Origin: Plebeiibacterium marinum
Lineage (GTDB): Bacteria > Bacteroidota > Bacteroidia > Bacteroidales > Marinilabiliaceae
Reading direction: 5' to 3'
Assembly: GCF_026013615.1 (NCBI RefSeq)
Contig: NZ_JAPDPI010000015.1
Location: 1 to 64,000, forward strand
DNA length: 64,000 nucleotides
The position numbers were made by a program, and so were the translations under genes. Shown here one piece after another: positions 1 to 64,000 of this stretch. The notes beneath the pieces are model-generated. The model ran no database searches. It worked only from the letters and a program-made list of their open reading frames with translations, and was not told the origin of the DNA. How positions within the stretch are numbered: position 1 is the stretch's first letter; the number at the start of each line of letters is the position of its first letter.

Positions 1-164
1 AAAAAAAAAAACAGATCGTTAGGTTTTAGATAAAAGATAAGAGCTTAACTTGTAATGTGCTCATTTAATTGTGCTATTAAAATACATGTTAGCGACCTAA
101 AAATTATCGGTTACTCATAAAAGCTTCACGAAGTATTGTAATAATTATTCCAGAATAATATGAG

Positions 165-191
165 AGGCTGTCATTTATGGCAGCCTTTTTG
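165..191 (+). terminator. Rho-independent terminator entering from left edge
   Basis: AGGCTG at 165-170 pairs with CAGCCT at 181-186, with further pairs inside, and a run of five T follows. It would end transcription from a gene beyond the left edge, so the peptidase gene at 235 probably has its own promoter. Nothing else is visible in bases 1-234. Confidence 0.75.
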
Positions 192-234
192 CTATCTTTC
201 AAATTCCTAATTTTATTAATCTCATATACACATT

Positions 235-1593
235 ATGAAAAGATTGTCTTATTACTTTTTTGTGGTTTTACCCATAGTCTTATTTTTTGCTTCGTGTGAA
301 GATGATAAAGAAGAGAAGGATTTTCTAAAAATCAATACTTTCATCAATGAAAACATGGAAATATACTATTTATGGAATGATCTTATGCCAGAATTAGATC
401 CTGCTCACCAGGAAGATCCTGAGGATTATTTTTATGAATTGATATATGACGATGTAGATAGATGGTCTTTTATTACTGATGATGCTCAGGAATTATCAAA
501 CTATTTTGCAGGAATAGTAAAAGAAATGGGATATTCATTACAATTCTATTATGCATATGAAAATAACACCACAGATGTTGTTGCAATAATACAGTATGTA
601 GAACCTGATAGCCCAGCTGATAAAGCAGGACTTACCAGGGGGGATATAATAATTAAAGTCAACGGAGAGTCATTAACAATAAATAATTACAGGGATCTGT
701 ATAATGAAGAGGAGTTGGTAGTTGGTAAAGGAGAACTGGTTAATGATGTTTTTGAAGATCTTACGCCGTCAGTCAGCTTGCTGGCAGAGGAACTTCAGAT
801 AAACCCTATTCTTACCACAAATATATTTGAAGACAATGGTCATAAAGTTGGATATTTAGCTTATACATCATTTATTAATGAGTTTGATGATGATTTAAAA
901 GCTGTGTTTGCCAATTTTAAGAGCGAAGGGATTTCGGATTTAATTCTGGATTTACGGTATAATGGAGGAGGATCTGTCGCTACAGCAAAACTATTGGCAG
1001 GGATGATTGGCCCCGCATCAATTAATGGGGATATATTTATCAGGATATCGTATAATGATTTCTTAAATGATTATTTTAATAATGATCCAGAGACAGAAGA
1101 GGGGTGGAATGAAGATTATTTCGAGCTAGATGAAAATAATTTGAATTTAGGTAGGTTATATGTTCTCACAACCAGTGGCACCGCGTCAGCCAGTGAAATG
1201 GTAATGTATTCTTTAATGCCGTATATGGAGGTTATACAAATTGGAGAGCAAACGCATGGAAAATATTATGCATCTATAACTATTGATGACGATAACAACC
1301 AGAAGGATCATAATTGGGCCATTCAACCTATAATCATGCGTTCCGAAAACAAAACCAATAATATTGATTATACTCAGGGATTAATTCCTGATGAAAAGAT
1401 GTATGACAATTATAGCTACGCCCTGGGCGATGAGAATGAGGTATTAACAGCAGCTGCCCTTGATATGATTTGGGGTACAAGTAAGGCAAAAGAATCCTTA
1501 AAAGGTGTTAAAGCTTTACCAAAGCGTGTGGCATCAGAATTGAAAACAGAAAGACATCCAATGCAATATGAAATGGTTGTAGATATTAAGTAG
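235..1593 (+). CDS. S41 family C-terminal processing peptidase, lipoprotein
   Basis: Periplasmic tail-specific serine protease of the Prc/CtpA type, probably anchored as a lipoprotein. The N-terminus is a lipoprotein signal ending in the lipobox FFAS-C21, followed by acidic residues. A PDZ-like domain lies at about residues 115-155 (SPADKAGLTRGDII). The S41 domain covers about 205-400. Its nucleophile is Ser318 in TASASE and the general base Lys343 in THGK, 25 residues apart as in E. coli Prc (Ser452/Lys477), so the dyad is intact. At 452 residues it has the usual size for Bacteroidota S41 lipoproteins. Substrates cannot be told from sequence. It stands alone, with a terminator upstream and a separate gene downstream. 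Confidence 0.9.
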   Translation: MKRLSYYFFVVLPIVLFFASCEDDKEEKDFLKINTFINENMEIYYLWNDLMPELDPAHQEDPEDYFYELIYDDVDRWSFITDDAQELSNYFAGIVKEMGYSLQFYYAYENNTTDVVAIIQYVEPDSPADKAGLTRGDIIIKVNGESLTINNYRDLYNEEELVVGKGELVNDVFEDLTPSVSLLAEELQINPILTTNIFEDNGHKVGYLAYTSFINEFDDDLKAVFANFKSEGISDLILDLRYNGGGSVATAKLLAGMIGPASINGDIFIRISYNDFLNDYFNNDPETEEGWNEDYFELDENNLNLGRLYVLTTSGTASASEMVMYSLMPYMEVIQIGEQTHGKYYASITIDDDNNQKDHNWAIQPIIMRSENKTNNIDYTQGLIPDEKMYDNYSYALGDENEVLTAAALDMIWGTSKAKESLKGVKALPKRVASELKTERHPMQYEMVVDIK

Positions 1594-1681
1594 TTGCTCT
1601 ATTTATAGGAAAATCAATTTTGGGTGATTTTGAGAGATCAATTTCACCCATTTTTATGAAAATTTGCTAATATATATTGGT

Positions 1682-2746
1682 ATGAATCAATTGGAATTAA
1701 TAAAAAAACTACTGCCGGGCTTGGCACCCTTAATTGTATTTGTAGTAGTGGATGGTGTTTGGGGCACTAAAGAGGGGTTGATTGTTGCAATTGGCTTTGG
1801 ACTATCTGAAATAGCCTATAGAATAATTAAAAAGCAGAAACCCGATAAATTTATTTTGTTTGACGTTGGATTGTTGGTTGCTATGGGCGGGATATCCTTA
1901 CTCCTTGATAATGATTTATTTTTTAAACTAAAGCCTGGTGTAATAGGGGTTATATTTAGTGTGCTTCTTGGTATTTCTGCCTATGGAAAGTATAATGTTA
2001 TGATGGCAATGGGAGGTCGTTATATGAAAGGCATTGACATAAATCCCTGGCAGCAATATGAATTTGTTCAGAGCATAAAAGCTTTGTTTTGGATATTTAC
2101 AATACACACTATCTTGGTCTTTGCTTCTGCAATATTGATGAGCAAAGAAACTTGGATAGCCATTAGTGGTCCTGGTTTCTATGTTTTGTTTGGGATATAT
2201 TTTGTTTTTGAGGTATATAATAAAAAAAGAAAGAACCGAAAACACCAACAAGAGGAGTGGTTACCTATTGTTGATAAAGAAGCTAGGGTTTTGGGGAAAA
2301 TGCCACGAAGTATAGCACATAATGGCTCAAAGATTTTACATCCCGTGGTTCATTTGCATGTATTTAATACAGATGGAGAGTTGTATTTACAAAAACGCCC
2401 AGCTCACAAGTTAGTACAGCCAAATAAATGGGATACGGCAGTGGGAGGACATGTTGCTGCAGAAGAACTTATTGAAGTGTCATTGAAGCGAGAGGCTGCA
2501 GAAGAAATTGGTTTGCTCGATTTTGAAGCAAGATCACTTGGTGTATATGTTTGGGAAAGCGAAATGGAGAGGGAATTGGTATTTGTATTTACTACAACAA
2601 TCAATCATGATTTAAATCCTGATGGGGAAGAGGTTGAGCAAGGTAAATTTTGGAGTGAGAATGAATTGGAAGAAAATTTTGGTAAGCACTTTTTTACTCC
2701 AAATTTTGAGCACGAATATAAAAAGCTTAAGAAGCATTTGTATTGA
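1682..2746 (+). CDS. YciB/IspZ-like membrane domain fused to a Nudix hydrolase
   Basis: Two-part protein. Residues 1-165 form several hydrophobic segments that resemble the inner-membrane septation protein family YciB/IspZ (for example VVDGVWGTKEGLIVAIGFG). Residues from about 210 to the end form a cytoplasmic Nudix domain with an intact box: GHVAAEE followed seven residues later by REAAEEIGL, the pattern GX5EX7REUXEEXGU. The Nudix half is closest in style to isopentenyl-diphosphate isomerase-like Nudix enzymes (DGELYLQKRP), but the substrate is unknown. The ATG at 1682 was chosen over a TTG at 1664, which would add only six residues. The fusion looks genuine because the frame is open across the junction. 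Function is inferred from family only. Confidence 0.75.
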   Translation: MNQLELIKKLLPGLAPLIVFVVVDGVWGTKEGLIVAIGFGLSEIAYRIIKKQKPDKFILFDVGLLVAMGGISLLLDNDLFFKLKPGVIGVIFSVLLGISAYGKYNVMMAMGGRYMKGIDINPWQQYEFVQSIKALFWIFTIHTILVFASAILMSKETWIAISGPGFYVLFGIYFVFEVYNKKRKNRKHQQEEWLPIVDKEARVLGKMPRSIAHNGSKILHPVVHLHVFNTDGELYLQKRPAHKLVQPNKWDTAVGGHVAAEELIEVSLKREAAEEIGLLDFEARSLGVYVWESEMERELVFVFTTTINHDLNPDGEEVEQGKFWSENELEENFGKHFFTPNFEHEYKKLKKHLY

Positions 2747-2787
2747 AAAAGATGATAAAAGATTGCTAATCCATTGTTTTATATACA

Positions 2788-2824
2788 AAAAAACCTCTGT
2801 ATTTGAAAATACAGAGGTTTTTTG
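2788..2824. terminator. Bidirectional terminator between converging genes
   Basis: AAAACCTCTGTATTT and its complement AAATACAGAGGTTTT form a long stem with a very short loop. It is flanked by A-rich sequence on the left and a T run on the right, so it can stop both the Nudix transcript and the leftward rplS transcript. Confidence 0.85.
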
Positions 2825-2838
2825 TATGGAGAGTTTTC

Positions 2839-3189
2839 TTACATTCTTCTCTCTTTGATTCTGGCTTTTTTACCAGTAAGACCGCGAAGATAGAAAATAC
2901 GTTTTCTCCGTACTTTACCATAACGGTTTACTTCAATTTTTTCGATAAAAGGTGAATTTAAAGGAAAAATTCTTTCAACACCTTGGTTTCCTGACATTTT
3001 CCTAACAGTTAACATTTTAGCAGTACCTGCACCTTTAATCTGAATTACAACACCTTTAAAAACCTGAATACGCTCCTTGTTTCCCTCTTTAATCTTATAA
3101 GATACAGAGATAGTGTCTCCTGCTCCAAATGATGGAATCTCACTTGTTTCAGTCTTAAATGCTTCTTCGGCAATTTTAATAAAATCCAT
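2839..3189 (-). CDS. rplS: 50S ribosomal protein L19
   Basis: Structural protein of the large ribosomal subunit, at the interface with the 30S subunit. The whole chain matches L19: [20 protein letters not shown], then [19 protein letters not shown] and the basic end [20 protein letters not shown]. The start at 3189 ([11 protein letters not shown]) gives 116 residues, the usual L19 length. A longer reading frame beginning at 3225 adds twelve residues that are not part of the family. The gene is monocistronic, with its own promoter at 3282-3289 and a terminator shared with the Nudix gene. Confidence 0.97.
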
Positions 3190-3289
3190 TTTTAAAAATC
3201 TTTTGCATTTAACAAATACATGCAATATTACGTGAACTAATTGTTCAATAAGAGATTACATGCAGATTGTACAATCGAGCGCAAAAGTA
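3190..3289 (-). promoter_or_regulatory. rplS promoter and leader
   Basis: Read on the minus strand, TACTTTTG (3289-3282) matches the Bacteroidota -7 box TAnnTTTG. Transcription would start near 3275, leaving a leader of about 85 bases. The leader contains a perfect 12-base palindrome, GATTGTACAATC, and a GAAC/GTTC hairpin. Ribosomal-protein leaders for L19 are known in Flavobacteria, so autoregulation is possible, but I cannot match this leader to a described motif. Confidence 0.5.
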
Positions 3290-3328
3290 CAGTTTTTATT
3301 TGGTAATTGAAACAATATCAATGGATTT

Positions 3329-6300
3329 TTAAAATAAATTTCCCTGAATTGCTGCTGGGGTTACTTCCGTAATTTTTTCTAGTGTTACATACCAAATAAA
3401 CCCCCTTATTTGTTTTTTTTCCATAAGTTTAATCTGTCGTATATATTGAATAACCTGATGTTCGTATTTTAAATCTTCTTTCTCTCCAAACTTATAATCT
3501 ATCACATGTATTTCATTATCCAAATTTACAACACGGTCAGGCCTGTATGTTCCAGAAGGACTAATAATAGTATTTTCAGTTCTAACCATATTTGAAGGCA
3601 TATACCATTCTTTTGTTTCTTTTTGGTTAATAAGTTCCCTTATCTTTTTGCCGAGATTATTTTTTTCATCAGTGGCTATTTTGCCTTCAAACATTAATTT
3701 ATTTAGGGCGTTATCTATGTCATTTTCAGAATGGATATTTTCAAAAACTTCATGCATTATTTTTCCAAAATTGATCCTGCTTTTTTTAACATCTTTAGAA
3801 AAAAACTCGTTACCTTCAGTTTTTATGGCAATAAAATCGTTATTCAAGATATTGTTAGAAAATGGCTTTAGTATTTCTCCTGTTACCGCCTCTGTTGTTT
3901 GTTCATCAATGTTACAGACAGGTATCTCACCAAATTCAAATTTATTGTCTTCTTCCTGCCAACCTTCTGATAGGTTAATGTGTTTACGTATGCTGTATTC
4001 TAAAGTATTTGATGTGTAGGTATAATGTAAAAGGTCTGAAACTGTTTTTAATCCTTTATTGTTTTTTGAAGGTGATGGTCCATAGGTTATCAAGGTTTCA
4101 CAACTTCTGGTAAAGGCTACATATAATAAATTTATACTATCTACGTATTGGTAAAGTTTCTCGTCGAAATACTCCTCTTTAAAAATAGTTTTCTCAAGTT
4201 TTTTATTGTACGTTACAGGAAGTAGTTTTATATCATCAAAAGGGGCCATTTGAGGCCTGCACCAGATAATGTTACTTGTAATTTCTGCATCAAGTTTCCA
4301 GTTGCAATATGGAATAATAACAGTTTTAAATTCGAGTCCTTTTGATTTGTGTATGGTCATTATTTTTATGGCATCCTGATCATCTGGTACTGCTATTGCT
4401 TCTGACTTTCCTTTGTCCTTCCACCATTCAATAAAAGCAGACAAATCCGGGTAGTTATCTTTAATAAACTGGTTTGTGCAATTTATAAATGATTGTATAA
4501 AAACTCCTTGTTCCTCTTTTACTTTTTCGGGTAATTGGTTTGCTAATAGTTCGATTAATTCCAATAGAGGCTTTTGCTTTTTGGTCAGGAGTTCTTCAAT
4601 CCAGGCAATATCTGAATCTAAATAACTATCAAATAGATTATCGCTAAAATAGTTTCCAATTTCAAGGTGTCTGTCGTTGACTGAATTTGTCAATAACTGC
4701 TTGTTAAGTACCATTTCAGCCTTTAGAATGGCATTACCTGGGTTTTGCAGAAACATCACCTGTGCCATTATAAAATTAATAGCTGCTGAACTGGACAGAA
4801 ATAATGATTCGTTTGAAACAACCGGAATGATATTACTATTTTGTGAATAATTTCCTGAAAGCAATGCATTTGCAATGATTTCTCCTTCTCCTTTTTTTCG
4901 AACAAGAATGCAAATATCAGAATAGGAATATCCTTTGGACAACAATTCTTCAATTTTTGTTACCAATTCCTGTAGCATTTGTTCATCATAGCTTGCTTCT
5001 TTTGTAGATGTGAAAAACTTAGAGAGAATATATCCTTTATCATCAGGTTTGCTTATGGGTATTTTCTGGATGATATCGGAATATGCATTTAAAATTTTGT
5101 TTTTGTATAGATCTTGCTTTTCTGGATTTTTTATTGACTGTACTAAACTGTTATTTAAGTCGGCTTGTATATACTTCGCGGCAGCCAAAAATACCGTATT
5201 GTTATATTTGATAATATTTGAAAAACTACGCCAGTTGGTATCTAGCGTTTTTTCATCGTTTCCGTGATTGATAAAGTCAAGTGAAATCTGATGATCCAAT
5301 AGGTTCCAGTCCGAATTACGCCAACGATAAATGGATTGTTTTACATCCCCTACAATAAGGCTTGTTTCTCCATTTGACAGGGAATTTTCAACTAAAGGTT
5401 TAAAATTTAACCATTGCAATTTAGATGTGTCCTGGAACTCATCTATCATAAAGTTGTTATATCGGGAGCCTATTTTTTCATATATAAATGGTGTGTCATT
5501 CTGGTCAATTATCTTATTTAGGAAATGGGAAGAATCCGAAATCAAAAACATATTTTCTTCGCGACAAATATTTTGAACTTCATTGGCAATATCAGCAATA
5601 ATACCAAGTGCAAAATAATTTTGACTGATCACTTTTGCAGTAGAGTAGATTTCAAGATCTTGCTCTACTATAACCAGAGCTTGTTTTATCATTTTGTTTA
5701 ATAAGGGAAACAACTCTGTTATCTGCCTGTTGGTACTATCTGCATTGTCCTTTCGTCCCCATTTTTCTGGTTCATCAATAATTTTGAGGAGGGTAGCACC
5801 GGGTTCCAAATTATCTACTGCCTTTAGTTTTTCAAAGTACTTTACAGGAGTCCTGCTTTTTCCAGTAAAATCATCATATGATAATCCGGACTTTAAAATA
5901 GCTTTAAATCCTTCATCTCCAATAGATTTTAAGCGATCTTCAAATGAAATTATAATCTCCTGGATATTTTTTAGATAATTTTGCATCCAGTCTTTATTAC
6001 TAATTGTCAGCAAAATTTCCCTGCTTTCAATCTGAAACAATTCATTAAATATCTCAGTTCCCAGCTTATTCAGGTCATTGCTTAGATTCCAGTTTTTTCC
6101 TTGATTAAGTTTTTGTTCTGCAAATTGGATCAGCCAATTTTTAAGGTAAATATTTTCCGGCAGATCTATTTTAAGCAATAAGTGATCAATGGCTTTTTGA
6201 AGGATTTTAGGGCCATTTAATTCTATTTTGAAACCACTCTCCAATCCGGCTTCCCTGGCAAAAGAACGGATAATCTTTTGAAAGAAACTATCAATGGTAC

Positions 6301-6613
6301 TTACTGAAAAGTTAGAGAAATCGTGTAATAAATAGCTAAGCAGTACCTTAGACCTCTGTCTTACTTGTGCTTCACTAATATCAAATTCACACATGAGGTC
6401 ATCAACATAGTCGTTTGATTTTTTTGTGGAAATTTCATACAGCTTTTCAAGTATCCTGCTTTTCATTTCAGCAGTAGCTTTGTTTGTAAATGTTACTGCC
6501 AGAGTGTGTGCGTAATTGGTGGGGTTGTTAAAAAGTAGAAAAAGATATTCTTTGGTTAGTGTATAGGTTTTTCCTGATCCGGCAGAAGCCTTGTATATTT
6601 TGAGTTTAGACAT
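3329..6613 (-). CDS. RecB/AddA-like UvrD helicase with C-terminal nuclease domain
   Basis: ATP-dependent helicase-exonuclease for processing double-strand breaks, of the AddA/RecB kind found in Bacteroidota. UvrD motifs appear in order: Walker A ASAGSGKT at residues 9-16, motif II NNFMIDEFQD, motif III VGDVKQSIYRWR, motif V IMTIHKSKGLEFK, motif VI LLYVAFTRS. The C-terminal part has a RecB-type PD-(D/E)XK core, YRPDRVV followed by HVIDYKFG, so nuclease residues appear intact. At 1,094 residues the length fits the family. The partner AddB-like subunit that often sits beside such genes is absent here. The gene is followed by an unrelated sugar-binding protein gene on the same strand. Confidence 0.88.
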   Translation of the reverse strand: MSKLKIYKASAGSGKTYTLTKEYLFLLFNNPTNYAHTLAVTFTNKATAEMKSRILEKLYEISTKKSNDYVDDLMCEFDISEAQVRQRSKVLLSYLLHDFSNFSVSTIDSFFQKIIRSFAREAGLESGFKIELNGPKILQKAIDHLLLKIDLPENIYLKNWLIQFAEQKLNQGKNWNLSNDLNKLGTEIFNELFQIESREILLTISNKDWMQNYLKNIQEIIISFEDRLKSIGDEGFKAILKSGLSYDDFTGKSRTPVKYFEKLKAVDNLEPGATLLKIIDEPEKWGRKDNADSTNRQITELFPLLNKMIKQALVIVEQDLEIYSTAKVISQNYFALGIIADIANEVQNICREENMFLISDSSHFLNKIIDQNDTPFIYEKIGSRYNNFMIDEFQDTSKLQWLNFKPLVENSLSNGETSLIVGDVKQSIYRWRNSDWNLLDHQISLDFINHGNDEKTLDTNWRSFSNIIKYNNTVFLAAAKYIQADLNNSLVQSIKNPEKQDLYKNKILNAYSDIIQKIPISKPDDKGYILSKFFTSTKEASYDEQMLQELVTKIEELLSKGYSYSDICILVRKKGEGEIIANALLSGNYSQNSNIIPVVSNESLFLSSSAAINFIMAQVMFLQNPGNAILKAEMVLNKQLLTNSVNDRHLEIGNYFSDNLFDSYLDSDIAWIEELLTKKQKPLLELIELLANQLPEKVKEEQGVFIQSFINCTNQFIKDNYPDLSAFIEWWKDKGKSEAIAVPDDQDAIKIMTIHKSKGLEFKTVIIPYCNWKLDAEITSNIIWCRPQMAPFDDIKLLPVTYNKKLEKTIFKEEYFDEKLYQYVDSINLLYVAFTRSCETLITYGPSPSKNNKGLKTVSDLLHYTYTSNTLEYSIRKHINLSEGWQEEDNKFEFGEIPVCNIDEQTTEAVTGEILKPFSNNILNNDFIAIKTEGNEFFSKDVKKSRINFGKIMHEVFENIHSENDIDNALNKLMFEGKIATDEKNNLGKKIRELINQKETKEWYMPSNMVRTENTIISPSGTYRPDRVVNLDNEIHVIDYKFGEKEDLKYEHQVIQYIRQIKLMEKKQIRGFIWYVTLEKITEVTPAAIQGNLF

Positions 6614-6779
6614 GTTTTACTATTTTATCACGAAAATAGTAAATAATAAAAAGGTAAGTAGCAATATACATCCCAAAATATAATCCTACTTATTTATTCC
6701 CATCATTCTTGTTTCACAGCTATTGTTTTGCTACTTACCTTAAAGTGTATTAACCCAATACATTCAATATCTTAAAAAT

Positions 6780-7796
6780 CTATTTTGTTTTTCCGTTTTT
6801 TTCCAATTCTGTTTCTTCAATAAAGCCTTCTGAAATAACGGTCAGATCAATATTTTGTTTGTGAACAATTTGCGCTTTAAGCAGGATCGCAGGCACTAAC
6901 CTTTTTCCATTATGAACGGTGATATTCATATTTGATGGAGCAATCCCTTTTGAAATTTTAATGGCAGCATCTGCTGCAGTATATGCCATAGCCTCTATTG
7001 GTTTGTATACAGTCATTGTTTGATCTCCGGCAACAATACTACGAATGGCAGCAATGTCAGCATCTTGTCCGGCAATGAGTACATCACCATCTAAATTGTG
7101 TTCTTTTAAGGCACTGATGGCTCCTGCTGCAAGTGCGTCATTCCCTGCAATTATGGCATCCAGTTGAATATCTGCATTCTTTGTGATAAATTCATTTATA
7201 ATTTCGTATCCTTCATGGAGAGACCATGAATTGGTGAACTGACTAAATACTATATTTATATCTCCTTTTTCAATGAGTGGTTGCAGAATATTAAGTTGGC
7301 CTAAATTAAGAAGATAAGCATTGTTATCTACCTTTGATCCCCCAATAATACCATAGTTTCCTGAGGGTTTAATTTTAGTAAGGTATTCTGCTTGCATTTC
7401 ACCTATGGCGATATTGTCTGTTGAAACATAGTAATCCAGGTTGCAATCTTTAATTAAACGGTCGTACGAAATAACAGGGACATAGTTTTTGTGTGCGTAA
7501 TTAACTATATCACATGCTTTTGTTTGGTTTACAGGTATTACTACCAAAACTTCTACTCCGTTTTCTATTAGTTCTTTGGCTTGTTCCAGCTGTTTGTCCG
7601 GGTCTGAATCAGCAATTCTAACCTCAGAGGTCCCGCCTAGTTCCTTTACCTTTTCTTCAAATAGAGCCATGTCCTTTTTCCACCTTTCTTGTTGAAGGTT
7701 ATCTACTAATAAACCGATGTGTGGCTTGCTTTGACATGCACTAAATATAAGCAGGCCTACTAAAAAAGTTATTAGTATTAGAATGTTTCTTTTCAT
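6780..7796 (-). CDS. Periplasmic sugar-binding lipoprotein, XylF/RbsB-like
   Basis: Type 1 periplasmic binding protein that resembles the xylose/ribose-binding family. It begins with a lipoprotein signal and lipobox (FSA-C21), then HIGLLVDNLQQERWKKD, the usual first strand of the fold. DPDKQLEQAKELIENGVEVL and IAGNDALAAGAISAL are the conserved ligand-cleft segments, and GQDADIAAIRSI follows. No ABC ATPase or permease gene is nearby. Instead the next gene upstream on the same strand, 76 bases away, is a chemoreceptor. A role as a ligand carrier for chemotaxis is therefore possible, but this is inference; the transporter may be encoded elsewhere. Confidence 0.85.
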   Translation of the reverse strand: MKRNILILITFLVGLLIFSACQSKPHIGLLVDNLQQERWKKDMALFEEKVKELGGTSEVRIADSDPDKQLEQAKELIENGVEVLVVIPVNQTKACDIVNYAHKNYVPVISYDRLIKDCNLDYYVSTDNIAIGEMQAEYLTKIKPSGNYGIIGGSKVDNNAYLLNLGQLNILQPLIEKGDINIVFSQFTNSWSLHEGYEIINEFITKNADIQLDAIIAGNDALAAGAISALKEHNLDGDVLIAGQDADIAAIRSIVAGDQTMTVYKPIEAMAYTAADAAIKISKGIAPSNMNITVHNGKRLVPAILLKAQIVHKQNIDLTVISEGFIEETELEKNGKTK

Positions 7797-7872
7797 GATA
7801 AATGATTTTAAATGGGAAATTATATTTATAATTTACAAAAAAGGATTTGTAAAGTCAAAAGATAATTTCGTA

Positions 7873-9972
7873 TTAAAATTGATCATACTCATCAACCATA
7901 TCTTTTTCTTGCTGCAGGTTAATTGAAATTTCCGGTTTTTCCTTGGTGGTTGGGTCATTGGCGACCATTGTTTTTTGATTGAAATTTATCATATCACTGG
8001 CAGATATTTCCTTGCGGGATTGAGCATATTTTTCATCAGTTATAAAAAATGAAATTAATTGCATTAAACTATCTGATTGGCTGGATAGATCTTTTGCTCC
8101 GGAGGCGAGCTGTTCGCTACCTGCTGCATTTTGAACAGTGGCTACATTTATTTGCTGTAGCGAACTATTTATTTGAGTCACACCAAATTCCAGTTCTTTA
8201 CCTGCAGCGGTTATTTCTTGTACCAGGGTGTTGGTTTTTTCAATATTGGGAATCAAGTCCTGCAGGCTCTTGCCGGCACTTTCTGTCATTTCAACACTTT
8301 GTTTTACCAATTTGATTATTTCATTTGCTGTATCCTTGCTACTTTCGGCCAGTTTCCTGACCTGATCAGCCACTACACCAAATCCCCTTCCATGCTCTCC
8401 GGCCTTGGCAGCTTCAATAGCTGCATTAAGGGATAGTATGTTGGTTTGGAAAGCAATATCATTAATAGCTTTTATTTTGCCGGATATTATTTTGCTTATA
8501 TCTCTGGCATCCATGGCCTTTTTATTTACAATTTTGATTTCTTCAGCAACCATTTTTGATATCTGATGTGTTTCATCTGCGTTGGCTGTGTTTTGTACAA
8601 TATTTGATGATATTTCCTCCATTGTTGAAGAAACTTCCTCGATAGAGGAAGCTTGTTCGTTAGCTCCCTGTGAAATATCTTGCGACGTGCTGTCAACCTG
8701 TAGTCCACAAGCATTGAGTTGCTGCGCTCCCGAAGCAATTTCATTAACTACCTGACGGAGTTTAATGATCATATTATTTAGAGCCACTGCCAATTTTCCT
8801 AGTTCGTCACTGCGTTTGGAATGGATATTTAATGTCAGTTTCCCTTCTGAAACCAATTGTGCATTAGTAGCCATTATTCTTAATTGCTTTATGATTGGTG
8901 ATAAAAACCTGCTTATTCCAATGAAAATGAGTATAGACGAAGCAAAAATTAATATGGTTGTGTATAAAAGAAGCTTATTTAACCCCGCATACATATCTGA
9001 TTTATAAATAGAAGTACTTACAAAACATTTGTATGGATCAAAGTATTTATAGTATTGTATCTTTTTTTTACCCTGGCTGTTTTCAGGCCATATGTATTCA
9101 GTTCTTCCAATTTCGCCATTTTTAATGCTTAACTGTTTAAAAAACTGCGCTTTTTTGTAGTTTTCGTTCTCTTTGGTGGGGTGAATTATAAATGTGCCAT
9201 TCTCATCAACAATAAATGGGTAACCATTTTCGTAGAATTTTTTTTGAGAGAAAATTTCTTTTATAAACCCGTAATCCTTTTCTTTTACGCCTACATATAA
9301 AATACCTTGTATTTCATTATTTACATACAAAGGCTTATATGCAGTAAGATACCAATCATTAACAACAAAGGCGCGGCCATAAAAGGTATTGCCTTTTTCA
9401 ATTGTTTTAATAACCTCAGAGTCATTAGGAATAAACGTTCCCACAGCCCTTGTACCATCCAATTTTACAACATTGGTTGAAATACGTAAGTAACCATCTT
9501 CAATTCGCTGAAATATGGTTGCCGTTTCGCCCGTTAAACGCTGTATGGTATCAACAAGACTATAGTTTTTATATATTTCTTTATCCCCAAAAGTCCATTT
9601 AGGAATATTATATTGTTTTTCTTTTTTTGTTATTTGATTTATTCCACTCACACTGATAACTTCATCTTTTACCTGAATGGTTCCACATTCTGAAAAGAGT
9701 TTATCTGCAAAATTAATGGCTATATTAACTTTATTTTGCTTTGCACTAATTTGCCCTTCGAGTATCCTTGCTAAATCATTTAAGTGACTACTCATATTAT
9801 CCCGGGTAGATTTTTCTATTTCATTGCTCAGGGTATAATATAAAGTGGAACATAAAACAATTGTGATTAGGCACAAAATAGAAGCAAGAATGAGATTTGT
9901 TTTTACTTTGATAGATGAATTAACAGATTTGATCAAAGATCTAAATTCGGGGTTGTTAAGTTTTTTGTTCAT
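7873..9972 (-). CDS. Methyl-accepting chemotaxis protein with Cache sensor
   Basis: Inner-membrane chemoreceptor. TM1 lies at about residues 28-50. A large periplasmic Cache region follows (NVVKLDGTRAVGTFIPNDS, YLTAYKPLYV, NGYPFIVDENGTFIIHP). TM2 is at about 332-355, then a HAMP domain and the long signalling coiled coil. The CheA/CheW-binding tip NAAIEAAKAGEHGRGFGVVA is intact. The tail lacks an obvious CheR-binding pentapeptide. With the adjacent binding protein it forms a two-gene unit on the minus strand. The ligand is unknown. No other che or motility gene is in the window. Confidence 0.92.
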   Translation of the reverse strand: MNKKLNNPEFRSLIKSVNSSIKVKTNLILASILCLITIVLCSTLYYTLSNEIEKSTRDNMSSHLNDLARILEGQISAKQNKVNIAINFADKLFSECGTIQVKDEVISVSGINQITKKEKQYNIPKWTFGDKEIYKNYSLVDTIQRLTGETATIFQRIEDGYLRISTNVVKLDGTRAVGTFIPNDSEVIKTIEKGNTFYGRAFVVNDWYLTAYKPLYVNNEIQGILYVGVKEKDYGFIKEIFSQKKFYENGYPFIVDENGTFIIHPTKENENYKKAQFFKQLSIKNGEIGRTEYIWPENSQGKKKIQYYKYFDPYKCFVSTSIYKSDMYAGLNKLLLYTTILIFASSILIFIGISRFLSPIIKQLRIMATNAQLVSEGKLTLNIHSKRSDELGKLAVALNNMIIKLRQVVNEIASGAQQLNACGLQVDSTSQDISQGANEQASSIEEVSSTMEEISSNIVQNTANADETHQISKMVAEEIKIVNKKAMDARDISKIISGKIKAINDIAFQTNILSLNAAIEAAKAGEHGRGFGVVADQVRKLAESSKDTANEIIKLVKQSVEMTESAGKSLQDLIPNIEKTNTLVQEITAAGKELEFGVTQINSSLQQINVATVQNAAGSEQLASGAKDLSSQSDSLMQLISFFITDEKYAQSRKEISASDMINFNQKTMVANDPTTKEKPEISINLQQEKDMVDEYDQF

Positions 9973-10212
9973 AATAGTATTGGTTAGTTATGAAAAATAA
10001 TATGTATACACAATAAAATATCCTGAAATATTCATTGAAGCACATACCTATTTCTTCAATTACCAACTATACTATCATTTACTAATTTAGATATTTATAA
10101 TTATCTGTACAATTGTACTGTATAAATTATTATAAACACAGTTCCATTATGTGGAAAGTAGCTTGTACGTAGATTGTTATACTTTGTTTCTTTTTATAAA
10201 AAGAAAAAATAG

Positions 10213-10899
10213 TTATTTGGCCTGTGTCAACTTTTCCAACGCTCTTTTTAATGGGCAGCTGCCTGGAATTGCTATTCCTTTACGGTACACTTCCAGAGTA
10301 CTAATTGATTTATGAGCCAGGTTACGCCTTACATTTCTTCTTTCACCTTTTATTTTCGGAATATGCATATCATCATAACCAGTTGTCTGGTGGCGCATCC
10401 AAGCAACTACAGCTTTGCCGGCCCTTTCTTCAATAGGTATCATGGCTGTCCTTGCAACCGTACCACTACCTACCGGGATAGCATGCTTTGTTACAAGAAT
10501 GGCAACAGTTTTGGCAATAAGTTGGTATTGGGGGTGAAAGTTTAAAAATATTTCTACTTGTCTACAAAATTCGCCCTCATATTCCTGCTGCTGCTTATCT
10601 CTTCTTTGTTGATTGTATATTTTCTGTTTTTGATATTCTGCAGTATTTCTTTTAGCCTGAACTTCTTTTATTGCTATGTCAATATTCTGCATAGGAGCCC
10701 AAACGCCTTTTGACATAGTTCTCCTGCCTTTTTTAAATACAACTTTCCAATAAATCCCTTTTGAAGTCACCTTTCGTGTAATACCAGCATCTCCCGCAGG
10801 CAAAAAGGACCAATTTGCAGGAGGTGTATGTTTGCTTCCCCTTTCATCTATAAGTGAACCTTGAGAGGATATTGTAAGAGTTCTTATTGTATGTGACAT
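10213..10899 (-). CDS. DUF2293 domain-containing protein
   Basis: Small basic cytoplasmic protein of unknown function. The start at 10899 (MSHTIRTLTISSQGSLID) was chosen because the longer frame from 11010 begins with a hydrophobic stretch encoded by the Pho promoter region. The N-terminal third reads PPANWSFLPAGDAGITRKV, typical of this group. The C-terminal part, AVVAWMRHQTTGYDDMHIP to LEVYRKG, resembles DUF2293. No catalytic motif is visible. It is transcribed away from the Pho operon. Its own promoter would overlap the PhoB sites, so co-regulation by phosphate is conceivable but not shown. Confidence 0.65.
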   Translation of the reverse strand: MSHTIRTLTISSQGSLIDERGSKHTPPANWSFLPAGDAGITRKVTSKGIYWKVVFKKGRRTMSKGVWAPMQNIDIAIKEVQAKRNTAEYQKQKIYNQQRRDKQQQEYEGEFCRQVEIFLNFHPQYQLIAKTVAILVTKHAIPVGSGTVARTAMIPIEERAGKAVVAWMRHQTTGYDDMHIPKIKGERRNVRRNLAHKSISTLEVYRKGIAIPGSCPLKRALEKLTQAK

Positions 10900-10939
10900 A
10901 GATGGCTTTTTTTTACTGCAAAGAAAGAAAATGTTACGG

Positions 10940-11007
10940 ATTAAGAAAAATGTAACAGGAATGTAACATCTGTTTAACCATGGTGTAATAACACAACTGT
11001 ATGTTTG
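10940..11007 (+). promoter_or_regulatory. Pho box and promoter of the phosphate operon
   Basis: TGTAACA at 10951, TGTAACA at 10962 and TTTAACC at 10973 lie exactly 11 bp apart, the spacing of PhoB half-sites (7 bp plus a 4-bp spacer). A weaker fourth unit, ATTAAGA, sits in phase at 10940. A Bacteroidota -7 box TATGTTTG follows at 11000-11007. The proximal half-site takes the place of the -33 element, as in activated pho promoters. Transcription would start near 11,014, about 42 bases before the porin gene. Confidence 0.75.
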
Positions 11008-11055
11008 CATTGGGAAAAAGGAAAATTTATAAATAAATATTAAACACAGGAAAAA

Positions 11056-12228
11056 ATGAGAAGAATTGCATTTTTAAGCACATTAATAATGTTTTTTTGT
11101 ATTACTGGCATTACTGCACAAACGGATTTGTCAGCAAAAGTAGGAAAGGGAATTCGTTTACAAACTGACGATAATCTTTTCACCCTTAAACTTACTACAA
11201 GAATACAGACAAGGTGGGAATTCAACAATACATTAGGTTCATCATATACTGATAAAGATGGAGTTTATCATTCTTCACCAGAAACAACTTTTGAAAATAA
11301 AGCTTTTGTAAAACGTGCTCGAATAAAATTTGACGGAACTTTCCTCAATGAAAACCTGATGTATAAAATAGAATATGACGTAGCAGGAGGTTATGTGAGA
11401 GATGCATTGGTGAAGTATAAAATGAATAATTTTGAAATATGGTTTGGCCAAGGAAAATTACCTGGAAATAGAGAGCGAATTGTTTCATCAGCAAACCTTC
11501 AGATGGCTGACCGTTCAGTATTTAACAAATATTACACTTTAGACAGAGATGCAGGTCTTCAGATACATCATAAATTCAAATTAGGCAAAGCTCTTGTTTA
11601 CGATAGGTGGGCTGTAAGTTCTGGTAGCGGAATTACTGATAATGATTTTGCACCAGGAATAAGCTTGACCGGAAAATTAGAAGTGCTTCCTTTAGGAGAG
11701 TTTAAATCAAAAGGACATTACAAATCTGGTGATTTAAGTAGAGAAGAAACTCCCAAAGTTGCTTTTGCTTGTTATGCAAATTTTAATAAAGATGCATATA
11801 AAGATAGAGGACAGGTAGGTTCAAATATTGGGGGAGAAGCTGATTTGTTAAATATTGGGGGAGATTTTCTTCTGAAATATAGAGGATATTCATTAATGTT
11901 AGAAGCAGGAACAAGATCTGTTACTGACGATGATAACGAGTTTGTTTATGATAACAGTGGCAGCATAGTAGATGCATATTATACTGGATATGGAGCAAAT
12001 ATACAAACAGGATATGTTTTCAAAAACAACTGGGAGTTTTCGGGTCGTTATGCATTTACAAAGCCGAATGAAGTTAAATATCATAAAGAAATAACTGATT
12101 ACACATTTGCAATAAGTAAGTATATCATTGGTCATAATTTTAAAGTACAAGGAGATGTTACTTATAGAGATATGCCTACAAATCAAAATGAATTAATAAC
12201 AAGAATACAAATGGAATTTCAGTTCTAA
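11056..12228 (+). CDS. OprO/OprP-family phosphate-selective porin
   Basis: Outer-membrane beta-barrel channel for phosphate or polyphosphate. A cleavable signal peptide ends near ITGITAQT. The mature chain shows the family's alternating strands, including LKLTTRIQTRWEFNNTL, FVKRARIKFDGTF, KIEYDVAGGYVRDALVKY and NFEIWFGQGKLPG. It ends in an aromatic residue (MEFQF), as expected for barrel assembly. At 390 residues it has the usual size. It is the first gene after the Pho box and lies 46 bases before pstS, so it is probably the first gene of the phosphate-starvation operon. Confidence 0.9.
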   Translation: MRRIAFLSTLIMFFCITGITAQTDLSAKVGKGIRLQTDDNLFTLKLTTRIQTRWEFNNTLGSSYTDKDGVYHSSPETTFENKAFVKRARIKFDGTFLNENLMYKIEYDVAGGYVRDALVKYKMNNFEIWFGQGKLPGNRERIVSSANLQMADRSVFNKYYTLDRDAGLQIHHKFKLGKALVYDRWAVSSGSGITDNDFAPGISLTGKLEVLPLGEFKSKGHYKSGDLSREETPKVAFACYANFNKDAYKDRGQVGSNIGGEADLLNIGGDFLLKYRGYSLMLEAGTRSVTDDDNEFVYDNSGSIVDAYYTGYGANIQTGYVFKNNWEFSGRYAFTKPNEVKYHKEITDYTFAISKYIIGHNFKVQGDVTYRDMPTNQNELITRIQMEFQF

Positions 12229-12274
12229 TATAATTTTATAATAAAATTATACCTAAATTAATTTTTTAAAAAAG

Positions 12275-13339
12275 ATGAAAAAGTTATTAGTAGTACTTTT
12301 GATAGGAGTAGTTTTTGCTTCATGTCAAAACGGTAAACAAAAAAGTGCAGATAGTTCAAGCAAAAATGTAACCATAGCTGCTGCAGGTGCAACATTCCCT
12401 ATGCCATATTATAATATGGTTATTAAAAACTACATTAAGGAAAAAGGAGTGTTGGTAACTTATGGAGGAATTGGTTCTGGCGGTGGTATCAAAAGCCTTA
12501 AAGATAAAGTTGTTGACTTTGGTGCTACTGATGCTTATTTATCAGATGAAAAAATGGCTGCTATGCCTTCAGAAATAGTTCATATCCCTACTTGTTTGGG
12601 AGCTGTGGTAATTGCTTACAACCTACCGGGTGTAGAAGGATTAAAATTAACTGATGAATTATTGGAAGGTATATTCATGGGTGAAATCACTAAGTGGAAT
12701 GACAGTAAAATTACGGCAAACAATGCAGGCTTGAACCTGCCAGACCAAGCCATAACATTTGTTCATCGTTCAGATGGTAGTGGAACCACTTATATTTTTA
12801 GTGATTACATGAGTAAGATATCTTCAAAATGGGCTGATAAAGTTGGAAAGGGAAAATCATTACAATGGCCTGTAGGTATTGGTGCCAAAGGAAACCCTGG
12901 TGTAGCTGGTACTATTAAATCAACTGAGGGATCTATTGGATATATCGGAAGTGAATATGCTTTTGCTCAGAAAATTCCAGTTGCTTTATTGAAAAATGCT
13001 GCAGGAAACTATATTGAACCATCTATCGAGTCAATCAGTGCTGCAGCACAAGGTGCCATGCCGGCAGATACACGTGTGATGCTTACCAATTCGAATGATG
13101 CCAACGCATATCCTATTAGTGGATTTACCTGGTTAATTCTATACAAAGATCAGGCATATAACGGTCGTTCAAAAGCACAAGCTTTAGGAACTCTTGAGTT
13201 TTTAGATTGGCTGATTAGTGCCGACGCCCAGGCTGTTGCTCCAAAAGTAAATTATGCACCACTACCTGAGAAAGCTGTAACTCAAGCCAAAACAATCCTT
13301 CGTTCAGTAACATATAATGGAGAAGCCTTATTAAAGTAA
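12275..13339 (+). CDS. pstS: Phosphate-binding lipoprotein PstS
   Basis: High-affinity phosphate-binding component of the Pst ABC transporter, tethered in the periplasm. The lipobox is VFAS-C near residue 17. Phosphate-site segments are all present: AAGATFPMPYYN, GIGSGGGIKSL, VDFGATDAYLS and HRSDGSGTTYIF. It sits between the porin and pstC. A strong hairpin after its stop codon probably lowers read-through, so the binding protein would be made in excess over the permease. Confidence 0.96.
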   Translation: MKKLLVVLLIGVVFASCQNGKQKSADSSSKNVTIAAAGATFPMPYYNMVIKNYIKEKGVLVTYGGIGSGGGIKSLKDKVVDFGATDAYLSDEKMAAMPSEIVHIPTCLGAVVIAYNLPGVEGLKLTDELLEGIFMGEITKWNDSKITANNAGLNLPDQAITFVHRSDGSGTTYIFSDYMSKISSKWADKVGKGKSLQWPVGIGAKGNPGVAGTIKSTEGSIGYIGSEYAFAQKIPVALLKNAAGNYIEPSIESISAAAQGAMPADTRVMLTNSNDANAYPISGFTWLILYKDQAYNGRSKAQALGTLEFLDWLISADAQAVAPKVNYAPLPEKAVTQAKTILRSVTYNGEALLK

Positions 13340-13382
13340 TTAAGCAGAGGGGTTGAAATGAAGGGATTGATAAAAATATAGC

Positions 13383-13413
13383 AAAAATCAGGTTCTTCAC
13401 GAGCCTGATTTTT
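13383..13413 (+). terminator. Intra-operon terminator after pstS
   Basis: AAAAATCAGGTTC at 13383-13395 pairs with GAGCCTGATTTTT at 13401-13413 around a five-base loop, with the T-rich side forming the tail. It separates pstS from pstC. I see no good TAnnTTTG promoter before pstC, so partial read-through is the simplest model. Confidence 0.8.
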
Positions 13414-13464
13414 GTTGTTTAATGAATAATACGATAGCACTATATTACAAGAACTTTATTTAAT

Positions 13465-14316
13465 ATGAAAAGCGATACCATTACTAAATACGTACTATTA
13501 TTTTCATCTTTTATAATATTATTGGTGTCCGGAGGAATGATTTTTTCATTGTTGGGAGATGCCGTACCAGTATTTGAAAAGTTTGGATGGCGCTTTATCA
13601 CTTCAACAGATTGGAATCCCACGGAGGGAAGGGAAAGCTATGGGGCTTTGCCATTTATAGTTGGTACATTGAGCACTTCAATTTTGGCCTTACTAATTTG
13701 TCTTCCAATGGCTTTTTCCACATCCTTGTTTATTGCAGAGTATTTTAAGAAATCGGCATTTTCTTCAATAATAAGCTCCATGGTTGATTTACTGGCAGGT
13801 GTACCCTCAATTGTGTATGGCTTGTGGGGCTTTTACACTTTGCGACCATTTATAGTTTCTTTAGGTCTTGATCCTCAAGGTTATGGTATATTTACTTCAG
13901 GATTAATACTTGCCATAATGATAATCCCTTACGCTACATCATTAAGTTCCGAAATTATAGCAATGGTACCTAACGAACTAAAGGAAGCTGCCTATGCATT
14001 AGGGGCAACACGTATGGAAGTAATCTTTAATGTAATACTACCAGGGGCTCGCTCGGGAATTATTGCAAGTTTCATATTGGCTTTTGGTAGGGCCCTGGGT
14101 GAAACCATGGCAGTTACCATGCTTATAGGAAATGCAAATATTATCCCCACAGGTTTATTTAGCACAGGTAACAGTATGGCCAGTGTTATTGCAAACCAAT
14201 TTGGAGAGGCAGACGGGTTAAAAATGAGTGCTTTAATAGCCATTGGTTTATTGCTGTTTGTAATTACCGGGGTGGTGAATTTTGTTGGGAAGTTTATTAT
14301 TAAGAAATTATCTTAA
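13465..14316 (+). CDS. pstC: Phosphate ABC transporter permease PstC
   Basis: Inner-membrane permease subunit of the Pst transporter. About six membrane helices are visible, starting with ITKYVLLFSSFIILLVSGGM. The segment before the coupling loop, LLAGVPSIVYGLWGFY, and the EAA-type loop ELKEAAYALGATRMEVI that contacts PstB are both typical. FGRALGETMAVTMLIGNAN is the family signature. At 283 residues it is somewhat shorter than E. coli PstC (319). It is 14 bases upstream of pstA, so co-translation is likely. Confidence 0.95.
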   Translation: MKSDTITKYVLLFSSFIILLVSGGMIFSLLGDAVPVFEKFGWRFITSTDWNPTEGRESYGALPFIVGTLSTSILALLICLPMAFSTSLFIAEYFKKSAFSSIISSMVDLLAGVPSIVYGLWGFYTLRPFIVSLGLDPQGYGIFTSGLILAIMIIPYATSLSSEIIAMVPNELKEAAYALGATRMEVIFNVILPGARSGIIASFILAFGRALGETMAVTMLIGNANIIPTGLFSTGNSMASVIANQFGEADGLKMSALIAIGLLLFVITGVVNFVGKFIIKKLS

Positions 14317-14330
14317 AGAACTGAGACATC

Positions 14331-15224
14331 ATGAGTACAGAAAAATCTTCAATTGATTTAACAAAGAACAATACATACAGGTCTGTTAAGGATAAAGTAT
14401 TTTTATGGACTGTAATAGTTATTTCAATTATAACAATTTCTCCAATTGTAATGATAATCGGAAAATTGGTTTGGAAGGGATTTAGACAAATCAATTTTTC
14501 ATTCTTCACAGCAGTTACACCCAGCACATTTGAAGCAATGACAGCAGTGGCCAATGGAGAAATTATACCAGGGGGTATTGTAAATGGTATTACAGGTACT
14601 TTGTTGTTAGTATTAATGGCTTCATTAATAGCTATTCCTGTTGGAATCATTATAGGATTGTTTCTATATGAAAATCCGGGTAAAAGATATGCTGATTTAA
14701 TCAGAAATTTATCAGATATTCTTCAAGGTGTACCATCTATTGTACTTGGGCTAATTGCTTATTTGTGGGTGGTAAAAAACATAACACAGGGATATTCTGC
14801 ACTGGCAGGAAGTGTTGCTTTGGCTATAATGATGCTTCCATTGATTATACGATCCACTGAAGAAACTATGAAAATGATTCCCGGGACACTAAAGGAAGCA
14901 GGCTTGGCCCTGGGAGTTCCATATTATAAAGTAATAATTAAGGTTCTTATTCCTTCTGGAATTAGCGGTTTGTCAACTGGGGTTTTATTAGCCATTTCCC
15001 GGATTCTGGGAGAAACTGCTCCTTTGATGCTGACAACATTAGGAAATCCCATGATTAACTGGGATGTAACAGCGCCAACAAGTGCTGTACCTTTGCTTAT
15101 ATGGGATTTTTATAATGATCCCAATATGGTAGATTTGATATGGAGTTCTTCTTTGTTTTTGATGGGATTTGTATTAACCCTTAATATAATATCAAAAAGA
15201 ATATCAGCTAAAAGTAAAGCCTAA
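14331..15224 (+). CDS. pstA: Phosphate ABC transporter permease PstA
   Basis: Second permease subunit, partner of PstC. It has the same layout: an N-terminal helix (VFLWTVIVISIITISPIVMI), the segment DILQGVPSIVLGLIAYLWVV, the coupling loop TLKEAGLALGVPYYKVI and the signature ISRILGETAPLMLTTLG. Length 297 residues, normal for PstA. It lies between pstC and pstB on the same strand. Confidence 0.95.
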   Translation: MSTEKSSIDLTKNNTYRSVKDKVFLWTVIVISIITISPIVMIIGKLVWKGFRQINFSFFTAVTPSTFEAMTAVANGEIIPGGIVNGITGTLLLVLMASLIAIPVGIIIGLFLYENPGKRYADLIRNLSDILQGVPSIVLGLIAYLWVVKNITQGYSALAGSVALAIMMLPLIIRSTEETMKMIPGTLKEAGLALGVPYYKVIIKVLIPSGISGLSTGVLLAISRILGETAPLMLTTLGNPMINWDVTAPTSAVPLLIWDFYNDPNMVDLIWSSSLFLMGFVLTLNIISKRISAKSKA

Positions 15225-15282
15225 TTCATTGACAGGAGCCAGGAGAAAGAAGTTTTAAACAGGAAATACTAAATAATTACAG

Positions 15283-16071
15283 ATGAACAAGAATATCGAT
15301 GTAATAGAAAATCCGGTTCTTAAAGTAGAGGATCTTTGCATTGCCTATAATAAATCAGATAGCAAATATGCAGTAAAAAATGTAAATGTTACTGTAAAAA
15401 AGAATTCCATTACTGCAATCATGGGGCCGTCGGGATGTGGTAAAAGTACCATGTTGAGAGCCATAAATAGAATGCATGAGTTATATCCGGATATTAAAAC
15501 TGAAGGAAAAATCTATTTGAATGGTGAAAATATCATGAAAATGGATACGATACAATTGCGTAGAAAAATAGGGATGGTGTTTCAAAGACCAAACCCTTTT
15601 CCCACCATGAGTATATATGATAATGTTATTGCAGGATATAAATTGAATGGGATAAGGATTAAAAAGAGTGAGCGTGATGATATTGTTGAAAGATCATTAA
15701 CCAATGTGGCTCTTTGGGATGAAGTAAAAGATTCCTTACATAAAAAAGGAACATTTTTGTCGGGTGGACAACAGCAACGTTTGTGCATTGCACGTTCAAT
15801 TGCCTTCCAGCCAGATGTGATACTTTTAGATGAGCCTACTTCAGCATTAGATCCCATTGCAACCTCTAAAGTGGAGGATTTGTTGGTAGAGTTACAAAAA
15901 GATTATACCATAGTTTTGGTAACGCATAATATGTCACAGGCAGCTCGTATTTCTGAATATTCAATGTTTATGTATTTAGGCGACCTGGTTGAATATGGAA
16001 AGACTGATATGATGTTTACAAATCCCCGCAACAAGAAAACAGAAGAGTATTTAACTGGTAAATTTGGTTGA
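15283..16071 (+). CDS. pstB: Phosphate ABC transporter ATPase PstB
   Basis: Cytoplasmic ATPase that drives phosphate import. Walker A is GPSGCGKST, the Q loop follows at MVFQRPNPFPTMSIYDNV (a PstB hallmark), the ABC signature is LSGGQQQR, Walker B is VILLDEPTSALDP and the H loop is LVTHNM. Length 262 residues. All catalytic motifs are intact. Confidence 0.97.
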   Translation: MNKNIDVIENPVLKVEDLCIAYNKSDSKYAVKNVNVTVKKNSITAIMGPSGCGKSTMLRAINRMHELYPDIKTEGKIYLNGENIMKMDTIQLRRKIGMVFQRPNPFPTMSIYDNVIAGYKLNGIRIKKSERDDIVERSLTNVALWDEVKDSLHKKGTFLSGGQQQRLCIARSIAFQPDVILLDEPTSALDPIATSKVEDLLVELQKDYTIVLVTHNMSQAARISEYSMFMYLGDLVEYGKTDMMFTNPRNKKTEEYLTGKFG

Positions 16072-16124
16072 TTGCTTTCTTGCTTTTAGGTTAACGCATA
16101 AAAAAATACTAAAACCGAAAAATA

Positions 16125-16811
16125 ATGTTACAAAAAGAGAACGCCCTGCAAGATATCGAAAAAAGCTTTAAGGAATATTGTGATTTGATGATGAAGCAAT
16201 TAAGCGATTTGGAAGTCATTGCCCAGTCGGGTACTACAAATATTTCGGCAAAAGACGTAAAACGAATAGAATCGTTTGATAAAAATCTAAATCAATACGA
16301 AGTTCAGATAAGTGAAAAGATTATTAGTGCTATTGTACTTCACCATCCTGTAGCTACCGAACTGCGCAGATTAATGGCTTGTTATCGAATGGTAATAAGT
16401 ATGGAGCGAATTGGCGATTTGATAAAAAGAGTTGTCTACTATATCAGAAAGATTGAGGACTCAACATTATACGAAGAACTTTCTGATGTGATTTTTAATA
16501 TGATAACATCAAGTAGCAGTATGGTTGAAAAGGCACTGTTGTCATTTATTAACGATGATAGGGATTCTGCTATCTGGACCATAAAAAATGATGAAGTAAT
16601 TGATGAAATGAACAAGAAGCTTATGAAGAAAGGGATTAAGAAAACAAAAATCCCAAAAGAAGCGCAGGATGCCTTGTTACATTTGGTCAATTTTAAAAGT
16701 CTTGTTTCAAAAATAGAAAGAATAGGCGACCATGCAAGCCATATAGCAGAAGCATCGATCTTTGCCCAGGAGGGGAGAGATATCAGGCATCAAAATATTG
16801 ATAAAGAATAA
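16125..16811 (+). CDS. phoU: Phosphate signalling protein PhoU
   Basis: Cytoplasmic regulator that links Pst transport state to the PhoR kinase and keeps the regulon off when phosphate is plentiful. It is an all-helical protein of two PhoU repeats. The metal-binding signatures are visible as MERIGDLIKRV in the first repeat and IERIGDHASHIAEA in the second. Length 228 residues, normal. It sits between pstB and the two-component genes. Confidence 0.95.
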   Translation: MLQKENALQDIEKSFKEYCDLMMKQLSDLEVIAQSGTTNISAKDVKRIESFDKNLNQYEVQISEKIISAIVLHHPVATELRRLMACYRMVISMERIGDLIKRVVYYIRKIEDSTLYEELSDVIFNMITSSSSMVEKALLSFINDDRDSAIWTIKNDEVIDEMNKKLMKKGIKKTKIPKEAQDALLHLVNFKSLVSKIERIGDHASHIAEASIFAQEGRDIRHQNIDKE

Positions 16812-16856
16812 AAATTTTGGATTTTCTCGTATATTCGTGAAAATTCCAAAATTTTT

Positions 16857-17546
16857 ATGACACAGGAAAGGAAAAGAATTTTAATAGTAGATGACGAAGA
16901 GGATCTTTGCGAAATTTTGCAATTTAATCTTGAAAGTGAAGGGTATGAAACTGACATAGCCTATTCGGCAGAAGAGGCCATGGAAAAAGATCCGGGCTCT
17001 TTTGACTTATTATTGCTTGATGTGATGATGGGGAAGATGTCGGGATTTAAAATGATAGATACTTTACGCAAAAACTTAAAAATCGATGTGCCGGTAATTT
17101 TTTTAACAGCAAAAAGTGCCGAAAACGATTTGCTAACAGGATTTAATCTTGGTGCTGATGATTATATCAGTAAACCTTATTCTTTAAAAGAGCTTATTGC
17201 TCGTGTAAAAGTAGTTTTAAGAAGAAATAAGGTTGTTCGGGATGAAATCGACACCAAGGTAATTCAAGTTGAGAATATGGTACTGGATCTCGAAAAAAAA
17301 GATTTAACCATCATCAACGACAGGGTAGAGTTAACTAAAAAAGAGTTTGAAATATTAAAACTGTTTTTCCAAAATCAAACAAAAGTTTTTTCTAGAGAAG
17401 AAATTTTACGCAAAATATGGGGCGATGATGTTGTTGTTACCGATAGAACCGTTGACGTTAACATTACCCGTCTCAGAAAAAAAATAAAGCAATATGGAGA
17501 GTATCTCAAAAACCGTCCAGGATTGGGGTACTATTTTGAAGTTTAA
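16857..17546 (+). CDS. phoB: Phosphate regulon response regulator PhoB
   Basis: OmpR/PhoB-class DNA-binding response regulator. The receiver domain (about 1-125) has the acidic pocket VDDEED near residue 11, the phospho-acceptor Asp55 in LLLLDVMM, the switch Thr in FLTAK, and Lys in SKPYSLKEL. The C-terminal winged helix (about 135-229) reads LTKKEFEILKLFF to VDVNITRLRKKI. It is the likely ligand of the 11-bp repeats at 10940-10979. It is followed by its kinase gene 20 bases later. Confidence 0.93.
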   Translation: MTQERKRILIVDDEEDLCEILQFNLESEGYETDIAYSAEEAMEKDPGSFDLLLLDVMMGKMSGFKMIDTLRKNLKIDVPVIFLTAKSAENDLLTGFNLGADDYISKPYSLKELIARVKVVLRRNKVVRDEIDTKVIQVENMVLDLEKKDLTIINDRVELTKKEFEILKLFFQNQTKVFSREEILRKIWGDDVVVTDRTVDVNITRLRKKIKQYGEYLKNRPGLGYYFEV

Positions 17547-17566
17547 CATTCATAAAAACCTGGTCT

Positions 17567-19348
17567 ATGTCATTAAAATTTAATTACAAGAGAAAGTTAT
17601 TTCTTTACTATTTCTCGATATTTTCTGTAATTACAGCTTCTTTTATTGCATTTCAGTATAACCGCGAAAAGCAATTCAGGATTGTACAGCTGGAAAATAC
17701 ACTAAATACGGTAACTGAATTAACCAACAATTTTATACACGAAAACAATTTAATATCTAATCACCAAATTAACCTGGTAGATTCATTGTTGAAGATTGTG
17801 CCGGCACAAGACACACGTGTAACAATTATTGATGATAAGGGAAAAGTACTATTTGATAGTTTTGTTGAAGATTACAAAACTATGGAAAACCATTTGAACA
17901 GGCCTGAAGTACAAAAAGCTAAATATTCGGATGTAAATGTTGGTTCTAACATCAGGCGGTCATCAACTACCGGTCAGGATTTTTATTATTACGCACATAG
18001 TTATAACAATTACTTTATTCGTGCAGCAGTAGTGTATGATATAAAAATCCAGAACTTTTTAAAGGCAGAAAGGCTCTTTTTAATATTTATAGGTTTTTTA
18101 TTTGTAATTACATGGTTGATATTGCTTTATGTAACCGGAAAGATGAGTGATAGCATTACCAAATTAAAAGATTTTGCTATTCAGTTACAACAAAACAAAC
18201 CAGTTAAAGATGATTATGAATTTCCAAATAATGAGCTGGGAGTAATAAGCAAGCAGATAGTTTCTATATATAAAACACTTACTGAGACAAAGAATGCACT
18301 TGCGTTAGAAAAGGAAAAACTGATTAAGCATTTATTTGTGTTAAATGAAGGAGTTGGCTTTTTTTCAAATCAAAAAAAATCAGTACTCACTAACACCTTT
18401 TTTGTACAGTATTTAAACTTAATTGCCGAGAAGTCATCCATTAATCCGGAACATATTTTTGAGATTTCAGAATTAAAAGAACTTCAAAAGTTTATAAAGA
18501 AACACGTTGAAAAAAACAAAGAAATTATTAATCCAAATAATCTTCCAAAACTTGAGTTTAAGATCAAGAAAGGGGGGTATTATTTTGAAATTAAATGTAT
18601 TGTGTTTCAGGATAGAAGTTTTGAGATATTTATTAATGATATCACAAAACTAGAAAAGAGAAGGTTGCTTAAACAACAAATGACTTCTAATATAGCTCAT
18701 GAATTAAAAACACCCGTGGCTTCAGTCAGGGGCTATCTTGAAACCATATTAAATAATAAAGATATTGGAACTGAAAAGAAGGATTATTTTATTGACAAGG
18801 CCTATCTGCAATCCAATAGACTCACATCGTTAATTGAGGATATCGTTGTTTTAAACAGGATTGAAGAAGAGGTAGATTATTTTGATTTTGAAGATTTATC
18901 GGTTTCTAAAATTGTAAATGATGTGGTTAATAATAGCGAAAGCTTAATTAAAGATCAGAATGCACAGATATTTTTTAGTATTGATGAAAATATTAAAGTT
19001 AAAGGTAATGGTTCCTTGATTACTTCTGTATTTCAGAATTTAATTGATAATTCATTATCCTATGCTGGAGAGAATGTGAAAATTAATATAGATATGTATC
19101 ATGAAGATGATGAATTTTACTATTTTTCAGTGATTGATAATGGTGTTGGTATTCCGGAAGAGCATTTGTCAAGAATTTTTGAAAGATTTTACAGGGTTGA
19201 TGCTGGACGATCACGCAAAAGCGGTGGTACAGGTTTAGGTTTAGCTATAGTAAAACATGCCATCAATGCCCATAAGGGAGAAGTATCTGTAAAAAACGCC
19301 TCTGAAGGAGGTGCGGAATTTTACTTTAGTTTGCCTAAAGCAAATTGA
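17567..19348 (+). CDS. phoR: Phosphate regulon sensor histidine kinase PhoR
   Basis: Membrane histidine kinase paired with PhoB. TM1 lies near residues 11-27. A periplasmic domain of about 135 residues follows, then TM2 at about 168-190, a HAMP-like linker and a degenerate PAS-like region. The H box is NIAHELKTPVASVRGYLETI, the N box FQNLIDNSLSYA, and the G boxes DNGVGIPEEH and GGTGLGLAIVKH. At 593 residues it is longer than E. coli PhoR because of the periplasmic sensor. A terminator follows directly. Confidence 0.92.
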   Translation: MSLKFNYKRKLFLYYFSIFSVITASFIAFQYNREKQFRIVQLENTLNTVTELTNNFIHENNLISNHQINLVDSLLKIVPAQDTRVTIIDDKGKVLFDSFVEDYKTMENHLNRPEVQKAKYSDVNVGSNIRRSSTTGQDFYYYAHSYNNYFIRAAVVYDIKIQNFLKAERLFLIFIGFLFVITWLILLYVTGKMSDSITKLKDFAIQLQQNKPVKDDYEFPNNELGVISKQIVSIYKTLTETKNALALEKEKLIKHLFVLNEGVGFFSNQKKSVLTNTFFVQYLNLIAEKSSINPEHIFEISELKELQKFIKKHVEKNKEIINPNNLPKLEFKIKKGGYYFEIKCIVFQDRSFEIFINDITKLEKRRLLKQQMTSNIAHELKTPVASVRGYLETILNNKDIGTEKKDYFIDKAYLQSNRLTSLIEDIVVLNRIEEEVDYFDFEDLSVSKIVNDVVNNSESLIKDQNAQIFFSIDENIKVKGNGSLITSVFQNLIDNSLSYAGENVKINIDMYHEDDEFYYFSVIDNGVGIPEEHLSRIFERFYRVDAGRSRKSGGTGLGLAIVKHAINAHKGEVSVKNASEGGAEFYFSLPKAN

Positions 19349-19372
19349 AATAGCAAATTGATTTTATATTAT

Positions 19373-19412
19373 AAGAAAGGCAGTTCTTTACAGGATTGCC
19401 TTTCTTGTTTTT
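19373..19412 (+). terminator. Terminator of the pst-pho operon
   Basis: AAGAAAGGCA at 19373-19382 pairs with TGCCTTTCTT at 19397-19406, followed by a T-rich tail. It lies between phoR and the converging methyltransferase gene. Confidence 0.85.
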
Positions 19413-19428
19413 TCATAGTTTATCTTCT

Positions 19429-20133
19429 TTATCCCTGTATTAAAAAAATAGTAGGGCGTTTATGTAATTCTGGTAATTGGCCTTGCCACTGTGCTACTGT
19501 TTTCGTCTTTATAAATTCAGTTTCAAGTGTAATATCACAGGCAACACAAACTTTTGTCTTTGGACTGCATGTAGATAGAATATCTTTAAGTAAATGGTTG
19601 TTTCTATAAGGTGCTTCAATAAAAATTTGTGTTTGCTTTTCTCGAATAGAAATTCCTTCAAGGTGCTTAATCGCTTTTGCCCTATCTCCTGATTTGATTG
19701 GAATATATCCATGAAAGGCAAAACTTTGTCCATTCATACCTGAAGCCATTAGTGAAAGTAGGATAGAAGACGGTCCAACAAGTGGAATCACCCTAAGGTT
19801 TTGCTGATGTGCCATAGAAACCATTTCGGCTCCCGGATCTGCCACCCCCGGACACCCTGCTTCAGAAACAATACCAATATGATTCCCTTTTTTAGCTGCA
19901 TTTAAAAAGCTTGCCTTTTGTTGTGCCGAAGTATGCTTGTTTAATACATAAAACGTCAATTCATCAATATTTATTGATTTATCAACTTTCTTTAAATATC
20001 GACGGGTTGTTCTAACATCTTCAACAATAAAATGCTTTATTTGCTTTAACAATAGGCAAACCTCTGATGGAATTACGCTTTCTATTGATGAATCTCCAAG
20101 CGTTGTGGGAATTAAGAATATGTTTCCTGACAT
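19429..20133 (-). CDS. RsmI-like SAM-dependent tetrapyrrole-methylase-fold protein
   Basis: Methyltransferase of the tetrapyrrole (corrin/porphyrin) methylase fold, in the RsmI group that 2'-O-methylates C1402 of 16S rRNA. Visible motifs are IFLIPTTLGD at the N-terminus, FIVEDVRTTRRYL, GIVSEAGCPGVADPGAEMV (the SAM-binding GxPxxxDPG type loop) and IPLVGPSSILLSLMASGMNG. The start at 20133 (MSGNIFLIPTTLG) removes six residues of the longer frame. The C-terminal RsmI helical extension is absent, and Bacteroidota often carry a second, shorter paralogue of this kind. The exact RNA target is therefore uncertain. Confidence 0.8.
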   Translation of the reverse strand: MSGNIFLIPTTLGDSSIESVIPSEVCLLLKQIKHFIVEDVRTTRRYLKKVDKSINIDELTFYVLNKHTSAQQKASFLNAAKKGNHIGIVSEAGCPGVADPGAEMVSMAHQQNLRVIPLVGPSSILLSLMASGMNGQSFAFHGYIPIKSGDRAKAIKHLEGISIREKQTQIFIEAPYRNNHLLKDILSTCSPKTKVCVACDITLETEFIKTKTVAQWQGQLPELHKRPTIFLIQG

Positions 20134-20159
20134 AAAATTTATTTTTGGCAAAAATAAAA

Positions 20160-20187
20160 AAGGCTGCTTAAATTTTAAGCAGCCTTA
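20160..20187 (-). terminator. Terminator of the GH16-like gene
   Basis: A perfect 28-base palindrome with arms AAGGCTGCTTAAAA and TTTTAAGCAGCCTT. On the minus strand it is followed by a T-rich stretch, so it ends the leftward transcript of the GH16-like gene just before the methyltransferase start. Confidence 0.85.
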
Positions 20188-20237
20188 TGGAAATATTTTA
20201 AATAATATAATTGCAATCAAAAAAGAGGTTGATTCGC

Positions 20238-21479
20238 CTAATTTTGCTGATAACATCTAACCCAATCAATATCCATAGATATTGGCAGTTTTTCTGCTTT
20301 CGGTGCATCCGTAAAGTGAGTGCTCAATGTCAGGTACATTGGTGTTTGAGGAATATTTGAAGTTTGCTGATATACAGTAACTCCATTGATTTTCCATTCC
20401 AGCTTATCCTTTGCCCAGTCTAAAGTATAAATGAAAAAGTTATCAGGCGATCCTGGTATTTTCAGCTTTTCTATCTTTTGATTAATTTCATTTCCGTTAC
20501 TCCAAAAATTGCCTGCTTCAAATTTATTTTTTCCGGCTTGTGGCGATTTTATAATGTTCACCTGTGGAGTCATTTTTTCAGATAACAACCAAAATGTATG
20601 GGCAGCAGGAGCTGTATGGCTGTATTTTATTTTTGCTTCAAATCGTCCAAATTGCTGACGAAAACTCTGTCCCGTACTAATTAAACCTGATGTAAATTCA
20701 AATTTTTTAGGAATGAATCCAAATTTAGTATCCCATATTTTCCCTTCACATTCTTCGTTTCTAGAAACAATTCTGGCACAACTATCCCGCAATTCAATAT
20801 TTTCATTTTTAAAAAACTGCTGTTCATTAGCCTGAACATAGTTGTCATTCATTAATGCCTTACCCCAAAAATACCCGGTAATCCACTTTGAACTATCCAA
20901 TTTGGTTCCATTGAAATCATCCTCAAATGTTAATGTCCATTTGCCTAATTCTTTAAATGAATTATGGTCTTTGGTTTTTACATACCAAATAATATCTTCA
21001 CTTTTACTCAAAGATTTGAATTCCTCAATCAGCTGCCATTCTTTAGATTTTTGAAATCTTTTCTTATCATTCATCTCTGCCTTTTGGTTAGCAAATTCTG
21101 AAGATTCAACAATTTTTTTTAATTCAAGAAAAGTCTGTATTTCAGAAGTGGCTTTAAGTTCTTCAGCCTCTTCTATTTTCCCTTTGTTAATAAGCTTGAT
21201 GTAGCGTTTTACATTGGAAGAACGTTTATGTTCTTTGAATTTTTTATATTGCTTAAATGCATCAGTATCTTTAAAACGTTCTTTTTTTAGTTTTGAAACA
21301 GTTTGTTTAAAATCGCCAGAATGAACAAGAGTGTCTAACTCATAATAACGCTTTACATCTTCAGAATTTTCAAGACTGTTAAAGCGTTCAAAATCTTTTT
21401 CCAAAACTTTTATTTCGTTCTCGTATTTCTCTGTTTTCGGGAATTTGCTTCCAAATAAGGTGTTAAAAATATTAGCCAT
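20238..21479 (-). CDS. GH16-fold protein with mutated catalytic triad and helical N-terminus
   Basis: The C-terminal 230 residues have the glycoside hydrolase 16 fold: LTFEDDFNGTKLDSSKW, TSGLISTGQSFRQQFGRFEA, HTFWLLSEK and FFIYTLDWAKDKLEWKING. In active GH16 enzymes the next motif is ExDxxE. Here residues 306-311 read QVNIIK, so the nucleophile, the helper Asp and the acid/base are all replaced (Gln306, Asn308, Lys311). It is therefore likely a non-catalytic carbohydrate-binding protein. The N-terminal 175 residues are charged and helical, with a loose repeat (SEDVKRYYELD, SSNVKRYIKLI, SEDIIWYVKTK). No signal peptide is visible with the start at 21479, so it may be cytoplasmic. The longer frame from 21605 adds no recognisable signal. 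Confidence 0.75.
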   Translation of the reverse strand: MANIFNTLFGSKFPKTEKYENEIKVLEKDFERFNSLENSEDVKRYYELDTLVHSGDFKQTVSKLKKERFKDTDAFKQYKKFKEHKRSSNVKRYIKLINKGKIEEAEELKATSEIQTFLELKKIVESSEFANQKAEMNDKKRFQKSKEWQLIEEFKSLSKSEDIIWYVKTKDHNSFKELGKWTLTFEDDFNGTKLDSSKWITGYFWGKALMNDNYVQANEQQFFKNENIELRDSCARIVSRNEECEGKIWDTKFGFIPKKFEFTSGLISTGQSFRQQFGRFEAKIKYSHTAPAAHTFWLLSEKMTPQVNIIKSPQAGKNKFEAGNFWSNGNEINQKIEKLKIPGSPDNFFIYTLDWAKDKLEWKINGVTVYQQTSNIPQTPMYLTLSTHFTDAPKAEKLPISMDIDWVRCYQQN

Positions 21480-21617
21480 TCTATTAGATGTTGTATTAAG
21501 TATTGCCAATTTGTACGCAATTAAGGAAAAAATGTTATTGGATACATGTATATATGAGTAAAAAATATTTTTTTTTGTTTTTTTTCGATGTAGAGATACA
21601 AGCAACGAATATTTTTA

Positions 21618-21625
21618 TATTTTTG
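21618..21625 (+). promoter_or_regulatory. -7 box for the tRNA transcript
   Basis: TATTTTTG fits TAnnTTTG and ends 11 bases before tRNA-Gly, which suits a short-leader tRNA promoter. No convincing -33 element is visible upstream. Confidence 0.5.
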
Positions 21626-21636
21626 CAATCGCTAAT

Positions 21637-21709
<73 letters not shown>

Positions 21710-21747
21710 CATGTCAAGGGTGATTTTTAATCACTCTTTTTTTTTCT

Positions 21748-21830
21748 GCCCAAGTGCTGAAATTGGTAGACAGGCACGGTTGAGGGCCGTGTGTCCTACG
21801 GACGTGCGGGTTCAAGTCCCGCCTTGGGCA
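21748..21830 (+). tRNA. tRNA-Leu (GAG)
   Basis: 83-base class II tRNA with a long variable arm (TGTCCTACGGACG). The acceptor stem GCCCAAG pairs with CTTGGGC, discriminator A. The anticodon arm is CACGG-TTGAGGG-CCGTG with anticodon GAG. The T arm has GGTTCAAGTCC. No CCA is encoded. Confidence 0.97.
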
Positions 21831-21841
21831 CAAAACAATAA

Positions 21842-21879
21842 ACTTCCGACTGATTTAGTTCAGTTGGAAGTTTTTTTTG
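21842..21879 (+). terminator. Terminator after the tRNAs
   Basis: ACTTCCGACTGA pairs with TCAGTTGGAAGT (one G-T pair) and is followed by eight T. It ends the tRNA transcript and lies between it and the converging HMA gene. Confidence 0.85.
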
Positions 21880-21892
21880 TTTAAGTGTTTCT

Positions 21893-22263
21893 TTAATGCT
21901 TATGCTTGCTATGGTCTTCCTTTTTTTTTCTGCTCTTTCATATTTGCAGCAACCTGGAAGTGAATTATAAGTCTCATCTTTGGCTTTGTGCATATCAGTA
22001 TCATGTCCGGCTTTAGCAATTGCCATGTGAACTTTATGAACATCTGTTTTTGAAGAATCAAATGAGACTTCAATCATTTTGGTTTCTTTGTTCCAATCGG
22101 CAGCAGTTACGCCATCAACCAATTTTGCAGCTTTTTCAATACGGCTTTCGCACATGCCGCAGTTACCATACACTTTGAACTTTTCTGTTTTAGCTTGTCC
22201 AAATACTGTTGTTAAGCTCATTATAGCTATTACCATTGTTAAATAAATTGCTTTTGTTTTCAT
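21893..22263 (-). CDS. HMA-domain copper-binding protein, probably frameshifted at its C-terminus
   Basis: Secreted heavy-metal-associated protein. The signal peptide ends near TTVFGQA. One HMA domain carries the metal site GNCGMC (CxxC), followed by the conserved VDGVTAADWNKETKMIEVSF and a second cysteine pair LPGCCKYE. As written, the frame runs on through a nine-A tract (21921-21929 on the plus strand) and ends at 21796, inside the antisense of tRNA-Leu. One more A there would give the ending KKKEDHSKHKH and a stop at 21893, just before the terminator. That His-rich tail suits a copper protein better. The coordinates given assume this correction. Confidence 0.75.
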
Positions 22264-22312
22264 ATTACATGTGTTTTTAATTAGTAAATGATTTGATGTT
22301 TTTTAAAGTTAT

Positions 22313-22348
22313 GAGTTACGGGTTAGTCACTTTCACAACCCGTAACTC
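22313..22348. repeat. GTTACGGGTT-type palindrome A
   Basis: Perfect 12-base inverted repeat, GAGTTACGGGTT at 22313-22324 and AACCCGTAACTC at 22337-22348, in the spacer between the CusB-like and HMA genes. The same words recur in the other spacers of this operon. Confidence 0.8.
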
Positions 22349-22366
22349 GTCATCCCACAACTGTTC

Positions 22367-23974
22367 TTATTTATCTCTTGTATATTGGCAGCAACCTGGT
22401 AGGCTGTTATAAACTTCATCGTCTGCCTTTTCTAGTTCTGTATCATAACCGGCTTGGGCTATTGCTTTATGAATTTCTGACAGTTTTACCTTATCTGAAT
22501 TAAAGGAAACATGAATCATTTTGGTTTCCTGGCTCCAATCAGCTTCATTAACTCCGGCAAGGGTTTTAACGGCTGTTTCAATGGTCTCTTCGCACATGCC
22601 ACAGTTTCCTGAAACTTTAAATGTCTCGTGTTGCAAATTAATGGTTGCGGGTTTTTCTTGTTGAACATTCATATTCATATTATCCATATCATGATGTTCG
22701 TGGCCTGTAGATGTTTTACCACTTTGAGGATTCATCATACTGTATTTTCCAGCTAACTGAGCTGCTGCATCAATTTTAAATACACCATTGGTTGCTATTT
22801 CTTCTCCTTCGGATAATCCATCAGCTACTACATAAAAAATACCGGCCTCTGCACCTAAGGTAATCTCGCGGTAAATAAAAGAAGCAGTCTCCCGTTCAGG
22901 AACTTTTACATATACCACAGCTCGTTTACCTGTCCAAAGGATGGATGATTTTGGAATAAGCAACTCATTGGTATTTTCGGCAATATTCGATTTAAGAATT
23001 CCGTTTGCGAACGTTTCAGGTTTCACTTGTTGTTTTGGATTATTTAATTCAACCCGAACCTGAGCTACTCTCGTTTGCGCATCAATAAATGGGTCGATGT
23101 AAGTAACTTTACCTTTAAATGTTTCACCCGGAACTGACTGAATAGTGAAGTCGATATTGTCTCCTTTCTTTATCCAGGGCAAGTCACTTTCGTATGCATC
23201 GAACATTACCCAAACCTTAGATAAATCAATTACCTCGAACAACGCTGAACCTTCTTTTACATAGTCACCAATGGCAACATGTCTTTTGGTTACTGTACCT
23301 GTAATTGGAGATAATATTTCAAAGTATGTTTTGGGTTCGCCATTGTTCTCGATGGCATCTATTTGTTCCTCTGTTAAATCCCAAAGCTTTAGTTTTGTGC
23401 GGGCTGCTTTATAAAATGAAGGATTAGAGCTTTTGTATTTAACAGCTTCCAATAATTCTTTTTGTGCAGTAATCAATTCAGGAGAATAAATAGTACCCAA
23501 CTTTTGCCCTTTACTAACCTGTTGACCTGTATAATTGATGAATAGTTTCTCGATACGTCCTCCAAACCGGGCAGTTAATTCCGAAATTTTACGTTCATCG
23601 GCTTTTACTTTACCTAAAAGTTGAACGTTCTTTTCAGGTACACCACGCATAACAACTGTTGTTTGAACAGAAGCTAATGCTAATGCCGATTCTGTCATTT
23701 GTATTTCATTCGGGTCGATATGCTCACCTTCGGCAGTGCCTGTTTCCATAGGCACTAAGTCCATAGCACAAATAGGGCATAATCCCGGTTTATTCTGTTT
23801 TATCTGAGGGTGCATTGAGCAAGTGTAAACCGTTTCTTCAGCTTCGGAATGTTCCTCATGGTTATGTGTTGCTTCATTTCCCGAAGAATGAAAGAACAGC
23901 CAACCCAAAAATAAGCCTGCAACCAATGTGATTCCAATCAGCTTAATATCTCGTTTATTTATATATTGTTTCAT
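22367..23974 (-). CDS. CusB-like RND adaptor with heavy-metal-binding domains at both ends
   Basis: Periplasmic membrane-fusion subunit that joins the CusA-like pump to the TolC-like channel for Cu/Ag export. An N-terminal membrane anchor (LIGITLVAGLFLGWLFF) is followed by a His-rich linker and a heavy-metal-binding module, YTCSMHPQIKQNKPGLCPIC. The adaptor core has the barrel and lipoyl parts (GGRIEKLFINYTGQQVSKGQ, SPITGTVTKRHVAIGDYVKE) and VWVMFDAYESDLPWIKKGD. A second, His/Met-rich linker leads to a C-terminal HMA domain with GNCGMC and LPGCCQY, much like the separate HMA protein downstream. That fusion suggests direct metal hand-over. Length 535 residues. Confidence 0.92.
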   Translation of the reverse strand: MKQYINKRDIKLIGITLVAGLFLGWLFFHSSGNEATHNHEEHSEAEETVYTCSMHPQIKQNKPGLCPICAMDLVPMETGTAEGEHIDPNEIQMTESALALASVQTTVVMRGVPEKNVQLLGKVKADERKISELTARFGGRIEKLFINYTGQQVSKGQKLGTIYSPELITAQKELLEAVKYKSSNPSFYKAARTKLKLWDLTEEQIDAIENNGEPKTYFEILSPITGTVTKRHVAIGDYVKEGSALFEVIDLSKVWVMFDAYESDLPWIKKGDNIDFTIQSVPGETFKGKVTYIDPFIDAQTRVAQVRVELNNPKQQVKPETFANGILKSNIAENTNELLIPKSSILWTGKRAVVYVKVPERETASFIYREITLGAEAGIFYVVADGLSEGEEIATNGVFKIDAAAQLAGKYSMMNPQSGKTSTGHEHHDMDNMNMNVQQEKPATINLQHETFKVSGNCGMCEETIETAVKTLAGVNEADWSQETKMIHVSFNSDKVKLSEIHKAIAQAGYDTELEKADDEVYNSLPGCCQYTRDK

Positions 23975-24000
23975 CTGACTATGTTTTTAATCGTTTTTAA

Positions 24001-24068
24001 GATGTTAGAGGTTAGAATTTAGATGTTAGAGGAATTATTCTCTATCTTCTATTTTCTAATATCTACCT
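24001..24068. repeat. Imperfect palindrome between channel and adaptor genes
   Basis: Left half is built from GATGTTAGAGG-like words, right half from their complements (CTCTATCTTC, CTAATATCTACC). It ends at the stop codon of the TolC-like gene. It is the same kind of low-complexity palindrome as the other spacers but uses different words. Confidence 0.55.
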
Positions 24069-24069
24069 T

Positions 24070-25296
24070 CTATTTCCCTTGCATATACTCAATAAAAGCC
24101 ACCGCAGCTTCTCTATCTGCAACAGCCTTATGCATTTCTAACTCATACTTTAAAAGCTTTCGTTCCATTCTTAAAATCTCCACAAAATCTATATTGTTTG
24201 TGGCGTAATTCGATTCCAGGATAGAAAGAGACTTTTGAGCCAATTCAGTTTGTTCCTGATAAAGTGAAAATCTACGATTAGCATCTTGATAATCTTTCCA
24301 AATACTCTCAAACAAAACGGTAAGCGTGTTTTGTTTATCCGATTTTTCAAAGCTTTTTGCTTCTTGCAGATAAATAACTTCCTGAACTTTGGCTTTATAC
24401 TTTGAGCGATATAAAGGAATGCTAATCCCTACTGTTGGAAAAACAAAAGCATCCTGCCCGGCATTGCTTGTAGTTGAAATCCCTTCACCGATAAAAGCAT
24501 ACTCCAAACCAACAGAGAATTGTGGTAAACCTTCTTTTGTGGCTGACTTTTTACGGTACTCCAATCCTTCTAACTGATAGTCGAAAGAACTTAAAGCATT
24601 GTTGTTAGCCATAATGCTATCCAATTCCGTTTGCTTGGAGAGAAGAATACTTTCTGAAAGTTCAGTTGTAATTTGAATAACTGTTGCATCATCAACATTC
24701 AATAAGTTATTGAACTTCACCCTTAAAACAGTTGAATTGTCTCTTAACAAAGCCAAGTGATTTTCAAGGTCGTTGATTTCCATTTCAACCCTATAAGCAT
24801 CAACAGCCGAAGCTAAACCGGATTCTACTTTAATATTTGCCAAATTTTTGAAGGATGACAAAATCTCGTTATTCTCCAATGTAATTCCTATTGCTTTTTC
24901 TGTAAAGAACAGGTTGTAATAAGTTGCTTTTACATCATAGAATAATTTCGATTTAGTCTCTTCAAACAGTTCGTATTTTGCTTTTGCCAAAGCTTCAACT
25001 GAATTTTCACGAGCAGATAAAGTACCAAACCAGGGGAACATTTGCGAAGCAGATATTTTAGCTTGCTGTGGACCCAGTCGTGTCTCTATTGGCTGTACAA
25101 AATAACCAAAAGCAACTGTTGGGTCTGGTAAAGCTCCAACTTGAGGAACTCTTTCCAATGCTGCCATGTACTCGTTGAATTGAGCTTTTAAGGCAGGATT
25201 GTTTTGGGCGGCAGTTTCAAGATAGTTTGTTAGATGCTCCTGAGCAAAAGCGGAGGTGCAAATAAATAGAGTGAGTATTTTTAATGTTGTTTTCAT
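24070..25296 (-). CDS. TolC-family outer-membrane efflux protein
   Basis: Outer-membrane channel of the Cus-like tripartite pump. The signal peptide ends at TSAFAQ; the start at 25296 (MKTTLKILTLF) was chosen because the longer frame from 25392 is encoded by the spacer repeat. Two TolC-type helical repeats are visible, with QVGALPDPTVAFGYFVQPIE, NPALKAQFNEY and the segment SLSILESNYATNNIDFVEIL. Length 408 residues, normal. It lies between the adaptor and the four-helix-bundle gene. Confidence 0.9.
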   Translation of the reverse strand: MKTTLKILTLFICTSAFAQEHLTNYLETAAQNNPALKAQFNEYMAALERVPQVGALPDPTVAFGYFVQPIETRLGPQQAKISASQMFPWFGTLSARENSVEALAKAKYELFEETKSKLFYDVKATYYNLFFTEKAIGITLENNEILSSFKNLANIKVESGLASAVDAYRVEMEINDLENHLALLRDNSTVLRVKFNNLLNVDDATVIQITTELSESILLSKQTELDSIMANNNALSSFDYQLEGLEYRKKSATKEGLPQFSVGLEYAFIGEGISTTSNAGQDAFVFPTVGISIPLYRSKYKAKVQEVIYLQEAKSFEKSDKQNTLTVLFESIWKDYQDANRRFSLYQEQTELAQKSLSILESNYATNNIDFVEILRMERKLLKYELEMHKAVADREAAVAFIEYMQGK

Positions 25297-25317
25297 TGTA
25301 TTTTTTGTTATGTGTTT

Positions 25318-25379
25318 CGAGTTACGGGTTACGAGTTGCGGGTTTGTTTGAAATCGCAACACGAAAACCCGCAACTCGG
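25318..25379. repeat. GTTACGGGTT-type palindrome B
   Basis: CGAGTTGCGGGTTT at 25332-25345 and AAACCCGCAACTCG at 25365-25378 form a perfect 14-base inverted repeat, preceded by another CGAGTTACGGGTT word at 25319. It abuts the stop codon of the four-helix-bundle gene. Confidence 0.8.
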
Positions 25380-25745
25380 CTACGTTCTCCAATTTTTCTC
25401 TACATAATCAATGAAAGAATTTAATTTTCTTCCAAGGTTGTCGTACGCTTTTAATAAATCACCAACATCTACAAACTCACTATGCGTATCTTTCAAAAAA
25501 TTCAAATGCACAATGGTTTCATCGCATGAAGAATGAGAATAGATTAGAAATCGAATGAAATCACCTTTGTATCTTTTCCTACCATATCCTTCTACAATAT
25601 TTGATGTTATTGATTTTGATGATCTCCTAATTTGTGAACCTTCTTCATATAGCTCATATTTCGGGAGTTTTAAAGTTATTCTGTGAACTTCAACCGCCAG
25701 CTTGTATGATTCGTTGTAAATGTCTAAATCTCGGTAGCTTTTCAT
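25380..25745 (-). CDS. Four helix bundle protein (23S rRNA intervening-sequence type)
   Basis: Small helical protein of the S23/IVP family, first known from intervening sequences inside 23S rRNA genes. Typical segments are the N-terminal [19 protein letters not shown], then [20 protein letters not shown] and [19 protein letters not shown]. Length 121 residues, normal. The biochemical role of the family is not known. It interrupts an otherwise conventional metal-efflux operon, and copies of the GTTACGGGTT palindrome touch or lie next to both ends. That arrangement suggests it arrived as a unit with the repeats. Confidence 0.85.
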
Positions 25746-25759
25746 GATAAATTATTTTT

Positions 25760-25848
25760 GTTGCGGGTTACATGTTACGGGTTGCGTGTTGCAGGTTATG
25801 AGTTTTAAGTTACGGATTTAACTCGCAACCTGCTTGCTCGCAACTCGT
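25760..25848. repeat. GTTACGGGTT-type palindrome C
   Basis: Several GTTGCGGGTTAC, GTTACGGGTT and GTTGCAGGTT words on the left face AACTCGCAACCTGC and GCTCGCAACTCG on the right. The right half overlaps the last codons of the CusA-like gene. Confidence 0.75.
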
Positions 25849-28800
25849 TTTACTTTCCTCTCCTGCCACATACTCCACAACACCGGCACCACAAATATGG
25901 TCAGCACCGCAATCAACATACCTCCAACGGACGGAATTGCCATCGGAACCATTATATCTGAACCTTTACCTGTTGAAGTCAATACAGGCAATAGGGCAAT
26001 AATGGTTGTTGCTGTAGTCATCATGGCTGGGCGCACTCTTTTTAATCCGGCTTCTAGTACAGTGGCCCTCACTTCCTGAACGGTTTCTGGTTCTTTTTTA
26101 TCAAATAGCTGTTTAAGGTAGGTACTGATTAGCACCCCGTCATCGGTAGCAATACCGAACAAAGCGATGAAGCCAACCCAAACCGCAACACTCAGATTAA
26201 TGGTGTGTATCTGAAACATATCCTGAACATGAATACCGCCTATTGAGAAGTTCATAAACCAAGACTGTCCATACAACCAAAGCATGATGAACCCGCCAGA
26301 AAAAGCAACAAAGATTCCGGTAAAGATTAAACTTGCTGCTGTTACCGAACGGAATTGCAAGTATAGAATAAGGAAGATTACTATTAGCGAAATTGGGATT
26401 ACTATCATAAGCCTTTTAGTAGCCCTGATTTGATTTTCGTAATTCCCTGTGAACTTATAGTTTACACCTGAAGGAACATTGAAAACACCTTGTTTTATTT
26501 TTTCATTCAAATAACCCTGTGTGTTTTCAACCACGTCAACCTCTGCATATCCCTCTTTTTTATCGAAAATTACATAGCCAACTAAAAAGGTGTTTTCGCT
26601 CTTAATCAGTTGCGCACCACGAGTGTAAGTAATAGTAGCAAGCTCACCCAACGGCACTTGAACGCCCGAAGGTGTTGCCACCAATATCTTTTTCAAATCT
26701 TCGGGATTATCCCTGTATTCTCGAGCATAACGAACACGAACAGGGAAGCGCTCACGACCTTCAACCGTTGATGTGAGTTTCATTCCGCCAATAGCACTAC
26801 TCAAAGTCATCTGTAAATCGGCTATGGTTAAGCCGTAGCGAGAAATGGCTGTTCTGTCAATATCAAGCTCTAAATACGGTTTACCCACTACACGGTCGGC
26901 AAAAACTGACATTGGTTCAACTCCCTCTACATGTTTTAAATGGTTCTCCAATTCATAACCAACCTTTTCAATTGTTTCAAGGTCTGGTCCAAAAACTTTT
27001 ATTCCCATTGGTGCGCGCATACCAGTTTGCAGCATGACCAATCGTGTTTGAATAGGTTGAAGCTTCGGAGCAGAAGTTAATCCCGGAATACTTGATTGCT
27101 TTACAATCTCATCCCAAATATCGCTTGGTGATGAAATGTGTTCACGCCATTGCCTAAAGTATTCACCCGATTTATCTTCAATCAACTGCTTTCGCTCAAT
27201 TACTCTGAAATCATCTGTTTCAGGATTGTAAGTTGAACCATCAGCTAAAACAAAAGCACCTTCTTTATCAGTTTTAAATCGAATACGATGACCATTTTCA
27301 TCCAATAGGTATTCCGATTTGTAATTGATAACATTCTCGTACATGGAAGTAGGAGCAGGGTCAAGAGCCGAATTTACACGTCCCCATTTGCCGATTACAT
27401 TTTCAACTTCGGGAATAGCGTTCACCTTCTTGTCCAACATGCGGATAACCTCCAAGTTTTCTTCGATACCCGAATGAGGCATTGTTGTTGGCATTAACAG
27501 GTATGAACCTTCATCGAGGGCAGGCATAAACTCCTTACCAATGCCCGGAAAAGTTTCACTAAATGATTGCCAAGAATCACTTTCTTTAATACAGTCAGGC
27601 ATAAATGAAAGAACCTTATTAGCACCTTGCCAACTTAGTAATCCAAATAGTATTACAATAATTGGAATGCTTAAAAATTGCCATTTATTAGCCAAAGCCC
27701 AGGTTAATATCCTTGGATAAACCCGAACAACCAATAGCATTGCTGTTAAAATCACTCCAATTAATATTCCTGAAAAAATCAGATTTGAGGCATCGCTGTT
27801 TTGTGCGCCTAATGGCATCCATTGCTTGGTTAGCAGCCAAACGACTATTAAAGCTACTATACCAATATTAATATAGTTAGGGAACTCTTTACGAGAATAT
27901 AAGCGCAAGAACCAATTCGTTTGCTTCTTCGTTTTTTTATCGGTACTATTTCTCTCAATATTAAAACCCTCTGTGAGGGCAAGTAAATTGTTTACTCCAA
28001 TAGTTACTATTGCAATTGCAATAAATACTTTACCAAAGAATAGGAAGCTGATACCAAGTAATACTAAAATTCCATTTAGTATCTGTTTGGTTTTTTTCTT
28101 ATCAATCTTAATTGAGAAAATAAGATGTGCCATTGCAGGTATTATAGTCAAGCCAATAATCAATGCTGAAATCATGGCAAAGGTTTTGGTGAATGCCAAT
28201 GGTCTGAACAGCTTCCCTTCGGCAGCTTGCATCGCAAATACAGGCAAGAAACTAACTATGGTTGTGGTTAAAGCTGTAATTACTGCCGGAGCAACTTCTA
28301 CGGTTGATTCATAGATTACGTTCAATAGCTTTTTACCCTTGTTTTCAATCATCTCGACATGCCGGATAATATTCTCAGTAAATACGACACCTACATCAAC
28401 CATTACTCCAATGGCAATGGCAATACCCGAAAGAGCCACAATATTGGCATCTACACCAAATCTGCGCATGGCTATAAAAGTCATTAGAACCCCAATGGGC
28501 AATAGGCTTGATATTAGAAATGATGCACGAAGATTAAGTACCAGGATAATGATTACAATGATACTAATTAGCACCTCTAAAGAAAGGGCTTCTTCAAGTG
28601 TACCAAGGGTTTCTTTAATTAAACCCGTACGGTCGTAAAACGGAACAATGGTAACTTTAGAAACTGTACCATCATCTAAGATTTTAGAAGGTAACCCCGT
28701 TGATATTTCACCTATCTTATCTTTTACATTATTAATAACCTCCAAAGGGTTTGCGCCATATCTGGCTACAACCACACCACCAACAGCTTCCACACCGCCT

Positions 28801-29684
28801 TTGTCTAAACCACCTCTACGGGTAGCTGGCCCAAAGCTCACATTTGCCACATCTTTAATACGAATTGGAATGTTATTCTTAACACTCACAACACTCATTT
28901 CAATATCTTCAAGACTTTTGATGTAACCCAATGCACGAATTAAATACTCGGCACGATTAAACTCAATGGTTCTTGCACCAATATCGAGGTTACTCTTTTT
29001 AACTGCATTCATAATTTGAGTAACTGTAACGCCGTGGGCTTTCATGGCATTCGGGTCTATGTCAATCTGATATTCCTTAACAAATCCTCCAATAGAAGCA
29101 ACCTCAGAAACACCTTTGGCAGAAGTTAATCCATACTTTACATAGAAGTCTTGAATGGTTCTTAGTTCGTGGGGATCCCATCCGCCATTTGGATTGCCTT
29201 TTTTGTCCCGACCTTCGAGTGTGTACCAATAAATCTGACCAAGAGCAGTCGCATCTGGTCCTAACGAAGGTGTTACACCTTCAGGTAATGTTCCACTTGG
29301 AAGGGAATTGAGTTTTTCTAAAATTCGTGTTCTACTCCAATAAAACTCCACATCTTCATCAAAAATGATGTAGATACTTGATAATCCAAAAATAGAATTA
29401 CTACGGATAGTTTGAACACCAGGGATTCCTAATAATGCTGTCGTTAGCGGATATGAAATCTGGTCTTCAATATCTTGCGGTGACTGTCCTGCCCATTCTG
29501 TGTAAACGATTTGTTGGTTTTCACCAATATCAGGAATGGCATCAACAGGAACCGGGTCGGTTGGAAGAAATCCTGTCTCCCAATTAAATGGTGACGAAAC
29601 AACACCCCATGCAATGAATATTGCAAGAAGTAAAAACGTCACCAACTTGTTCTCTAAAAAGAACTTTATGATTTTATTCAACAT
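25818..29684 (-). CDS. CusA/CzcA-family heavy-metal RND efflux pump
   Basis: Inner-membrane proton-driven pump that exports Cu/Ag-type metals through the CusB-like and TolC-like partners. The HME-RND signatures are present: FPTDPVPVDAIPDIGENQQ variant at the N-terminus, GIAIAIGVMVDVGVVFTENI in TM4 with the proton-relay acid, and FGIATDDGVLISTYLKQLF. The chain is 1,288 residues, about 240 longer than E. coli CusA. The extra length is a mid-protein insertion with added membrane segments (about 550-720). The start at 29684 (MLNKIIKFFLENK) was chosen over 29765, whose extension is spacer repeat. The last dozen residues are encoded by palindrome C. Confidence 0.93.
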   Translation of the reverse strand: MLNKIIKFFLENKLVTFLLLAIFIAWGVVSSPFNWETGFLPTDPVPVDAIPDIGENQQIVYTEWAGQSPQDIEDQISYPLTTALLGIPGVQTIRSNSIFGLSSIYIIFDEDVEFYWSRTRILEKLNSLPSGTLPEGVTPSLGPDATALGQIYWYTLEGRDKKGNPNGGWDPHELRTIQDFYVKYGLTSAKGVSEVASIGGFVKEYQIDIDPNAMKAHGVTVTQIMNAVKKSNLDIGARTIEFNRAEYLIRALGYIKSLEDIEMSVVSVKNNIPIRIKDVANVSFGPATRRGGLDKGGVEAVGGVVVARYGANPLEVINNVKDKIGEISTGLPSKILDDGTVSKVTIVPFYDRTGLIKETLGTLEEALSLEVLISIIVIIILVLNLRASFLISSLLPIGVLMTFIAMRRFGVDANIVALSGIAIAIGVMVDVGVVFTENIIRHVEMIENKGKKLLNVIYESTVEVAPAVITALTTTIVSFLPVFAMQAAEGKLFRPLAFTKTFAMISALIIGLTIIPAMAHLIFSIKIDKKKTKQILNGILVLLGISFLFFGKVFIAIAIVTIGVNNLLALTEGFNIERNSTDKKTKKQTNWFLRLYSRKEFPNYINIGIVALIVVWLLTKQWMPLGAQNSDASNLIFSGILIGVILTAMLLVVRVYPRILTWALANKWQFLSIPIIVILFGLLSWQGANKVLSFMPDCIKESDSWQSFSETFPGIGKEFMPALDEGSYLLMPTTMPHSGIEENLEVIRMLDKKVNAIPEVENVIGKWGRVNSALDPAPTSMYENVINYKSEYLLDENGHRIRFKTDKEGAFVLADGSTYNPETDDFRVIERKQLIEDKSGEYFRQWREHISSPSDIWDEIVKQSSIPGLTSAPKLQPIQTRLVMLQTGMRAPMGIKVFGPDLETIEKVGYELENHLKHVEGVEPMSVFADRVVGKPYLELDIDRTAISRYGLTIADLQMTLSSAIGGMKLTSTVEGRERFPVRVRYAREYRDNPEDLKKILVATPSGVQVPLGELATITYTRGAQLIKSENTFLVGYVIFDKKEGYAEVDVVENTQGYLNEKIKQGVFNVPSGVNYKFTGNYENQIRATKRLMIVIPISLIVIFLILYLQFRSVTAASLIFTGIFVAFSGGFIMLWLYGQSWFMNFSIGGIHVQDMFQIHTINLSVAVWVGFIALFGIATDDGVLISTYLKQLFDKKEPETVQEVRATVLEAGLKRVRPAMMTTATTIIALLPVLTSTGKGSDIMVPMAIPSVGGMLIAVLTIFVVPVLWSMWQERKVKRVASKQVAS

Positions 29685-29706
29685 GATTACTTTTTTTACA
29701 GTTTCT

Positions 29707-29778
29707 AGTTGCGGGTTACGAGGTAACAAGTTTCCTGTTTCGGGTAGACGAATTATCAAATCCAATCAACCCGTAACT
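29707..29778. repeat. GTTACGGGTT-type palindrome D
   Basis: AGTTGCGGGTTACG at 29707-29720 faces AACCCGTAACT at 29768-29778 (one mismatch in the arms), in the spacer between the HYC_CC_PP gene and the pump gene. Confidence 0.7.
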
Positions 29779-29816
29779 CTCAACAAATATTTAAGTTACA
29801 GTAAAAAAGTAATCAA

Positions 29817-30194
29817 TCAACAAAGGTATGTCTGCAATAAAGCAAGGCGGGTCTGAATTGTCGGGGGTGGCGATGAATCATAAAAAGCAACTTGCTCAAT
29901 TTCTTCATCAATTGACAAATCAAAATTTAAAACAAAAAGAATTGGGAATAGAATATCTAGTTCTAAGGTTTGAACATTATTAACCTGAACCGGACTCACA
30001 TAATCGTCTTCCACTTCAAAATGAACAGTTTTGTTCTCGCAGCATCCTCCCATTTCATCGCAACAGGATTTTGCTTCTTTATTAATTGAAGTTGAGACCA
30101 ATTCGCCACCGCAATAATGCATAGAAAGCGTTACTCCAGCGGTAGAAACCAACAAGAATAAAGCAAATATGATATGTGATATTTTTCTAAGCAT
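29817..30194 (-). CDS. HYC_CC_PP family small secreted protein
   Basis: Small exported protein named for its conserved motifs, all of which are present: MHYCGG after the signal peptide, a cysteine cluster CCDEMGGCCENK in the middle, and SSPPPTIQTR near the end. The hydrophobic signal runs from about residue 4 to 24. Length 125 residues. The family is common in Bacteroidota beside metal-efflux genes. The cysteines suggest copper binding or sensing, but the function is not established. It is the first gene of the minus-strand efflux operon, so the operon promoter should lie in 30195-30300. Confidence 0.8.
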   Translation of the reverse strand: MLRKISHIIFALFLLVSTAGVTLSMHYCGGELVSTSINKEAKSCCDEMGGCCENKTVHFEVEDDYVSPVQVNNVQTLELDILFPILFVLNFDLSIDEEIEQVAFYDSSPPPTIQTRLALLQTYLC

Positions 30195-30291
30195 TACAAT
30201 TAATATTCTTTACAAAGAAACAACAATTTATACAAATTGTTTATTGCCAATCATCTATTTTTTTTAAAAAAAATAGTAATCAATGAATAGC

Positions 30292-30380
30292 TTACTTTCC
30301 GACACAAAATTTTCTAAAAAAACTGACAACCGGTGGGTTATAAAGAATAAGTTGTTAAAATGCTGTAAAGACATTTATTT
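30292..30380. repeat. Interspersed element, copy 1
   Basis: ACTTTCCGACACAAAATTTT followed by CTAAA, a variable middle and TGCTGTAAAGACATTTATTTT. A diverged copy in the same orientation is at 32344-32428. Each copy lies 200-300 bases upstream of a toxin-antitoxin module. Confidence 0.65.
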
Positions 30381-30579
30381 TTAGATAATTTAATGATTGG
30401 TTTTAAATCTTGGGTATTGATATTTATATGTTTTATTTGCTGTTTAACTTTTTCATCCAATCTCATAAATTAATAAATATGAAATTTGGTTACACCAAGG
30501 GTTATAAATAAAAGTGAGGCTTATTTTTATGGGGCCGGAGTTCAAAGAAAAGAATATTGGTAAATGATAATTATTATAC

Positions 30580-30622
30580 AACTAAACAAATTTGTTTAGT
30601 TTTGTGATAATATGTATTTTTG
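30580..30622 (+). promoter_or_regulatory. Palindromic operator overlapping the toxin-antitoxin promoter
   Basis: A perfect 22-base palindrome at 30580-30601 (half-site AACTAAACAAA) covers a TTTG -33 element at 30591-30594. A -7 box TATTTTTG follows at 30615-30622 with the normal 20-base spacing. This suits autorepression by the XRE antitoxin encoded 21 bases further on. Confidence 0.65.
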
Positions 30623-30643
30623 AGCAGATAAAATTACTGAAGT

Positions 30644-31153
30644 ATGTTACCGGAATTAAATAAAATAAAAGGGATTCATCCTGGAGCCATCTTGAACAGA
30701 GAGATAAAAAAGAGAGGATTGAAGAATAAGGATTTTGCATCTATGGTTAATGAACATGCTCAAACTATTAGTGCGATAATTAAAGAGAAAAGAGGAGTAA
30801 ATCCTAAATTATCTATAAAGTTGGGAATGAATCTTGGGGTGGATGTTGATTATTTTATGTTGCTGCAGGCGAGTTACGATGTAAAACAAGCAAGCATTTC
30901 AGAAATTGTAAGTAAAACACCTGATTTAAATAAGATTAGAAAAATTCTGTTTTGGGATACAGATTTTGATAAGATTGATTGGCAAAGAAATAAAAGAGCA
31001 ATCATTAAAAGAGTATTTGAAAGAGGTAATGAAACTGAAATAAAAGAGATTCTTAAATTTTATGGAAAAGAAACTGTTAAAGCTGAGATAGAAAATATAA
31101 AAGAAAGTTACTTAACTTCATTTGCTCTAAATATTGACAGATATCTCAGATGA
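30644..31153 (+). CDS. XRE-HTH plus DUF6922-type antitoxin
   Basis: Probable antitoxin of the gene that follows. The N-terminal 65 residues form a helix-turn-helix (HPGAILNREIKKRGLKNKDF, then AQTISAIIKEKRGVNPKLS), as in HigA-type antitoxins. The C-terminal half has the segment KILFWDTDFDKIDWQRNKR and VFERGNETEIKEILKFYG, typical of the domain now called DUF6922 in AbiEii-linked antitoxins. Length 169 residues. The stop codon overlaps the toxin start by four bases (ATGA), so the two are co-translated. A palindromic operator lies upstream. Confidence 0.8.
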   Translation: MLPELNKIKGIHPGAILNREIKKRGLKNKDFASMVNEHAQTISAIIKEKRGVNPKLSIKLGMNLGVDVDYFMLLQASYDVKQASISEIVSKTPDLNKIRKILFWDTDFDKIDWQRNKRAIIKRVFERGNETEIKEILKFYGKETVKAEIENIKESYLTSFALNIDRYLR

Positions 31154-31800
31154 AGATTTATAAAGAAACAGTTTCAGATTTACTATGGGAAACTTTAAAT
31201 AAATTAATGAATCTAAAAGAATTAGAATCTTTTAGATTAGTTGGGGGTACTTCGTTAAGTTTATTATTAGGACATCGAATTTCTATTGATATTGATTTGT
31301 TTACAGATTCTGAATATAAATCGATTGATTTTATTGAAATAGATAAGGTGTTTCAAAATTCATTTACTTATGTAGATTATGGTTTTGGAGGTAATGATAG
31401 TATGGGAAAATCATACCTTGTTGGAAATAACAAAAATGAAGCAATAAAAGTAGATTTGTTTTATACAGATCCATTTGTATATCCAATGATAATTAATCAA
31501 GGAATTAGGCTTTCCCAATTGGAAGAAATAGTGGCTATGAAACTTGAAGTCATTGGTCATAATGGAAGGAAAAAAGATTTTTGGGATATTCATGAACTAA
31601 CGAATCGTTTTACAATAAAAGATATGTTAGACTTTTATGAAAAAAGATATCCATATAGTTATACAAGAGAAGAAATTATTGCAAAATTAACAGACTTTGA
31701 GTTGGCGGATTCAGATTTAGATCCAATATGTCTAAAAGGAAAGTATTGGGAATTAATTAAATTGGATATTGAAGAAGCTGTAAAAGAATGTTTATTGTGA
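31150..31800 (+). CDS. AbiEii/AbiGii-family nucleotidyltransferase toxin
   Basis: Toxin of a type IV-like AbiE toxin-antitoxin pair. The family uses a polymerase-beta-type nucleotidyltransferase core, in other members shown to act on tRNA. Core motifs are visible: LVGGTSLSLLLGHR, ISIDIDLFT (the DxD metal site), KVDLFYTDPF, and the later IVAMKLEVIGHNGRKKDFWD. Length 216 residues, shorter than classic AbiEii but usual for the Bacteroidota group. It overlaps the antitoxin gene by four bases. Confidence 0.85.
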   Translation: MKIYKETVSDLLWETLNKLMNLKELESFRLVGGTSLSLLLGHRISIDIDLFTDSEYKSIDFIEIDKVFQNSFTYVDYGFGGNDSMGKSYLVGNNKNEAIKVDLFYTDPFVYPMIINQGIRLSQLEEIVAMKLEVIGHNGRKKDFWDIHELTNRFTIKDMLDFYEKRYPYSYTREEIIAKLTDFELADSDLDPICLKGKYWELIKLDIEEAVKECLL

Positions 31801-31898
31801 TATTAGGAATGCTATAATAAAGAAGTGTTTACCTTTGTCTCTTCTTAATTTAAATTTACGTCTTTTATCCCAAGATAATCCTTTAAGATTTTTCGTAT

Positions 31899-31996
31899 TA
31901 TATGTAAATACATATAGATATTGTGTGGAATTATTAATTATATGTGAAAGCGTATAATTTTAGCTATATTTGAATAATTATATTTAAATGCATATA
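31899..31996 (+). promoter_or_regulatory. Triple 18-bp operator array, hip copy 1
   Basis: Three palindromic sites of the form TATATG-N6-CATATA start at 31899, 31939 and 31979, exactly 40 bp apart. The -7 box TATATTTG is at 31965-31972. The middle site replaces the -33 element and the third abuts the hipB start codon. These are the likely HipB binding sites. Confidence 0.75.
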
Positions 31997-32218
31997 ATGA
32001 AGAGTCTAGCAGAATTTGTAAAAGAAAGAAGAAAAGAGGTGAATTTTACTCAAGAGGAATTTGCGGATAGGGCGGGAGTAGCTTTAACTGTTTTAAGGAA
32101 AATTGAACAAGGAAAAAGTAATTTAAATCTAGATAAGGTAAACCAGGTGCTTGCAATGTTTGGACATGAGTTAGCTCCAGTTAGTTCAAAAGAGGTTAAT
32201 AATATTTCTAATAAATGA
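31997..32218 (+). CDS. HipB-like XRE antitoxin/repressor, orphan copy 1
   Basis: Small helix-turn-helix protein (LTQEEFADRAGVA-type in copy 2; here NFTQEEFADRAGVALTVLRK) followed by EQGKSNLNLDKVNQVLAMFG, the HipB pattern. It is almost identical to the copy at 32639 over its whole length of 73 residues. The start at 31997 (MKSLAEF) was chosen to match copy 2; an in-frame ATG at 31988 lies inside the operator. The kinase partner genes that should follow are reduced to a short remnant, so it could now act only as an orphan repressor of both copies. Confidence 0.85.
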   Translation: MKSLAEFVKERRKEVNFTQEEFADRAGVALTVLRKIEQGKSNLNLDKVNQVLAMFGHELAPVSSKEVNNISNK

Positions 32219-32270
32219 GAAGCTAAAGTTTTATATAATGAATAATTCTACAGGTATTATATTCAAATAA
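32215..32270 (+). pseudogene. Remnant of a hipS gene after hipB copy 1
   Basis: ATGAGAAGCTAAAGTTTTAT matches the start of the intact hipS at 32857 except for a two-base deletion that creates an early stop. Similarity fades after about 50 bases. The overlapping start with hipB is preserved. The rest of hipS and all of hipT have been lost from this copy. Confidence 0.75.
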
Positions 32271-32540
32271 ATATAAAGAACTAATGCTTTCAGTATGGTC
32301 ATTTAACCATCTTGCAAATCAAATATCCGCTTCCGTTGCACGTCTACTTTCCGATACAAAATTTTCTAAACGCTGAAAATGAGAATGATGTGAGGGTTGG
32401 GTTGTAAAAATAGTGTAAAGAATCTTGGGATTTATTTTTTCAATTATAGCAAAATAACATCTGAAGTTACTTCACTGGTTATTTCTCCAATGACAAACAT
32501 AGTCATTATATAATTTAAAATCATTCCTCAATATCTATTT
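32271..32540. other. Gene-free spacer between the two hip copies
   Basis: Holds interspersed-element copy 2 (32344-32428) and no coding potential that I can support. The operator array of hip copy 2 starts directly to the right. Confidence 0.6.
32344..32428. repeat. Interspersed element, copy 2
   Basis: CTACTTTCCGATACAAAATT plus TTCTAAACGCTG, then GGGTTGTAAAAATAGTGTAA, closely matching 30292-30380 at both ends and diverged in the middle. Same orientation, and again upstream of a toxin-antitoxin module. Confidence 0.65.
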
Positions 32541-32638
32541 TATATGCAAATACATATAAATACAATAAAAAGTAGATGATTATATGAGAAAGCATATAAT
32601 TTTAGCTATATTTGAGTGATTATATTTAAAGGCATATA
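32541..32638 (+). promoter_or_regulatory. Triple 18-bp operator array, hip copy 2
   Basis: TATATG-N6-CATATA-type sites start at 32541, 32581 and 32621, again exactly 40 bp apart. The -7 box TATATTTG is at 32607-32614. The geometry is the same as in copy 1, although the spacer bases differ. Confidence 0.8.
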
Positions 32639-32860
32639 ATGAAGAGTTTAGCAGAATTTGTAAAAGAAAGAAGAAAAGAGGTGAATCTTACTCAAGAGGA
32701 ATTTGCAGATAGGGCAGGAGTAGCTTTAACTGTTATAAGGAAAATTGAACAAGGAAAAAGTAATTTAAATCTCGATAAGGTTAATCAAGTGCTTGCTATG
32801 TTTGGTCATGAGTTAGCTCCTGTTAGTTCAAAAGAGGTTAATAATATTTCTAATCAATGA
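32639..32860 (+). CDS. hipB: HipB-like antitoxin/repressor of a split HipBST module
   Basis: 73-residue XRE helix-turn-helix protein (VNLTQEEFADRAGVALTVIR, then KSNLNLDKVNQVLAMFGHEL). It differs from copy 1 at only a few residues. It overlaps the next gene by four bases (ATGA). In HipBST systems HipB binds DNA and augments neutralisation by HipS. The array of three operators immediately upstream supports autorepression. Confidence 0.9.
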   Translation: MKSLAEFVKERRKEVNLTQEEFADRAGVALTVIRKIEQGKSNLNLDKVNQVLAMFGHELAPVSSKEVNNISNQ

Positions 32861-33189
32861 GAAAAGCTAAAGTTTTATATAATGATAAATTGGCCGGTAT
32901 TCTCATTGAGAATAATGATGGAGATTACATTTTTACTTATGATAAGGATTATGTAATAAATTATCCGGATCACTTTTTAACCTTTACAATGCCGGTTAGG
33001 GGCCAGGAATATAAATCCAACAGGCTTTTTCCTTTTTTTGAGGGACTAATTCCAGAAGGATGGTTGTTAGAAATAGCTTCAAATAGCTGGAAGATAAATA
33101 AAAATGATCGGATGGGATTATTATTAGCTTGTTGTCAAAATTGTATTGGCGCAGTGAGTGTTGTTCCTTTAAAAGAAGAAGATGAGTAA
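32857..33189 (+). CDS. hipS: HipS-like protein (HipA N-terminal subdomain 1)
   Basis: 110-residue stand-alone version of the N-terminal subdomain of HipA (couple_hipA), with AKVLYNDKLAGILIENNDGD and the signature RLFPFFEGLIPEGWLLEIA. In E. coli O127 HipBST the equivalent HipS, not HipB, is the main antitoxin of the kinase HipT. The gene overlaps hipB by four bases and hipT by eight, so the three are one translational unit. Assignment is by domain layout. Confidence 0.85.
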   Translation: MRKAKVLYNDKLAGILIENNDGDYIFTYDKDYVINYPDHFLTFTMPVRGQEYKSNRLFPFFEGLIPEGWLLEIASNSWKINKNDRMGLLLACCQNCIGAVSVVPLKEEDE

Positions 33190-34132
33190 AAAATGCTTGT
33201 ATTGTTATAAGAATATTGATGGAGAAGGTGAGTTTCATAAATCTTGCAGCCAACGCTTCTTTGGTACAGTCAGGCCACCCATCATTCCCTATGGTCTGGA
33301 TAAAATGTCAGAGTTAGCAAAAAATGTTGTTGAACGCAGTGTGACAGTTCCAGGTGTACAACCAAAGCTTTCAATGAGTGTAGTTGAAGACTCCAGAGAT
33401 AAAACAGATAATAGATTGACTGTTGTTGGTGCATTAGGTGGTAATTATATATTTAAACCTGCTTCTGAAGACTATCCGGAAATGCCAGCCAATGAACATT
33501 TGACAATGCGAATTGCAGAAAGTTTTGGAATTAATGTAGTTCCATCGAGTTTAATCAGGTTACAATCAGGTGAGCTTTCTTATATTACCAAACGAATTGA
33601 CCGAACAGAAAAAGGAGATAAGATACATATGCTGGAAATGTTTCAAATAACCGAAGCCTTTGATAAATATAAAGGTTCAATGGAAAAAATTGGAAAGGCG
33701 CTCAGTGAATATTCTGCTAATCCTTTATTGGATAAATTATTTCTTTTTGAACTGACCCTCTTTTGTTTTTTGACAGGCAATAATGATATGCATCTTAAAA
33801 ATTTCTCAATGATTTTATCTAATGGGAAATGGATATTAGCACCTGCATATGATTTATTAAATGTGTCCATTGTTCTTCCTGAAGATACAGAGGAATTAGC
33901 TTTAACATTAGGGGGTAAGAAGAAAAAACTAAACAGGAAATTATTCAATAATTTTGGTGAGGATTTGGGATTATATGAAAAGCAGATTAATGGTGTATAT
34001 AAACGTTATTTAAAGAATAGACCCAAAGCTATAAAGTGGATAAGTGAATCATTTCTTTCAATGGAAATGCAAAATAGTTATCTGGAAATAATTGATTATA
34101 GATATTCAATTATTTATGATAAAACTTCATAA
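33182..34132 (+). CDS. hipT: HipT-like serine/threonine kinase toxin
   Basis: Kinase half of a split HipA. The N-terminus carries a zinc-knuckle-like C5-x2-C8 and H19-x2-C22, common in this subgroup. The Gly-rich loop SVTVPGVQPKLS (53-64) has hydroxyl residues Ser53 and Thr55 where HipT has its two autophosphorylation serines. Catalytic segments are GNNDMHLKNFS and LAPAYDLLN. HipT of E. coli phosphorylates tryptophanyl-tRNA synthetase; whether this one has the same target is unknown. Length 316 residues. Confidence 0.85.
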   Translation: MSKKCLYCYKNIDGEGEFHKSCSQRFFGTVRPPIIPYGLDKMSELAKNVVERSVTVPGVQPKLSMSVVEDSRDKTDNRLTVVGALGGNYIFKPASEDYPEMPANEHLTMRIAESFGINVVPSSLIRLQSGELSYITKRIDRTEKGDKIHMLEMFQITEAFDKYKGSMEKIGKALSEYSANPLLDKLFLFELTLFCFLTGNNDMHLKNFSMILSNGKWILAPAYDLLNVSIVLPEDTEELALTLGGKKKKLNRKLFNNFGEDLGLYEKQINGVYKRYLKNRPKAIKWISESFLSMEMQNSYLEIIDYRYSIIYDKTS

Positions 34133-34350
34133 GGAAATCTAGATATAAATAATTTTTAAATAAATAAGGCTTTGGGTATTACATTTATAATTATAACAGA
34201 ATCAATTTTTTTGATGAAATTAATATTTATAAAAGAGGGTGTAGCATAAGTATATTTATCATTTTATGAAATATTGATATCTGAATAAAGAAGTTTTTTT
34301 CGGTTTTTATTAAAGAAGTATGATTATCATAATCATATAAAAACAAGACA

Positions 34351-35457
34351 TTAAAATATAAGTCGGTCAATATCTGTTAAAAATTCATCTTCTTTTCTAA
34401 TTAAAGGATTATACCAATCAGCTTTCTGTTTTGCCCATGTTAACCAGTTTTTAAGCTCATCTGTTAATGAGTTGGTTTCAATTGCTCTCTTTTCAATTTC
34501 ATTGATGTAATTATTAAGAATATTACTTTTATGCCATGAATTAGATTCCTTAAATAGTAGTTTCACATCATCTAATTCTTGCTTTTTACGTGCTTCTAAT
34601 TCTTTTTTTAAGCGTTCTTGTTCTTCATATTTTGCCCAATTAATTTCTCGCTGTATGCGGTCTTCTTTTTCTTTTTGACCAAGGTATTCAAGGTGAGCTA
34701 AAATATCCGGAAGCATTTCTTCAAGGGTATTTTTACCATCCATGAATTCCTTTACGTGTATCCATCCAATTTTTAAAATAAGTTTGTCGGTGGGGAAGTA
34801 GTTGTTTGTATTCCAATTGTTTTTATCTACTGTTTTTTCAATCCTCAGTTTCTCTCGAATAGCAATTGCAATTTCTTCGCCCTCAACAATAGCATAAGTA
34901 GAATCATTTCGAACCTTTATATCATGACCTCTTAAACGCAATAGTTTAATAAGGCTATTGAAAAAGCGTAATGCCCTGCTTACATTCGATGGAGCAACTT
35001 TAATGCTAATTTCACCATAGTAGGTGTGTACTAATCCATCAGACCAGCTTCCTGTTTCTTTTTTAATAAGTGTTTTTTGAGCTTGCGCAACTAGTTTATC
35101 AGGATTTGATAATCTTGATTGCACCTTAAAGATATCCTGATTAAGTTGATTGTAGCTTTTTCTTAATCGTTTAATTCTTGAAATGGGGGAATCCTTTGGA
35201 TTATGTTCCTCTTCTCTATCTGAAAGGTCAATCTTTTCAATACCTGATGGATTATCTTTGGGAAGTTTTTTCCTGGTCACAGGTTTATTGTATTGTAGCT
35301 TTTGCCAATAGCCAACTTCCGGTAGGGGTATGTTGAGTTTTTTGCAACGCTTTCTTAAGCCATTATCGGAGATATTGTACTTTTTTGCCAATCGGCTTAA
35401 CGGTTCTTTCCAAACCAGTTCGTAAAATTCCTGACGTGTAAATTCTGTTTTTTTCAT
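34351..35457 (-). CDS. Conserved hypothetical protein with HTH-like N-terminus
   Basis: I do not recognise a named family. The first 60 residues look like a helix-turn-helix or recombinase-like motif (TRQEFYELVWKEPLSRLAKK, then ISDNGLRKRCKKLNIPLPEV, then GYWQKLQ), a pattern seen in many uncharacterised proteins carried on mobile DNA. The middle is mixed alpha/beta (SIKVAPSNVSRALRFFNSL). Residues about 255-330 are a highly charged coiled coil. Length 368 residues, no signal peptide, no membrane helix. It stands alone on the minus strand between the hip module and the defence locus. Confidence 0.7.
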   Translation of the reverse strand: MKKTEFTRQEFYELVWKEPLSRLAKKYNISDNGLRKRCKKLNIPLPEVGYWQKLQYNKPVTRKKLPKDNPSGIEKIDLSDREEEHNPKDSPISRIKRLRKSYNQLNQDIFKVQSRLSNPDKLVAQAQKTLIKKETGSWSDGLVHTYYGEISIKVAPSNVSRALRFFNSLIKLLRLRGHDIKVRNDSTYAIVEGEEIAIAIREKLRIEKTVDKNNWNTNNYFPTDKLILKIGWIHVKEFMDGKNTLEEMLPDILAHLEYLGQKEKEDRIQREINWAKYEEQERLKKELEARKKQELDDVKLLFKESNSWHKSNILNNYINEIEKRAIETNSLTDELKNWLTWAKQKADWYNPLIRKEDEFLTDIDRLIF

Positions 35458-35860
35458 GATGAATCAATTACTTCTTAAAAGTATCTTTGTTTCAGTAGTA
35501 TAACTACCATAAAATAAGAAAGTATATGTTACGCCACTTTAAAAATATGTATGTAAGAGTAGTTAGGCTACTCAAATTTCCATCAAAATAAAGAACCCAC
35601 TAATCAAGGAAACCATGGTGTCAATCAAACCCATTACCAATAATATATAAAATGCTACTTTCAACCATGATTTATAAGTAAGTTTTGCAACAGCGGATAC
35701 TGGGGATTTGGAGGATATCAAATATTTATCCTATTTCAATACCCGCAATATCTGCTGCGTTCGACAAAGCTCAAATGAGTTTGATTTCAATACTCTCATG
35801 CACAATGTTTACTCGATATCTCATAAATATAAACTATTGTGGATAATGCTATGAAGTTGA
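35458..35860. other. Gene-poor gap with a possible gene fragment
   Basis: Apart from the membrane-protein remnant at 35572-35730, nothing coding or structured stands out. This gap separates the lone hypothetical gene from the 3' end of the large defence-type locus. Confidence 0.5.
35572..35730 (-). pseudogene. Possible C-terminal fragment of a membrane protein
   Basis: A 53-codon open stretch without a start codon reads KLTYKSWLKVAFYILLVMGL and IDTMVSLISGFFILMEI, a protein-like hydrophobic helix pair ending in a stop. It is preceded by a stop in the same frame. It may be the tail of a gene cut off when the neighbouring locus inserted. It could also be chance. Confidence 0.35.
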
Positions 35861-38194
35861 TTATCTTTTTAAAAAGTTCTTTAAAGAAATTGTAGTAATC
35901 CCTAATATCTTTGACTTAAGTTGTAAACCATTGTCTGAAGTAAGCATAATTGGATTCTCTTCTTTGTACTTCAATGCAACTGACAAAATCATATTATCAG
36001 GAGAACGTTTGTCGAAATCATTAGGCAACAGAGATACATCAGCAAACTCATAAATGATTTCATGTGAATCCACATTGTTCAAGAAACGTAGGGCTTTCTC
36101 TGCATTTTGCTTATTTTGCTCGGTAAGCTTTATTTTAAGTTTATCCAATTCGTCTGTTACCTTGGCTGAAAGAATAATTGGATACTTCTTATCAATTCTA
36201 CTTATAATGTTTGGAAAGTTAACGAACACATTTGTATCAATGATATAATAGTTCTTCTTTTCAGGCTGAAGTTCTTTTTTCGTACGTTCAAACTTAGATA
36301 AATCAATATTGCCAACAACCTTCACCTTAATATTATCAGTTTTGACCGTTGAAGATTCTAGAATAGGTTGCACGTCCTTTTCTGGTTTATCGACTACCAC
36401 CTGACTTGACACAACTTTGTAGTTATTATCGACCGTATCACACTGCTTAATGAATTGAATCACGTTTGGTGAAACAGAATGGAAGTGCTGAAGGGGCATA
36501 TCCGAGATAATTAAGGTAGTGCTGCGAGATCTACTGGTAGCTACGTTGAATCTTCGCTCTTCCAATGCAAAGCCCGGGTTTCTGCCAGGAATATAAAGGA
36601 TTGCGTAGTCTACGGTCATACCCTGGATTCGGTCGATTGTTTCAATCGTAATATCCAAGTCCATATCTGCCAAAGAGAAACGCTTTTGAAGTTCTTTTAC
36701 TGTGTCCCGGAAAGGCGTAATTATAGCCAAACTCCGTTCAGGATACTTTTTTTGCATTGTATCTACAACCAAACGAATGATGTTGTTAGCTGTATCAGAA
36801 TAGAGACCATCTTTGAGGTCATTTGTACAAGTAAACAGCACCCCTCCCTCGTTAGAAAATAAAGAAGAACCTGCCTCGGAGAAGTCTTGATATTCTTTTT
36901 TTACAGAGATGAATTTGTTGCCATAAAAGATTTTTGTTAGTGCCGCACTCTTATCAGTAAGACGGAATGTGGTAACAATTCTGTATGCTTTTATATTTGA
37001 TCCTAAAGCGAAAGTCTTCAAACCTTCAATTTGAGTATTCACATTCCATGCGTTATAAAGCGGATTATTTAACTTTACAATTGGAGGAAGCTGCATGGGA
37101 TCACCAACAATCAGACACTTGTTTCCTAATTGTTTGAAAGCTGCTATTGTAGTCAAAAACGCTTGGGATGCCTCTTCTATAACAATGAGATCATAACTTG
37201 GCAATCCATTCAGCTTCATTTTATTTTCGCTGAATACACTAGAAAGGCCATAATTTGTAGCACACAGCAACTCACCATCTGGAACAAGTAAATCTGATCC
37301 GGCATTTTTCACACCCCCAATTTGCTTTTGTTCATCAATGGAGAGGTTTGTTTTGCTAATCTTTCCAGCTGGTATATATTTTTCCAAAGGTCTTTGCTTA
37401 ATCAACTCAACCAGCCCCTTATTTGCCATTGTTGTTACACATACATTATGACCGTTTTCCAAGTACGATGCTATTATTGTTGCAATGTTATAACTTTTAC
37501 CTGTTCCAGGAGGGCCTTGAACGATCACACTATCCTGCTCATCTAGTGTTTTAAGGATAGTATCAGAAATGTTAGAGGGATTGTTTTCATCATAAGCGAG
37601 TTCTTCCGGGCGCCAATCCTCGTAATCAATAAGAGGTTCCAACATCAATTCTTTGTTATCAGAAAAAACATCCATATATCTACTTAAGTTCTTGTAATAA
37701 TCCACCGGAGGAAAAGGATTATACACAATCACACTTAACGACTTTCCTTCTGATGTGGTTTTAACGAATAAATCATAAAGTCTTGTACTAATTCCCGAAC
37801 ATGCAACATAATCATATCCATCATTCTTACACTGGACATAATACATGGGAACAACATCTGATGCCGAGGAATGATAGTCTGGATTCTCACAAAACTCCTC
37901 CCAATGGCAGGTCCATTCAGTAGGGTGATTACCAAGTATTTGTCTGGCAGATTTCTTTATTACAGTAATTGATTTCTGTACCTTCAAACGAGGAGCCATA
38001 CGACGAGGAAACTTAAGTACTACCATTCCTGTTTCCGTTTGAACAGAATCTACATAGGCAATTGAAAGTTCATCAGATTTAAATAATTGGCGCATTTGTG
38101 ATTTATTGACCTTCTGCTGTTCTAGAATAGCTTCTTTGACCTGATCCGCAAAAAATGCCTTATAATTATCCACCTTTTTGTTTGTCGCCATCAT
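35861..38194 (-). CDS. SF1 (UPF1-like) helicase fused to a PIN nuclease domain
   Basis: Nucleic-acid helicase and probable endonuclease. Helicase motifs in order: Walker A QGPPGTGKSY (227-235), Walker B DLIVIEEASQAF, GDPMQLPP, TFRLTDKSAAL, IDRIQGMTVDYAI and FNVATSRSRSTTLI. A C-terminal PIN domain starts near residue 649 (YYIIDTNVFVNFPNI). All four acidic positions are present: Asp653, Glu682, Asp733 and Asp754. The nuclease should therefore be active, probably on RNA or single strands. The start codon overlaps the stop of the sacsin-type gene (TAATG), so the two proteins are made together and probably act together. Length 777 residues. Confidence 0.88.
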   Translation of the reverse strand: MMATNKKVDNYKAFFADQVKEAILEQQKVNKSQMRQLFKSDELSIAYVDSVQTETGMVVLKFPRRMAPRLKVQKSITVIKKSARQILGNHPTEWTCHWEEFCENPDYHSSASDVVPMYYVQCKNDGYDYVACSGISTRLYDLFVKTTSEGKSLSVIVYNPFPPVDYYKNLSRYMDVFSDNKELMLEPLIDYEDWRPEELAYDENNPSNISDTILKTLDEQDSVIVQGPPGTGKSYNIATIIASYLENGHNVCVTTMANKGLVELIKQRPLEKYIPAGKISKTNLSIDEQKQIGGVKNAGSDLLVPDGELLCATNYGLSSVFSENKMKLNGLPSYDLIVIEEASQAFLTTIAAFKQLGNKCLIVGDPMQLPPIVKLNNPLYNAWNVNTQIEGLKTFALGSNIKAYRIVTTFRLTDKSAALTKIFYGNKFISVKKEYQDFSEAGSSLFSNEGGVLFTCTNDLKDGLYSDTANNIIRLVVDTMQKKYPERSLAIITPFRDTVKELQKRFSLADMDLDITIETIDRIQGMTVDYAILYIPGRNPGFALEERRFNVATSRSRSTTLIISDMPLQHFHSVSPNVIQFIKQCDTVDNNYKVVSSQVVVDKPEKDVQPILESSTVKTDNIKVKVVGNIDLSKFERTKKELQPEKKNYYIIDTNVFVNFPNIISRIDKKYPIILSAKVTDELDKLKIKLTEQNKQNAEKALRFLNNVDSHEIIYEFADVSLLPNDFDKRSPDNMILSVALKYKEENPIMLTSDNGLQLKSKILGITTISLKNFLKR

Positions 38195-41100
38195 TAGAAT
38201 TCATTTAAATCTTCGTTACCATCTTCTTTCTCTGCCATCGCACCAACATAGTGAGCAAAGACTGCATCCATATTGGTGTGCGCCGCCACTCTAATGAGGG
38301 TATATGCCGAACCCTTAGCTCCGTTTAAAACCCCAGAGTAAAGGTTATTTACTACGTCTACTTTATCTTTTCCTGTTATCTTTATTACCACATCATCTTT
38401 TTCTACCAGTTGCAAAAATTCATTCGTTGAATTAATATAATGAAAGTTCTTGCCCTGACCATCAAGGTAAACGCAGATAGCCCATTTATTATCCATCATT
38501 TTTTTCCATACAGAAGGAGAGGTGTACATTACACCTCTAGCTGCACTACAAGCATGAATATATCTTCCATTTTTCAATGGATGGATCGATACATCCTCTG
38601 CATTTTTAATGAAATCCTCCAAATCTTCTTCTGGCTCTTCATGCAGTTCCTGGATTAAATTATTATATAAACGGAGTTTGGCGAGGTAGTTTGTATCTGC
38701 GATTTGCTCTGGTGCAATACCACACTGCTCGAGTACGTTAATTTCTTCATCTGTTGCTGGTAGTGATTCTAATTCCAGTGGAGTTCCATTGGAACGCATA
38801 AGATTTACTTCCTCTTTTGTATATGGTCTCGGAGGCCTTCTGGTTTGCGGTGATCTTGGAGTACTACCTAAAGGTTCATAATCTGAATTTTTCTCTATAG
38901 AACTGATGTATTCATCTTCATTCGATGTGTCGTAGTTATAATCATCTGAAATCTCCACTTTTTGATTAGCTGAATAATACGCATTTCCGGATCCGGTGTT
39001 ATTTCTATTGATCTCTTTATTAGTAAATTCCTTAGGTGAGGAAGAACTTTTTGTACTTGTATCTTCTGGATCTTCTGAATTCTGTATACCCTGCTCAATG
39101 TTTGGTTCATCCAAGTCTTCTTGGCTTTCCTCAATATCGTCTACTTGATCCGAGCGTGTAGAAAAGCTTGGTCGATAAGGCTCTTCAAATTCACTATCAT
39201 CATCTACTTTATTACCAGATAATTTACCTTTAATCCCCTCAACTAGTTTATCAATTTCATTTATAAAATTATCATCTAGTATTAGGGTATTCTGTTCTTT
39301 CACGATATCCAGGGCATTTTCCTGGCTGTCCATAATGTCTTCAATTAACTCTTCGGTGATGTCCTCTTTGTTGACATCAAGAAACTTCATATACTCTCGT
39401 ACAAACAATGTATATACGCGTTTACTATCAAGGGATTTTACAAAGTAAAAGTCATTGGATCCGTTTTGATGATAGAATTTCTTTAATGATTGGTTAATTG
39501 AATTGTCTGCATTATAGGTTATTAGAATTTTGCTGCATTTATAAAGTTTTAGCAAAGAAAGTTTTCCACAAAAATCGGCATATAAGGCTTGCCAATTTTT
39601 ATTATCTATAATACCTGCAATGATTAAAGCAAATAGCTTAAGGTCTTTATCTTTTTCAGAATAAAGTGAAACGTCAACGGGCTCCATTTTTAAATCATGG
39701 GCTGTTATTGTTTTTATACCCAATATATCACACGCTTTTTTAAACGAATCTCCAGATGGAAAATATAGCTTATTTACAATTCTTGAATTTGTGCCAAAAT
39801 ATTGATCCAAAGTCTTATCCGAATAGTCAAGCGCATACAAATCTTTAATATGGACCTTTTCATTCTTATTATTGAACCATAGTGCATGTTCATCTTCACG
39901 GTATTCATGTATTTTGGGATCAAAGGATTCATCATAATCTTTAATCATCCATTCATTCAATTTAGTTCTTCTGTCCTGACCCTGGATAGAAATCAATGCA
40001 TAGAGTGCATCAAGGAAGTTTAACGCGTTTTTGAATGGTAATTGACTAAACAATGACAAATTGTTAGATGTTTTGATATCAGGCAGATTGATTAACGGAA
40101 CTTTGTTTTCCCAATCTTCAATTGCTTTTACGTACCTTGACACTTCAACTCCATAGTATAGATCTTTCGGTGTTTTCATATCATCTTTTGTAGGAATGCA
40201 AGCCAGATCATCAAATAACTTATCGGAAATAAACTGATTGATGCGAGAGATGGATACTTCCTTTTTAATGAGGTACTTACTCCAAAAGTAAATTGAACAT
40301 TCTCTGTTTATAAGTAGATTTATGTCATTTTTTTGAAAATCGCAGTGAACATCTAGTTGTCTAAATAGCCTTCCTACATACTCTGTACATTCTACCTTAT
40401 ATGCATCACTGACATAATGAAGTGAATTTACACCACATAGTTCAAAATCGAAGGATGGATTGTAAACAGAGCCCATGGTTAAAGTAGAGGCTTTGCAGAA
40501 CTCATTGTGCCTATTCAGCAGTAATAGTGCATCTAATCCTTCCATATCCCTTAAAACCTCTCTCTCATTATTTCTAATACTAGACAGATCATTTATGAAT
40601 TTAAAGTGAAGCTCTCTTACAGAATCACAATCTTTAGTTTGCATTGCAATATAGCAATCTAACTTATGTTGTTGCCACTCACTTAGTGTAGACACATAAT
40701 CACTATCAACTTCAGCAATAAGATCTTTTATCAATCTACGTTCTTCAGCAGATTTAAAAGAAATCTGGTTTGGCAATTGTATGTATGAAAATGGCTCTGA
40801 TTTTTCGCAATCAATATAAATAGTATCTTTTATTGTGTAGAATTGGCCATCATGAGCTTTAATTCTTAGGTTTCTGAGTTTGGAAACCAATTCATTTTCA
40901 TAAAAAAATTCAAGTTTTTCTCTATTTTCAGAGAAAAGTTTTGGAAGGTTTTCGTCTTCAATTTTATCCAAACGCGGTATAACTGTCTGAACAAGAATAT
41001 CTACGATTTCATATTTTATACCAATTTTAACCCAAAATGATTTCCATTCTTCAATATCGTCATTTTCATCCAGATAAGTTGAGCTAATAAATAAAGCATT

Positions 41101-44100
41101 GTTATTGTATATTTTTACAATATGTTCAATACCAGCCCCATCCATATATTTATCAGAGAAATATACAGGTTCATCTAAACTCTGAATACTACCATCATTT
41201 AGCATGACTGGCAAGCTTGCCACATCTTCTATAAAATTATCAGAGACGTTATTTTTAAGCCAACGCCAAAATACTATGTTTAATATTTTATTTTGAAGAG
41301 TGTTACTGAAAGCTTCATCGTTGTTTTTCAGCCAATTAAAGAAATGGTTTATGGTGAACTTGGTATTGCCAAGTTGGCTTTCCCAGTATTCAACATTATT
41401 TTCAGTTTTATAATCAGGATCAATTATGTCTAAATCTGAGAACTCAACAAGACCTTTGTCAAATAGTTCTTTGGCTTTTGCACTTAGAGTTTTATGGCCC
41501 CCGGCAGAAACTGCTGCAATATCATGTCCATACAAAAACACCTTTGCATTAAGCATCTTTTTTTGCTGATCTGGGGTTAAAGCATTAATATGTTCAATTA
41601 TGAAATTATGAAAGGCTATGTTTTTATCTTTTTGATCTATCTTTTCGTTTATGGATTTTAACTCTGCAACAATCACATTATCAAAGAAATCTCCAAACTT
41701 AAAAGGCTTTACTCCAATTACAGCTAATGCTTTTGAATTACCATACTCTGGGTTACAGATTGAAACAATGTATTCTGGAAACCAATCGTTTTCAACTATA
41801 GCAACAAGTTCTTCATCAAAAGTATATAGATTATTAGTATTTGCATCAACATCGGAGGTATCTTTATCAACTAAAATAAGACCTTTAAAAATATCCCCAT
41901 CCTTTTCTTCCTCAAATATTAAATGATAGTTATCATCCAGATATTTGATAAAATCAATATTTTTAAGACCGTCAATATCTTTTGAATCGCTAGTATTAGC
42001 AATTATGTCTTTTAAATTCGTCTTTACTATATCCTTATAGAAATTATTTTTTGTAAGTTCATAAACCCATAACGTTTGAGAAATAAAACTCTTAAAATCA
42101 TATATGTTGTTATGCCCGTTATAATAGTCTTTATCTAACACATACATCCAACCATTATTGAGCCATTCTTTTGCAGAGTATTCATCGTAAAAGTTAGAAG
42201 GAAAGAAGATTTGCTCTTCTGATAAACACCATTTTACATCTCCTTCGAAATCATAAGTCTGAATAGTATAGTTTCGAAGATCACCATCTTTTAGAAAATC
42301 CTTGTTAGTAAAGCAATAGTCAATGAAGCTTTTGCTAGTATCAAAGTTTTCATTAATTGCTTCGCTAATATCATCTTGGAAATCTTCACAAAGAATAATG
42401 TCCTTAATAATAATTTCATCAGCAAAGTTTTTTACATTAAGGTTGTCTTGGAAATATTCACGAACACTTTTATCATAGTCAGATGAAACAAATTCGATAC
42501 ACACATTACTTAACCAGTCATAATCAGCTATATCTTGCCCATGTTCAGAACTAAAGAAAAGGACTGCTTCTGAAAAAGTAGACACTACTTCGTCATTGTC
42601 GTTAAAGAATGGTAATGATTCTATTTTATCATTACTTTCTATCTCATTCTTCGCCAAAAATTTAAAGAAATGAAGGGAAGTATCTTTTACTTTAAGCTTT
42701 TCTTTGGTAGCATTAATTTCACTAGGGGATAGAAGTACATCATTGATAAAATCTTCCGGTAAGAATTCAGAGAACTTATTTTCATACTCTTCATCCCAAA
42801 GTTCACTATTCTTAAGGAAATCTCTTGAGGCTTTTGACAAATGGGGGATATGTTCATCAAATACCTTTAAATCGATAAGATGTTCATCCATGTCAAAATA
42901 TAAGTCATCTGCTTTTCTTAATTCGCCAGTACCTTCCTCAATAAATATCTCTTCTTCAAAGAAATCTTTAAGTTTATCTTTCTTTAAGAGGAATTCAATA
43001 AATTGATTGTTGTTATTTTGATTAACTACCCACTCTCTAAAATCATCATCAGAACAAATTTCCTTCAAATCCTCAAAATACCAGATATTATCTTTACGTT
43101 CCAGGTCTTTCAAATATCTTTTTAAGAAAGCTTTGAATTCTCTATCGTTACGAAGAATTTTCAAAGGAAGTGATCCTTCGTAGCCGGTGATCTTGAAAAA
43201 ATCATCGTCGTCCATAATTCCTGATGACATCAAACCAGTCTCATCAAGAATGATATTTTGGACCAATTCGAAATGACCGTTTTCAACGGGTATCAGTTCA
43301 TCATTTACAATTCTTGTATCAAATCCAGCTTTAAATCTATCTATAAGGTTCTTATATTTTTTATGTTGACTAATATTGGTTTCAAATACAGGTACGAGAT
43401 TAAAAATTGAGTTTACTTTATACTTTTTCAACTCACACAAATCCTTTATCCAATCAAAGAATTTACTGCCTGCTATTTCGGCAATTTCCTCATTGATGTT
43501 TACTTGGTTAGAAAAATCAATTTCGATATCATCACGAGGACCTGTGGGAATCATATCGGTGTTCATTAAGAACTTGAACCCCCACGATGCTTTTGTTGGT
43601 AGATAGCAATATAATTGCGCTTCGTCAACCTCTTTTAGATTAGCCCCATCAATCTCGCAAGCAAAGGATACCCTTGTTTTATCAAAATTATAGTATTTTA
43701 GGGGAATCTTCAGTGCACCAGAGTCCTCTTGATCATCAATATCTGAATTTATTGATTCGGTAATATCTGCCGGTACTTTTTCGTCATAATTATTTACTTG
43801 CCAACGGTTGTTATTACACAAACATTGCAAATCAGGCTCCGACGTACCATTATAAAAGACCTTAACGGAAGATAAATTAGGAATAAATAAGATAGCTCGC
43901 TCGTTATGGAAAACGTCTTGGAACATATTTATATAATTTTTCCCAGTATCTCTAAGTATTTTAATGTTTTTTGGACGTAAGGCTAGTTTAACTCTGAATT
44001 TCTTATCCGCATTCGTAAACACATAGCGTTCACTTGGCGATAAATCTTTGTAAGGGGTCACAATAGGAAGAATCTGCCATGGGGTATCAACAATATCCCG

Positions 44101-45159
44101 CGTTTTTTCTTGATCGAAACGCAAGGAAAAATCTCCTGTTTGAAGATAGACAAAGTTGTTGTCAAGGAATACGGTTTTGAAACCAATCCCCTTGTACCCA
44201 ATAGCATCTTTATTACCTGTTTTCTCTTTATCGTTGATACTACATATAGCGGCAATATTACGTTCGTTAAATTCAGCACCAGAATGGAGAAATAACAATG
44301 AATCATGCGTGATGTGGAATTCCACATTTACCAGCTCACGGCGACCGTTGATAATATTTGGATAGTCATTCGCATTCTGCAGAAGTTCGTAAATAAAAAT
44401 CTCTTTGCCACTTGCCGTTAACTGATTTTTTAGCGTATCCAACATTTTGACAATCTTCTGACCTGCCCCAGCTGGATAATCCATAATGCTATTATATAGT
44501 CTTTCAACGATGTCTTTTCCAGAAACTTCTTTATATGGTTTCGTTTCATCAACTTTAAAAAAATAGACATATTCCTCTTTTCTTGCACCGTTTAATATCC
44601 AGGAAAACTCATAATATTTTCCATCTAGGGGCTTTTTGCCATTAGGATGATATACTATAGGCTGCTGTTCTTTACCGTTTTGAAGAATAAGCTTAGAGAA
44701 ATCAGATCTTCGAATATCACGTATACTAAAACTTCCATCTTTGTTTTGAGTAAATTGACCAATAAACAAGTTGTCTTTTAATTTCAGATTTCTTATAAAT
44801 AAAGCCTCTTCATTACTATCAAATGATTTTACTTCCTTGATTATTATATTTTTAATACTATTGATATATAACTTATAGTTGTGTTTCTCATTTCGAAGTA
44901 GGTCAAGATTAATAGAACAAATAAACTCGCAATTGCCTATCTTTACTTCAAATTTTTTTGGAACGTATATGGAAAGAGGGCATAGTTTATTTTTCTCGCC
45001 ATTCATGACTATATCTGTCAACTTGCCACAAAACAAATTCTTTTGTTCTTCGGGGATGTCTTTATCAAAAACTCCAGTAAATTTCACATCTCGGAAAAAC
45101 TGATTAATTTCCCCATCGTTGGCCTTCAGTAAGTCGTATTTAGATGAATATTTTGCCAT
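38194..45159 (-). CDS. Giant sacsin/Hsp90-type GHKL ATPase (2,321 residues)
   Basis: Very large cytoplasmic protein with a sacsin N-terminal-type ATPase domain. The N box is YELLQNANDYP (Glu258, Asn262, Asp265) and the lid motif is IGYKGIGFKTVF (320-331). About 1,600 residues of helical, acidic sequence follow without a domain I can name. A low-complexity acidic/Ser-rich linker lies at about 2010-2150. The C-terminal globular domain (about 2190-2300) contains YIHACSAARGVMYTSPSVWK and ITGKDKVDVVNNLYSGVL. Sacsin-type ATPases occur in several bacterial conflict loci. The partner helicase-PIN gene is translationally coupled. A chaperone-like, ATP-gated sensor controlling the nuclease is an inference. 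Confidence 0.85.
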   Translation of the reverse strand: MAKYSSKYDLLKANDGEINQFFRDVKFTGVFDKDIPEEQKNLFCGKLTDIVMNGEKNKLCPLSIYVPKKFEVKIGNCEFICSINLDLLRNEKHNYKLYINSIKNIIIKEVKSFDSNEEALFIRNLKLKDNLFIGQFTQNKDGSFSIRDIRRSDFSKLILQNGKEQQPIVYHPNGKKPLDGKYYEFSWILNGARKEEYVYFFKVDETKPYKEVSGKDIVERLYNSIMDYPAGAGQKIVKMLDTLKNQLTASGKEIFIYELLQNANDYPNIINGRRELVNVEFHITHDSLLFLHSGAEFNERNIAAICSINDKEKTGNKDAIGYKGIGFKTVFLDNNFVYLQTGDFSLRFDQEKTRDIVDTPWQILPIVTPYKDLSPSERYVFTNADKKFRVKLALRPKNIKILRDTGKNYINMFQDVFHNERAILFIPNLSSVKVFYNGTSEPDLQCLCNNNRWQVNNYDEKVPADITESINSDIDDQEDSGALKIPLKYYNFDKTRVSFACEIDGANLKEVDEAQLYCYLPTKASWGFKFLMNTDMIPTGPRDDIEIDFSNQVNINEEIAEIAGSKFFDWIKDLCELKKYKVNSIFNLVPVFETNISQHKKYKNLIDRFKAGFDTRIVNDELIPVENGHFELVQNIILDETGLMSSGIMDDDDFFKITGYEGSLPLKILRNDREFKAFLKRYLKDLERKDNIWYFEDLKEICSDDDFREWVVNQNNNNQFIEFLLKKDKLKDFFEEEIFIEEGTGELRKADDLYFDMDEHLIDLKVFDEHIPHLSKASRDFLKNSELWDEEYENKFSEFLPEDFINDVLLSPSEINATKEKLKVKDTSLHFFKFLAKNEIESNDKIESLPFFNDNDEVVSTFSEAVLFFSSEHGQDIADYDWLSNVCIEFVSSDYDKSVREYFQDNLNVKNFADEIIIKDIILCEDFQDDISEAINENFDTSKSFIDYCFTNKDFLKDGDLRNYTIQTYDFEGDVKWCLSEEQIFFPSNFYDEYSAKEWLNNGWMYVLDKDYYNGHNNIYDFKSFISQTLWVYELTKNNFYKDIVKTNLKDIIANTSDSKDIDGLKNIDFIKYLDDNYHLIFEEEKDGDIFKGLILVDKDTSDVDANTNNLYTFDEELVAIVENDWFPEYIVSICNPEYGNSKALAVIGVKPFKFGDFFDNVIVAELKSINEKIDQKDKNIAFHNFIIEHINALTPDQQKKMLNAKVFLYGHDIAAVSAGGHKTLSAKAKELFDKGLVEFSDLDIIDPDYKTENNVEYWESQLGNTKFTINHFFNWLKNNDEAFSNTLQNKILNIVFWRWLKNNVSDNFIEDVASLPVMLNDGSIQSLDEPVYFSDKYMDGAGIEHIVKIYNNNALFISSTYLDENDDIEEWKSFWVKIGIKYEIVDILVQTVIPRLDKIEDENLPKLFSENREKLEFFYENELVSKLRNLRIKAHDGQFYTIKDTIYIDCEKSEPFSYIQLPNQISFKSAEERRLIKDLIAEVDSDYVSTLSEWQQHKLDCYIAMQTKDCDSVRELHFKFINDLSSIRNNEREVLRDMEGLDALLLLNRHNEFCKASTLTMGSVYNPSFDFELCGVNSLHYVSDAYKVECTEYVGRLFRQLDVHCDFQKNDINLLINRECSIYFWSKYLIKKEVSISRINQFISDKLFDDLACIPTKDDMKTPKDLYYGVEVSRYVKAIEDWENKVPLINLPDIKTSNNLSLFSQLPFKNALNFLDALYALISIQGQDRRTKLNEWMIKDYDESFDPKIHEYREDEHALWFNNKNEKVHIKDLYALDYSDKTLDQYFGTNSRIVNKLYFPSGDSFKKACDILGIKTITAHDLKMEPVDVSLYSEKDKDLKLFALIIAGIIDNKNWQALYADFCGKLSLLKLYKCSKILITYNADNSINQSLKKFYHQNGSNDFYFVKSLDSKRVYTLFVREYMKFLDVNKEDITEELIEDIMDSQENALDIVKEQNTLILDDNFINEIDKLVEGIKGKLSGNKVDDDSEFEEPYRPSFSTRSDQVDDIEESQEDLDEPNIEQGIQNSEDPEDTSTKSSSSPKEFTNKEINRNNTGSGNAYYSANQKVEISDDYNYDTSNEDEYISSIEKNSDYEPLGSTPRSPQTRRPPRPYTKEEVNLMRSNGTPLELESLPATDEEINVLEQCGIAPEQIADTNYLAKLRLYNNLIQELHEEPEEDLEDFIKNAEDVSIHPLKNGRYIHACSAARGVMYTSPSVWKKMMDNKWAICVYLDGQGKNFHYINSTNEFLQLVEKDDVVIKITGKDKVDVVNNLYSGVLNGAKGSAYTLIRVAAHTNMDAVFAHYVGAMAEKEDGNEDLNEF

Positions 45160-45214
45160 ATTGAATTCTTATTTATTTTTTGAGATATGAGTATTATTTT
45201 TTCTAAAATAGAAA

Positions 45215-45879
45215 CTATAATTTCTCAAGCACATTATCTAGTAATTCACTTGCCTTATTTCTATATGAATGACTAACATCTTTTCTTCCCATAAACTGTC
45301 TAAAAAAAACAAAATTGATTTGGTTTCCATTTATTTCTGTTGTTTTACAGATATTATCAATTTTCTTATCAAAATTATTATCTAAAGGAAAATAGATATC
45401 AAGAATATGCCAACATGGATGAACTCCACTTACTATTATAGTTTTTAAATTAAGTTGAGACATTTGAAGAATAAGAGATTGTAAATGTGAACGGCAATTT
45501 CTAAAAATTGCATCAAAATTTTTAGTTGGCATTCCTTTTAAAGGGAATGTGCTTGACGAGCATTTTACTAAATCTGTAAAAGCGACACCATTGTCTTTAC
45601 CTATCGACTCGTACAAATATGGATACCATTTGTATATTGTACTAAAGTAACTGTTTAAACCTGGTCCTTGTCGTAGAATTTGAAGTGGGGAAAAATTATT
45701 TTCTCCAATTGATGTACTATAAGGGTTAACTCCAATGTATAAAACCTTGCTACTTAATTTTCCCCAGAAATATTGAGATGGAGGGATTCATTTGAAGTAT
45801 AAGAAAACGGTTTGTCATTTATATTTTGCAAATAATCTTTTGTGTTTTCAGCACAGTTTATATTATAGGGACATGACAT
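45215..45879 (-). pseudogene. Uracil-DNA-glycosylase-like gene broken by a one-base frameshift
   Basis: From 45879 the frame reads MSCPYNINCAENTKDYLQNI. Near 45785 the similarity moves to another frame, which continues PSQYFWGKLSSKVLYIGVNP to VAFTDLVKCSSSTFPLKG, then FRNCRSHLQSLILQM and TIIVSGVHPCWHIL. These are the layout of UDG-superfamily proteins (an N-terminal VLYIGxNP motif, LVKC, then a cysteine and an IIVSG strand). One missing base would restore a protein of about 221 residues. The second frame has no ATG of its own before the break, so a 133-residue protein from a TTG is unlikely. It sits between the KAP gene and the sacsin-type gene, same strand. Confidence 0.65.
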
Positions 45880-45929
45880 GAGTAATATATTTTATAAATA
45901 TGTTTTGTATGGACTGGAATAGTTATGGA

Positions 45930-47327
45930 TTAAACTTTAATCTGATCTGTTAGGTCAATTTTATTAATTAAGAAATCAATGGATATATAACTATAGTCTT
46001 TATTAGTAATGGCTTTTACTATTTTTTCAAAGTCATCACCAGCACCTTTAATTGGATATTTAATATTAAACTTGAGTTTACTATCTTCATTGAAAATTTT
46101 GCTTTTTCGATTATCGCCTACATACCAATTGTTGTAGAAATATAAATAATGTGCCTCCAAAGAAAGGAATTTGTGGTATCTATCTTCTTTAATAAGAGGA
46201 TTTACTATCTCTTCTATTGCCCATAATAGCTCAAATGGAGGTGTTGACCGATCTCTTGTTTTTGTGTATAAATCTGGATAGTATGACTTAATAAAAATTA
46301 GAAACACAAGCAAATGAGGAAATACAATGTGTTCCCTGTCAAATGACGAAAGTATCAATTTTGTTTGTGCAAAAATCTTCTCTTGTCCTCGTAACGGCAC
46401 TGATTTACTTTCAAAAAGCTTGGTAAATATTTCGATAAATAGCTTTTTATCATTATAAGAGTCGGAGTAATACCTTGGTTTATTTACATCGAAAAAACTA
46501 TCTAGTTGAAAATAATCAAACAAATAATTGGTAAATACACCTGGGTTTGGTTTGGGTAGACTATATTCAATATCGATAAAACGTCTTAGATACTCATCTG
46601 CATCAATTAAATCGCTTCCATATACGCCTCGTATGGAGTGACCTAATTGTACCTTATCCATTGCTAAAATGGAAACAATTCCTTTCACACTAAATAGATG
46701 CTTTATTTGTTCCAGAACTTCAACAGAGTAATCAGGTCTACAGCGATCCATTTCATCAATAAAGAAAACTATGGGTGTATTTTGTGTTGAGTCTTTTACA
46801 AATGATTCAAGCTGCTTGCGAAATTCTTTTATGCCTCGTTTACGATTGGTATAGGATTTTAACTGTTTTTCTAAACCTGTTATTGCAGTTTCAGACAATG
46901 CATTAACAGCTTCTTGGGCAAACCCTTTTCCAATATGTTTTTCTACTAAGGCTTTATCAGCCGCTGTAGCAATTTTTTTTGTTAACGGAGCAGCTTTTTT
47001 TAAAATATTTTTAAAGGATTGTTCTGTTTTCTTATCCATTAATTGTTCTAATTCAGATATTAAGGCAACAAATACATCTTTTTCAAAATCATTTTCCCAG
47101 GCATTATAGTAAAGTGTTTTAAAGCCTTCGTTTTTTAGATGTTGCTGCCACATCTTTACGAATGTTGTTTTTCCAGTACCCCAAGTACTATTCAAACCTA
47201 ATACAAATCCACAGGTGTAATTTGTTATTATTTGGGTAAGAATTAACGCAAATTGTTTACGATCCAATTGGCAATTTTCAAATGGATTATCAGGGTTTAT
47301 ATATAAATCGTTGTGACGTAAATTCAT
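45930..47327 (-). CDS. KAP-family P-loop NTPase
   Basis: STAND-like P-loop ATPase of the KAP family, often membrane-linked and often found in phage-defence loci. Walker A is STWGTGKTT (about 47-55). Walker B is PIVFFIDEMDRCRPDYSVEV, with the Arg-rich KAP signature after it. The segment LYYNAWENDFEKDVFVALIS is also typical. No clear transmembrane insertion is seen between Walker A and B, unlike many KAP proteins, so this one may be soluble. Length 465 residues. It lies 53 bases downstream of the FokI-type nuclease gene on the same strand. Confidence 0.88.
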   Translation of the reverse strand: MNLRHNDLYINPDNPFENCQLDRKQFALILTQIITNYTCGFVLGLNSTWGTGKTTFVKMWQQHLKNEGFKTLYYNAWENDFEKDVFVALISELEQLMDKKTEQSFKNILKKAAPLTKKIATAADKALVEKHIGKGFAQEAVNALSETAITGLEKQLKSYTNRKRGIKEFRKQLESFVKDSTQNTPIVFFIDEMDRCRPDYSVEVLEQIKHLFSVKGIVSILAMDKVQLGHSIRGVYGSDLIDADEYLRRFIDIEYSLPKPNPGVFTNYLFDYFQLDSFFDVNKPRYYSDSYNDKKLFIEIFTKLFESKSVPLRGQEKIFAQTKLILSSFDREHIVFPHLLVFLIFIKSYYPDLYTKTRDRSTPPFELLWAIEEIVNPLIKEDRYHKFLSLEAHYLYFYNNWYVGDNRKSKIFNEDSKLKFNIKYPIKGAGDDFEKIVKAITNKDYSYISIDFLINKIDLTDQIKV

Positions 47328-47380
47328 TTGTTGGTTTAACTATATAGTTAGGTAAGTTTCTAAATTGCGCTTATTTTTCT

Positions 47381-48727
47381 CTATACATCATCAAACTCTG
47401 CAATAATATTAGTTGATACAACAGGATTACTAAAGCTAATTAAACTTTCAATGACATTGGATAATCCCAATCTGTCTTTCGTTTTGTAGGCTAATAGATA
47501 CAGTAAAGCTTCTGATGATAATAGGATAAATCTTTTAATATCTGTATTCCAGGTGATTTCATTCACAAAACTTTCAAAGTTTGATTTAAAGGAATTGCTT
47601 ACAATTATAAAACCTATTTTTTTATAACCTTCTTTTTGAAGCTTTGGACAGTAATGATTAATATATTCTCTAATTGCCCTGTCATCAACACCCATGCTAT
47701 ATCCATTGCTATATGCTTTTGCATCTACAATAAAAGCTGTATTTTCTTCCCGAAACCTTAATATTGCATCAGGATTACGGCCACTGCCTTGCCCAAGTAT
47801 TTCGACATCGAAATCTAGTTGTTTAAATATTTCTGCAACCAATTTCTCATAAGCACTCCCTTTTGCAGATGCAGATTTTTCAGTTTCAGCCCCCAACTCA
47901 ACTAGTTTAGCTACTTTGGGAATAAGATAGTCGCTCAGAGCAAAACTAGATGATATTTTAAGAGTAGTTACTTCCGGTTCTGCTTCATCAGTTTGTTTAG
48001 CAATAGGAGTAATCTTTTCAATGGCTTTACTTTCTTTAGGATTACCGTTATAATTCCAAAATGCATGCTCTACATCCCAGTTTGTTAGTTCCTGTTTTGA
48101 ATAATCGGATAATACAGATTTTATTTCTTCATTAAGATTATAAAAGTTCTTATAATTTTCTTGTTGGTCGTTTTTATCTTCCCAAATATTCAAAGCCTCA
48201 TAAGCTTGTAATTGAGAGGTGTAGTAGATAGGCCATTTACTGTAATCTGCTATTGACCAGAAGTATGATAAGAAGTAACCAACAGAACTTGAGTTAGGAA
48301 CTTTACGCTTGTCAGTAGCTTTGTTCCGTATATCCAAACAATAGCTTTCAAGCATCTTAATTTTTTTTACAGCTTCATTCAAGGTACCAGGTAAAAGAAT
48401 CACCTCTTGAATCAATTTTGTAAGGGAGGTTAAATTCTCTCCGGCTGTGCGTACCAGCAGATTAAAGAACATTTGGCCTTTTATCGCTGTAAATCCCCAA
48501 AGGTTATTACGCTTATTGTAACTATCTATTGAAGTTTTAAACTCTCGAATATCTATTTCATCATTCTGAAATTGAGAAATAATACCTTGTAAATAACCAA
48601 TAGCCTCTATTCGTTGAATATCAATATTGGGTAGCTCTTTGCCTTTGTTATCAAGAATTACTTTGTCTGAAGAATTGTAATTATCCCAAATGGATCTGAT
48701 TTGTTTTATAGTGTCTTGAGTAAGCAT
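47381..48727 (-). CDS. Restriction endonuclease with FokI-type cleavage domain
   Basis: The C-terminal 160 residues match the FokI cleavage domain by pattern. The active site reads GRNPDAILRF then AFIVDAKAYSNGYSMGVDDR (Asp320, Asp335, Lys337 from the ATG), compared with PD...DTKAYSGGYNL in FokI, and IGFIIVSNSFKSNFESF follows as in FokI. The conserved Glu in SAYEKLVAEIF precedes it. The N-terminal 250 residues are helical and look like a specificity or adaptor part related to AlwI-type enzymes, but I cannot name it. The ATG at 48727 lies five bases after the stop of the ATPase gene; a TTG at 48736 is less likely. FokI domains cut only as dimers, which implies controlled assembly. Confidence 0.82.
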   Translation of the reverse strand: MLTQDTIKQIRSIWDNYNSSDKVILDNKGKELPNIDIQRIEAIGYLQGIISQFQNDEIDIREFKTSIDSYNKRNNLWGFTAIKGQMFFNLLVRTAGENLTSLTKLIQEVILLPGTLNEAVKKIKMLESYCLDIRNKATDKRKVPNSSSVGYFLSYFWSIADYSKWPIYYTSQLQAYEALNIWEDKNDQQENYKNFYNLNEEIKSVLSDYSKQELTNWDVEHAFWNYNGNPKESKAIEKITPIAKQTDEAEPEVTTLKISSSFALSDYLIPKVAKLVELGAETEKSASAKGSAYEKLVAEIFKQLDFDVEILGQGSGRNPDAILRFREENTAFIVDAKAYSNGYSMGVDDRAIREYINHYCPKLQKEGYKKIGFIIVSNSFKSNFESFVNEITWNTDIKRFILLSSEALLYLLAYKTKDRLGLSNVIESLISFSNPVVSTNIIAEFDDV

Positions 48728-48732
48728 CTGAA

Positions 48733-50670
48733 TCAATTAAAAGGTTTTACGGTTATTAATTTTTCAGAGGTTTCTGTAAATGAAACTCCATCCCAAAAAC
48801 TTTCTTCTCCGGATTTATCTGATTTATTATAACAGTAATTGTATTTATTAATTATAGAATTGTTCTCATTATGCCAATCTCCTATATTTTTGTCCTTTGG
48901 CGGTAATTCTACACCCTCTTTAAAAATTTTAAAATTAATATTCCCTTTAGTCAAAACCTCTGTTTTTCCAGGCTCTTTAATTAAATGTGAATCATCTTGA
49001 ATCACAAGATTGTATTTGTAATTATCACCATGGTTGACACATTTAACTTCAAACTCTAATTTTGTTCCCTTTTTTAATATGTTTTGGGTTATTTCAATTT
49101 TTCTTAATTCGGTTAGAGTATTGATACAATCGCTTAGCTCACTGTAAAATTTTGGAACGTCATAACTATCGTGGCTTGATGGATTAAGAACAAATTCTCT
49201 GTGGGAATTTAGTCTTTCAAACAAACTTTTATCCAATCCATTACTTTCAGAGAATACAACTGCTTCAGATAGTAAATTGCCAAGGGCTTTTAATTTTCCT
49301 TCGTCGTTTAATTTATACCTATTGGGTAGTATCTCTTTAAGAAAATTTTCAGCTTCTTTTCTTAGGAAATTACCTGCAATTTCATATTCATTTAAATCAA
49401 GGTAACGAATCGCCTTTCCCAAATATGACTCTGAATCATAAATTAAAGGTAATGGAATCTCATTGTTTTTATGAGAATACATTTCAATGAACTTCCAATT
49501 GTTTTGTTTGTAATGTTTAATTTTATTCTGAGCCATTTGGAAGAAAAAACGGTCATGAGTCATTATAAGAAGCTGATGTCTATTGGCTTTTCTGAGGATA
49601 ATGTCGAGCACAATGTTTCGATGACTCATGTCAAGACTAACCAATAAATCATCTAAAACAAGCAAACTACATGCATCAGCAAAGGTTCCTCGTTCATCAA
49701 GCATAGCAAAACGAATTGACAATGCAATTGCAGTTAGTTTTGCCTCGTTTAAAAAGGTATGAGGATTTGGTATGTCACGTTTACTAATATCTAATTTGTC
49801 ATCCAGTAGTTCTGCTGTTAAAAAGATTTTAGGTTTATGTAGTTTTCCGTCTTTAGCTCTCTTGCCAGTGGGTTTATTAAAATCGCAAACAATTTTATCG
49901 GTGTTAAAGCTTATCTTAAATGATTCATTAAATTCTTTAGTAAGATAATTGTTAGTCGCTTCTGTAATTTTTAATAAATAATTTTTGAGTAAATCGACAA
50001 ATTTTGGCAGCAAAACCTCTTTATACATCTTGTATTCTTCAGAACTCTCGCTTATAGTATGTTTCATGCTCTTGTTGCGAGGCAAATCTTCATGAACAGT
50101 TAATATATAATCCCACCAGTCTGATGCATATGATTTTCCGGAAAGTTCACCATTTAATAAAGGATATTCTTCTTCAAAATCTATAAACATCAATAAATCT
50201 TTAACAAATAGAGGAAAGAGGTTTATTGGTTCGCTATTACGGAAATCATATAGTTTTGACAGGTATTTGTAGTTTAAAAAATCACTGGCATTTAAGGTTT
50301 TTCTAACCAAAGTACCACCTTTTGTATTGATGCCATTAGGACGATTTGAAATTACCTTTTGCGTTATAGTCCCGTCTGAGCTAATAAAATCTATGATTAT
50401 ACCAGATTCAGAACCATTTGTGGCATAGCGGTTTTTTAAACTTTCAGTTTCATCATCACTAAAATACTTTTTAATTTGATGATTTCCAGTTTTTAAACAA
50501 CTTTGTAAAAAGGTGTATAGAGCCCAATAGATCGTGCTTTTACCACTCCCATTTTCACCATAGAGTAATAAGTTATCTTTTTCCAAATCAATTTTATTCT
50601 TTGGGTATTCGGCTTCAGTTCCATAAAAAAACTTGAAATTTCTTAATGTAATCGATTTTATTCTTTGCAT
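48733..50670 (-). CDS. SMC/RecF-like AAA ATPase
   Basis: ABC-type ATPase of the RecF/SMC class without a long coiled coil. Walker A is LLLYGENGSGKST (35-47). After a helical middle region the signature region leads to Walker B SLLVLDDLLVSLDMSHRNIV and the H-loop LLIMTHDRFFF. The C-terminal 230 residues form a separate domain (LRKEAENFLKEILPNRY, FVLNPSSHDSYDVPKFYSEL) of a kind seen in defence ATPases related to OLD or RloC-type proteins. Its start overlaps the methyltransferase stop (TAATG), and the nuclease gene follows at once. It probably loads or gates the nuclease; this is inference. Confidence 0.83.
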   Translation of the reverse strand: MQRIKSITLRNFKFFYGTEAEYPKNKIDLEKDNLLLYGENGSGKSTIYWALYTFLQSCLKTGNHQIKKYFSDDETESLKNRYATNGSESGIIIDFISSDGTITQKVISNRPNGINTKGGTLVRKTLNASDFLNYKYLSKLYDFRNSEPINLFPLFVKDLLMFIDFEEEYPLLNGELSGKSYASDWWDYILTVHEDLPRNKSMKHTISESSEEYKMYKEVLLPKFVDLLKNYLLKITEATNNYLTKEFNESFKISFNTDKIVCDFNKPTGKRAKDGKLHKPKIFLTAELLDDKLDISKRDIPNPHTFLNEAKLTAIALSIRFAMLDERGTFADACSLLVLDDLLVSLDMSHRNIVLDIILRKANRHQLLIMTHDRFFFQMAQNKIKHYKQNNWKFIEMYSHKNNEIPLPLIYDSESYLGKAIRYLDLNEYEIAGNFLRKEAENFLKEILPNRYKLNDEGKLKALGNLLSEAVVFSESNGLDKSLFERLNSHREFVLNPSSHDSYDVPKFYSELSDCINTLTELRKIEITQNILKKGTKLEFEVKCVNHGDNYKYNLVIQDDSHLIKEPGKTEVLTKGNINFKIFKEGVELPPKDKNIGDWHNENNSIINKYNYCYNKSDKSGEESFWDGVSFTETSEKLITVKPFN

Positions 50671-53600
50671 TAGACAGTTAAAATAGGCATTAGTAGATCA
50701 CGTAATTCAATTTTCATTGCTTTAAGGTTGTTCCTTATCTCATTATCCTTCTCCCTAAGTTTTTGGTAGGCGTTGTGGATAATTTCGCGTTGTTCTTCCT
50801 CTTGTTTGCCTTCTATGCTTTCAAAATCACGCTCAGCATAGGTGATGAAGGAAATACCAGCTTTCTTAAATTCCTCAGGAAAATACACTTCAAATACCAT
50901 TGCATCAATTACCTCTTCAAAGATTTCAGATATGTGAGAATTTGGCACGAATTCATTTAGTTGTTTTAATTTCTTTAGCTTAAGAATGTAATCTACAATA
51001 GTTGAAATGGGATTGTTTATTTCTAATTGAGGTAGGGGAAACTCTTTTACGTCTTTTACTAATATCTTTGGGAATGCCCCTTTTGTAGCCTTAGGTGAAT
51101 TATTAAAATGAAAAAAAGTTGCAAGTCTTGAGTTGAGTATGCCAGTCAATGCTTTTATGGAATATTCTTTACTTGATTTTACAATTATGATTGCAGGGTC
51201 ATTATATAGCTCATCAGATGTAATAGCAGCAAATATTGAGGGGTTTGTGATTTCCCGGATAAGTACTCTTTCACCATCAAAAAATTTGGGGTGTCGAGGA
51301 TTCGCTATACCATCACAATAATCAATATATTCTTTTTTATTCCAAGAAACCTCATACCTTGTTACATCTGCTCCCCAAAGCCATTTTTTTAAAGATTCTT
51401 TTTCAAATGAATCATAATGATAAACTCTGTTTTTTATAATATCTTCAGATTGTCCTTGATATTTGTCGTAAGCAATAAGTCCCTGAGATACATCAGGAAA
51501 ATAGTCAATAAGTTGTTTAGTACCTAATTTAATTTTAGACACTATATCAATAATATTGGTGTCTAACATAAAAGCTAGCCCCCAATTTTGGTTCATTAGT
51601 TTTAGGTTCTCAACATTTATATGAACTCTAGGCTTATTTGATAACTCCTTGAATGAAGTTATATCCTTTGTTTTTCTATAACCTACATTTTTAAGATTGG
51701 ACTTTCTCCATGTATTTATAGTATTACGTACTGTTGCTGACTGAAAAATACTAAATTTAGTACAATCTAGAATTTCTATTAATCCCCATTTGTCGAGAAT
51801 ATTTAAGCGATATTGCGCCGCAAAAGTATTGAATAAATATGTGTTAGGGATTATATATGAAAAAATACCATCTTCCTTAAGTAATAAACGAGCTTTTTCT
51901 GTGAAGTAGTGATATATCTCATAATCTGGAAGTTTACCTATGCTATTTACTACAATATTTCTATAATCACCCTTTATAGAAACTCCATATGGAGGATTCC
52001 CAATAACAATATCAAAACCTTCAAAATTACCATTTACATCTAGTAGGTTTGGAAACTCAAAACGCCATTCTATAGCCTCTTGGTAAACCTTTGATTCCTC
52101 TCGAGCTTGCTTTTCTTTTTCGAGTTTAGTAATTTCTTTTTTTAGCTGAGCTGTAGTTTTTAATTTTTCAATACTATTAATTGTTTCATTTAATCTTCTT
52201 ATCTCTTCATCTTTATATATATTCGAGGAGTCTTGATAATTCTTAATTTTTTGCTTTAACTCTTTAATTCTTGATTTCTTGTCCAATGCTCCAAAAAGAT
52301 TATTACCTTCTTGAAGGATTAAATCTGCTTTTAGAAGGTTAAGCTTTTTAATTTCCTTATTAGAGAAATATGTTTTAAATGCAGCCTTAACATCTTCGAT
52401 AAGTTGTTTAAATTCATTTTTCTTATTGTGATTTGCTTCATGTAGATATTCTCTAACTATGGATTTATATTTTTCAAGGTCAACCTTGTTTTCTTTCTCA
52501 CGACCTTTATTAAATTCTCTGAATATTTCATCAATTGGAGCATCAAGGGAGTAACGACTAATTAATGAGTTACCACAAATAATCTTATAATCGAGGTTTG
52601 GTAAAGGTCGTGGTGTTGGTTCATCTACAACCAAAGAAAGCCAAAAACGTAACCTGGCAATATCAACAGCTCCTTCTTCAATATCAACTCCATATATAGA
52701 GTTTTCAATAATGCTTTCTTTCACCCTTGCCGGACTCCATGCTGTATAACCTCTTTCAAATGCGATTAATCCTTTTAATGCAAATATTTCATGCAACAAA
52801 CCCATAGGAAAAGCACCTGAACCAATAGCCGGGTCACATATTTTTACATCCTCTAATAATGCATCAATGGTACGAAGCTCCTTATCACTTAATTCAGCTT
52901 TTTGTTTTTTCTTTACAAAGCTGTTAAGCTTTTCTTTCTCGGTTTCAGCTAAATGCGTGCTCAGGTATTCAATTAAGGATTCTTGCGTCATATAATGTAC
53001 AATCTCCTTAGGAGTATAGAAAGCCCCTTTATCTTTATTGTCTTCCAGTAAGTTTTCAAAAATATGCCCAAGCATTTCAGGGTCAACACCAATGTCCTGG
53101 TCGTCTGGGCTGCTTTCGTCCACTGTGAAATTGTATTTACTAAAGAAAGCAAACAACTCAATAAAACGTTGCGGTTCAAATTGAATGTTTTCAGGTTCGG
53201 TTTCATCTTTTTCGAATAAACCACCGTTTAAATATGGTATGCGAGTATTTGTTACCGAAAACACATCATTATTCTCAGTTCGATCTTGGTTTAAAGTATA
53301 GAAGAATAACGGCACCAATGCTTTTTGGTAAAAATGGTTCTTATCAGGAAATTCCTCGAATAGCCGGAAAACAAAATCTCTCTGACCATTACCCCATTCT
53401 TCACCTAATGGCACACCCATCCAACCTTTCTTCTGAAGAAAATATAGGAAGACAATTCGACCTAGAAATTTCTTAACAAAATCACTTACTAGTTTTTCAC
53501 CTTTATCATGGTCTCCATATACTTGCTTAGTAAACAAAGAAAATGCTTTGGGATTATCCACAATATAAGCCACAAAAGTTTCGTATTGATGAAAATAACC

Positions 53601-54179
53601 AGCGTAAAATTCCTTTGAAAGCTTCTCTACCGAAAAAGCTTTTAGGACGTCTTCCATAGTAATATTTCTGGTTTCAATTTGATTGAATAGCCATTCAAAT
53701 TGGTTAACCGCTGTCTTTACTGTTTCAAATTGTCCAAACAAATAGGTATACCGCTTTGGATGTGTTTCTGTTTTTACCTCGTTATTGTCCTCATCCCAGT
53801 ATAGAGACTTCGATATGAAAGTAAATCGCCAATCTAAAGCTTTATGGTTGTGGTATGTAATAATGGCTCCGTCAATATAACCAAACCCGATTTCACTAGA
53901 CAATATATTTCGTAATCCAACCCTATTTTTGGTTACTTGTTGGTTTTCTTTTAAAACAACTTCGTAAAACTTGATTATTTTGCCATCAGCAAGCGATATA
54001 TCACCAAACTCCCAAATGTGTTCTACATCCTTGTGTTTAACTAAAGAATCATCTTTAAGGTCAATGGGTGTTTGAAAGTAGTTGTTATCAAGGTTACGGA
54101 ATAATTCTTTAAGGAAATTTTTCCAAATATTGCTCTTGTATGGAGCATTGAAAATATTTTTTAATGTATCTCTTTTCAT
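50670..54179 (-). CDS. Eco57I-type N6-adenine DNA methyltransferase
   Basis: Large class gamma DNA methyltransferase. GAFYTPKEIVHYM (385-397) precedes the SAM-binding motif I, ICDPAIGSGAFPMG (447-460). The catalytic motif IV is IGNPPYG (726-732). About 190 residues of charged coiled coil (560-705) are inserted between them. The C-terminal third has the specificity-domain style of type IIG enzymes (ILVKDVKEFPLPQLEI). The N-terminal 380 residues are shared with MTases of BREX/DISARM-like loci (NRVGLRNILSSEIGFGYIDG), with no convincing nuclease triad. It probably marks self DNA for the locus. Length 1,169 residues. Its stop overlaps the ATPase start, and its start is nine bases after the helicase stop. 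Confidence 0.88.
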   Translation of the reverse strand: MKRDTLKNIFNAPYKSNIWKNFLKELFRNLDNNYFQTPIDLKDDSLVKHKDVEHIWEFGDISLADGKIIKFYEVVLKENQQVTKNRVGLRNILSSEIGFGYIDGAIITYHNHKALDWRFTFISKSLYWDEDNNEVKTETHPKRYTYLFGQFETVKTAVNQFEWLFNQIETRNITMEDVLKAFSVEKLSKEFYAGYFHQYETFVAYIVDNPKAFSLFTKQVYGDHDKGEKLVSDFVKKFLGRIVFLYFLQKKGWMGVPLGEEWGNGQRDFVFRLFEEFPDKNHFYQKALVPLFFYTLNQDRTENNDVFSVTNTRIPYLNGGLFEKDETEPENIQFEPQRFIELFAFFSKYNFTVDESSPDDQDIGVDPEMLGHIFENLLEDNKDKGAFYTPKEIVHYMTQESLIEYLSTHLAETEKEKLNSFVKKKQKAELSDKELRTIDALLEDVKICDPAIGSGAFPMGLLHEIFALKGLIAFERGYTAWSPARVKESIIENSIYGVDIEEGAVDIARLRFWLSLVVDEPTPRPLPNLDYKIICGNSLISRYSLDAPIDEIFREFNKGREKENKVDLEKYKSIVREYLHEANHNKKNEFKQLIEDVKAAFKTYFSNKEIKKLNLLKADLILQEGNNLFGALDKKSRIKELKQKIKNYQDSSNIYKDEEIRRLNETINSIEKLKTTAQLKKEITKLEKEKQAREESKVYQEAIEWRFEFPNLLDVNGNFEGFDIVIGNPPYGVSIKGDYRNIVVNSIGKLPDYEIYHYFTEKARLLLKEDGIFSYIIPNTYLFNTFAAQYRLNILDKWGLIEILDCTKFSIFQSATVRNTINTWRKSNLKNVGYRKTKDITSFKELSNKPRVHINVENLKLMNQNWGLAFMLDTNIIDIVSKIKLGTKQLIDYFPDVSQGLIAYDKYQGQSEDIIKNRVYHYDSFEKESLKKWLWGADVTRYEVSWNKKEYIDYCDGIANPRHPKFFDGERVLIREITNPSIFAAITSDELYNDPAIIIVKSSKEYSIKALTGILNSRLATFFHFNNSPKATKGAFPKILVKDVKEFPLPQLEINNPISTIVDYILKLKKLKQLNEFVPNSHISEIFEEVIDAMVFEVYFPEEFKKAGISFITYAERDFESIEGKQEEEQREIIHNAYQKLREKDNEIRNNLKAMKIELRDLLMPILTV

Positions 54180-54188
54180 AGCTTAACG

Positions 54189-57100
54189 TTAAGAAGAAAA
54201 TGATTCAGATATTATTATCTGTGGCTTATTCTTCGTTGTTTTGACTCTTACTTTCGGTTTTTCATCAAATGATTCTTCTTTCAATTCTTCAAGTGGATAG
54301 GCTTTAATAATCTTTAAAATCTCGTTGTATTCATCAGCTCGTTTTAGCTTTTTACTGATACTTTCTTTTTTAAATTTGTTGATTTCACGAGGTAGTTTCT
54401 GAAAACGTCCTATCTCAATAGCTTTTTTAGCTTCTAACAATAATTCTTTTTCATCATCAGATGAAAATTCCTGTAACGATAAATCTCTAATGATTGCAAT
54501 AGCACGTTTTTCATTAGGTCCCTGTTTAATACTAGCTTTAGTTCCCAGACTTAATAAGCTTAAATCTTCAATAAAAGAACTTAAAGCTGTATTGATTTGA
54601 GTATAATGAAATTCAGGTAAGGCAATTGCTCTTTCTGTATATTCAGCTTTGTATAATCTTGCCGCTTCAACAAAGGTTAGTTCCTCAATTGAATTATCAG
54701 CATGCATTAAATAGTAGGCATCTCGTTTACGATCTTTAATGTAAGCAATTGTTTGTCCTTTAAGTGCTTTGTTGTTTCTGCCACAGCGAGCTCGGTGGGG
54801 AATTTTGTTTTTAATATATTGGTATTCTTCCGGATGTTCTTCTCTGAATTTTCGTAAGTAATTAAGATATTCTAAACGTTCATCTTTTTCTTCTTCAGGG
54901 AGCTGTTCAAATAGTCCGAATGAATCATAATCTTCCTGAGTAGAGTATATCTGGCTATCTTCTCCTAAAGCAGAGTGGAAGGCTTGCAATTTTATATATG
55001 CTTTTTTATTCAATTCTATCTCATTATCTGCTTGTTCTGTAGGGAAGAAGTTGTAGATATGAATAAAATTAGAAGGCGTACCAACTCGATTTACACGCCC
55101 GATACGTTGCATTAGTCGAGTTGAATTCCAAGGTATGTCGTAGTTTAAAATTACATTTGAGCGATGAAGATTTACTCCTTCAGCCAATACTTCAGTTGTA
55201 ATTATTATATCGTAATCATCTTTTCGTTCTGTTATAGGTTGATTTGCATCAAAGTTTTCCGCTATTATATCGGTAAGTTCTTTAGCATTTGAAGAATCAA
55301 CACTTAAAATTCTTTTAAATCCATCATTTTTAAGCTTATCTACAATGTGTGCTGTAGTTTCTTTTGATTCAGAGAATATTACAAGTTTGTTATTGTCGTT
55401 AATTTCAGAATTAAAAAACTCTCCTTTTAACTTATGTATTAAAGTGTCATATTTAGGGTCATAACTATTGACAGCTTCCCATTTACCAACTAGTGTTTCT
55501 AATATTTCATTATCCTTTTGTATGCCTTGAATAAATTCTTCGGAAAATTCTTCAACATCAAAAGCTTGAATTTTTGCCGGGTCATCTGAATTCAGTAGTA
55601 GTTCATCTAATTCTGCTTCATTATCATTCAATATAAATTCACTAACACCAAGTTTTGGAGCGATGTAAATTTTTCCATTTTCAATCATTTTTAGCATTGC
55701 CCGATTTGCATCATAATATCGACCTAAACTCATTCTAAAAGCATGGAACGAACTATCAATACGCTTAACTAAAAGGATTTTCATAATAACTGCCAATTGC
55801 TCAGAGATACGATCTGCCTGGCTTGCATTCACATTTGTTGCTTTTTTATATTGCTTTTTGGCTTCATCGCTCATAAATTTTATGGCTTGATAACGATAAT
55901 AGCCTAATCCCTTTTTAGTATCCTTTACCAATTTTAAAGTCTCATCATATAATTGGCTAACTTCATCATTTAACTGATAAAGTATTTGTTTGGGTGGTAT
56001 AATTTCAGGAAATGAAACTCCTTGTTCTTTGATATCATTCAAATAACTAGGAGTATTTCTGATATCGGTTCGAGTTCTTCTAACAATAACAGGTTCCAAT
56101 ACTTTTGTTCGTATCTCTTCGTAGATTTCTTTTACCCCCTGAGCAATTTTAATTTGGTCTCTTTCTTTTTTTAGTTTATTGTATTTATCAATTAAAGGCC
56201 GGAAAAAATGCTGTAAGTTTCCAACCTCTAAGGTTGATTGTTTAGAATCTTGAAACAAATAGAGTTGGTTTCGAATATCTTCCGGTTTATTGTTTAATGG
56301 AGTAGCTGTGACAAGAATAACTTTTTTCTTATCAGATAAATCATTTCCTTGCCTTTTACGTTTGGTTTTACATATTTTCTGTAACTGGTGAAACATCTCC
56401 GACTCATCAGAACGAAATTTGTGAGCTTCATCCACTATTATTAAGTCATAATCTTCAGGGTGTTTGATTTTATGAAGAGAACCATTAGTAATAAAATCGA
56501 TATTGGGTACTTCAAAATCCCTAATTGTTCTTCTCCAGCTTTTTTCAACTGCTGGAGGATAGATTATCAACGTTTTTGTTCTATATCCATTAGCAAAGTA
56601 GAATTTCTTAGCAATGATTGTGGCAATGATAGTTTTACCCAAACCTACCACATCAGCCAATACAAATCCGGAGTGTTTTAGTAGTTTAGAATAACCATCG
56701 TTTACTGCATCAATTTGATAAGCAAGTTTCTTATATCCTTTGGGAAGGTCTGTAATTGATTCCGGGTCGTATTCAATTGCTTTACCAAAGTATTCGATTA
56801 AAAGTTTAATATATATTTCAAATGGTGAAAATTCATCACTGATATGTGTTGTCTTTTTTAGCTCTTCAAGGGATTGTGGCAGAATATCAATAGCTTCCTT
56901 CCAAAGATCATCAAAGGTAGTACTAGCAAATACCACATCATCATAGTAAGGTAGTAAGACATTGAATTCAAAGTTCTTTTCGATACCCGAAACTGAAAGG
57001 TTAGATGACCCCGTAATTACCCTCCCAGGATTATGCTCATTCCATTGTTTTGGTCTGAAAATATAGATTTTTGCATGAATGTTTTTATCAGGATGTGCTT

Positions 57101-57470
57101 TAATTTCTATTTTACCAGAAGTGATATCATCAATGAATTGAACTATACCATCTTCAACATCTTTGGTATAATCACATTGTTCTATATCATTTCTTAAATC
57201 CCTTAAAAACTCTTCTCTAGTAACTTCAGTATTAAAATTAAACTCCAAACCTTTTCTAGCAGCTTCACTAATCAAATGGTCAACATCAATACCAACTAGT
57301 ATGCGTATCTTTTCAACATCTTTTAAAAATTCTCTAATTCTGAAATATCCCGAGGAACGAAAATAACCGACCAAGGCGTCAAAAGCATTCACTTCTGTAT
57401 GTTCAAAAATACCTTTGAATTTATTAAGAAGAGTGTTGTCCTCTTTATTTGTAAAAAACTTAGTACTCAT
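54189..57470 (-). CDS. PLD-domain SNF2/DEAD-type helicase
   Basis: Nucleic-acid translocase with an N-terminal phospholipase D-like domain. The PLD half-site is IHAKIYIFRP (His132, Lys134) with TGSSNLSVSG (Asn157) after it. The SF2 core starts with Walker A ADVVGLGKT (272-280), then LIIVDEAHKFR, LVTATPLNNK, and the C-terminal lobe with IIITTEVLAEGVNLHRS and MQRIGRVNRVGTPSN. The C-terminal 250 residues carry a conserved extension. One HKD motif means it would need to dimerise to act as a nuclease, or serves only in binding. It lies directly after the XRE gene and before the methyltransferase. Length 1,093 residues. Confidence 0.9.
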   Translation of the reverse strand: MSTKFFTNKEDNTLLNKFKGIFEHTEVNAFDALVGYFRSSGYFRIREFLKDVEKIRILVGIDVDHLISEAARKGLEFNFNTEVTREEFLRDLRNDIEQCDYTKDVEDGIVQFIDDITSGKIEIKAHPDKNIHAKIYIFRPKQWNEHNPGRVITGSSNLSVSGIEKNFEFNVLLPYYDDVVFASTTFDDLWKEAIDILPQSLEELKKTTHISDEFSPFEIYIKLLIEYFGKAIEYDPESITDLPKGYKKLAYQIDAVNDGYSKLLKHSGFVLADVVGLGKTIIATIIAKKFYFANGYRTKTLIIYPPAVEKSWRRTIRDFEVPNIDFITNGSLHKIKHPEDYDLIIVDEAHKFRSDESEMFHQLQKICKTKRKRQGNDLSDKKKVILVTATPLNNKPEDIRNQLYLFQDSKQSTLEVGNLQHFFRPLIDKYNKLKKERDQIKIAQGVKEIYEEIRTKVLEPVIVRRTRTDIRNTPSYLNDIKEQGVSFPEIIPPKQILYQLNDEVSQLYDETLKLVKDTKKGLGYYRYQAIKFMSDEAKKQYKKATNVNASQADRISEQLAVIMKILLVKRIDSSFHAFRMSLGRYYDANRAMLKMIENGKIYIAPKLGVSEFILNDNEAELDELLLNSDDPAKIQAFDVEEFSEEFIQGIQKDNEILETLVGKWEAVNSYDPKYDTLIHKLKGEFFNSEINDNNKLVIFSESKETTAHIVDKLKNDGFKRILSVDSSNAKELTDIIAENFDANQPITERKDDYDIIITTEVLAEGVNLHRSNVILNYDIPWNSTRLMQRIGRVNRVGTPSNFIHIYNFFPTEQADNEIELNKKAYIKLQAFHSALGEDSQIYSTQEDYDSFGLFEQLPEEEKDERLEYLNYLRKFREEHPEEYQYIKNKIPHRARCGRNNKALKGQTIAYIKDRKRDAYYLMHADNSIEELTFVEAARLYKAEYTERAIALPEFHYTQINTALSSFIEDLSLLSLGTKASIKQGPNEKRAIAIIRDLSLQEFSSDDEKELLLEAKKAIEIGRFQKLPREINKFKKESISKKLKRADEYNEILKIIKAYPLEELKEESFDEKPKVRVKTTKNKPQIIISESFSS

Positions 57471-57476
57471 AGATGC

Positions 57477-57752
57477 TTATAACTTCATTTCAACAAAACT
57501 TAAAGTTGCTTTCGCTACTTTCTCGTCTTTAATTATTTCGTAAATCTGACCCGCCAACCATAAGGTCAACAACTCATCCACGTCAATCTCGAATATTCTG
57601 GCTAACTCAATTACCTGTTCACGTTTTGCTCTTCTTTCGCCACGTTCAATCTTGCTGTACATGGGAGAGTCAATCTCTAAAGCAGCAGCTAATTGTCGTT
57701 GAACCATTCCTTTTTCCTCACGGAGTTCTTTGATACGTTTTCCTACAAACAT
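57477..57752 (-). CDS. XRE-family controller protein of the restriction-type operon
   Basis: 91-residue helix-turn-helix protein (GKRIKELREEKGMVQRQLAA, then DSPMYSKIERGERRAKREQV). Size and first-gene position fit the controller (C) proteins of restriction-modification systems, which time nuclease expression after entry into a new host. The C-terminal segment DELLTLWLAGQIYEIIKDE is typical of the Bacteroidota group that precedes methyltransferase operons. The helicase gene starts six bases downstream. A C-box-like site lies upstream. Confidence 0.88.
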   Translation of the reverse strand: MFVGKRIKELREEKGMVQRQLAAALEIDSPMYSKIERGERRAKREQVIELARIFEIDVDELLTLWLAGQIYEIIKDEKVAKATLSFVEMKL

Positions 57753-58079
57753 GCTAATTATTTTAAGACTTGTCAGAATTTGACTAAAAGTACAAAAGAA
57801 TAGAAATGTAATAGCAAAGTGTAGAATAAAGTTATCAACAATATAAAAACATACTCTTTAATAATTATTTGGGACAATATGGATTGTGTATTAAGGATCT
57901 TAATTAAGGAGAAGTGAATCAATTAGTACACTGAATCAAATAATAAATAATGGAATGGCTTTATTAAATTTCAAATGGATATGGTATATTGGTATTGATT
58001 TAAAATTAATTGTATCATGAATCTATATCACAAATACAAACAAGTTCTTGGTTAAGTATTCATCATTACTTAACTAAAA
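57753..58079. other. Divergent intergenic region before the defence operon
   Basis: The C-box-like site at 57767-57792 is the only clear signal. The rest is AT-rich without a supported gene or strong hairpin. It must contain the promoter of the 22-kb minus-strand run. Confidence 0.5.
57767..57792. promoter_or_regulatory. C-box-like operator of the XRE controller gene
   Basis: Reads GACT-N3-CAGA-N4-GACT-N3-AGTA. This keeps the spacing of the classic controller-protein site GACT-N3-AGTC-N4-GACT-N3-AGTC. The right half matches well; the left half keeps only GACT. It starts 15 bases upstream of the controller start codon. Confidence 0.45.
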
Positions 58080-58349
58080 ATGAAACATTTTGAAGAAGAT
58101 TTTCCTCTTAGATTAAAAGTAAAAACGAAAAAAGAATTTCGTCTTAAAAAAGCGTTTGGATGTTATTATCCTGGAGTAGTTGATATCCCAAAAAAGTTCA
58201 ATAATGTAAGAATTTCAAGAATTCAGAACTATATTGAAATGGGTGGTTGTCAGTATTGTTTTCCTCATGGCAGAGAAACACCCAACTCAACTATTTCAAA
58301 ACAACGAAATAAGAATTGGAAAAGATACCGCAAAACAAGATGGAAATGA
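58080..58349 (+). CDS. Small basic CxxC protein, hypothetical
   Basis: 89-residue basic protein. No named family recognised. It has KKAFGCYYPGVVDIPKKF in the middle and a GGCQYCFPHGRE knuckle followed by a Lys/Arg-rich tail (KQRNKNWKRYRKTRWK). The layout, one CxxC pair then a strongly basic tail, resembles the protein encoded convergently at 58382-58645. RNA binding is a guess. A terminator follows immediately. Confidence 0.55.
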   Translation: MKHFEEDFPLRLKVKTKKEFRLKKAFGCYYPGVVDIPKKFNNVRISRIQNYIEMGGCQYCFPHGRETPNSTISKQRNKNWKRYRKTRWK

Positions 58350-58353
58350 TTTA

Positions 58354-58383
58354 AAAGGCATCAGTTATGGTGCCTTTTTTTTT
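58354..58383 (+). terminator. Terminator between two small CxxC genes
   Basis: AAAGGCA at 58354-58360 pairs with TGCCTTT at 58371-58377, followed by a long T run. It serves the rightward gene and lies against the stop codon of the leftward one. Confidence 0.8.
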
Positions 58384-58645
58384 AATAATATCTGGCTTTT
58401 TTGTATTCCATATTTACATCTTCAATATCAGAATGTACTTCTTTATTTGCTAATGAAAGTCTGGCCTTCAATCTATTTTTTTTATTTTCAGATCTGTTAT
58501 GAAGTGTTTTCATTCTGCACCATTTACACCCACAATTTAGTGAATGATTTTTGCTCAGATAGTTTGTCCCCCTGTATCCCCAACCAAAGGAATCCCATAA
58601 TTTCTTTCTTTTTTCTGCGTAATGACGGTCTTTGTTAGTAAGCAT
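58382..58645 (-). CDS. Small basic CxxC protein, hypothetical
   Basis: 87-residue basic protein with an N-terminal helical part (RHYAEKRKKLWDSFGWGYRG) and the knuckle LNCGCKWCRMKTLHNR followed by many Lys/Arg. Similar short proteins with a C-x-C-x2-C knuckle are common and uncharacterised in Bacteroidota. The start at 58645 (MLTNKDRHY) was chosen over a TTG one codon earlier. The metallophosphoesterase gene ends 15 bases upstream on the same strand, so the two may be co-transcribed. Confidence 0.6.
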   Translation of the reverse strand: MLTNKDRHYAEKRKKLWDSFGWGYRGTNYLSKNHSLNCGCKWCRMKTLHNRSENKKNRLKARLSLANKEVHSDIEDVNMEYKKARYY

Positions 58646-58660
58646 CAAGTATAATTTAAA

Positions 58661-59422
58661 TTATATTTCAAAAAAGGCAGAGGTTTTAAATTCATGATGT
58701 TCATTTAAATGTACATATCCTAGTTGATTTGTAACTAATTTTGTACCATTAATTTCCTTTTCAGGCATATTATCATGATGATGGCCATAGATCCAGTAAT
58801 CAACATCTATGTCATAAATCAATGGATGTAATTCTGTTACAAAAGCAGGACTGATAATTGATGTTTTGTACTTCTCTGGATTACACAGCTGACTTGGAAC
58901 ATGATGAGTAACAATTACTTTTTTAGAGGCTTTAGATTTGACAATTGATTGCTGAAGAAATGCAATACTTCTTTCATGTAATTCATTAAAAATGTCTGTA
59001 TTCAGATCTTTTCCATGATAAGTGATTTTATAAAAATCACTTACGTTATTTTCAATATATAGAGATTTTTCTATAGGTATATTTGACCATAAAGTGCTAA
59101 AAAAGAATTCCACTCCTTCAATAGCAATAGATGTGTTGTTAACCATCCATATATTTTCCCTTATGGATTCAAATACAGGTTTATCAATAATTCTTAAATC
59201 TTTACCGGTATAGAACTCATGATTTCCCGGAACATAATATACAGCTTTAAAACGTTTTGAAATATAATCAAAGAAAGAGTGTTTAAAATGCTTCTTTCCC
59301 CAATAAGTTATATCTCCAGCCAGAACTAGTATATCTCCAACTGGATTAATTGGATTTTTATGAAGATATAAACTATTCTGGATAAACTCCAGATGTAGAT
59401 CGGAACAATATTGAATAACCAT
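58661..59422 (-). CDS. Calcineurin-like metallophosphoesterase
   Basis: Cytoplasmic two-metal phosphoesterase. All five metal motifs are present: SDLHLEF (Asp8, His10), LAGDITYWG, VPGNHEFYTG, VTHHVPSQL and IYGHHHDN. Length 253 residues, no signal peptide. The substrate cannot be predicted; close relatives act on nucleotides, nucleic acid or phosphoproteins. Transcribed leftwards with the small CxxC gene. Confidence 0.88.
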   Translation of the reverse strand: MVIQYCSDLHLEFIQNSLYLHKNPINPVGDILVLAGDITYWGKKHFKHSFFDYISKRFKAVYYVPGNHEFYTGKDLRIIDKPVFESIRENIWMVNNTSIAIEGVEFFFSTLWSNIPIEKSLYIENNVSDFYKITYHGKDLNTDIFNELHERSIAFLQQSIVKSKASKKVIVTHHVPSQLCNPEKYKTSIISPAFVTELHPLIYDIDVDYWIYGHHHDNMPEKEINGTKLVTNQLGYVHLNEHHEFKTSAFFEI

Positions 59423-59520
59423 AAGGGAAAAAAGAATTTGAATTCAAACAAAATAAATAAAAAGTTCAATAGTCAACAATGATTTACTATTTTTGAAGCT
59501 GAAATATTAAAATAATTGTT

Positions 59521-59710
59521 GCGTCACTGACGCTTCTCCGTAGATAAAATCGCCAAAATAAATCGAGAGAGAAGCCAGGAAGTGAATGCACCCTGACATG
59601 GGTGTGTTCCTTTCGCTTATATGGTTCTCTCAGGTGTTTGGCGATACCTATCTGCGGCTATATATAGCAAAGGTTCACGCCCACCTTCATTTTTAAGGGG
59701 TTCGTGAACC
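59521..59710 (+). ncRNA. Putative structured RNA upstream of a zinc-ribbon gene
   Basis: A GC-richer island in AT-rich DNA that folds as nested stems. GCGTC/GACGC forms a hairpin at 59521-59533. CCGTAGATA (59538-59546) pairs with TATCTGCGG (59649-59657), with one G-U pair. ATCGCCAAA (59549-59557) pairs with TTTGGCGAT (59637-59645). GAGAGAA-CC (59567-59576, one bulge) pairs with GGTTCTCTC (59623-59631). Inside these, GGAA/TTCC and CACCC/GGGTG close a hairpin. A separate stem, GGTTCACG (59672-59679) with CGTGAACC (59703-59710), ends 17 bases before the ATG. I do not recognise it as a known RNA family. It may be a leader or an independent RNA. Confidence 0.6.
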
Positions 59711-59727
59711 AATTAAGGAACGAGCCT

Positions 59728-60849
59728 ATGACCAGTTACCATTTCGATGAATCAAAAATAGATCCGTATTTTAGTAAGTTATCTTATGATGAACTCAAGG
59801 AGGTAATTTGCCACTTTCATAAAAAAGATTGTACTCTTCCCAAGATTATGGAAAAGTACAATCTTGAAAAGGTTACTTATACTCAATTCCTAAAATTATT
59901 GCCTCCTATTGTGCATACAGATAATATATGCATAACATGTGGAGAAACCTCTCATAAGCTTCATATAAAAAGAGGAAATCTATCGAATCCAATTTGTCTA
60001 TCTTGTCATAAAACAATGTTTTCAGAGGTTGATCCTTATGAAAAGTTATTTCCAGATGACGGCTTTTGGGATGGAGCAGCGTATTCTTACAAAAAGGGTA
60101 ACGTCAAAACAATTAAAATCTCCAGAGAAAAATATGAAACGCTTGATCTTGATGTCAAATTATTTTTAGGGAGTTTAATTCATACAGGTATTTCAAAAGA
60201 CTTTTCTGTAATTGGTGCTGGAATAGTAGGAGATGGAGATCCAGCACCAAATATATTTTACCTTAAACATTTAATGACAGAACTAGGAGCAGGAAACCAT
60301 TCTCCTTATGCAATTTATATTGAAATTGAAGAAGATATAGCCAGAAAATATTTTATGCCATTTAGAAGACTAGATCTTTCATTGGAAGAGCAAATGGAAC
60401 TATGGGGAAAAGTTGCATTAAATGAGGTGATTGAGATTTTTTATGGTAGTCTGGACTCTAAAGGCCTTGTTACGAACCAGAAAGAAGCAATTGCACCAAT
60501 TATGACTGATCTGCTCAAACTATATTCTGTTGGACAAATGGTGAACCTGATATGGCAAGCATTAAATTTCAAATACGATGAATACCTAAAAGGTATGAGA
60601 GACAAAAATCATACTGCTAATTCCATTATTTATGCATGTCTGAACTTTGGAGAATCCAAAAAAAGACGAAATCAAAAAGTTCAATGCTTTAATAGGCCAG
60701 CACAATTTCCTCAATCAGAATTATCAAAATATCTTTTTAATGATGTATTGAAAATTGGAGATATTGGATATAGAGAAATTCCTTCTGAAATGGAATTAAT
60801 GAAAGATCCTAATATTACCAAACAAGGAGATAATCTCACATTTAAATAA
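59728..60849 (+). CDS. Hypothetical protein with a four-cysteine zinc ribbon
   Basis: No family recognised. The start at 59728 (MTSYHFDESKIDPYF) was chosen because a GTG at 59704 lies inside the terminal hairpin of the upstream RNA. Residues 1-65 look like a helical HTH region (LSYDELKEVICHFHKKDCTL). A zinc ribbon follows: CITCG about 20 residues before CLSCH. The remaining 270 residues are mixed alpha/beta with GDGDPAPNIFYLKHLMTELG and a helical C-terminus. 373 residues, no signal or membrane segment. Tandem hairpins end the transcript. The closeness to the structured RNA suggests that the protein may bind it; this is inference. Confidence 0.6.
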   Translation: MTSYHFDESKIDPYFSKLSYDELKEVICHFHKKDCTLPKIMEKYNLEKVTYTQFLKLLPPIVHTDNICITCGETSHKLHIKRGNLSNPICLSCHKTMFSEVDPYEKLFPDDGFWDGAAYSYKKGNVKTIKISREKYETLDLDVKLFLGSLIHTGISKDFSVIGAGIVGDGDPAPNIFYLKHLMTELGAGNHSPYAIYIEIEEDIARKYFMPFRRLDLSLEEQMELWGKVALNEVIEIFYGSLDSKGLVTNQKEAIAPIMTDLLKLYSVGQMVNLIWQALNFKYDEYLKGMRDKNHTANSIIYACLNFGESKKRRNQKVQCFNRPAQFPQSELSKYLFNDVLKIGDIGYREIPSEMELMKDPNITKQGDNLTFK

Positions 60850-60871
60850 TATAAAATCTAACAATTTACAA

Positions 60872-60895
60872 TTGGGATGCATACATGCATTCCAA
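60872..60895 (+). terminator. Hairpin after the zinc-ribbon gene
   Basis: TTGGGATGCA and TGCATTCCAA form a ten-pair stem (one mismatch) around a four-base loop. The T-run is weak, so it may protect the 3' end rather than terminate. Confidence 0.5.
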
Positions 60896-60912
60896 TACTT
60901 TTTGGTTTTCAA

Positions 60913-60938
60913 GGGAGGCAACGGCCTCCCGATTTTTT
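60913..60938 (+). terminator. Rho-independent terminator of the zinc-ribbon gene
   Basis: GGGAGGC at 60913-60919 pairs with GCCTCCC at 60924-60930 around AACG, followed by GATTTTTT. A strong terminator. Confidence 0.9.
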
Positions 60939-61030
60939 ATAGCTTTATTGCTTATGAAAAAATATACAGTAAAAGTGCCATATAGCATCATATATAAATA
61001 GAGTTCTAGTGTTATTTACTAATAAGAACC

Positions 61031-61200
61031 ATGTGTGATTAGGTGGGTTATGATATCGTATGTAATATAACAACGCTGATAAATAGATGTATAGTGGGAT
61101 TCACCTAGAAGATGCATGTGTAATTAGGTGGATTATAAACCTAAGTGTAATATAATGCCTCAGATATCATCTTTATAGAATAGTTATCAATTTTATTTTA
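61031..61200. repeat. Two 85-bp direct repeats
   Basis: ATGTGTGATTAGGTGGGTTA at 61031 and ATGTGTAATTAGGTGGATTA at 61116 are 85 bp apart, and TGTAATATAA recurs at 61061 and 61146 with the same 85-bp offset. The rest of the unit has diverged. Iterons, operators or an old duplication are all possible. Confidence 0.6.
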
Positions 61201-61308
61201 CAAAATATTAAAATGCAAATAATTATAAATTTTCTATATTTAACTGTCAAAAATTAATATAGCGACACAGTATGACTCACCCCATATTTATTTTTGAAAT
61301 AAGGGTTA

Positions 61309-61344
61309 CCGAAAACTTTTTAGAGTAGGTAAATTTAAAATTTT
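61309..61344 (+). promoter_or_regulatory. Shared leader, copy 1
   Basis: ACCGAAAAC then AGAGTAGGTAAATTTAAAAT ends just before the ATG of the small broken gene at 61345. The same block precedes the unrelated gene at 62412. Confidence 0.6.
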
Positions 61345-61562
61345 ATGATTATGCCAAGTTTTTGTTGGAAAATTAAAGCATTAAAAAGTAATGGACCAAT
61401 CGCACAAGGAATGGAAGTTGAAGTAATAAAACAAAACAAAACACAACAGGTGGACCAACGCAAAATGAAATTCGAGATGCTTTTAATTTAAAATATAATA
61501 TAAAGGCTCAGACTGGTATTTATACTAATAAACATATGTTTGAAATTATTAAACCTAAATAG
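61345..61562 (+). pseudogene. Small hypothetical gene with a one-base frameshift
   Basis: The first frame reads PSFCWKIKALKSNGPIAQGM and EVEVIKQNKT. After the repeated AAAAC tract near 61430 the protein-like sequence moves one frame, to GGPTQNEIRDAFNLKYNIKA and the end EIIKPK with a stop at 61560. The joined product would be about 72 residues and resembles small orphan proteins of Bacteroidota. Adding one base restores it. Its function is unknown. The next gene starts eight bases later. Confidence 0.6.
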
Positions 61563-61569
61563 TTATTTT

Positions 61570-62247
61570 ATGAACATGGAAGATATAAAAACTCAACAGG
61601 AAGAGTTATATCAACAGTGGGAGGAACATGCAAAATATGAGTATTTTGTCCGAGATGGGATTCTCAATTATGAAGTATGGAATACTACAAAACCTAAAAT
61701 TATGTTTCTTTTGAAAGAGACTGCTGATGATTTTGTAAATATTGCAGATAATGACATTGATATTAGAAATGGTAATGGAAGTCATTTTTGGTGGAATATT
61801 TGCTATTGGAAGTATGTAGTTTCAAACAAATATATTAATAAGGATATAGTTTTTATTCCAACACGTGAACTTCCAGAAGCACAGAAAGACTACGTTTTAA
61901 ATGATATTGCATATGTAAATGTGAAAAAGCAATGCGATAATAAAACTAAAACTAGCGATAGTGAAATTCTTGAATATGCAAATAGAGATAAACAATTATT
62001 AGTAAGTCAGATAGAGTTGATTAATCCAGATATTGTTTTTTGTAATTCAGTAACGCTTAAGGTATATCTCATAATGTATGGAGATCAATTAACGAAATTA
62101 AATGATATATGCTATAAGCATAATAATCGATTGATACTAAACTTTAGGCATCCTAGCTATTTTCAAATAGCAGGAGGAAGACAAACTCATTTTAGCGACT
62201 TATACAATGCAATTGATGATTCTGTAATAAAGCAATTTTCTTGGTAA
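61570..62247 (+). CDS. Uracil-DNA-glycosylase-superfamily-like hypothetical protein
   Basis: 225-residue cytoplasmic protein with the layout of UDG-fold proteins. It has KPKIMFLLKETADDF near the N-terminus (equivalent to the VGxNP loop), WWNICYWKY and IAYVNVKK in the middle, LLVSQIELINPDIVFCNS (the strand before the second active-site loop), and FRHPSYFQ near the end. The catalytic Asp/His of true UDGs is not certain, so glycosylase activity is not claimed. The start at 61570 (MNMEDIKTQQEEL) was chosen; the longer frame from 61540 overlaps the preceding small gene. A similar fold is suggested for the broken gene at 45215-45879. Confidence 0.6.
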   Translation: MNMEDIKTQQEELYQQWEEHAKYEYFVRDGILNYEVWNTTKPKIMFLLKETADDFVNIADNDIDIRNGNGSHFWWNICYWKYVVSNKYINKDIVFIPTRELPEAQKDYVLNDIAYVNVKKQCDNKTKTSDSEILEYANRDKQLLVSQIELINPDIVFCNSVTLKVYLIMYGDQLTKLNDICYKHNNRLILNFRHPSYFQIAGGRQTHFSDLYNAIDDSVIKQFSW

Positions 62248-62345
62248 TATTGATTTGACACTTTCTGAAAACCAGTTAAGAAATAACAAAAGAAGATAAT
62301 CTTTTAGAAAAAGATAAGAAAATAGCGACATTCTTTGACAAACCA

Positions 62346-62411
62346 ACTCTTTAGTTTTGTTCGGAACATAACGGAGTGAACCGAAAATCCTAAAGAGTAG
62401 GTAAATTTAAA
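62346..62411 (+). promoter_or_regulatory. Shared leader, copy 2, with a long hairpin
   Basis: ACTCTTTAG at 62346-62354 pairs with CTAAAGAGT at 62390-62398, with TTCGG/CCGAA inside. GAGTAGGTAAATTTAAAAT then runs to the ATG at 62412. The 3' part is the same as at 61309-61344. Confidence 0.6.
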
Positions 62412-62762
62412 ATGTGTCAAATAAAAAAAAAGGTCGTACCAATAACTATTCTTGTAGGCGTAATCCTTTCTTCTTGTTCTGAACCATTTAGTGATTTTAA
62501 CAAACTAAGCATTAATTATATATTAATTGATGTGCAAAGAATTAATAATCAGTCAAAACAAAGTTTTGTAATAATTGATTATGTGCAGTTAATCCGAGAT
62601 TACAAAGACAAAAACATCTGGAAAACCTTAAAGGAATTTGCTGAAAACGAAAATTTGATAATATTTATATTATCTCAACTCAAAATAGATTTTGATCCTC
62701 AGAATGTATTAAAGGACTTGCACATGCTAAATGTTGAACTTCAATATGTATCCCATACTTAA
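62412..62762 (+). CDS. Hypothetical protein with DnaB/RecA-like motifs, possibly a fragment
   Basis: 116 residues. The middle reads FVIIDYVQLIRDYK, then a helix, then LIIFILSQLK, which resembles Walker B (IDYLQL) and the LSQL strand of DnaB-type RecA-fold helicases. There is no Walker A. The N-terminus, KKVVPITILVGVILSSCSEP, looks like either a RecA-fold strand or a lipoprotein signal. The lipoprotein reading does not fit the helicase-like remainder. It may be a decayed helicase piece or a small regulatory protein. It follows leader copy 2 directly. Confidence 0.45.
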   Translation: MCQIKKKVVPITILVGVILSSCSEPFSDFNKLSINYILIDVQRINNQSKQSFVIIDYVQLIRDYKDKNIWKTLKEFAENENLIIFILSQLKIDFDPQNVLKDLHMLNVELQYVSHT

Positions 62763-62796
62763 CTTTTAAATGAATAAGCAAATGCAAGACAATCAT

Positions 62797-63069
62797 TTAA
62801 TAGATATACTTTCCTAATTTTTCTCTAACTGCTTCTGTGATAAATTCCTTTATAGAAAGTCCTTTGTTTTGAGCTACATATACTTTTAGTTCTGTATGTA
62901 ATGTTTTGGGTAAATAGATTGTTGTTCTAAAATAATCTTCCATTTCTTTTTTTCTTGAATGATGTATTTCAGAAATATCGTCTTCAATCTTTCTGATTTG
63001 TTTAGGCTGCTTTGTAAGCTCGACTTTAGGTTTTAATGTACTGCGTATATTTAGACTTTGCTTTTTCAT
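62797..63069 (-). CDS. Ribbon-helix-helix partition protein (ParB-type of a type Ib module)
   Basis: 90-residue basic protein. A flexible Lys-rich N-terminal half is followed by a ribbon-helix-helix: TTIYLPKTLHTELKVYV, then GLSIKEFITEAVREKLG (about 48-86). This layout matches the small centromere-binding partners (ParG/omega-like) of type Ib ParA. The start at 63069 (MKKQSLNIRST) was chosen over 63093, which lies inside the repeat array. Gene order parA then parB, with repeats between them, supports a partition role. Confidence 0.75.
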   Translation of the reverse strand: MKKQSLNIRSTLKPKVELTKQPKQIRKIEDDISEIHHSRKKEMEDYFRTTIYLPKTLHTELKVYVAQNKGLSIKEFITEAVREKLGKYIY

Positions 63070-63148
63070 AATTATGTTTTGATGTTTTAGCATAAATATG
63101 TCCAGACATATTTATGCTAAAATGTTATTATGCTTTTATGTTTATATG
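63069..63148. repeat. Array of 8-bp repeats, putative centromere/operator of the partition module
   Basis: On the plus strand ATG triplets end at 63076, 63084, 63100, 63116, 63124, 63132, 63140 and 63148, all multiples of 8 bp apart. The unit is roughly NTTTTATG. The two missing phases (63092, 63108) are filled by inverted units that create a perfect 17-bp inverted repeat, 63085-63101 with 63106-63122 around CCAG. The array fills the whole parA-parB gap. RHH proteins bind such short tandem sites. Confidence 0.75.
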
Positions 63149-63786
63149 TTTTCGTTAGAAATTAATGTTAGGACTTCATTAGCTAGTAAAGTAATTTCTT
63201 CCTTTGCCTTAGGATCCTTGTATTCATAAACACCAAGACCGCAAACAACAGACTCTGAATAGGCAACTCTATTATTGAGCTTAGACTCTAAAGTGGATAT
63301 GCTAAAATCTTTTAGCACTTCATTAACCTCATTAGTTAATTTTGCGCGAGGATTCACTTGGTTTAGAATAAAATAACCATTTATATCCTGCTTAATTAAT
63401 AATGCTTGCTCATATTTTTCAATAAACATTTCAGTAGCCCAAAGATCGAGTACTCCGGGTTTTATAGGTATTAATAATAGATCAGATATTAAAATTATAG
63501 TACTGGCTAATTCTGAAAGGGCAGGAGTTCCATCTATAATAACGATATCATAATCCTTTTGAAAAGAATTAATATTCTTTCGTAATGCCTTTGGGTCAGT
63601 AATGGATACTGATAATACTTCTGGTAAATCGTCAGCTCGTAATCCGGACCACCTTATGGATGAACCATTGGTGTCGGTATCTATAATAATTGTTTTATAC
63701 CCCATGTGTGAAAAACACACGGCTAAATTTGTTGAGAGGGTACTTTTGCCGGTTCCTCCCTTGAGGGAGCTTATAGATATAATCAT
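63142..63786 (-). CDS. parA: ParA-family partition ATPase (type Ib)
   Basis: Deviant-Walker ATPase that drives plasmid or element segregation. Walker A' is KGGTGKST (9-16), Walker A' loop Asp is in IIIDTDTNGSS, and Walker B is YDIVIIDGTPA. At 214 residues with no N-terminal DNA-binding domain, it belongs to the short type Ib class, whose partner is an RHH protein, as found here. The catalytic signature lysines are present. The repeat array begins at its stop codon. Such modules occur on plasmids and integrative elements. Confidence 0.88.
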   Translation of the reverse strand: MIISISSLKGGTGKSTLSTNLAVCFSHMGYKTIIIDTDTNGSSIRWSGLRADDLPEVLSVSITDPKALRKNINSFQKDYDIVIIDGTPALSELASTIILISDLLLIPIKPGVLDLWATEMFIEKYEQALLIKQDINGYFILNQVNPRAKLTNEVNEVLKDFSISTLESKLNNRVAYSESVVCGLGVYEYKDPKAKEEITLLANEVLTLISNENI

Positions 63787-63790
63787 TTAA

Positions 63791-64000
63791 TTAAATTTTT
63801 GGTTTTAGTTTTTTTACTTTCTTCTTTTTCTTGAATTTATCTTCCTCCTTATATGCTGAAGCATTTGATGAGCTTGTACTCAACGATAAGTTTGAAGTTA
63901 GTTGTTCAACCTGATGTGATATACTCTTGTCAACAGATTGAGAACGCATGTTATCTAGATCATCAAAATAGGCTTCCTTTTCTTCCAAAGATGCGTATTT
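63791..64000 (-). CDS. C-terminal end of a protein cut by the window edge
   Basis: The frame is open to base 64,000 (KYASLEEKEAYFDDLDN at the edge), so this is a partial gene, not a 65-residue one starting at a TTG. The visible part is Ser-rich and ends in a Lys-rich tail (KKKKKVKKLKPKI). It ends five bases before parA on the same strand, so the three genes probably form one operon. The family cannot be told; mobilisation or replication proteins often sit here. Confidence 0.55.
   Translation of the reverse strand, partial: KYASLEEKEAYFDDLDNMRSQSVDKSISHQVEQLTSNLSLSTSSSNASAYKEEDKFKKKKKVKKLKPKI

Follow-up and report, generated by a model that had tools for sequence, protein, structure and literature searches.

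A co-directional run of defence-type genes in Plebeiibacterium marinum is probably a stack of separate modules, including a restriction-modification unit with a predicted ribonuclease guard

Class 1 DISARM is composed of DrmA, DrmB and DrmC with DrmD and DrmMI, and Tiamat is a single-gene system. The guarding of restriction by a suicide RNase is best known from PrrC, whose partner EcoprrI is a type I system. PrrC and RloC are ABC ATPases with a C-terminal RNase domain (PMC2610378; PMC3710099). The RloC motif is given as Arg-X3-Glu-X36-52-His, often with Ser ahead of the His (PMC2610378). DUF499-centred, BREX-related (BR) systems of Type 2 (= Hma) combine a helicase, a methyltransferase and an ATPase (PMC12839542; PMC8565338), and Type-2 BR helicases bear an N-terminal HKD nuclease (PMC12839542).

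The window, a 64,000-nucleotide stretch of a Plebeiibacterium marinum contig, holds a 22-kb run of eight intact minus-strand genes and one broken gene (g7), flanked on the left by two repeats:

57477..57752, minus strand: g1, XRE/HTH_3 regulator of 91 aa (HTH_3 E 7.8e-13), probable controller of module A (g1-g4)
54189..57470, minus strand: g2, PLD-SNF2 helicase of 1093 aa (Pfam PLDc_2 + SNF2 + Helicase_C, 6.3e-17), probable translocase-nuclease
50670..54179, minus strand: g3, Eco57I-type N6-adenine methyltransferase with TaqI_C specificity domain, 1169 aa (Pfam Eco57I E 1.6e-29, TaqI_C E 5.3e-19)
48733..50670, minus strand: g4, ABC ATPase of Rad50/RecF type with C-terminal HEPN-like domain, 645 aa, proposed RNase guard
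49075..49449, minus strand: HEPN-like domain of g4, residues 408-532 with R437/E441/N496/H500 (alignment, AlphaFold2 pLDDT 86, Pfam, Foldseek)
47381..48736, minus strand: g5, nuclease with FokI-type cleavage domain, 451 aa (PF09254 E 6.9e-11)
45930..47327, minus strand: g6, KAP ATPase of 465 aa, PADLOC candidate PDC-S20 (PDC-S20 E 5.2e-156; KAP E 7.9e-41)
45215..45879, minus strand: g7, broken gene, with a piece of 41 aa and an open stretch of 182 aa that lie in different frames
38194..45159, minus strand: g8, sacsin-type giant of 2321 aa, Tiamat (TmtA) relative (TmtA E 2.2e-84; NF047352)
35861..38194, minus strand: g9, UPF1/IGHMBP2-like SF1 helicase fused to PIN_4, 777 aa (Pfam AAA_11/AAA_12; PIN_4 E 7.6e-20)
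32345..32361, plus strand: 17-bp direct repeat, putative left end of the g1-g9 element, identical to the sequence at the 3' end of mnmE (contig 69204-69220)
30293..30309, plus strand: the same 17-bp repeat bar one mismatch, which may mark the outer boundary on the left

The direction and order of the genes given in an earlier note on this DNA were confirmed by the ORF coordinates, with gaps of 6 nt (g1-g2), 9 nt (g2-g3), 53 nt (g5-g6) and 55 nt (last frame of g7 to g8) and overlaps of 1 nt (g3-g4, g8-g9) and 4 nt (g4-g5, given a TTG start). Pfam and NCBIfam profile matches likewise agreed with its domain calls (HTH_3, PLD-SNF2, Eco57I, SMC/RecF, FokI, KAP, sacsin and SF1-PIN). Its count of nine genes held for the eight intact ones; g7 is a remnant, since its pieces sit in different frames, and the UDG-like label was dropped because the 182-aa stretch had no match at E 0.05 to UDG or any other Pfam family. 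In the interval 44500 to 58200 no terminator-like site of the minus strand fell between genes (4 sites in all, against 5.1 expected by chance), so a single transcript is possible. A promoter scan was uninformative (63 found, 63.9 expected).

Shared direction, short gaps and the lack of intergenic minus-strand terminator-like sites in that interval would suit one large system, assembled recently in this lineage and working as a unit. However, the modules were found apart in other genomes. When one draw of 395 Bacteroidota genomes was surveyed, matches to g4, g5, g8 and g9 were present in 14, 2, 5 and 2 genomes respectively, and only the window genome held g4 together with g5, g8 or g9. No second genome with the whole set was seen among those searched, and the locus DNA gave nothing beyond short matches in 20 relatives. 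A single nine-gene system, one of the two arrangements offered earlier, was rejected on this co-occurrence and is very improbable. The other, two systems placed end to end, comes closer, but at least three units are separate among A (g1-g4), B (g5), C (g6) and D (g8-g9). The run is thus probably a stack of separately travelling modules rather than one machine. The earlier note knew of no named system with this set, and no exact match was present among the PADLOC profiles listed for g1-g8 or in NCBIfam for g1-g9, yet most of the units have relatives among systems already known: PDC-S20, Tiamat, and PrrC/RloC accompanying a restriction-modification system. Occurrence together in this strain alone was true of the whole set in the genomes searched and false of single modules.

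An integrase, the repeats and the different cargo that sister species carry at this site point to a mobile setting: the run lies in a putative integrative element of 36.9 kb at the 3' end of mnmE. An empty-site test via the AcrB-type gene on the element's left was unusable, because relatives do not have this gene beside mnmE; the mnmE sites of sister species were read in its place.

For module A, 63 of the 80 g2 loci had the methyltransferase gene after that of the PLD-SNF2 helicase. Residues H132, K134, N157 and E168 of g2 were unchanged in all nine aligned sequences, and both methyltransferase motifs of g3 were kept in 10/10 aligned copies; in the N-terminal region of g3 the window copy reads VLK where several relatives read ExK. 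An XRE gene also stood immediately ahead of g2 in five other loci (46% in L043, 52% in L068 and 44% in L037, together with L057 and L079), and a 65% relative preceded an hsdM-hsdS operon in another genome. No published description of the g2-g3-g4 set was found by title or abstract; the figures or additional files of PMC3710099 may depict it.

Likeness to DrmD (E 4.5e-34 in PADLOC, 4.3e-44 in NCBIfam) and HmaA (5.7e-31) for the SNF2 helicase g2, and to the adenine methyltransferase DrmMI (1.6e-25) and, weakly, PglX (PADLOC) for g3, could place module A, in derived form, within class 1 DISARM, BREX or the Hma/BR group centred on DUF499, and the helicase/methyltransferase/ATPase plan and HKD-SNF2 helicase are shared with BR Type 2. 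However, g2 scored 151 bits against an NCBIfam DrmD cut-off of 610, and the closest PADLOC matches of g3 among those listed were Type IIG enzymes. DrmB, DrmC, PglZ, BrxC, DUF499 and DUF3780 were absent among the matches listed, where DrmA appeared only as a weak cross-match of g2. The module A ATPase is of ABC type (no DUF499 match in g4 in Pfam at 0.01), its methyltransferase is of Eco57I type, and DUF3780 is lacking, unlike in BR/Hma. Membership in DISARM, BREX or Hma/BR was rejected for want of core genes among the matches listed, and such a derivation is improbable.

The ATPase part of g4 matched SMC_N/RecF in Pfam (E 3.8e-11) and the structures of Rad50, SMC and RecF, in agreement with the earlier label of gating ATPase, which had overlooked the additional HEPN-like domain. 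In that domain, Arg-x3-Glu...Asn-x3-His was present in 23/23 rows (21 distinct). Outside these residues little was conserved. The AlphaFold2 model showed a putatively HEPN-like bundle. DUF4145 was matched by 6/16 family members (best E 1.1e-4) and HEPN by 4/16 (best E 1.3e-3); these matches came from some relatives only, the window's own domain matching no Pfam family at E 10. By Foldseek, HEPN entries had the top probability (0.84-0.93) among the 50 matches listed, with non-significant E-values of 0.35-1.0. The domain carries N-x3-H, compared with the usual HEPN R-x4-6-H.

Like PrrC and RloC, g4 is an ABC ATPase followed by a domain with Arg-x3-Glu...His and is encoded beside restriction-modification genes, the triad order being kept. 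However, its Glu-His spacer was 56-64 in 15/17 proteins (109 or 114 in the other two), compared with 36-52 in RloC and 31 in PrrC (from R320/E324/H356). The partner of g4 is a PLD-SNF2/Eco57I system. The RloC zinc hook was not found in the g4 family, CXXC being absent from 18 proteins scanned. AAA_13 is the Pfam family over cut-off in an RloC-like protein of locus L101, whereas g4 reached 30.2 bits, below the cut-off of 36; when profiles were compared, the g4 domain showed no significant similarity to this RloC.

In 13 of the 14 Bacteroidota genomes holding it, g4 lay directly after g3 (in one case with a 101-aa ORF between them); it also directly followed g3 in five further loci, one with a g3 fragment only. 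The distances of g3 and g4 were correlated (r 0.39, p 0.0004, 17 triples). However, g4 adjoined g3 in only 6 of 47 loci with g2-g3 and enough DNA to judge, indicating that the restriction-modification pair does not need g4. In one genome g2 and g3 were open beside a g4 interrupted by a stop, so g4 seems dispensable. The slot 3' of g3 held canonical RloC in L101 and ApeA-HEPN in another locus (L085).

The ATPase matches, including weak ones to the PtuA and Mad3 profiles through the ATPase part (PADLOC), and the non-significant Foldseek E-values would also fit a RecF/Rad50- or PtuA-like role in the restriction complex, g4 being a gating ATPase or a clamp that senses DNA and allows g2 or g5 to cut, with C-terminal helices that serve for docking and lack RNase activity. 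The invariance of R, E, N and H in an otherwise variable domain, as expected of an active site, and the canonical RloC in the same slot in L101 argue against such a clamp, which we consider unlikely. MADS was rejected, the mad3 match (46 bits) covering the ATPase part only and no other Mad profile being among the matches listed.

The PD...DAK catalytic motif of g5 was kept in its relative in another genome, and the sole close relative found followed another N6-methyltransferase gene. g5 adjoined g4 only in the window, and a constant place for it in module A was not supported: at 1e-5, BLAST matched it in none of 80 g2 loci. Residues 1-463 of g6 aligned to PDC-S20 positions 1-462 of 464, a full-length match with no notable sequence difference. 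QatABCD was rejected for g6, which scored 55 bits for QatA, where the cut-off is 600, and matched none of the other Qat proteins among the profiles listed.

The sacsin ATP-binding domain of g8 (NF047352) was matched at E 4.6e-19, 68.7 bits against a cut-off of 50. TmtA was matched in three stretches, the best covering 4-423 of 1302 profile positions (PADLOC). Unlike Tiamat, g8 has 2321 aa and overlaps a helicase-PIN gene, g9, which reached 87 bits for TIGR00376 (cut-off 349). The pairing recurred clearly once, a 40-42% relative of g9 lying beside a sacsin-like gene in genome G194, and weakly once more. Plasmids gave no g9 relative at E 1e-40 and one weak g8 match with no helicase gene annotated adjacent; viral contigs held relatives of neither. 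We read g8-g9 as a Tiamat-like sacsin ATPase with an SF1 helicase-PIN protein that is probably an RNA-cutting effector.

The reading we favour, with a probability of about 0.58, is that the run is cargo of an integrative element with at least three separate defence modules, of which g1-g4 (perhaps with g5) would be a restriction-modification system with a built-in guard. The separation of modules is supported by the occurrence of g4 apart from g5, g8 and g9 in the 395 genomes outside the window's own. The guarded system is suggested by the recurrent g2-g3 pair, the coupling of g4 to g3, the kept motifs of g2, g3 and g5, and a helical g4 domain whose invariant R/E/N/H stand in PrrC/RloC order. 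From the sequence we predict RNase activity, tRNA targeting and a role in defence against phages. In this scheme, g3 would mark host DNA with N6-methyladenine at the site read by its own TaqI_C domain, and g2 would move along unmarked invader DNA and cut via its PLD domain, with g5 as an additional cutter. g4 would stay silent, restrained by the restriction-modification proteins or its own ATPase, until a phage blocked or overwhelmed restriction; its HEPN-type RNase would then fire, most likely at tRNA anticodons, and translation would stop. g6 (PDC-S20) and g8-g9 would be independent systems travelling with module A.

More tentatively, and short of an even chance, PLD-SNF2/Eco57I may be a widespread restriction-modification class with an exchangeable effector slot 3' of the methyltransferase gene. 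One lineage would use a new, dedicated ABC-HEPN ribonuclease family to sense restriction failure and shut down translation, others RloC, ApeA, SIR2, AbiEii or KAP; separately, the sacsin giant and the UPF1-like helicase-PIN protein would make up a defence system in its own right that targets RNA. If these readings are right, suicide-RNase guarding of restriction would be a recurrent design with a modular slot, testable in a compact gene set. For readers of defence islands they also carry a caution, in that genes packed closely and in one direction within a mobile element are not thereby one system.

Re-reading of the sequence bore out the co-directional order of what the earlier note had described as a nine-gene defence locus (35861-57752), with all genes of the run on the minus strand. 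Eight genes were intact; the ninth, g7, was broken, leaving a piece of 41 aa and an open stretch of 182 aa. The domain calls were supported by Pfam and NCBIfam apart from the UDG label, which found no support, and in essence the observation holds. PADLOC, applied to g1-g8, identified the KAP ATPase g6 as a PDC-S20 member over its full length and the sacsin-type giant g8 as a Tiamat relative.

The run had been read as one large system or two placed end to end. Four of the proteins were used to query a single draw of 395 Bacteroidota genomes. Matches were found in 14 genomes for g4, an ABC ATPase with a C-terminal domain (E 1e-10), in 2 for the FokI-type nuclease g5 (E 1e-5), in 5 for g8 (E 1e-10) and in 2 for the SF1 helicase-PIN protein g9 (E 1e-30); the window genome was present in all four lists. 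With the window genome set aside, the 13 g4 genomes of this draw showed no overlap with the g5 (1), g8 (4) or g9 (1) genomes. Two more genomes with g9 were found among 149 of the same order. No match to g5, g6, g8 or g9 was observed in the locus DNA examined for 80 loci of the PLD-SNF2 helicase g2 (BLAST 1e-5). At the DNA level, 7 of 20 relatives matched 38000-57700, and only in short pieces, of which the longest spans about 460 bases at 68%. The reading of g1-g9 as one system does not hold; in the 395-genome draw, the g4 list shares only the window genome with the g5, g8 and g9 lists.

A search of the species collection for relatives of g2, a member of module A (g1-g4), used nine aligned copies; of at least 584 relatives found, the best 80 were kept. 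At 63 of these best 80 loci, a methyltransferase gene lay downstream of g2, co-directional and no more than 2.2 kb away, and at 3 it lay upstream; none was present in the examined DNA of the other 14, many of which had the contig ending there. The 80 loci were spread over many phyla, with one archaeon, Methanoculleus (L089), among them. Pairwise distances in 17 triples were correlated between g2 and the Eco57I-type methyltransferase g3 (r 0.62, p 0.0002) and between g3 and g4 (r 0.39, p 0.0004), and more weakly between g2 and g4 (r 0.24, p 0.011). Residues H132, K134, N157 and E168, which we take to be the active-site residues of BfiI/NgoFVII-type PLD nucleases, were kept in all nine g2 copies, as were the helicase motifs. 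Both methyltransferase motifs were found in 10/10 g3 copies. The N-terminal region of g3 held ExK in several relatives but VLK in the window copy, and from this substitution we infer that g2 would be the cutting component. A gene with Schlafen AlbA_2 and HATPase_c_4 domains lay between the PLD-SNF2 and methyltransferase genes at L044, L047, L070 and L101 (all four same-strand insert genes examined, of nine listed) and additionally at L135.

At the 63 loci, the gene position directly after g3 (the slot) was taken by g4 in 6 cases and by some other co-directional gene no more than 100 nt away in 19; neither was present in 22, and 16 had too little DNA. Fifteen of the 19 slot genes were run through Pfam (L050, L076, L082 and L106 were left out), giving AbiEii, ApeA-HEPN, SIR2 twice, a TaqI_C-like protein, putAbiC, PRTase-CE, a DUF1016 nuclease, a PLD protein, KAP, AAA_21 and a full-length AAA_13 (RloC-type) protein; Pfam gave nothing clear for L062, L105 and L092. 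Ribonuclease-type HEPN families made up 2 of the 15, on top of the six g4. The g3-g4 link was far tighter seen from g4 than seen from g3. In the 395-genome draw, g3 preceded g4 in 13 of 14 g4 genomes, including G303, where a 101-aa ORF separates them, and G177 and G141, where g4 is broken; the exception, G201, holds a g4 remnant. Among loci from plasmid and viral collections, g3 stood before g4 in L129, L130, L131 and L135 (the g4 of L129 and L131 being identical), L136 had only a g3 fragment before g4, and L132 started at its contig end. In L028 (4325-7224), g4 was directly followed by a short-pAgo-like pair, one gene with a SMEK domain and one with a weak Piwi domain; in L068 (18344-21129), it was directly followed by a DUF4062 gene and a 474-aa gene.

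The g4 protein is likely an "ABC-HEPN guard". Its N-terminal part is an ABC ATPase of the Rad50/RecF type; its C-terminal domain was absent from the earlier note. Arg437, Glu441, Asn496 and His500 were kept in 23/23 aligned rows (21 distinct; an unrelated 364-aa AAA protein at L081 was left out), and the residue preceding His500 was Ser, Ala or Cys. The available sections of PMC2610378 give the RloC motif as "Arg-X3-Glu-X36-52-His (where Ser often precedes His)" and the PrrC triad as R320/E324/H356, and report that alanine at any one of the three triad residues abolished RloC activity. The Glu-His spacer of g4 was 56-64 in 15 of 17 proteins and 109 or 114 in the other two, in contrast to the X36-52 stated there for RloC (PMC2610378), and no CXXC hook was present in the 17 g4 proteins measured. 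A 125-residue model of the C-terminal domain, built from 16 sequences, reached a pLDDT of 86. Among the 50 Foldseek matches listed, 1o3u (0.93), 2hsb (0.87), 2q00 (0.85) and 1ufb (0.84) had the top probabilities, and no E-value was significant (0.35 to 1.0). The titles of 1o3u and 2hsb name HEPN, and 1ufb is presumably HEPN too. The two commonest Pfam families on 16 domain members were DUF4145 (6, best 1.1e-4) and HEPN (4, best 1.3e-3). Neither these nor any other Pfam family matched the window copy of the domain. As far as its accessible text goes, PMC3710099 classes 2q00 as HEPN, assigns the PrrC and RloC RNase domains to HEPN and proposes that R-M systems keep such RNases in check. L101 carries an RloC-type protein directly after g3, with R654, E658 and H703 or H705; a profile comparison with the g4 domain was not significant, and the R-x3-E pieces of both were in register.

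The PD...DAK motif was kept in g5. A relative in G126 (49%) lay directly after an HsdM-type methyltransferase gene, itself preceded by a Fic gene. The N-terminal part of g5 matched a haloarchaeal plasmid stretch (28%, E 2e-27) that starts upstream of an annotated AAA ATPase gene and extends into it. The g5 protein may be a nuclease added to R-M systems.

In the window, g8 and g9 overlap. A g9 relative in G194 (42% identity, PIN kept) likewise follows and overlaps a sacsin-like gene. G429 has a 1532-aa protein that is weakly similar to g8 (30% over 100 aa, E 2e-5) and matches no sacsin family in Pfam; an SF1 helicase lacking PIN comes after it. G520 encodes a 926-aa OST-HTH/LOTUS protein (L128 3778-6555, minus strand) whose PIN domain shares 57% identity with the g9 one; its gene adjoins another helicase-like gene. 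Of the five genomes of the 395-genome draw with g8, three (G013, G316, G342) gave no g9 match. From these cases, the pair occurs outside the window in one clear and one weak case. The G194 locus (L041 1-16009) is a single run of an HsdR-type gene, a DUF1016 nuclease, a 692-aa Piwi protein, the sacsin-like giant and the helicase-PIN gene; it is another stack, with the g8-g9 relatives after a different R-M system.

The surroundings of the run contained the following features:
Contig 64001-70648 (L138 1-6648), DUF5712 gene, small genes and tyrosine integrase next to mnmE
Contig 67871-69058, tyrosine integrase adjoining the mnmE 3' end
Contig 69204-69220, 17-base repeat at the mnmE 3' end
Contig about 69206-70648, mnmE
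Window 30644-31800, plus strand, HTH-DUF6922 gene and AbiEii nucleotidyltransferase gene, between repeat copies 30293 and 32345
Window 31988-34132, plus strand, HipBST-like tripartite toxin-antitoxin region
Window 32639-32860, plus strand, small HTH gene of the HipBST-like set
Window 32857-33189, plus strand, HipA N-terminal domain protein of the same set
Window 33182-34132, plus strand, HipA_C kinase of the same set

The repeat had an exact copy at 32345 and a one-mismatch copy at 30293. When up to 3 mismatches were allowed, 3 matches lay in the window, against a mean of 0.48 in shuffles, none of which reached 3. We infer a putative element (32345-69220), mobile at mnmE, with g1-g9, HipS/HipT, a ParA-type gene and a DUF5712 gene, presumably for a mobilisation protein, as cargo. 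We take the gene set at 32639-34132 to be HipBST-like; a near copy of its HTH gene (31988-32218) lies across the repeat at 32345. The mnmE end was compared in nine relatives. G546 carried XRE-AbiEii genes 70 and 77% identical to the 30644-31800 pair and flanked by two repeat copies, G548 carried HipS (100%) and HipT (97%), G544 and G423 integrases (74 and 38% identical), G545 a piece of integrase, and G542 a g1-like XRE gene (65%) followed by hsdM, KilA-N and hsdS genes. Neither an integrase nor a module-gene match was found at the mnmE ends of G541, G543 and G547. The mnmE end is a putative integration hotspot whose cargo differs among sister species. Two plus-strand ORFs were also seen in the window, a 235-aa one without a Pfam match (61540-62247) and a 116-aa one resembling, by eye, a piece of replicative helicase (62412-62762).

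Nearest to module A in outline are Hma (PMC8565338) and the DUF499-centred BR systems (PMC12839542), whose ATPase and methyltransferase differ from those of module A in the portions of these papers available. Two-tier defence by R-M plus HEPN has been in print since 2013, according to the available part of PMC3710099. Three features seem new here: a g4 family of dedicated proteins, the close coupling of this family to the PLD-SNF2/Eco57I type of R-M, and the exchangeable slot. Stacking of modules in one island is ordinary. The PLD-SNF2 module with its putative RNase guard merits experimental follow-up and is a stronger lead than the sacsin/helicase-PIN pair.
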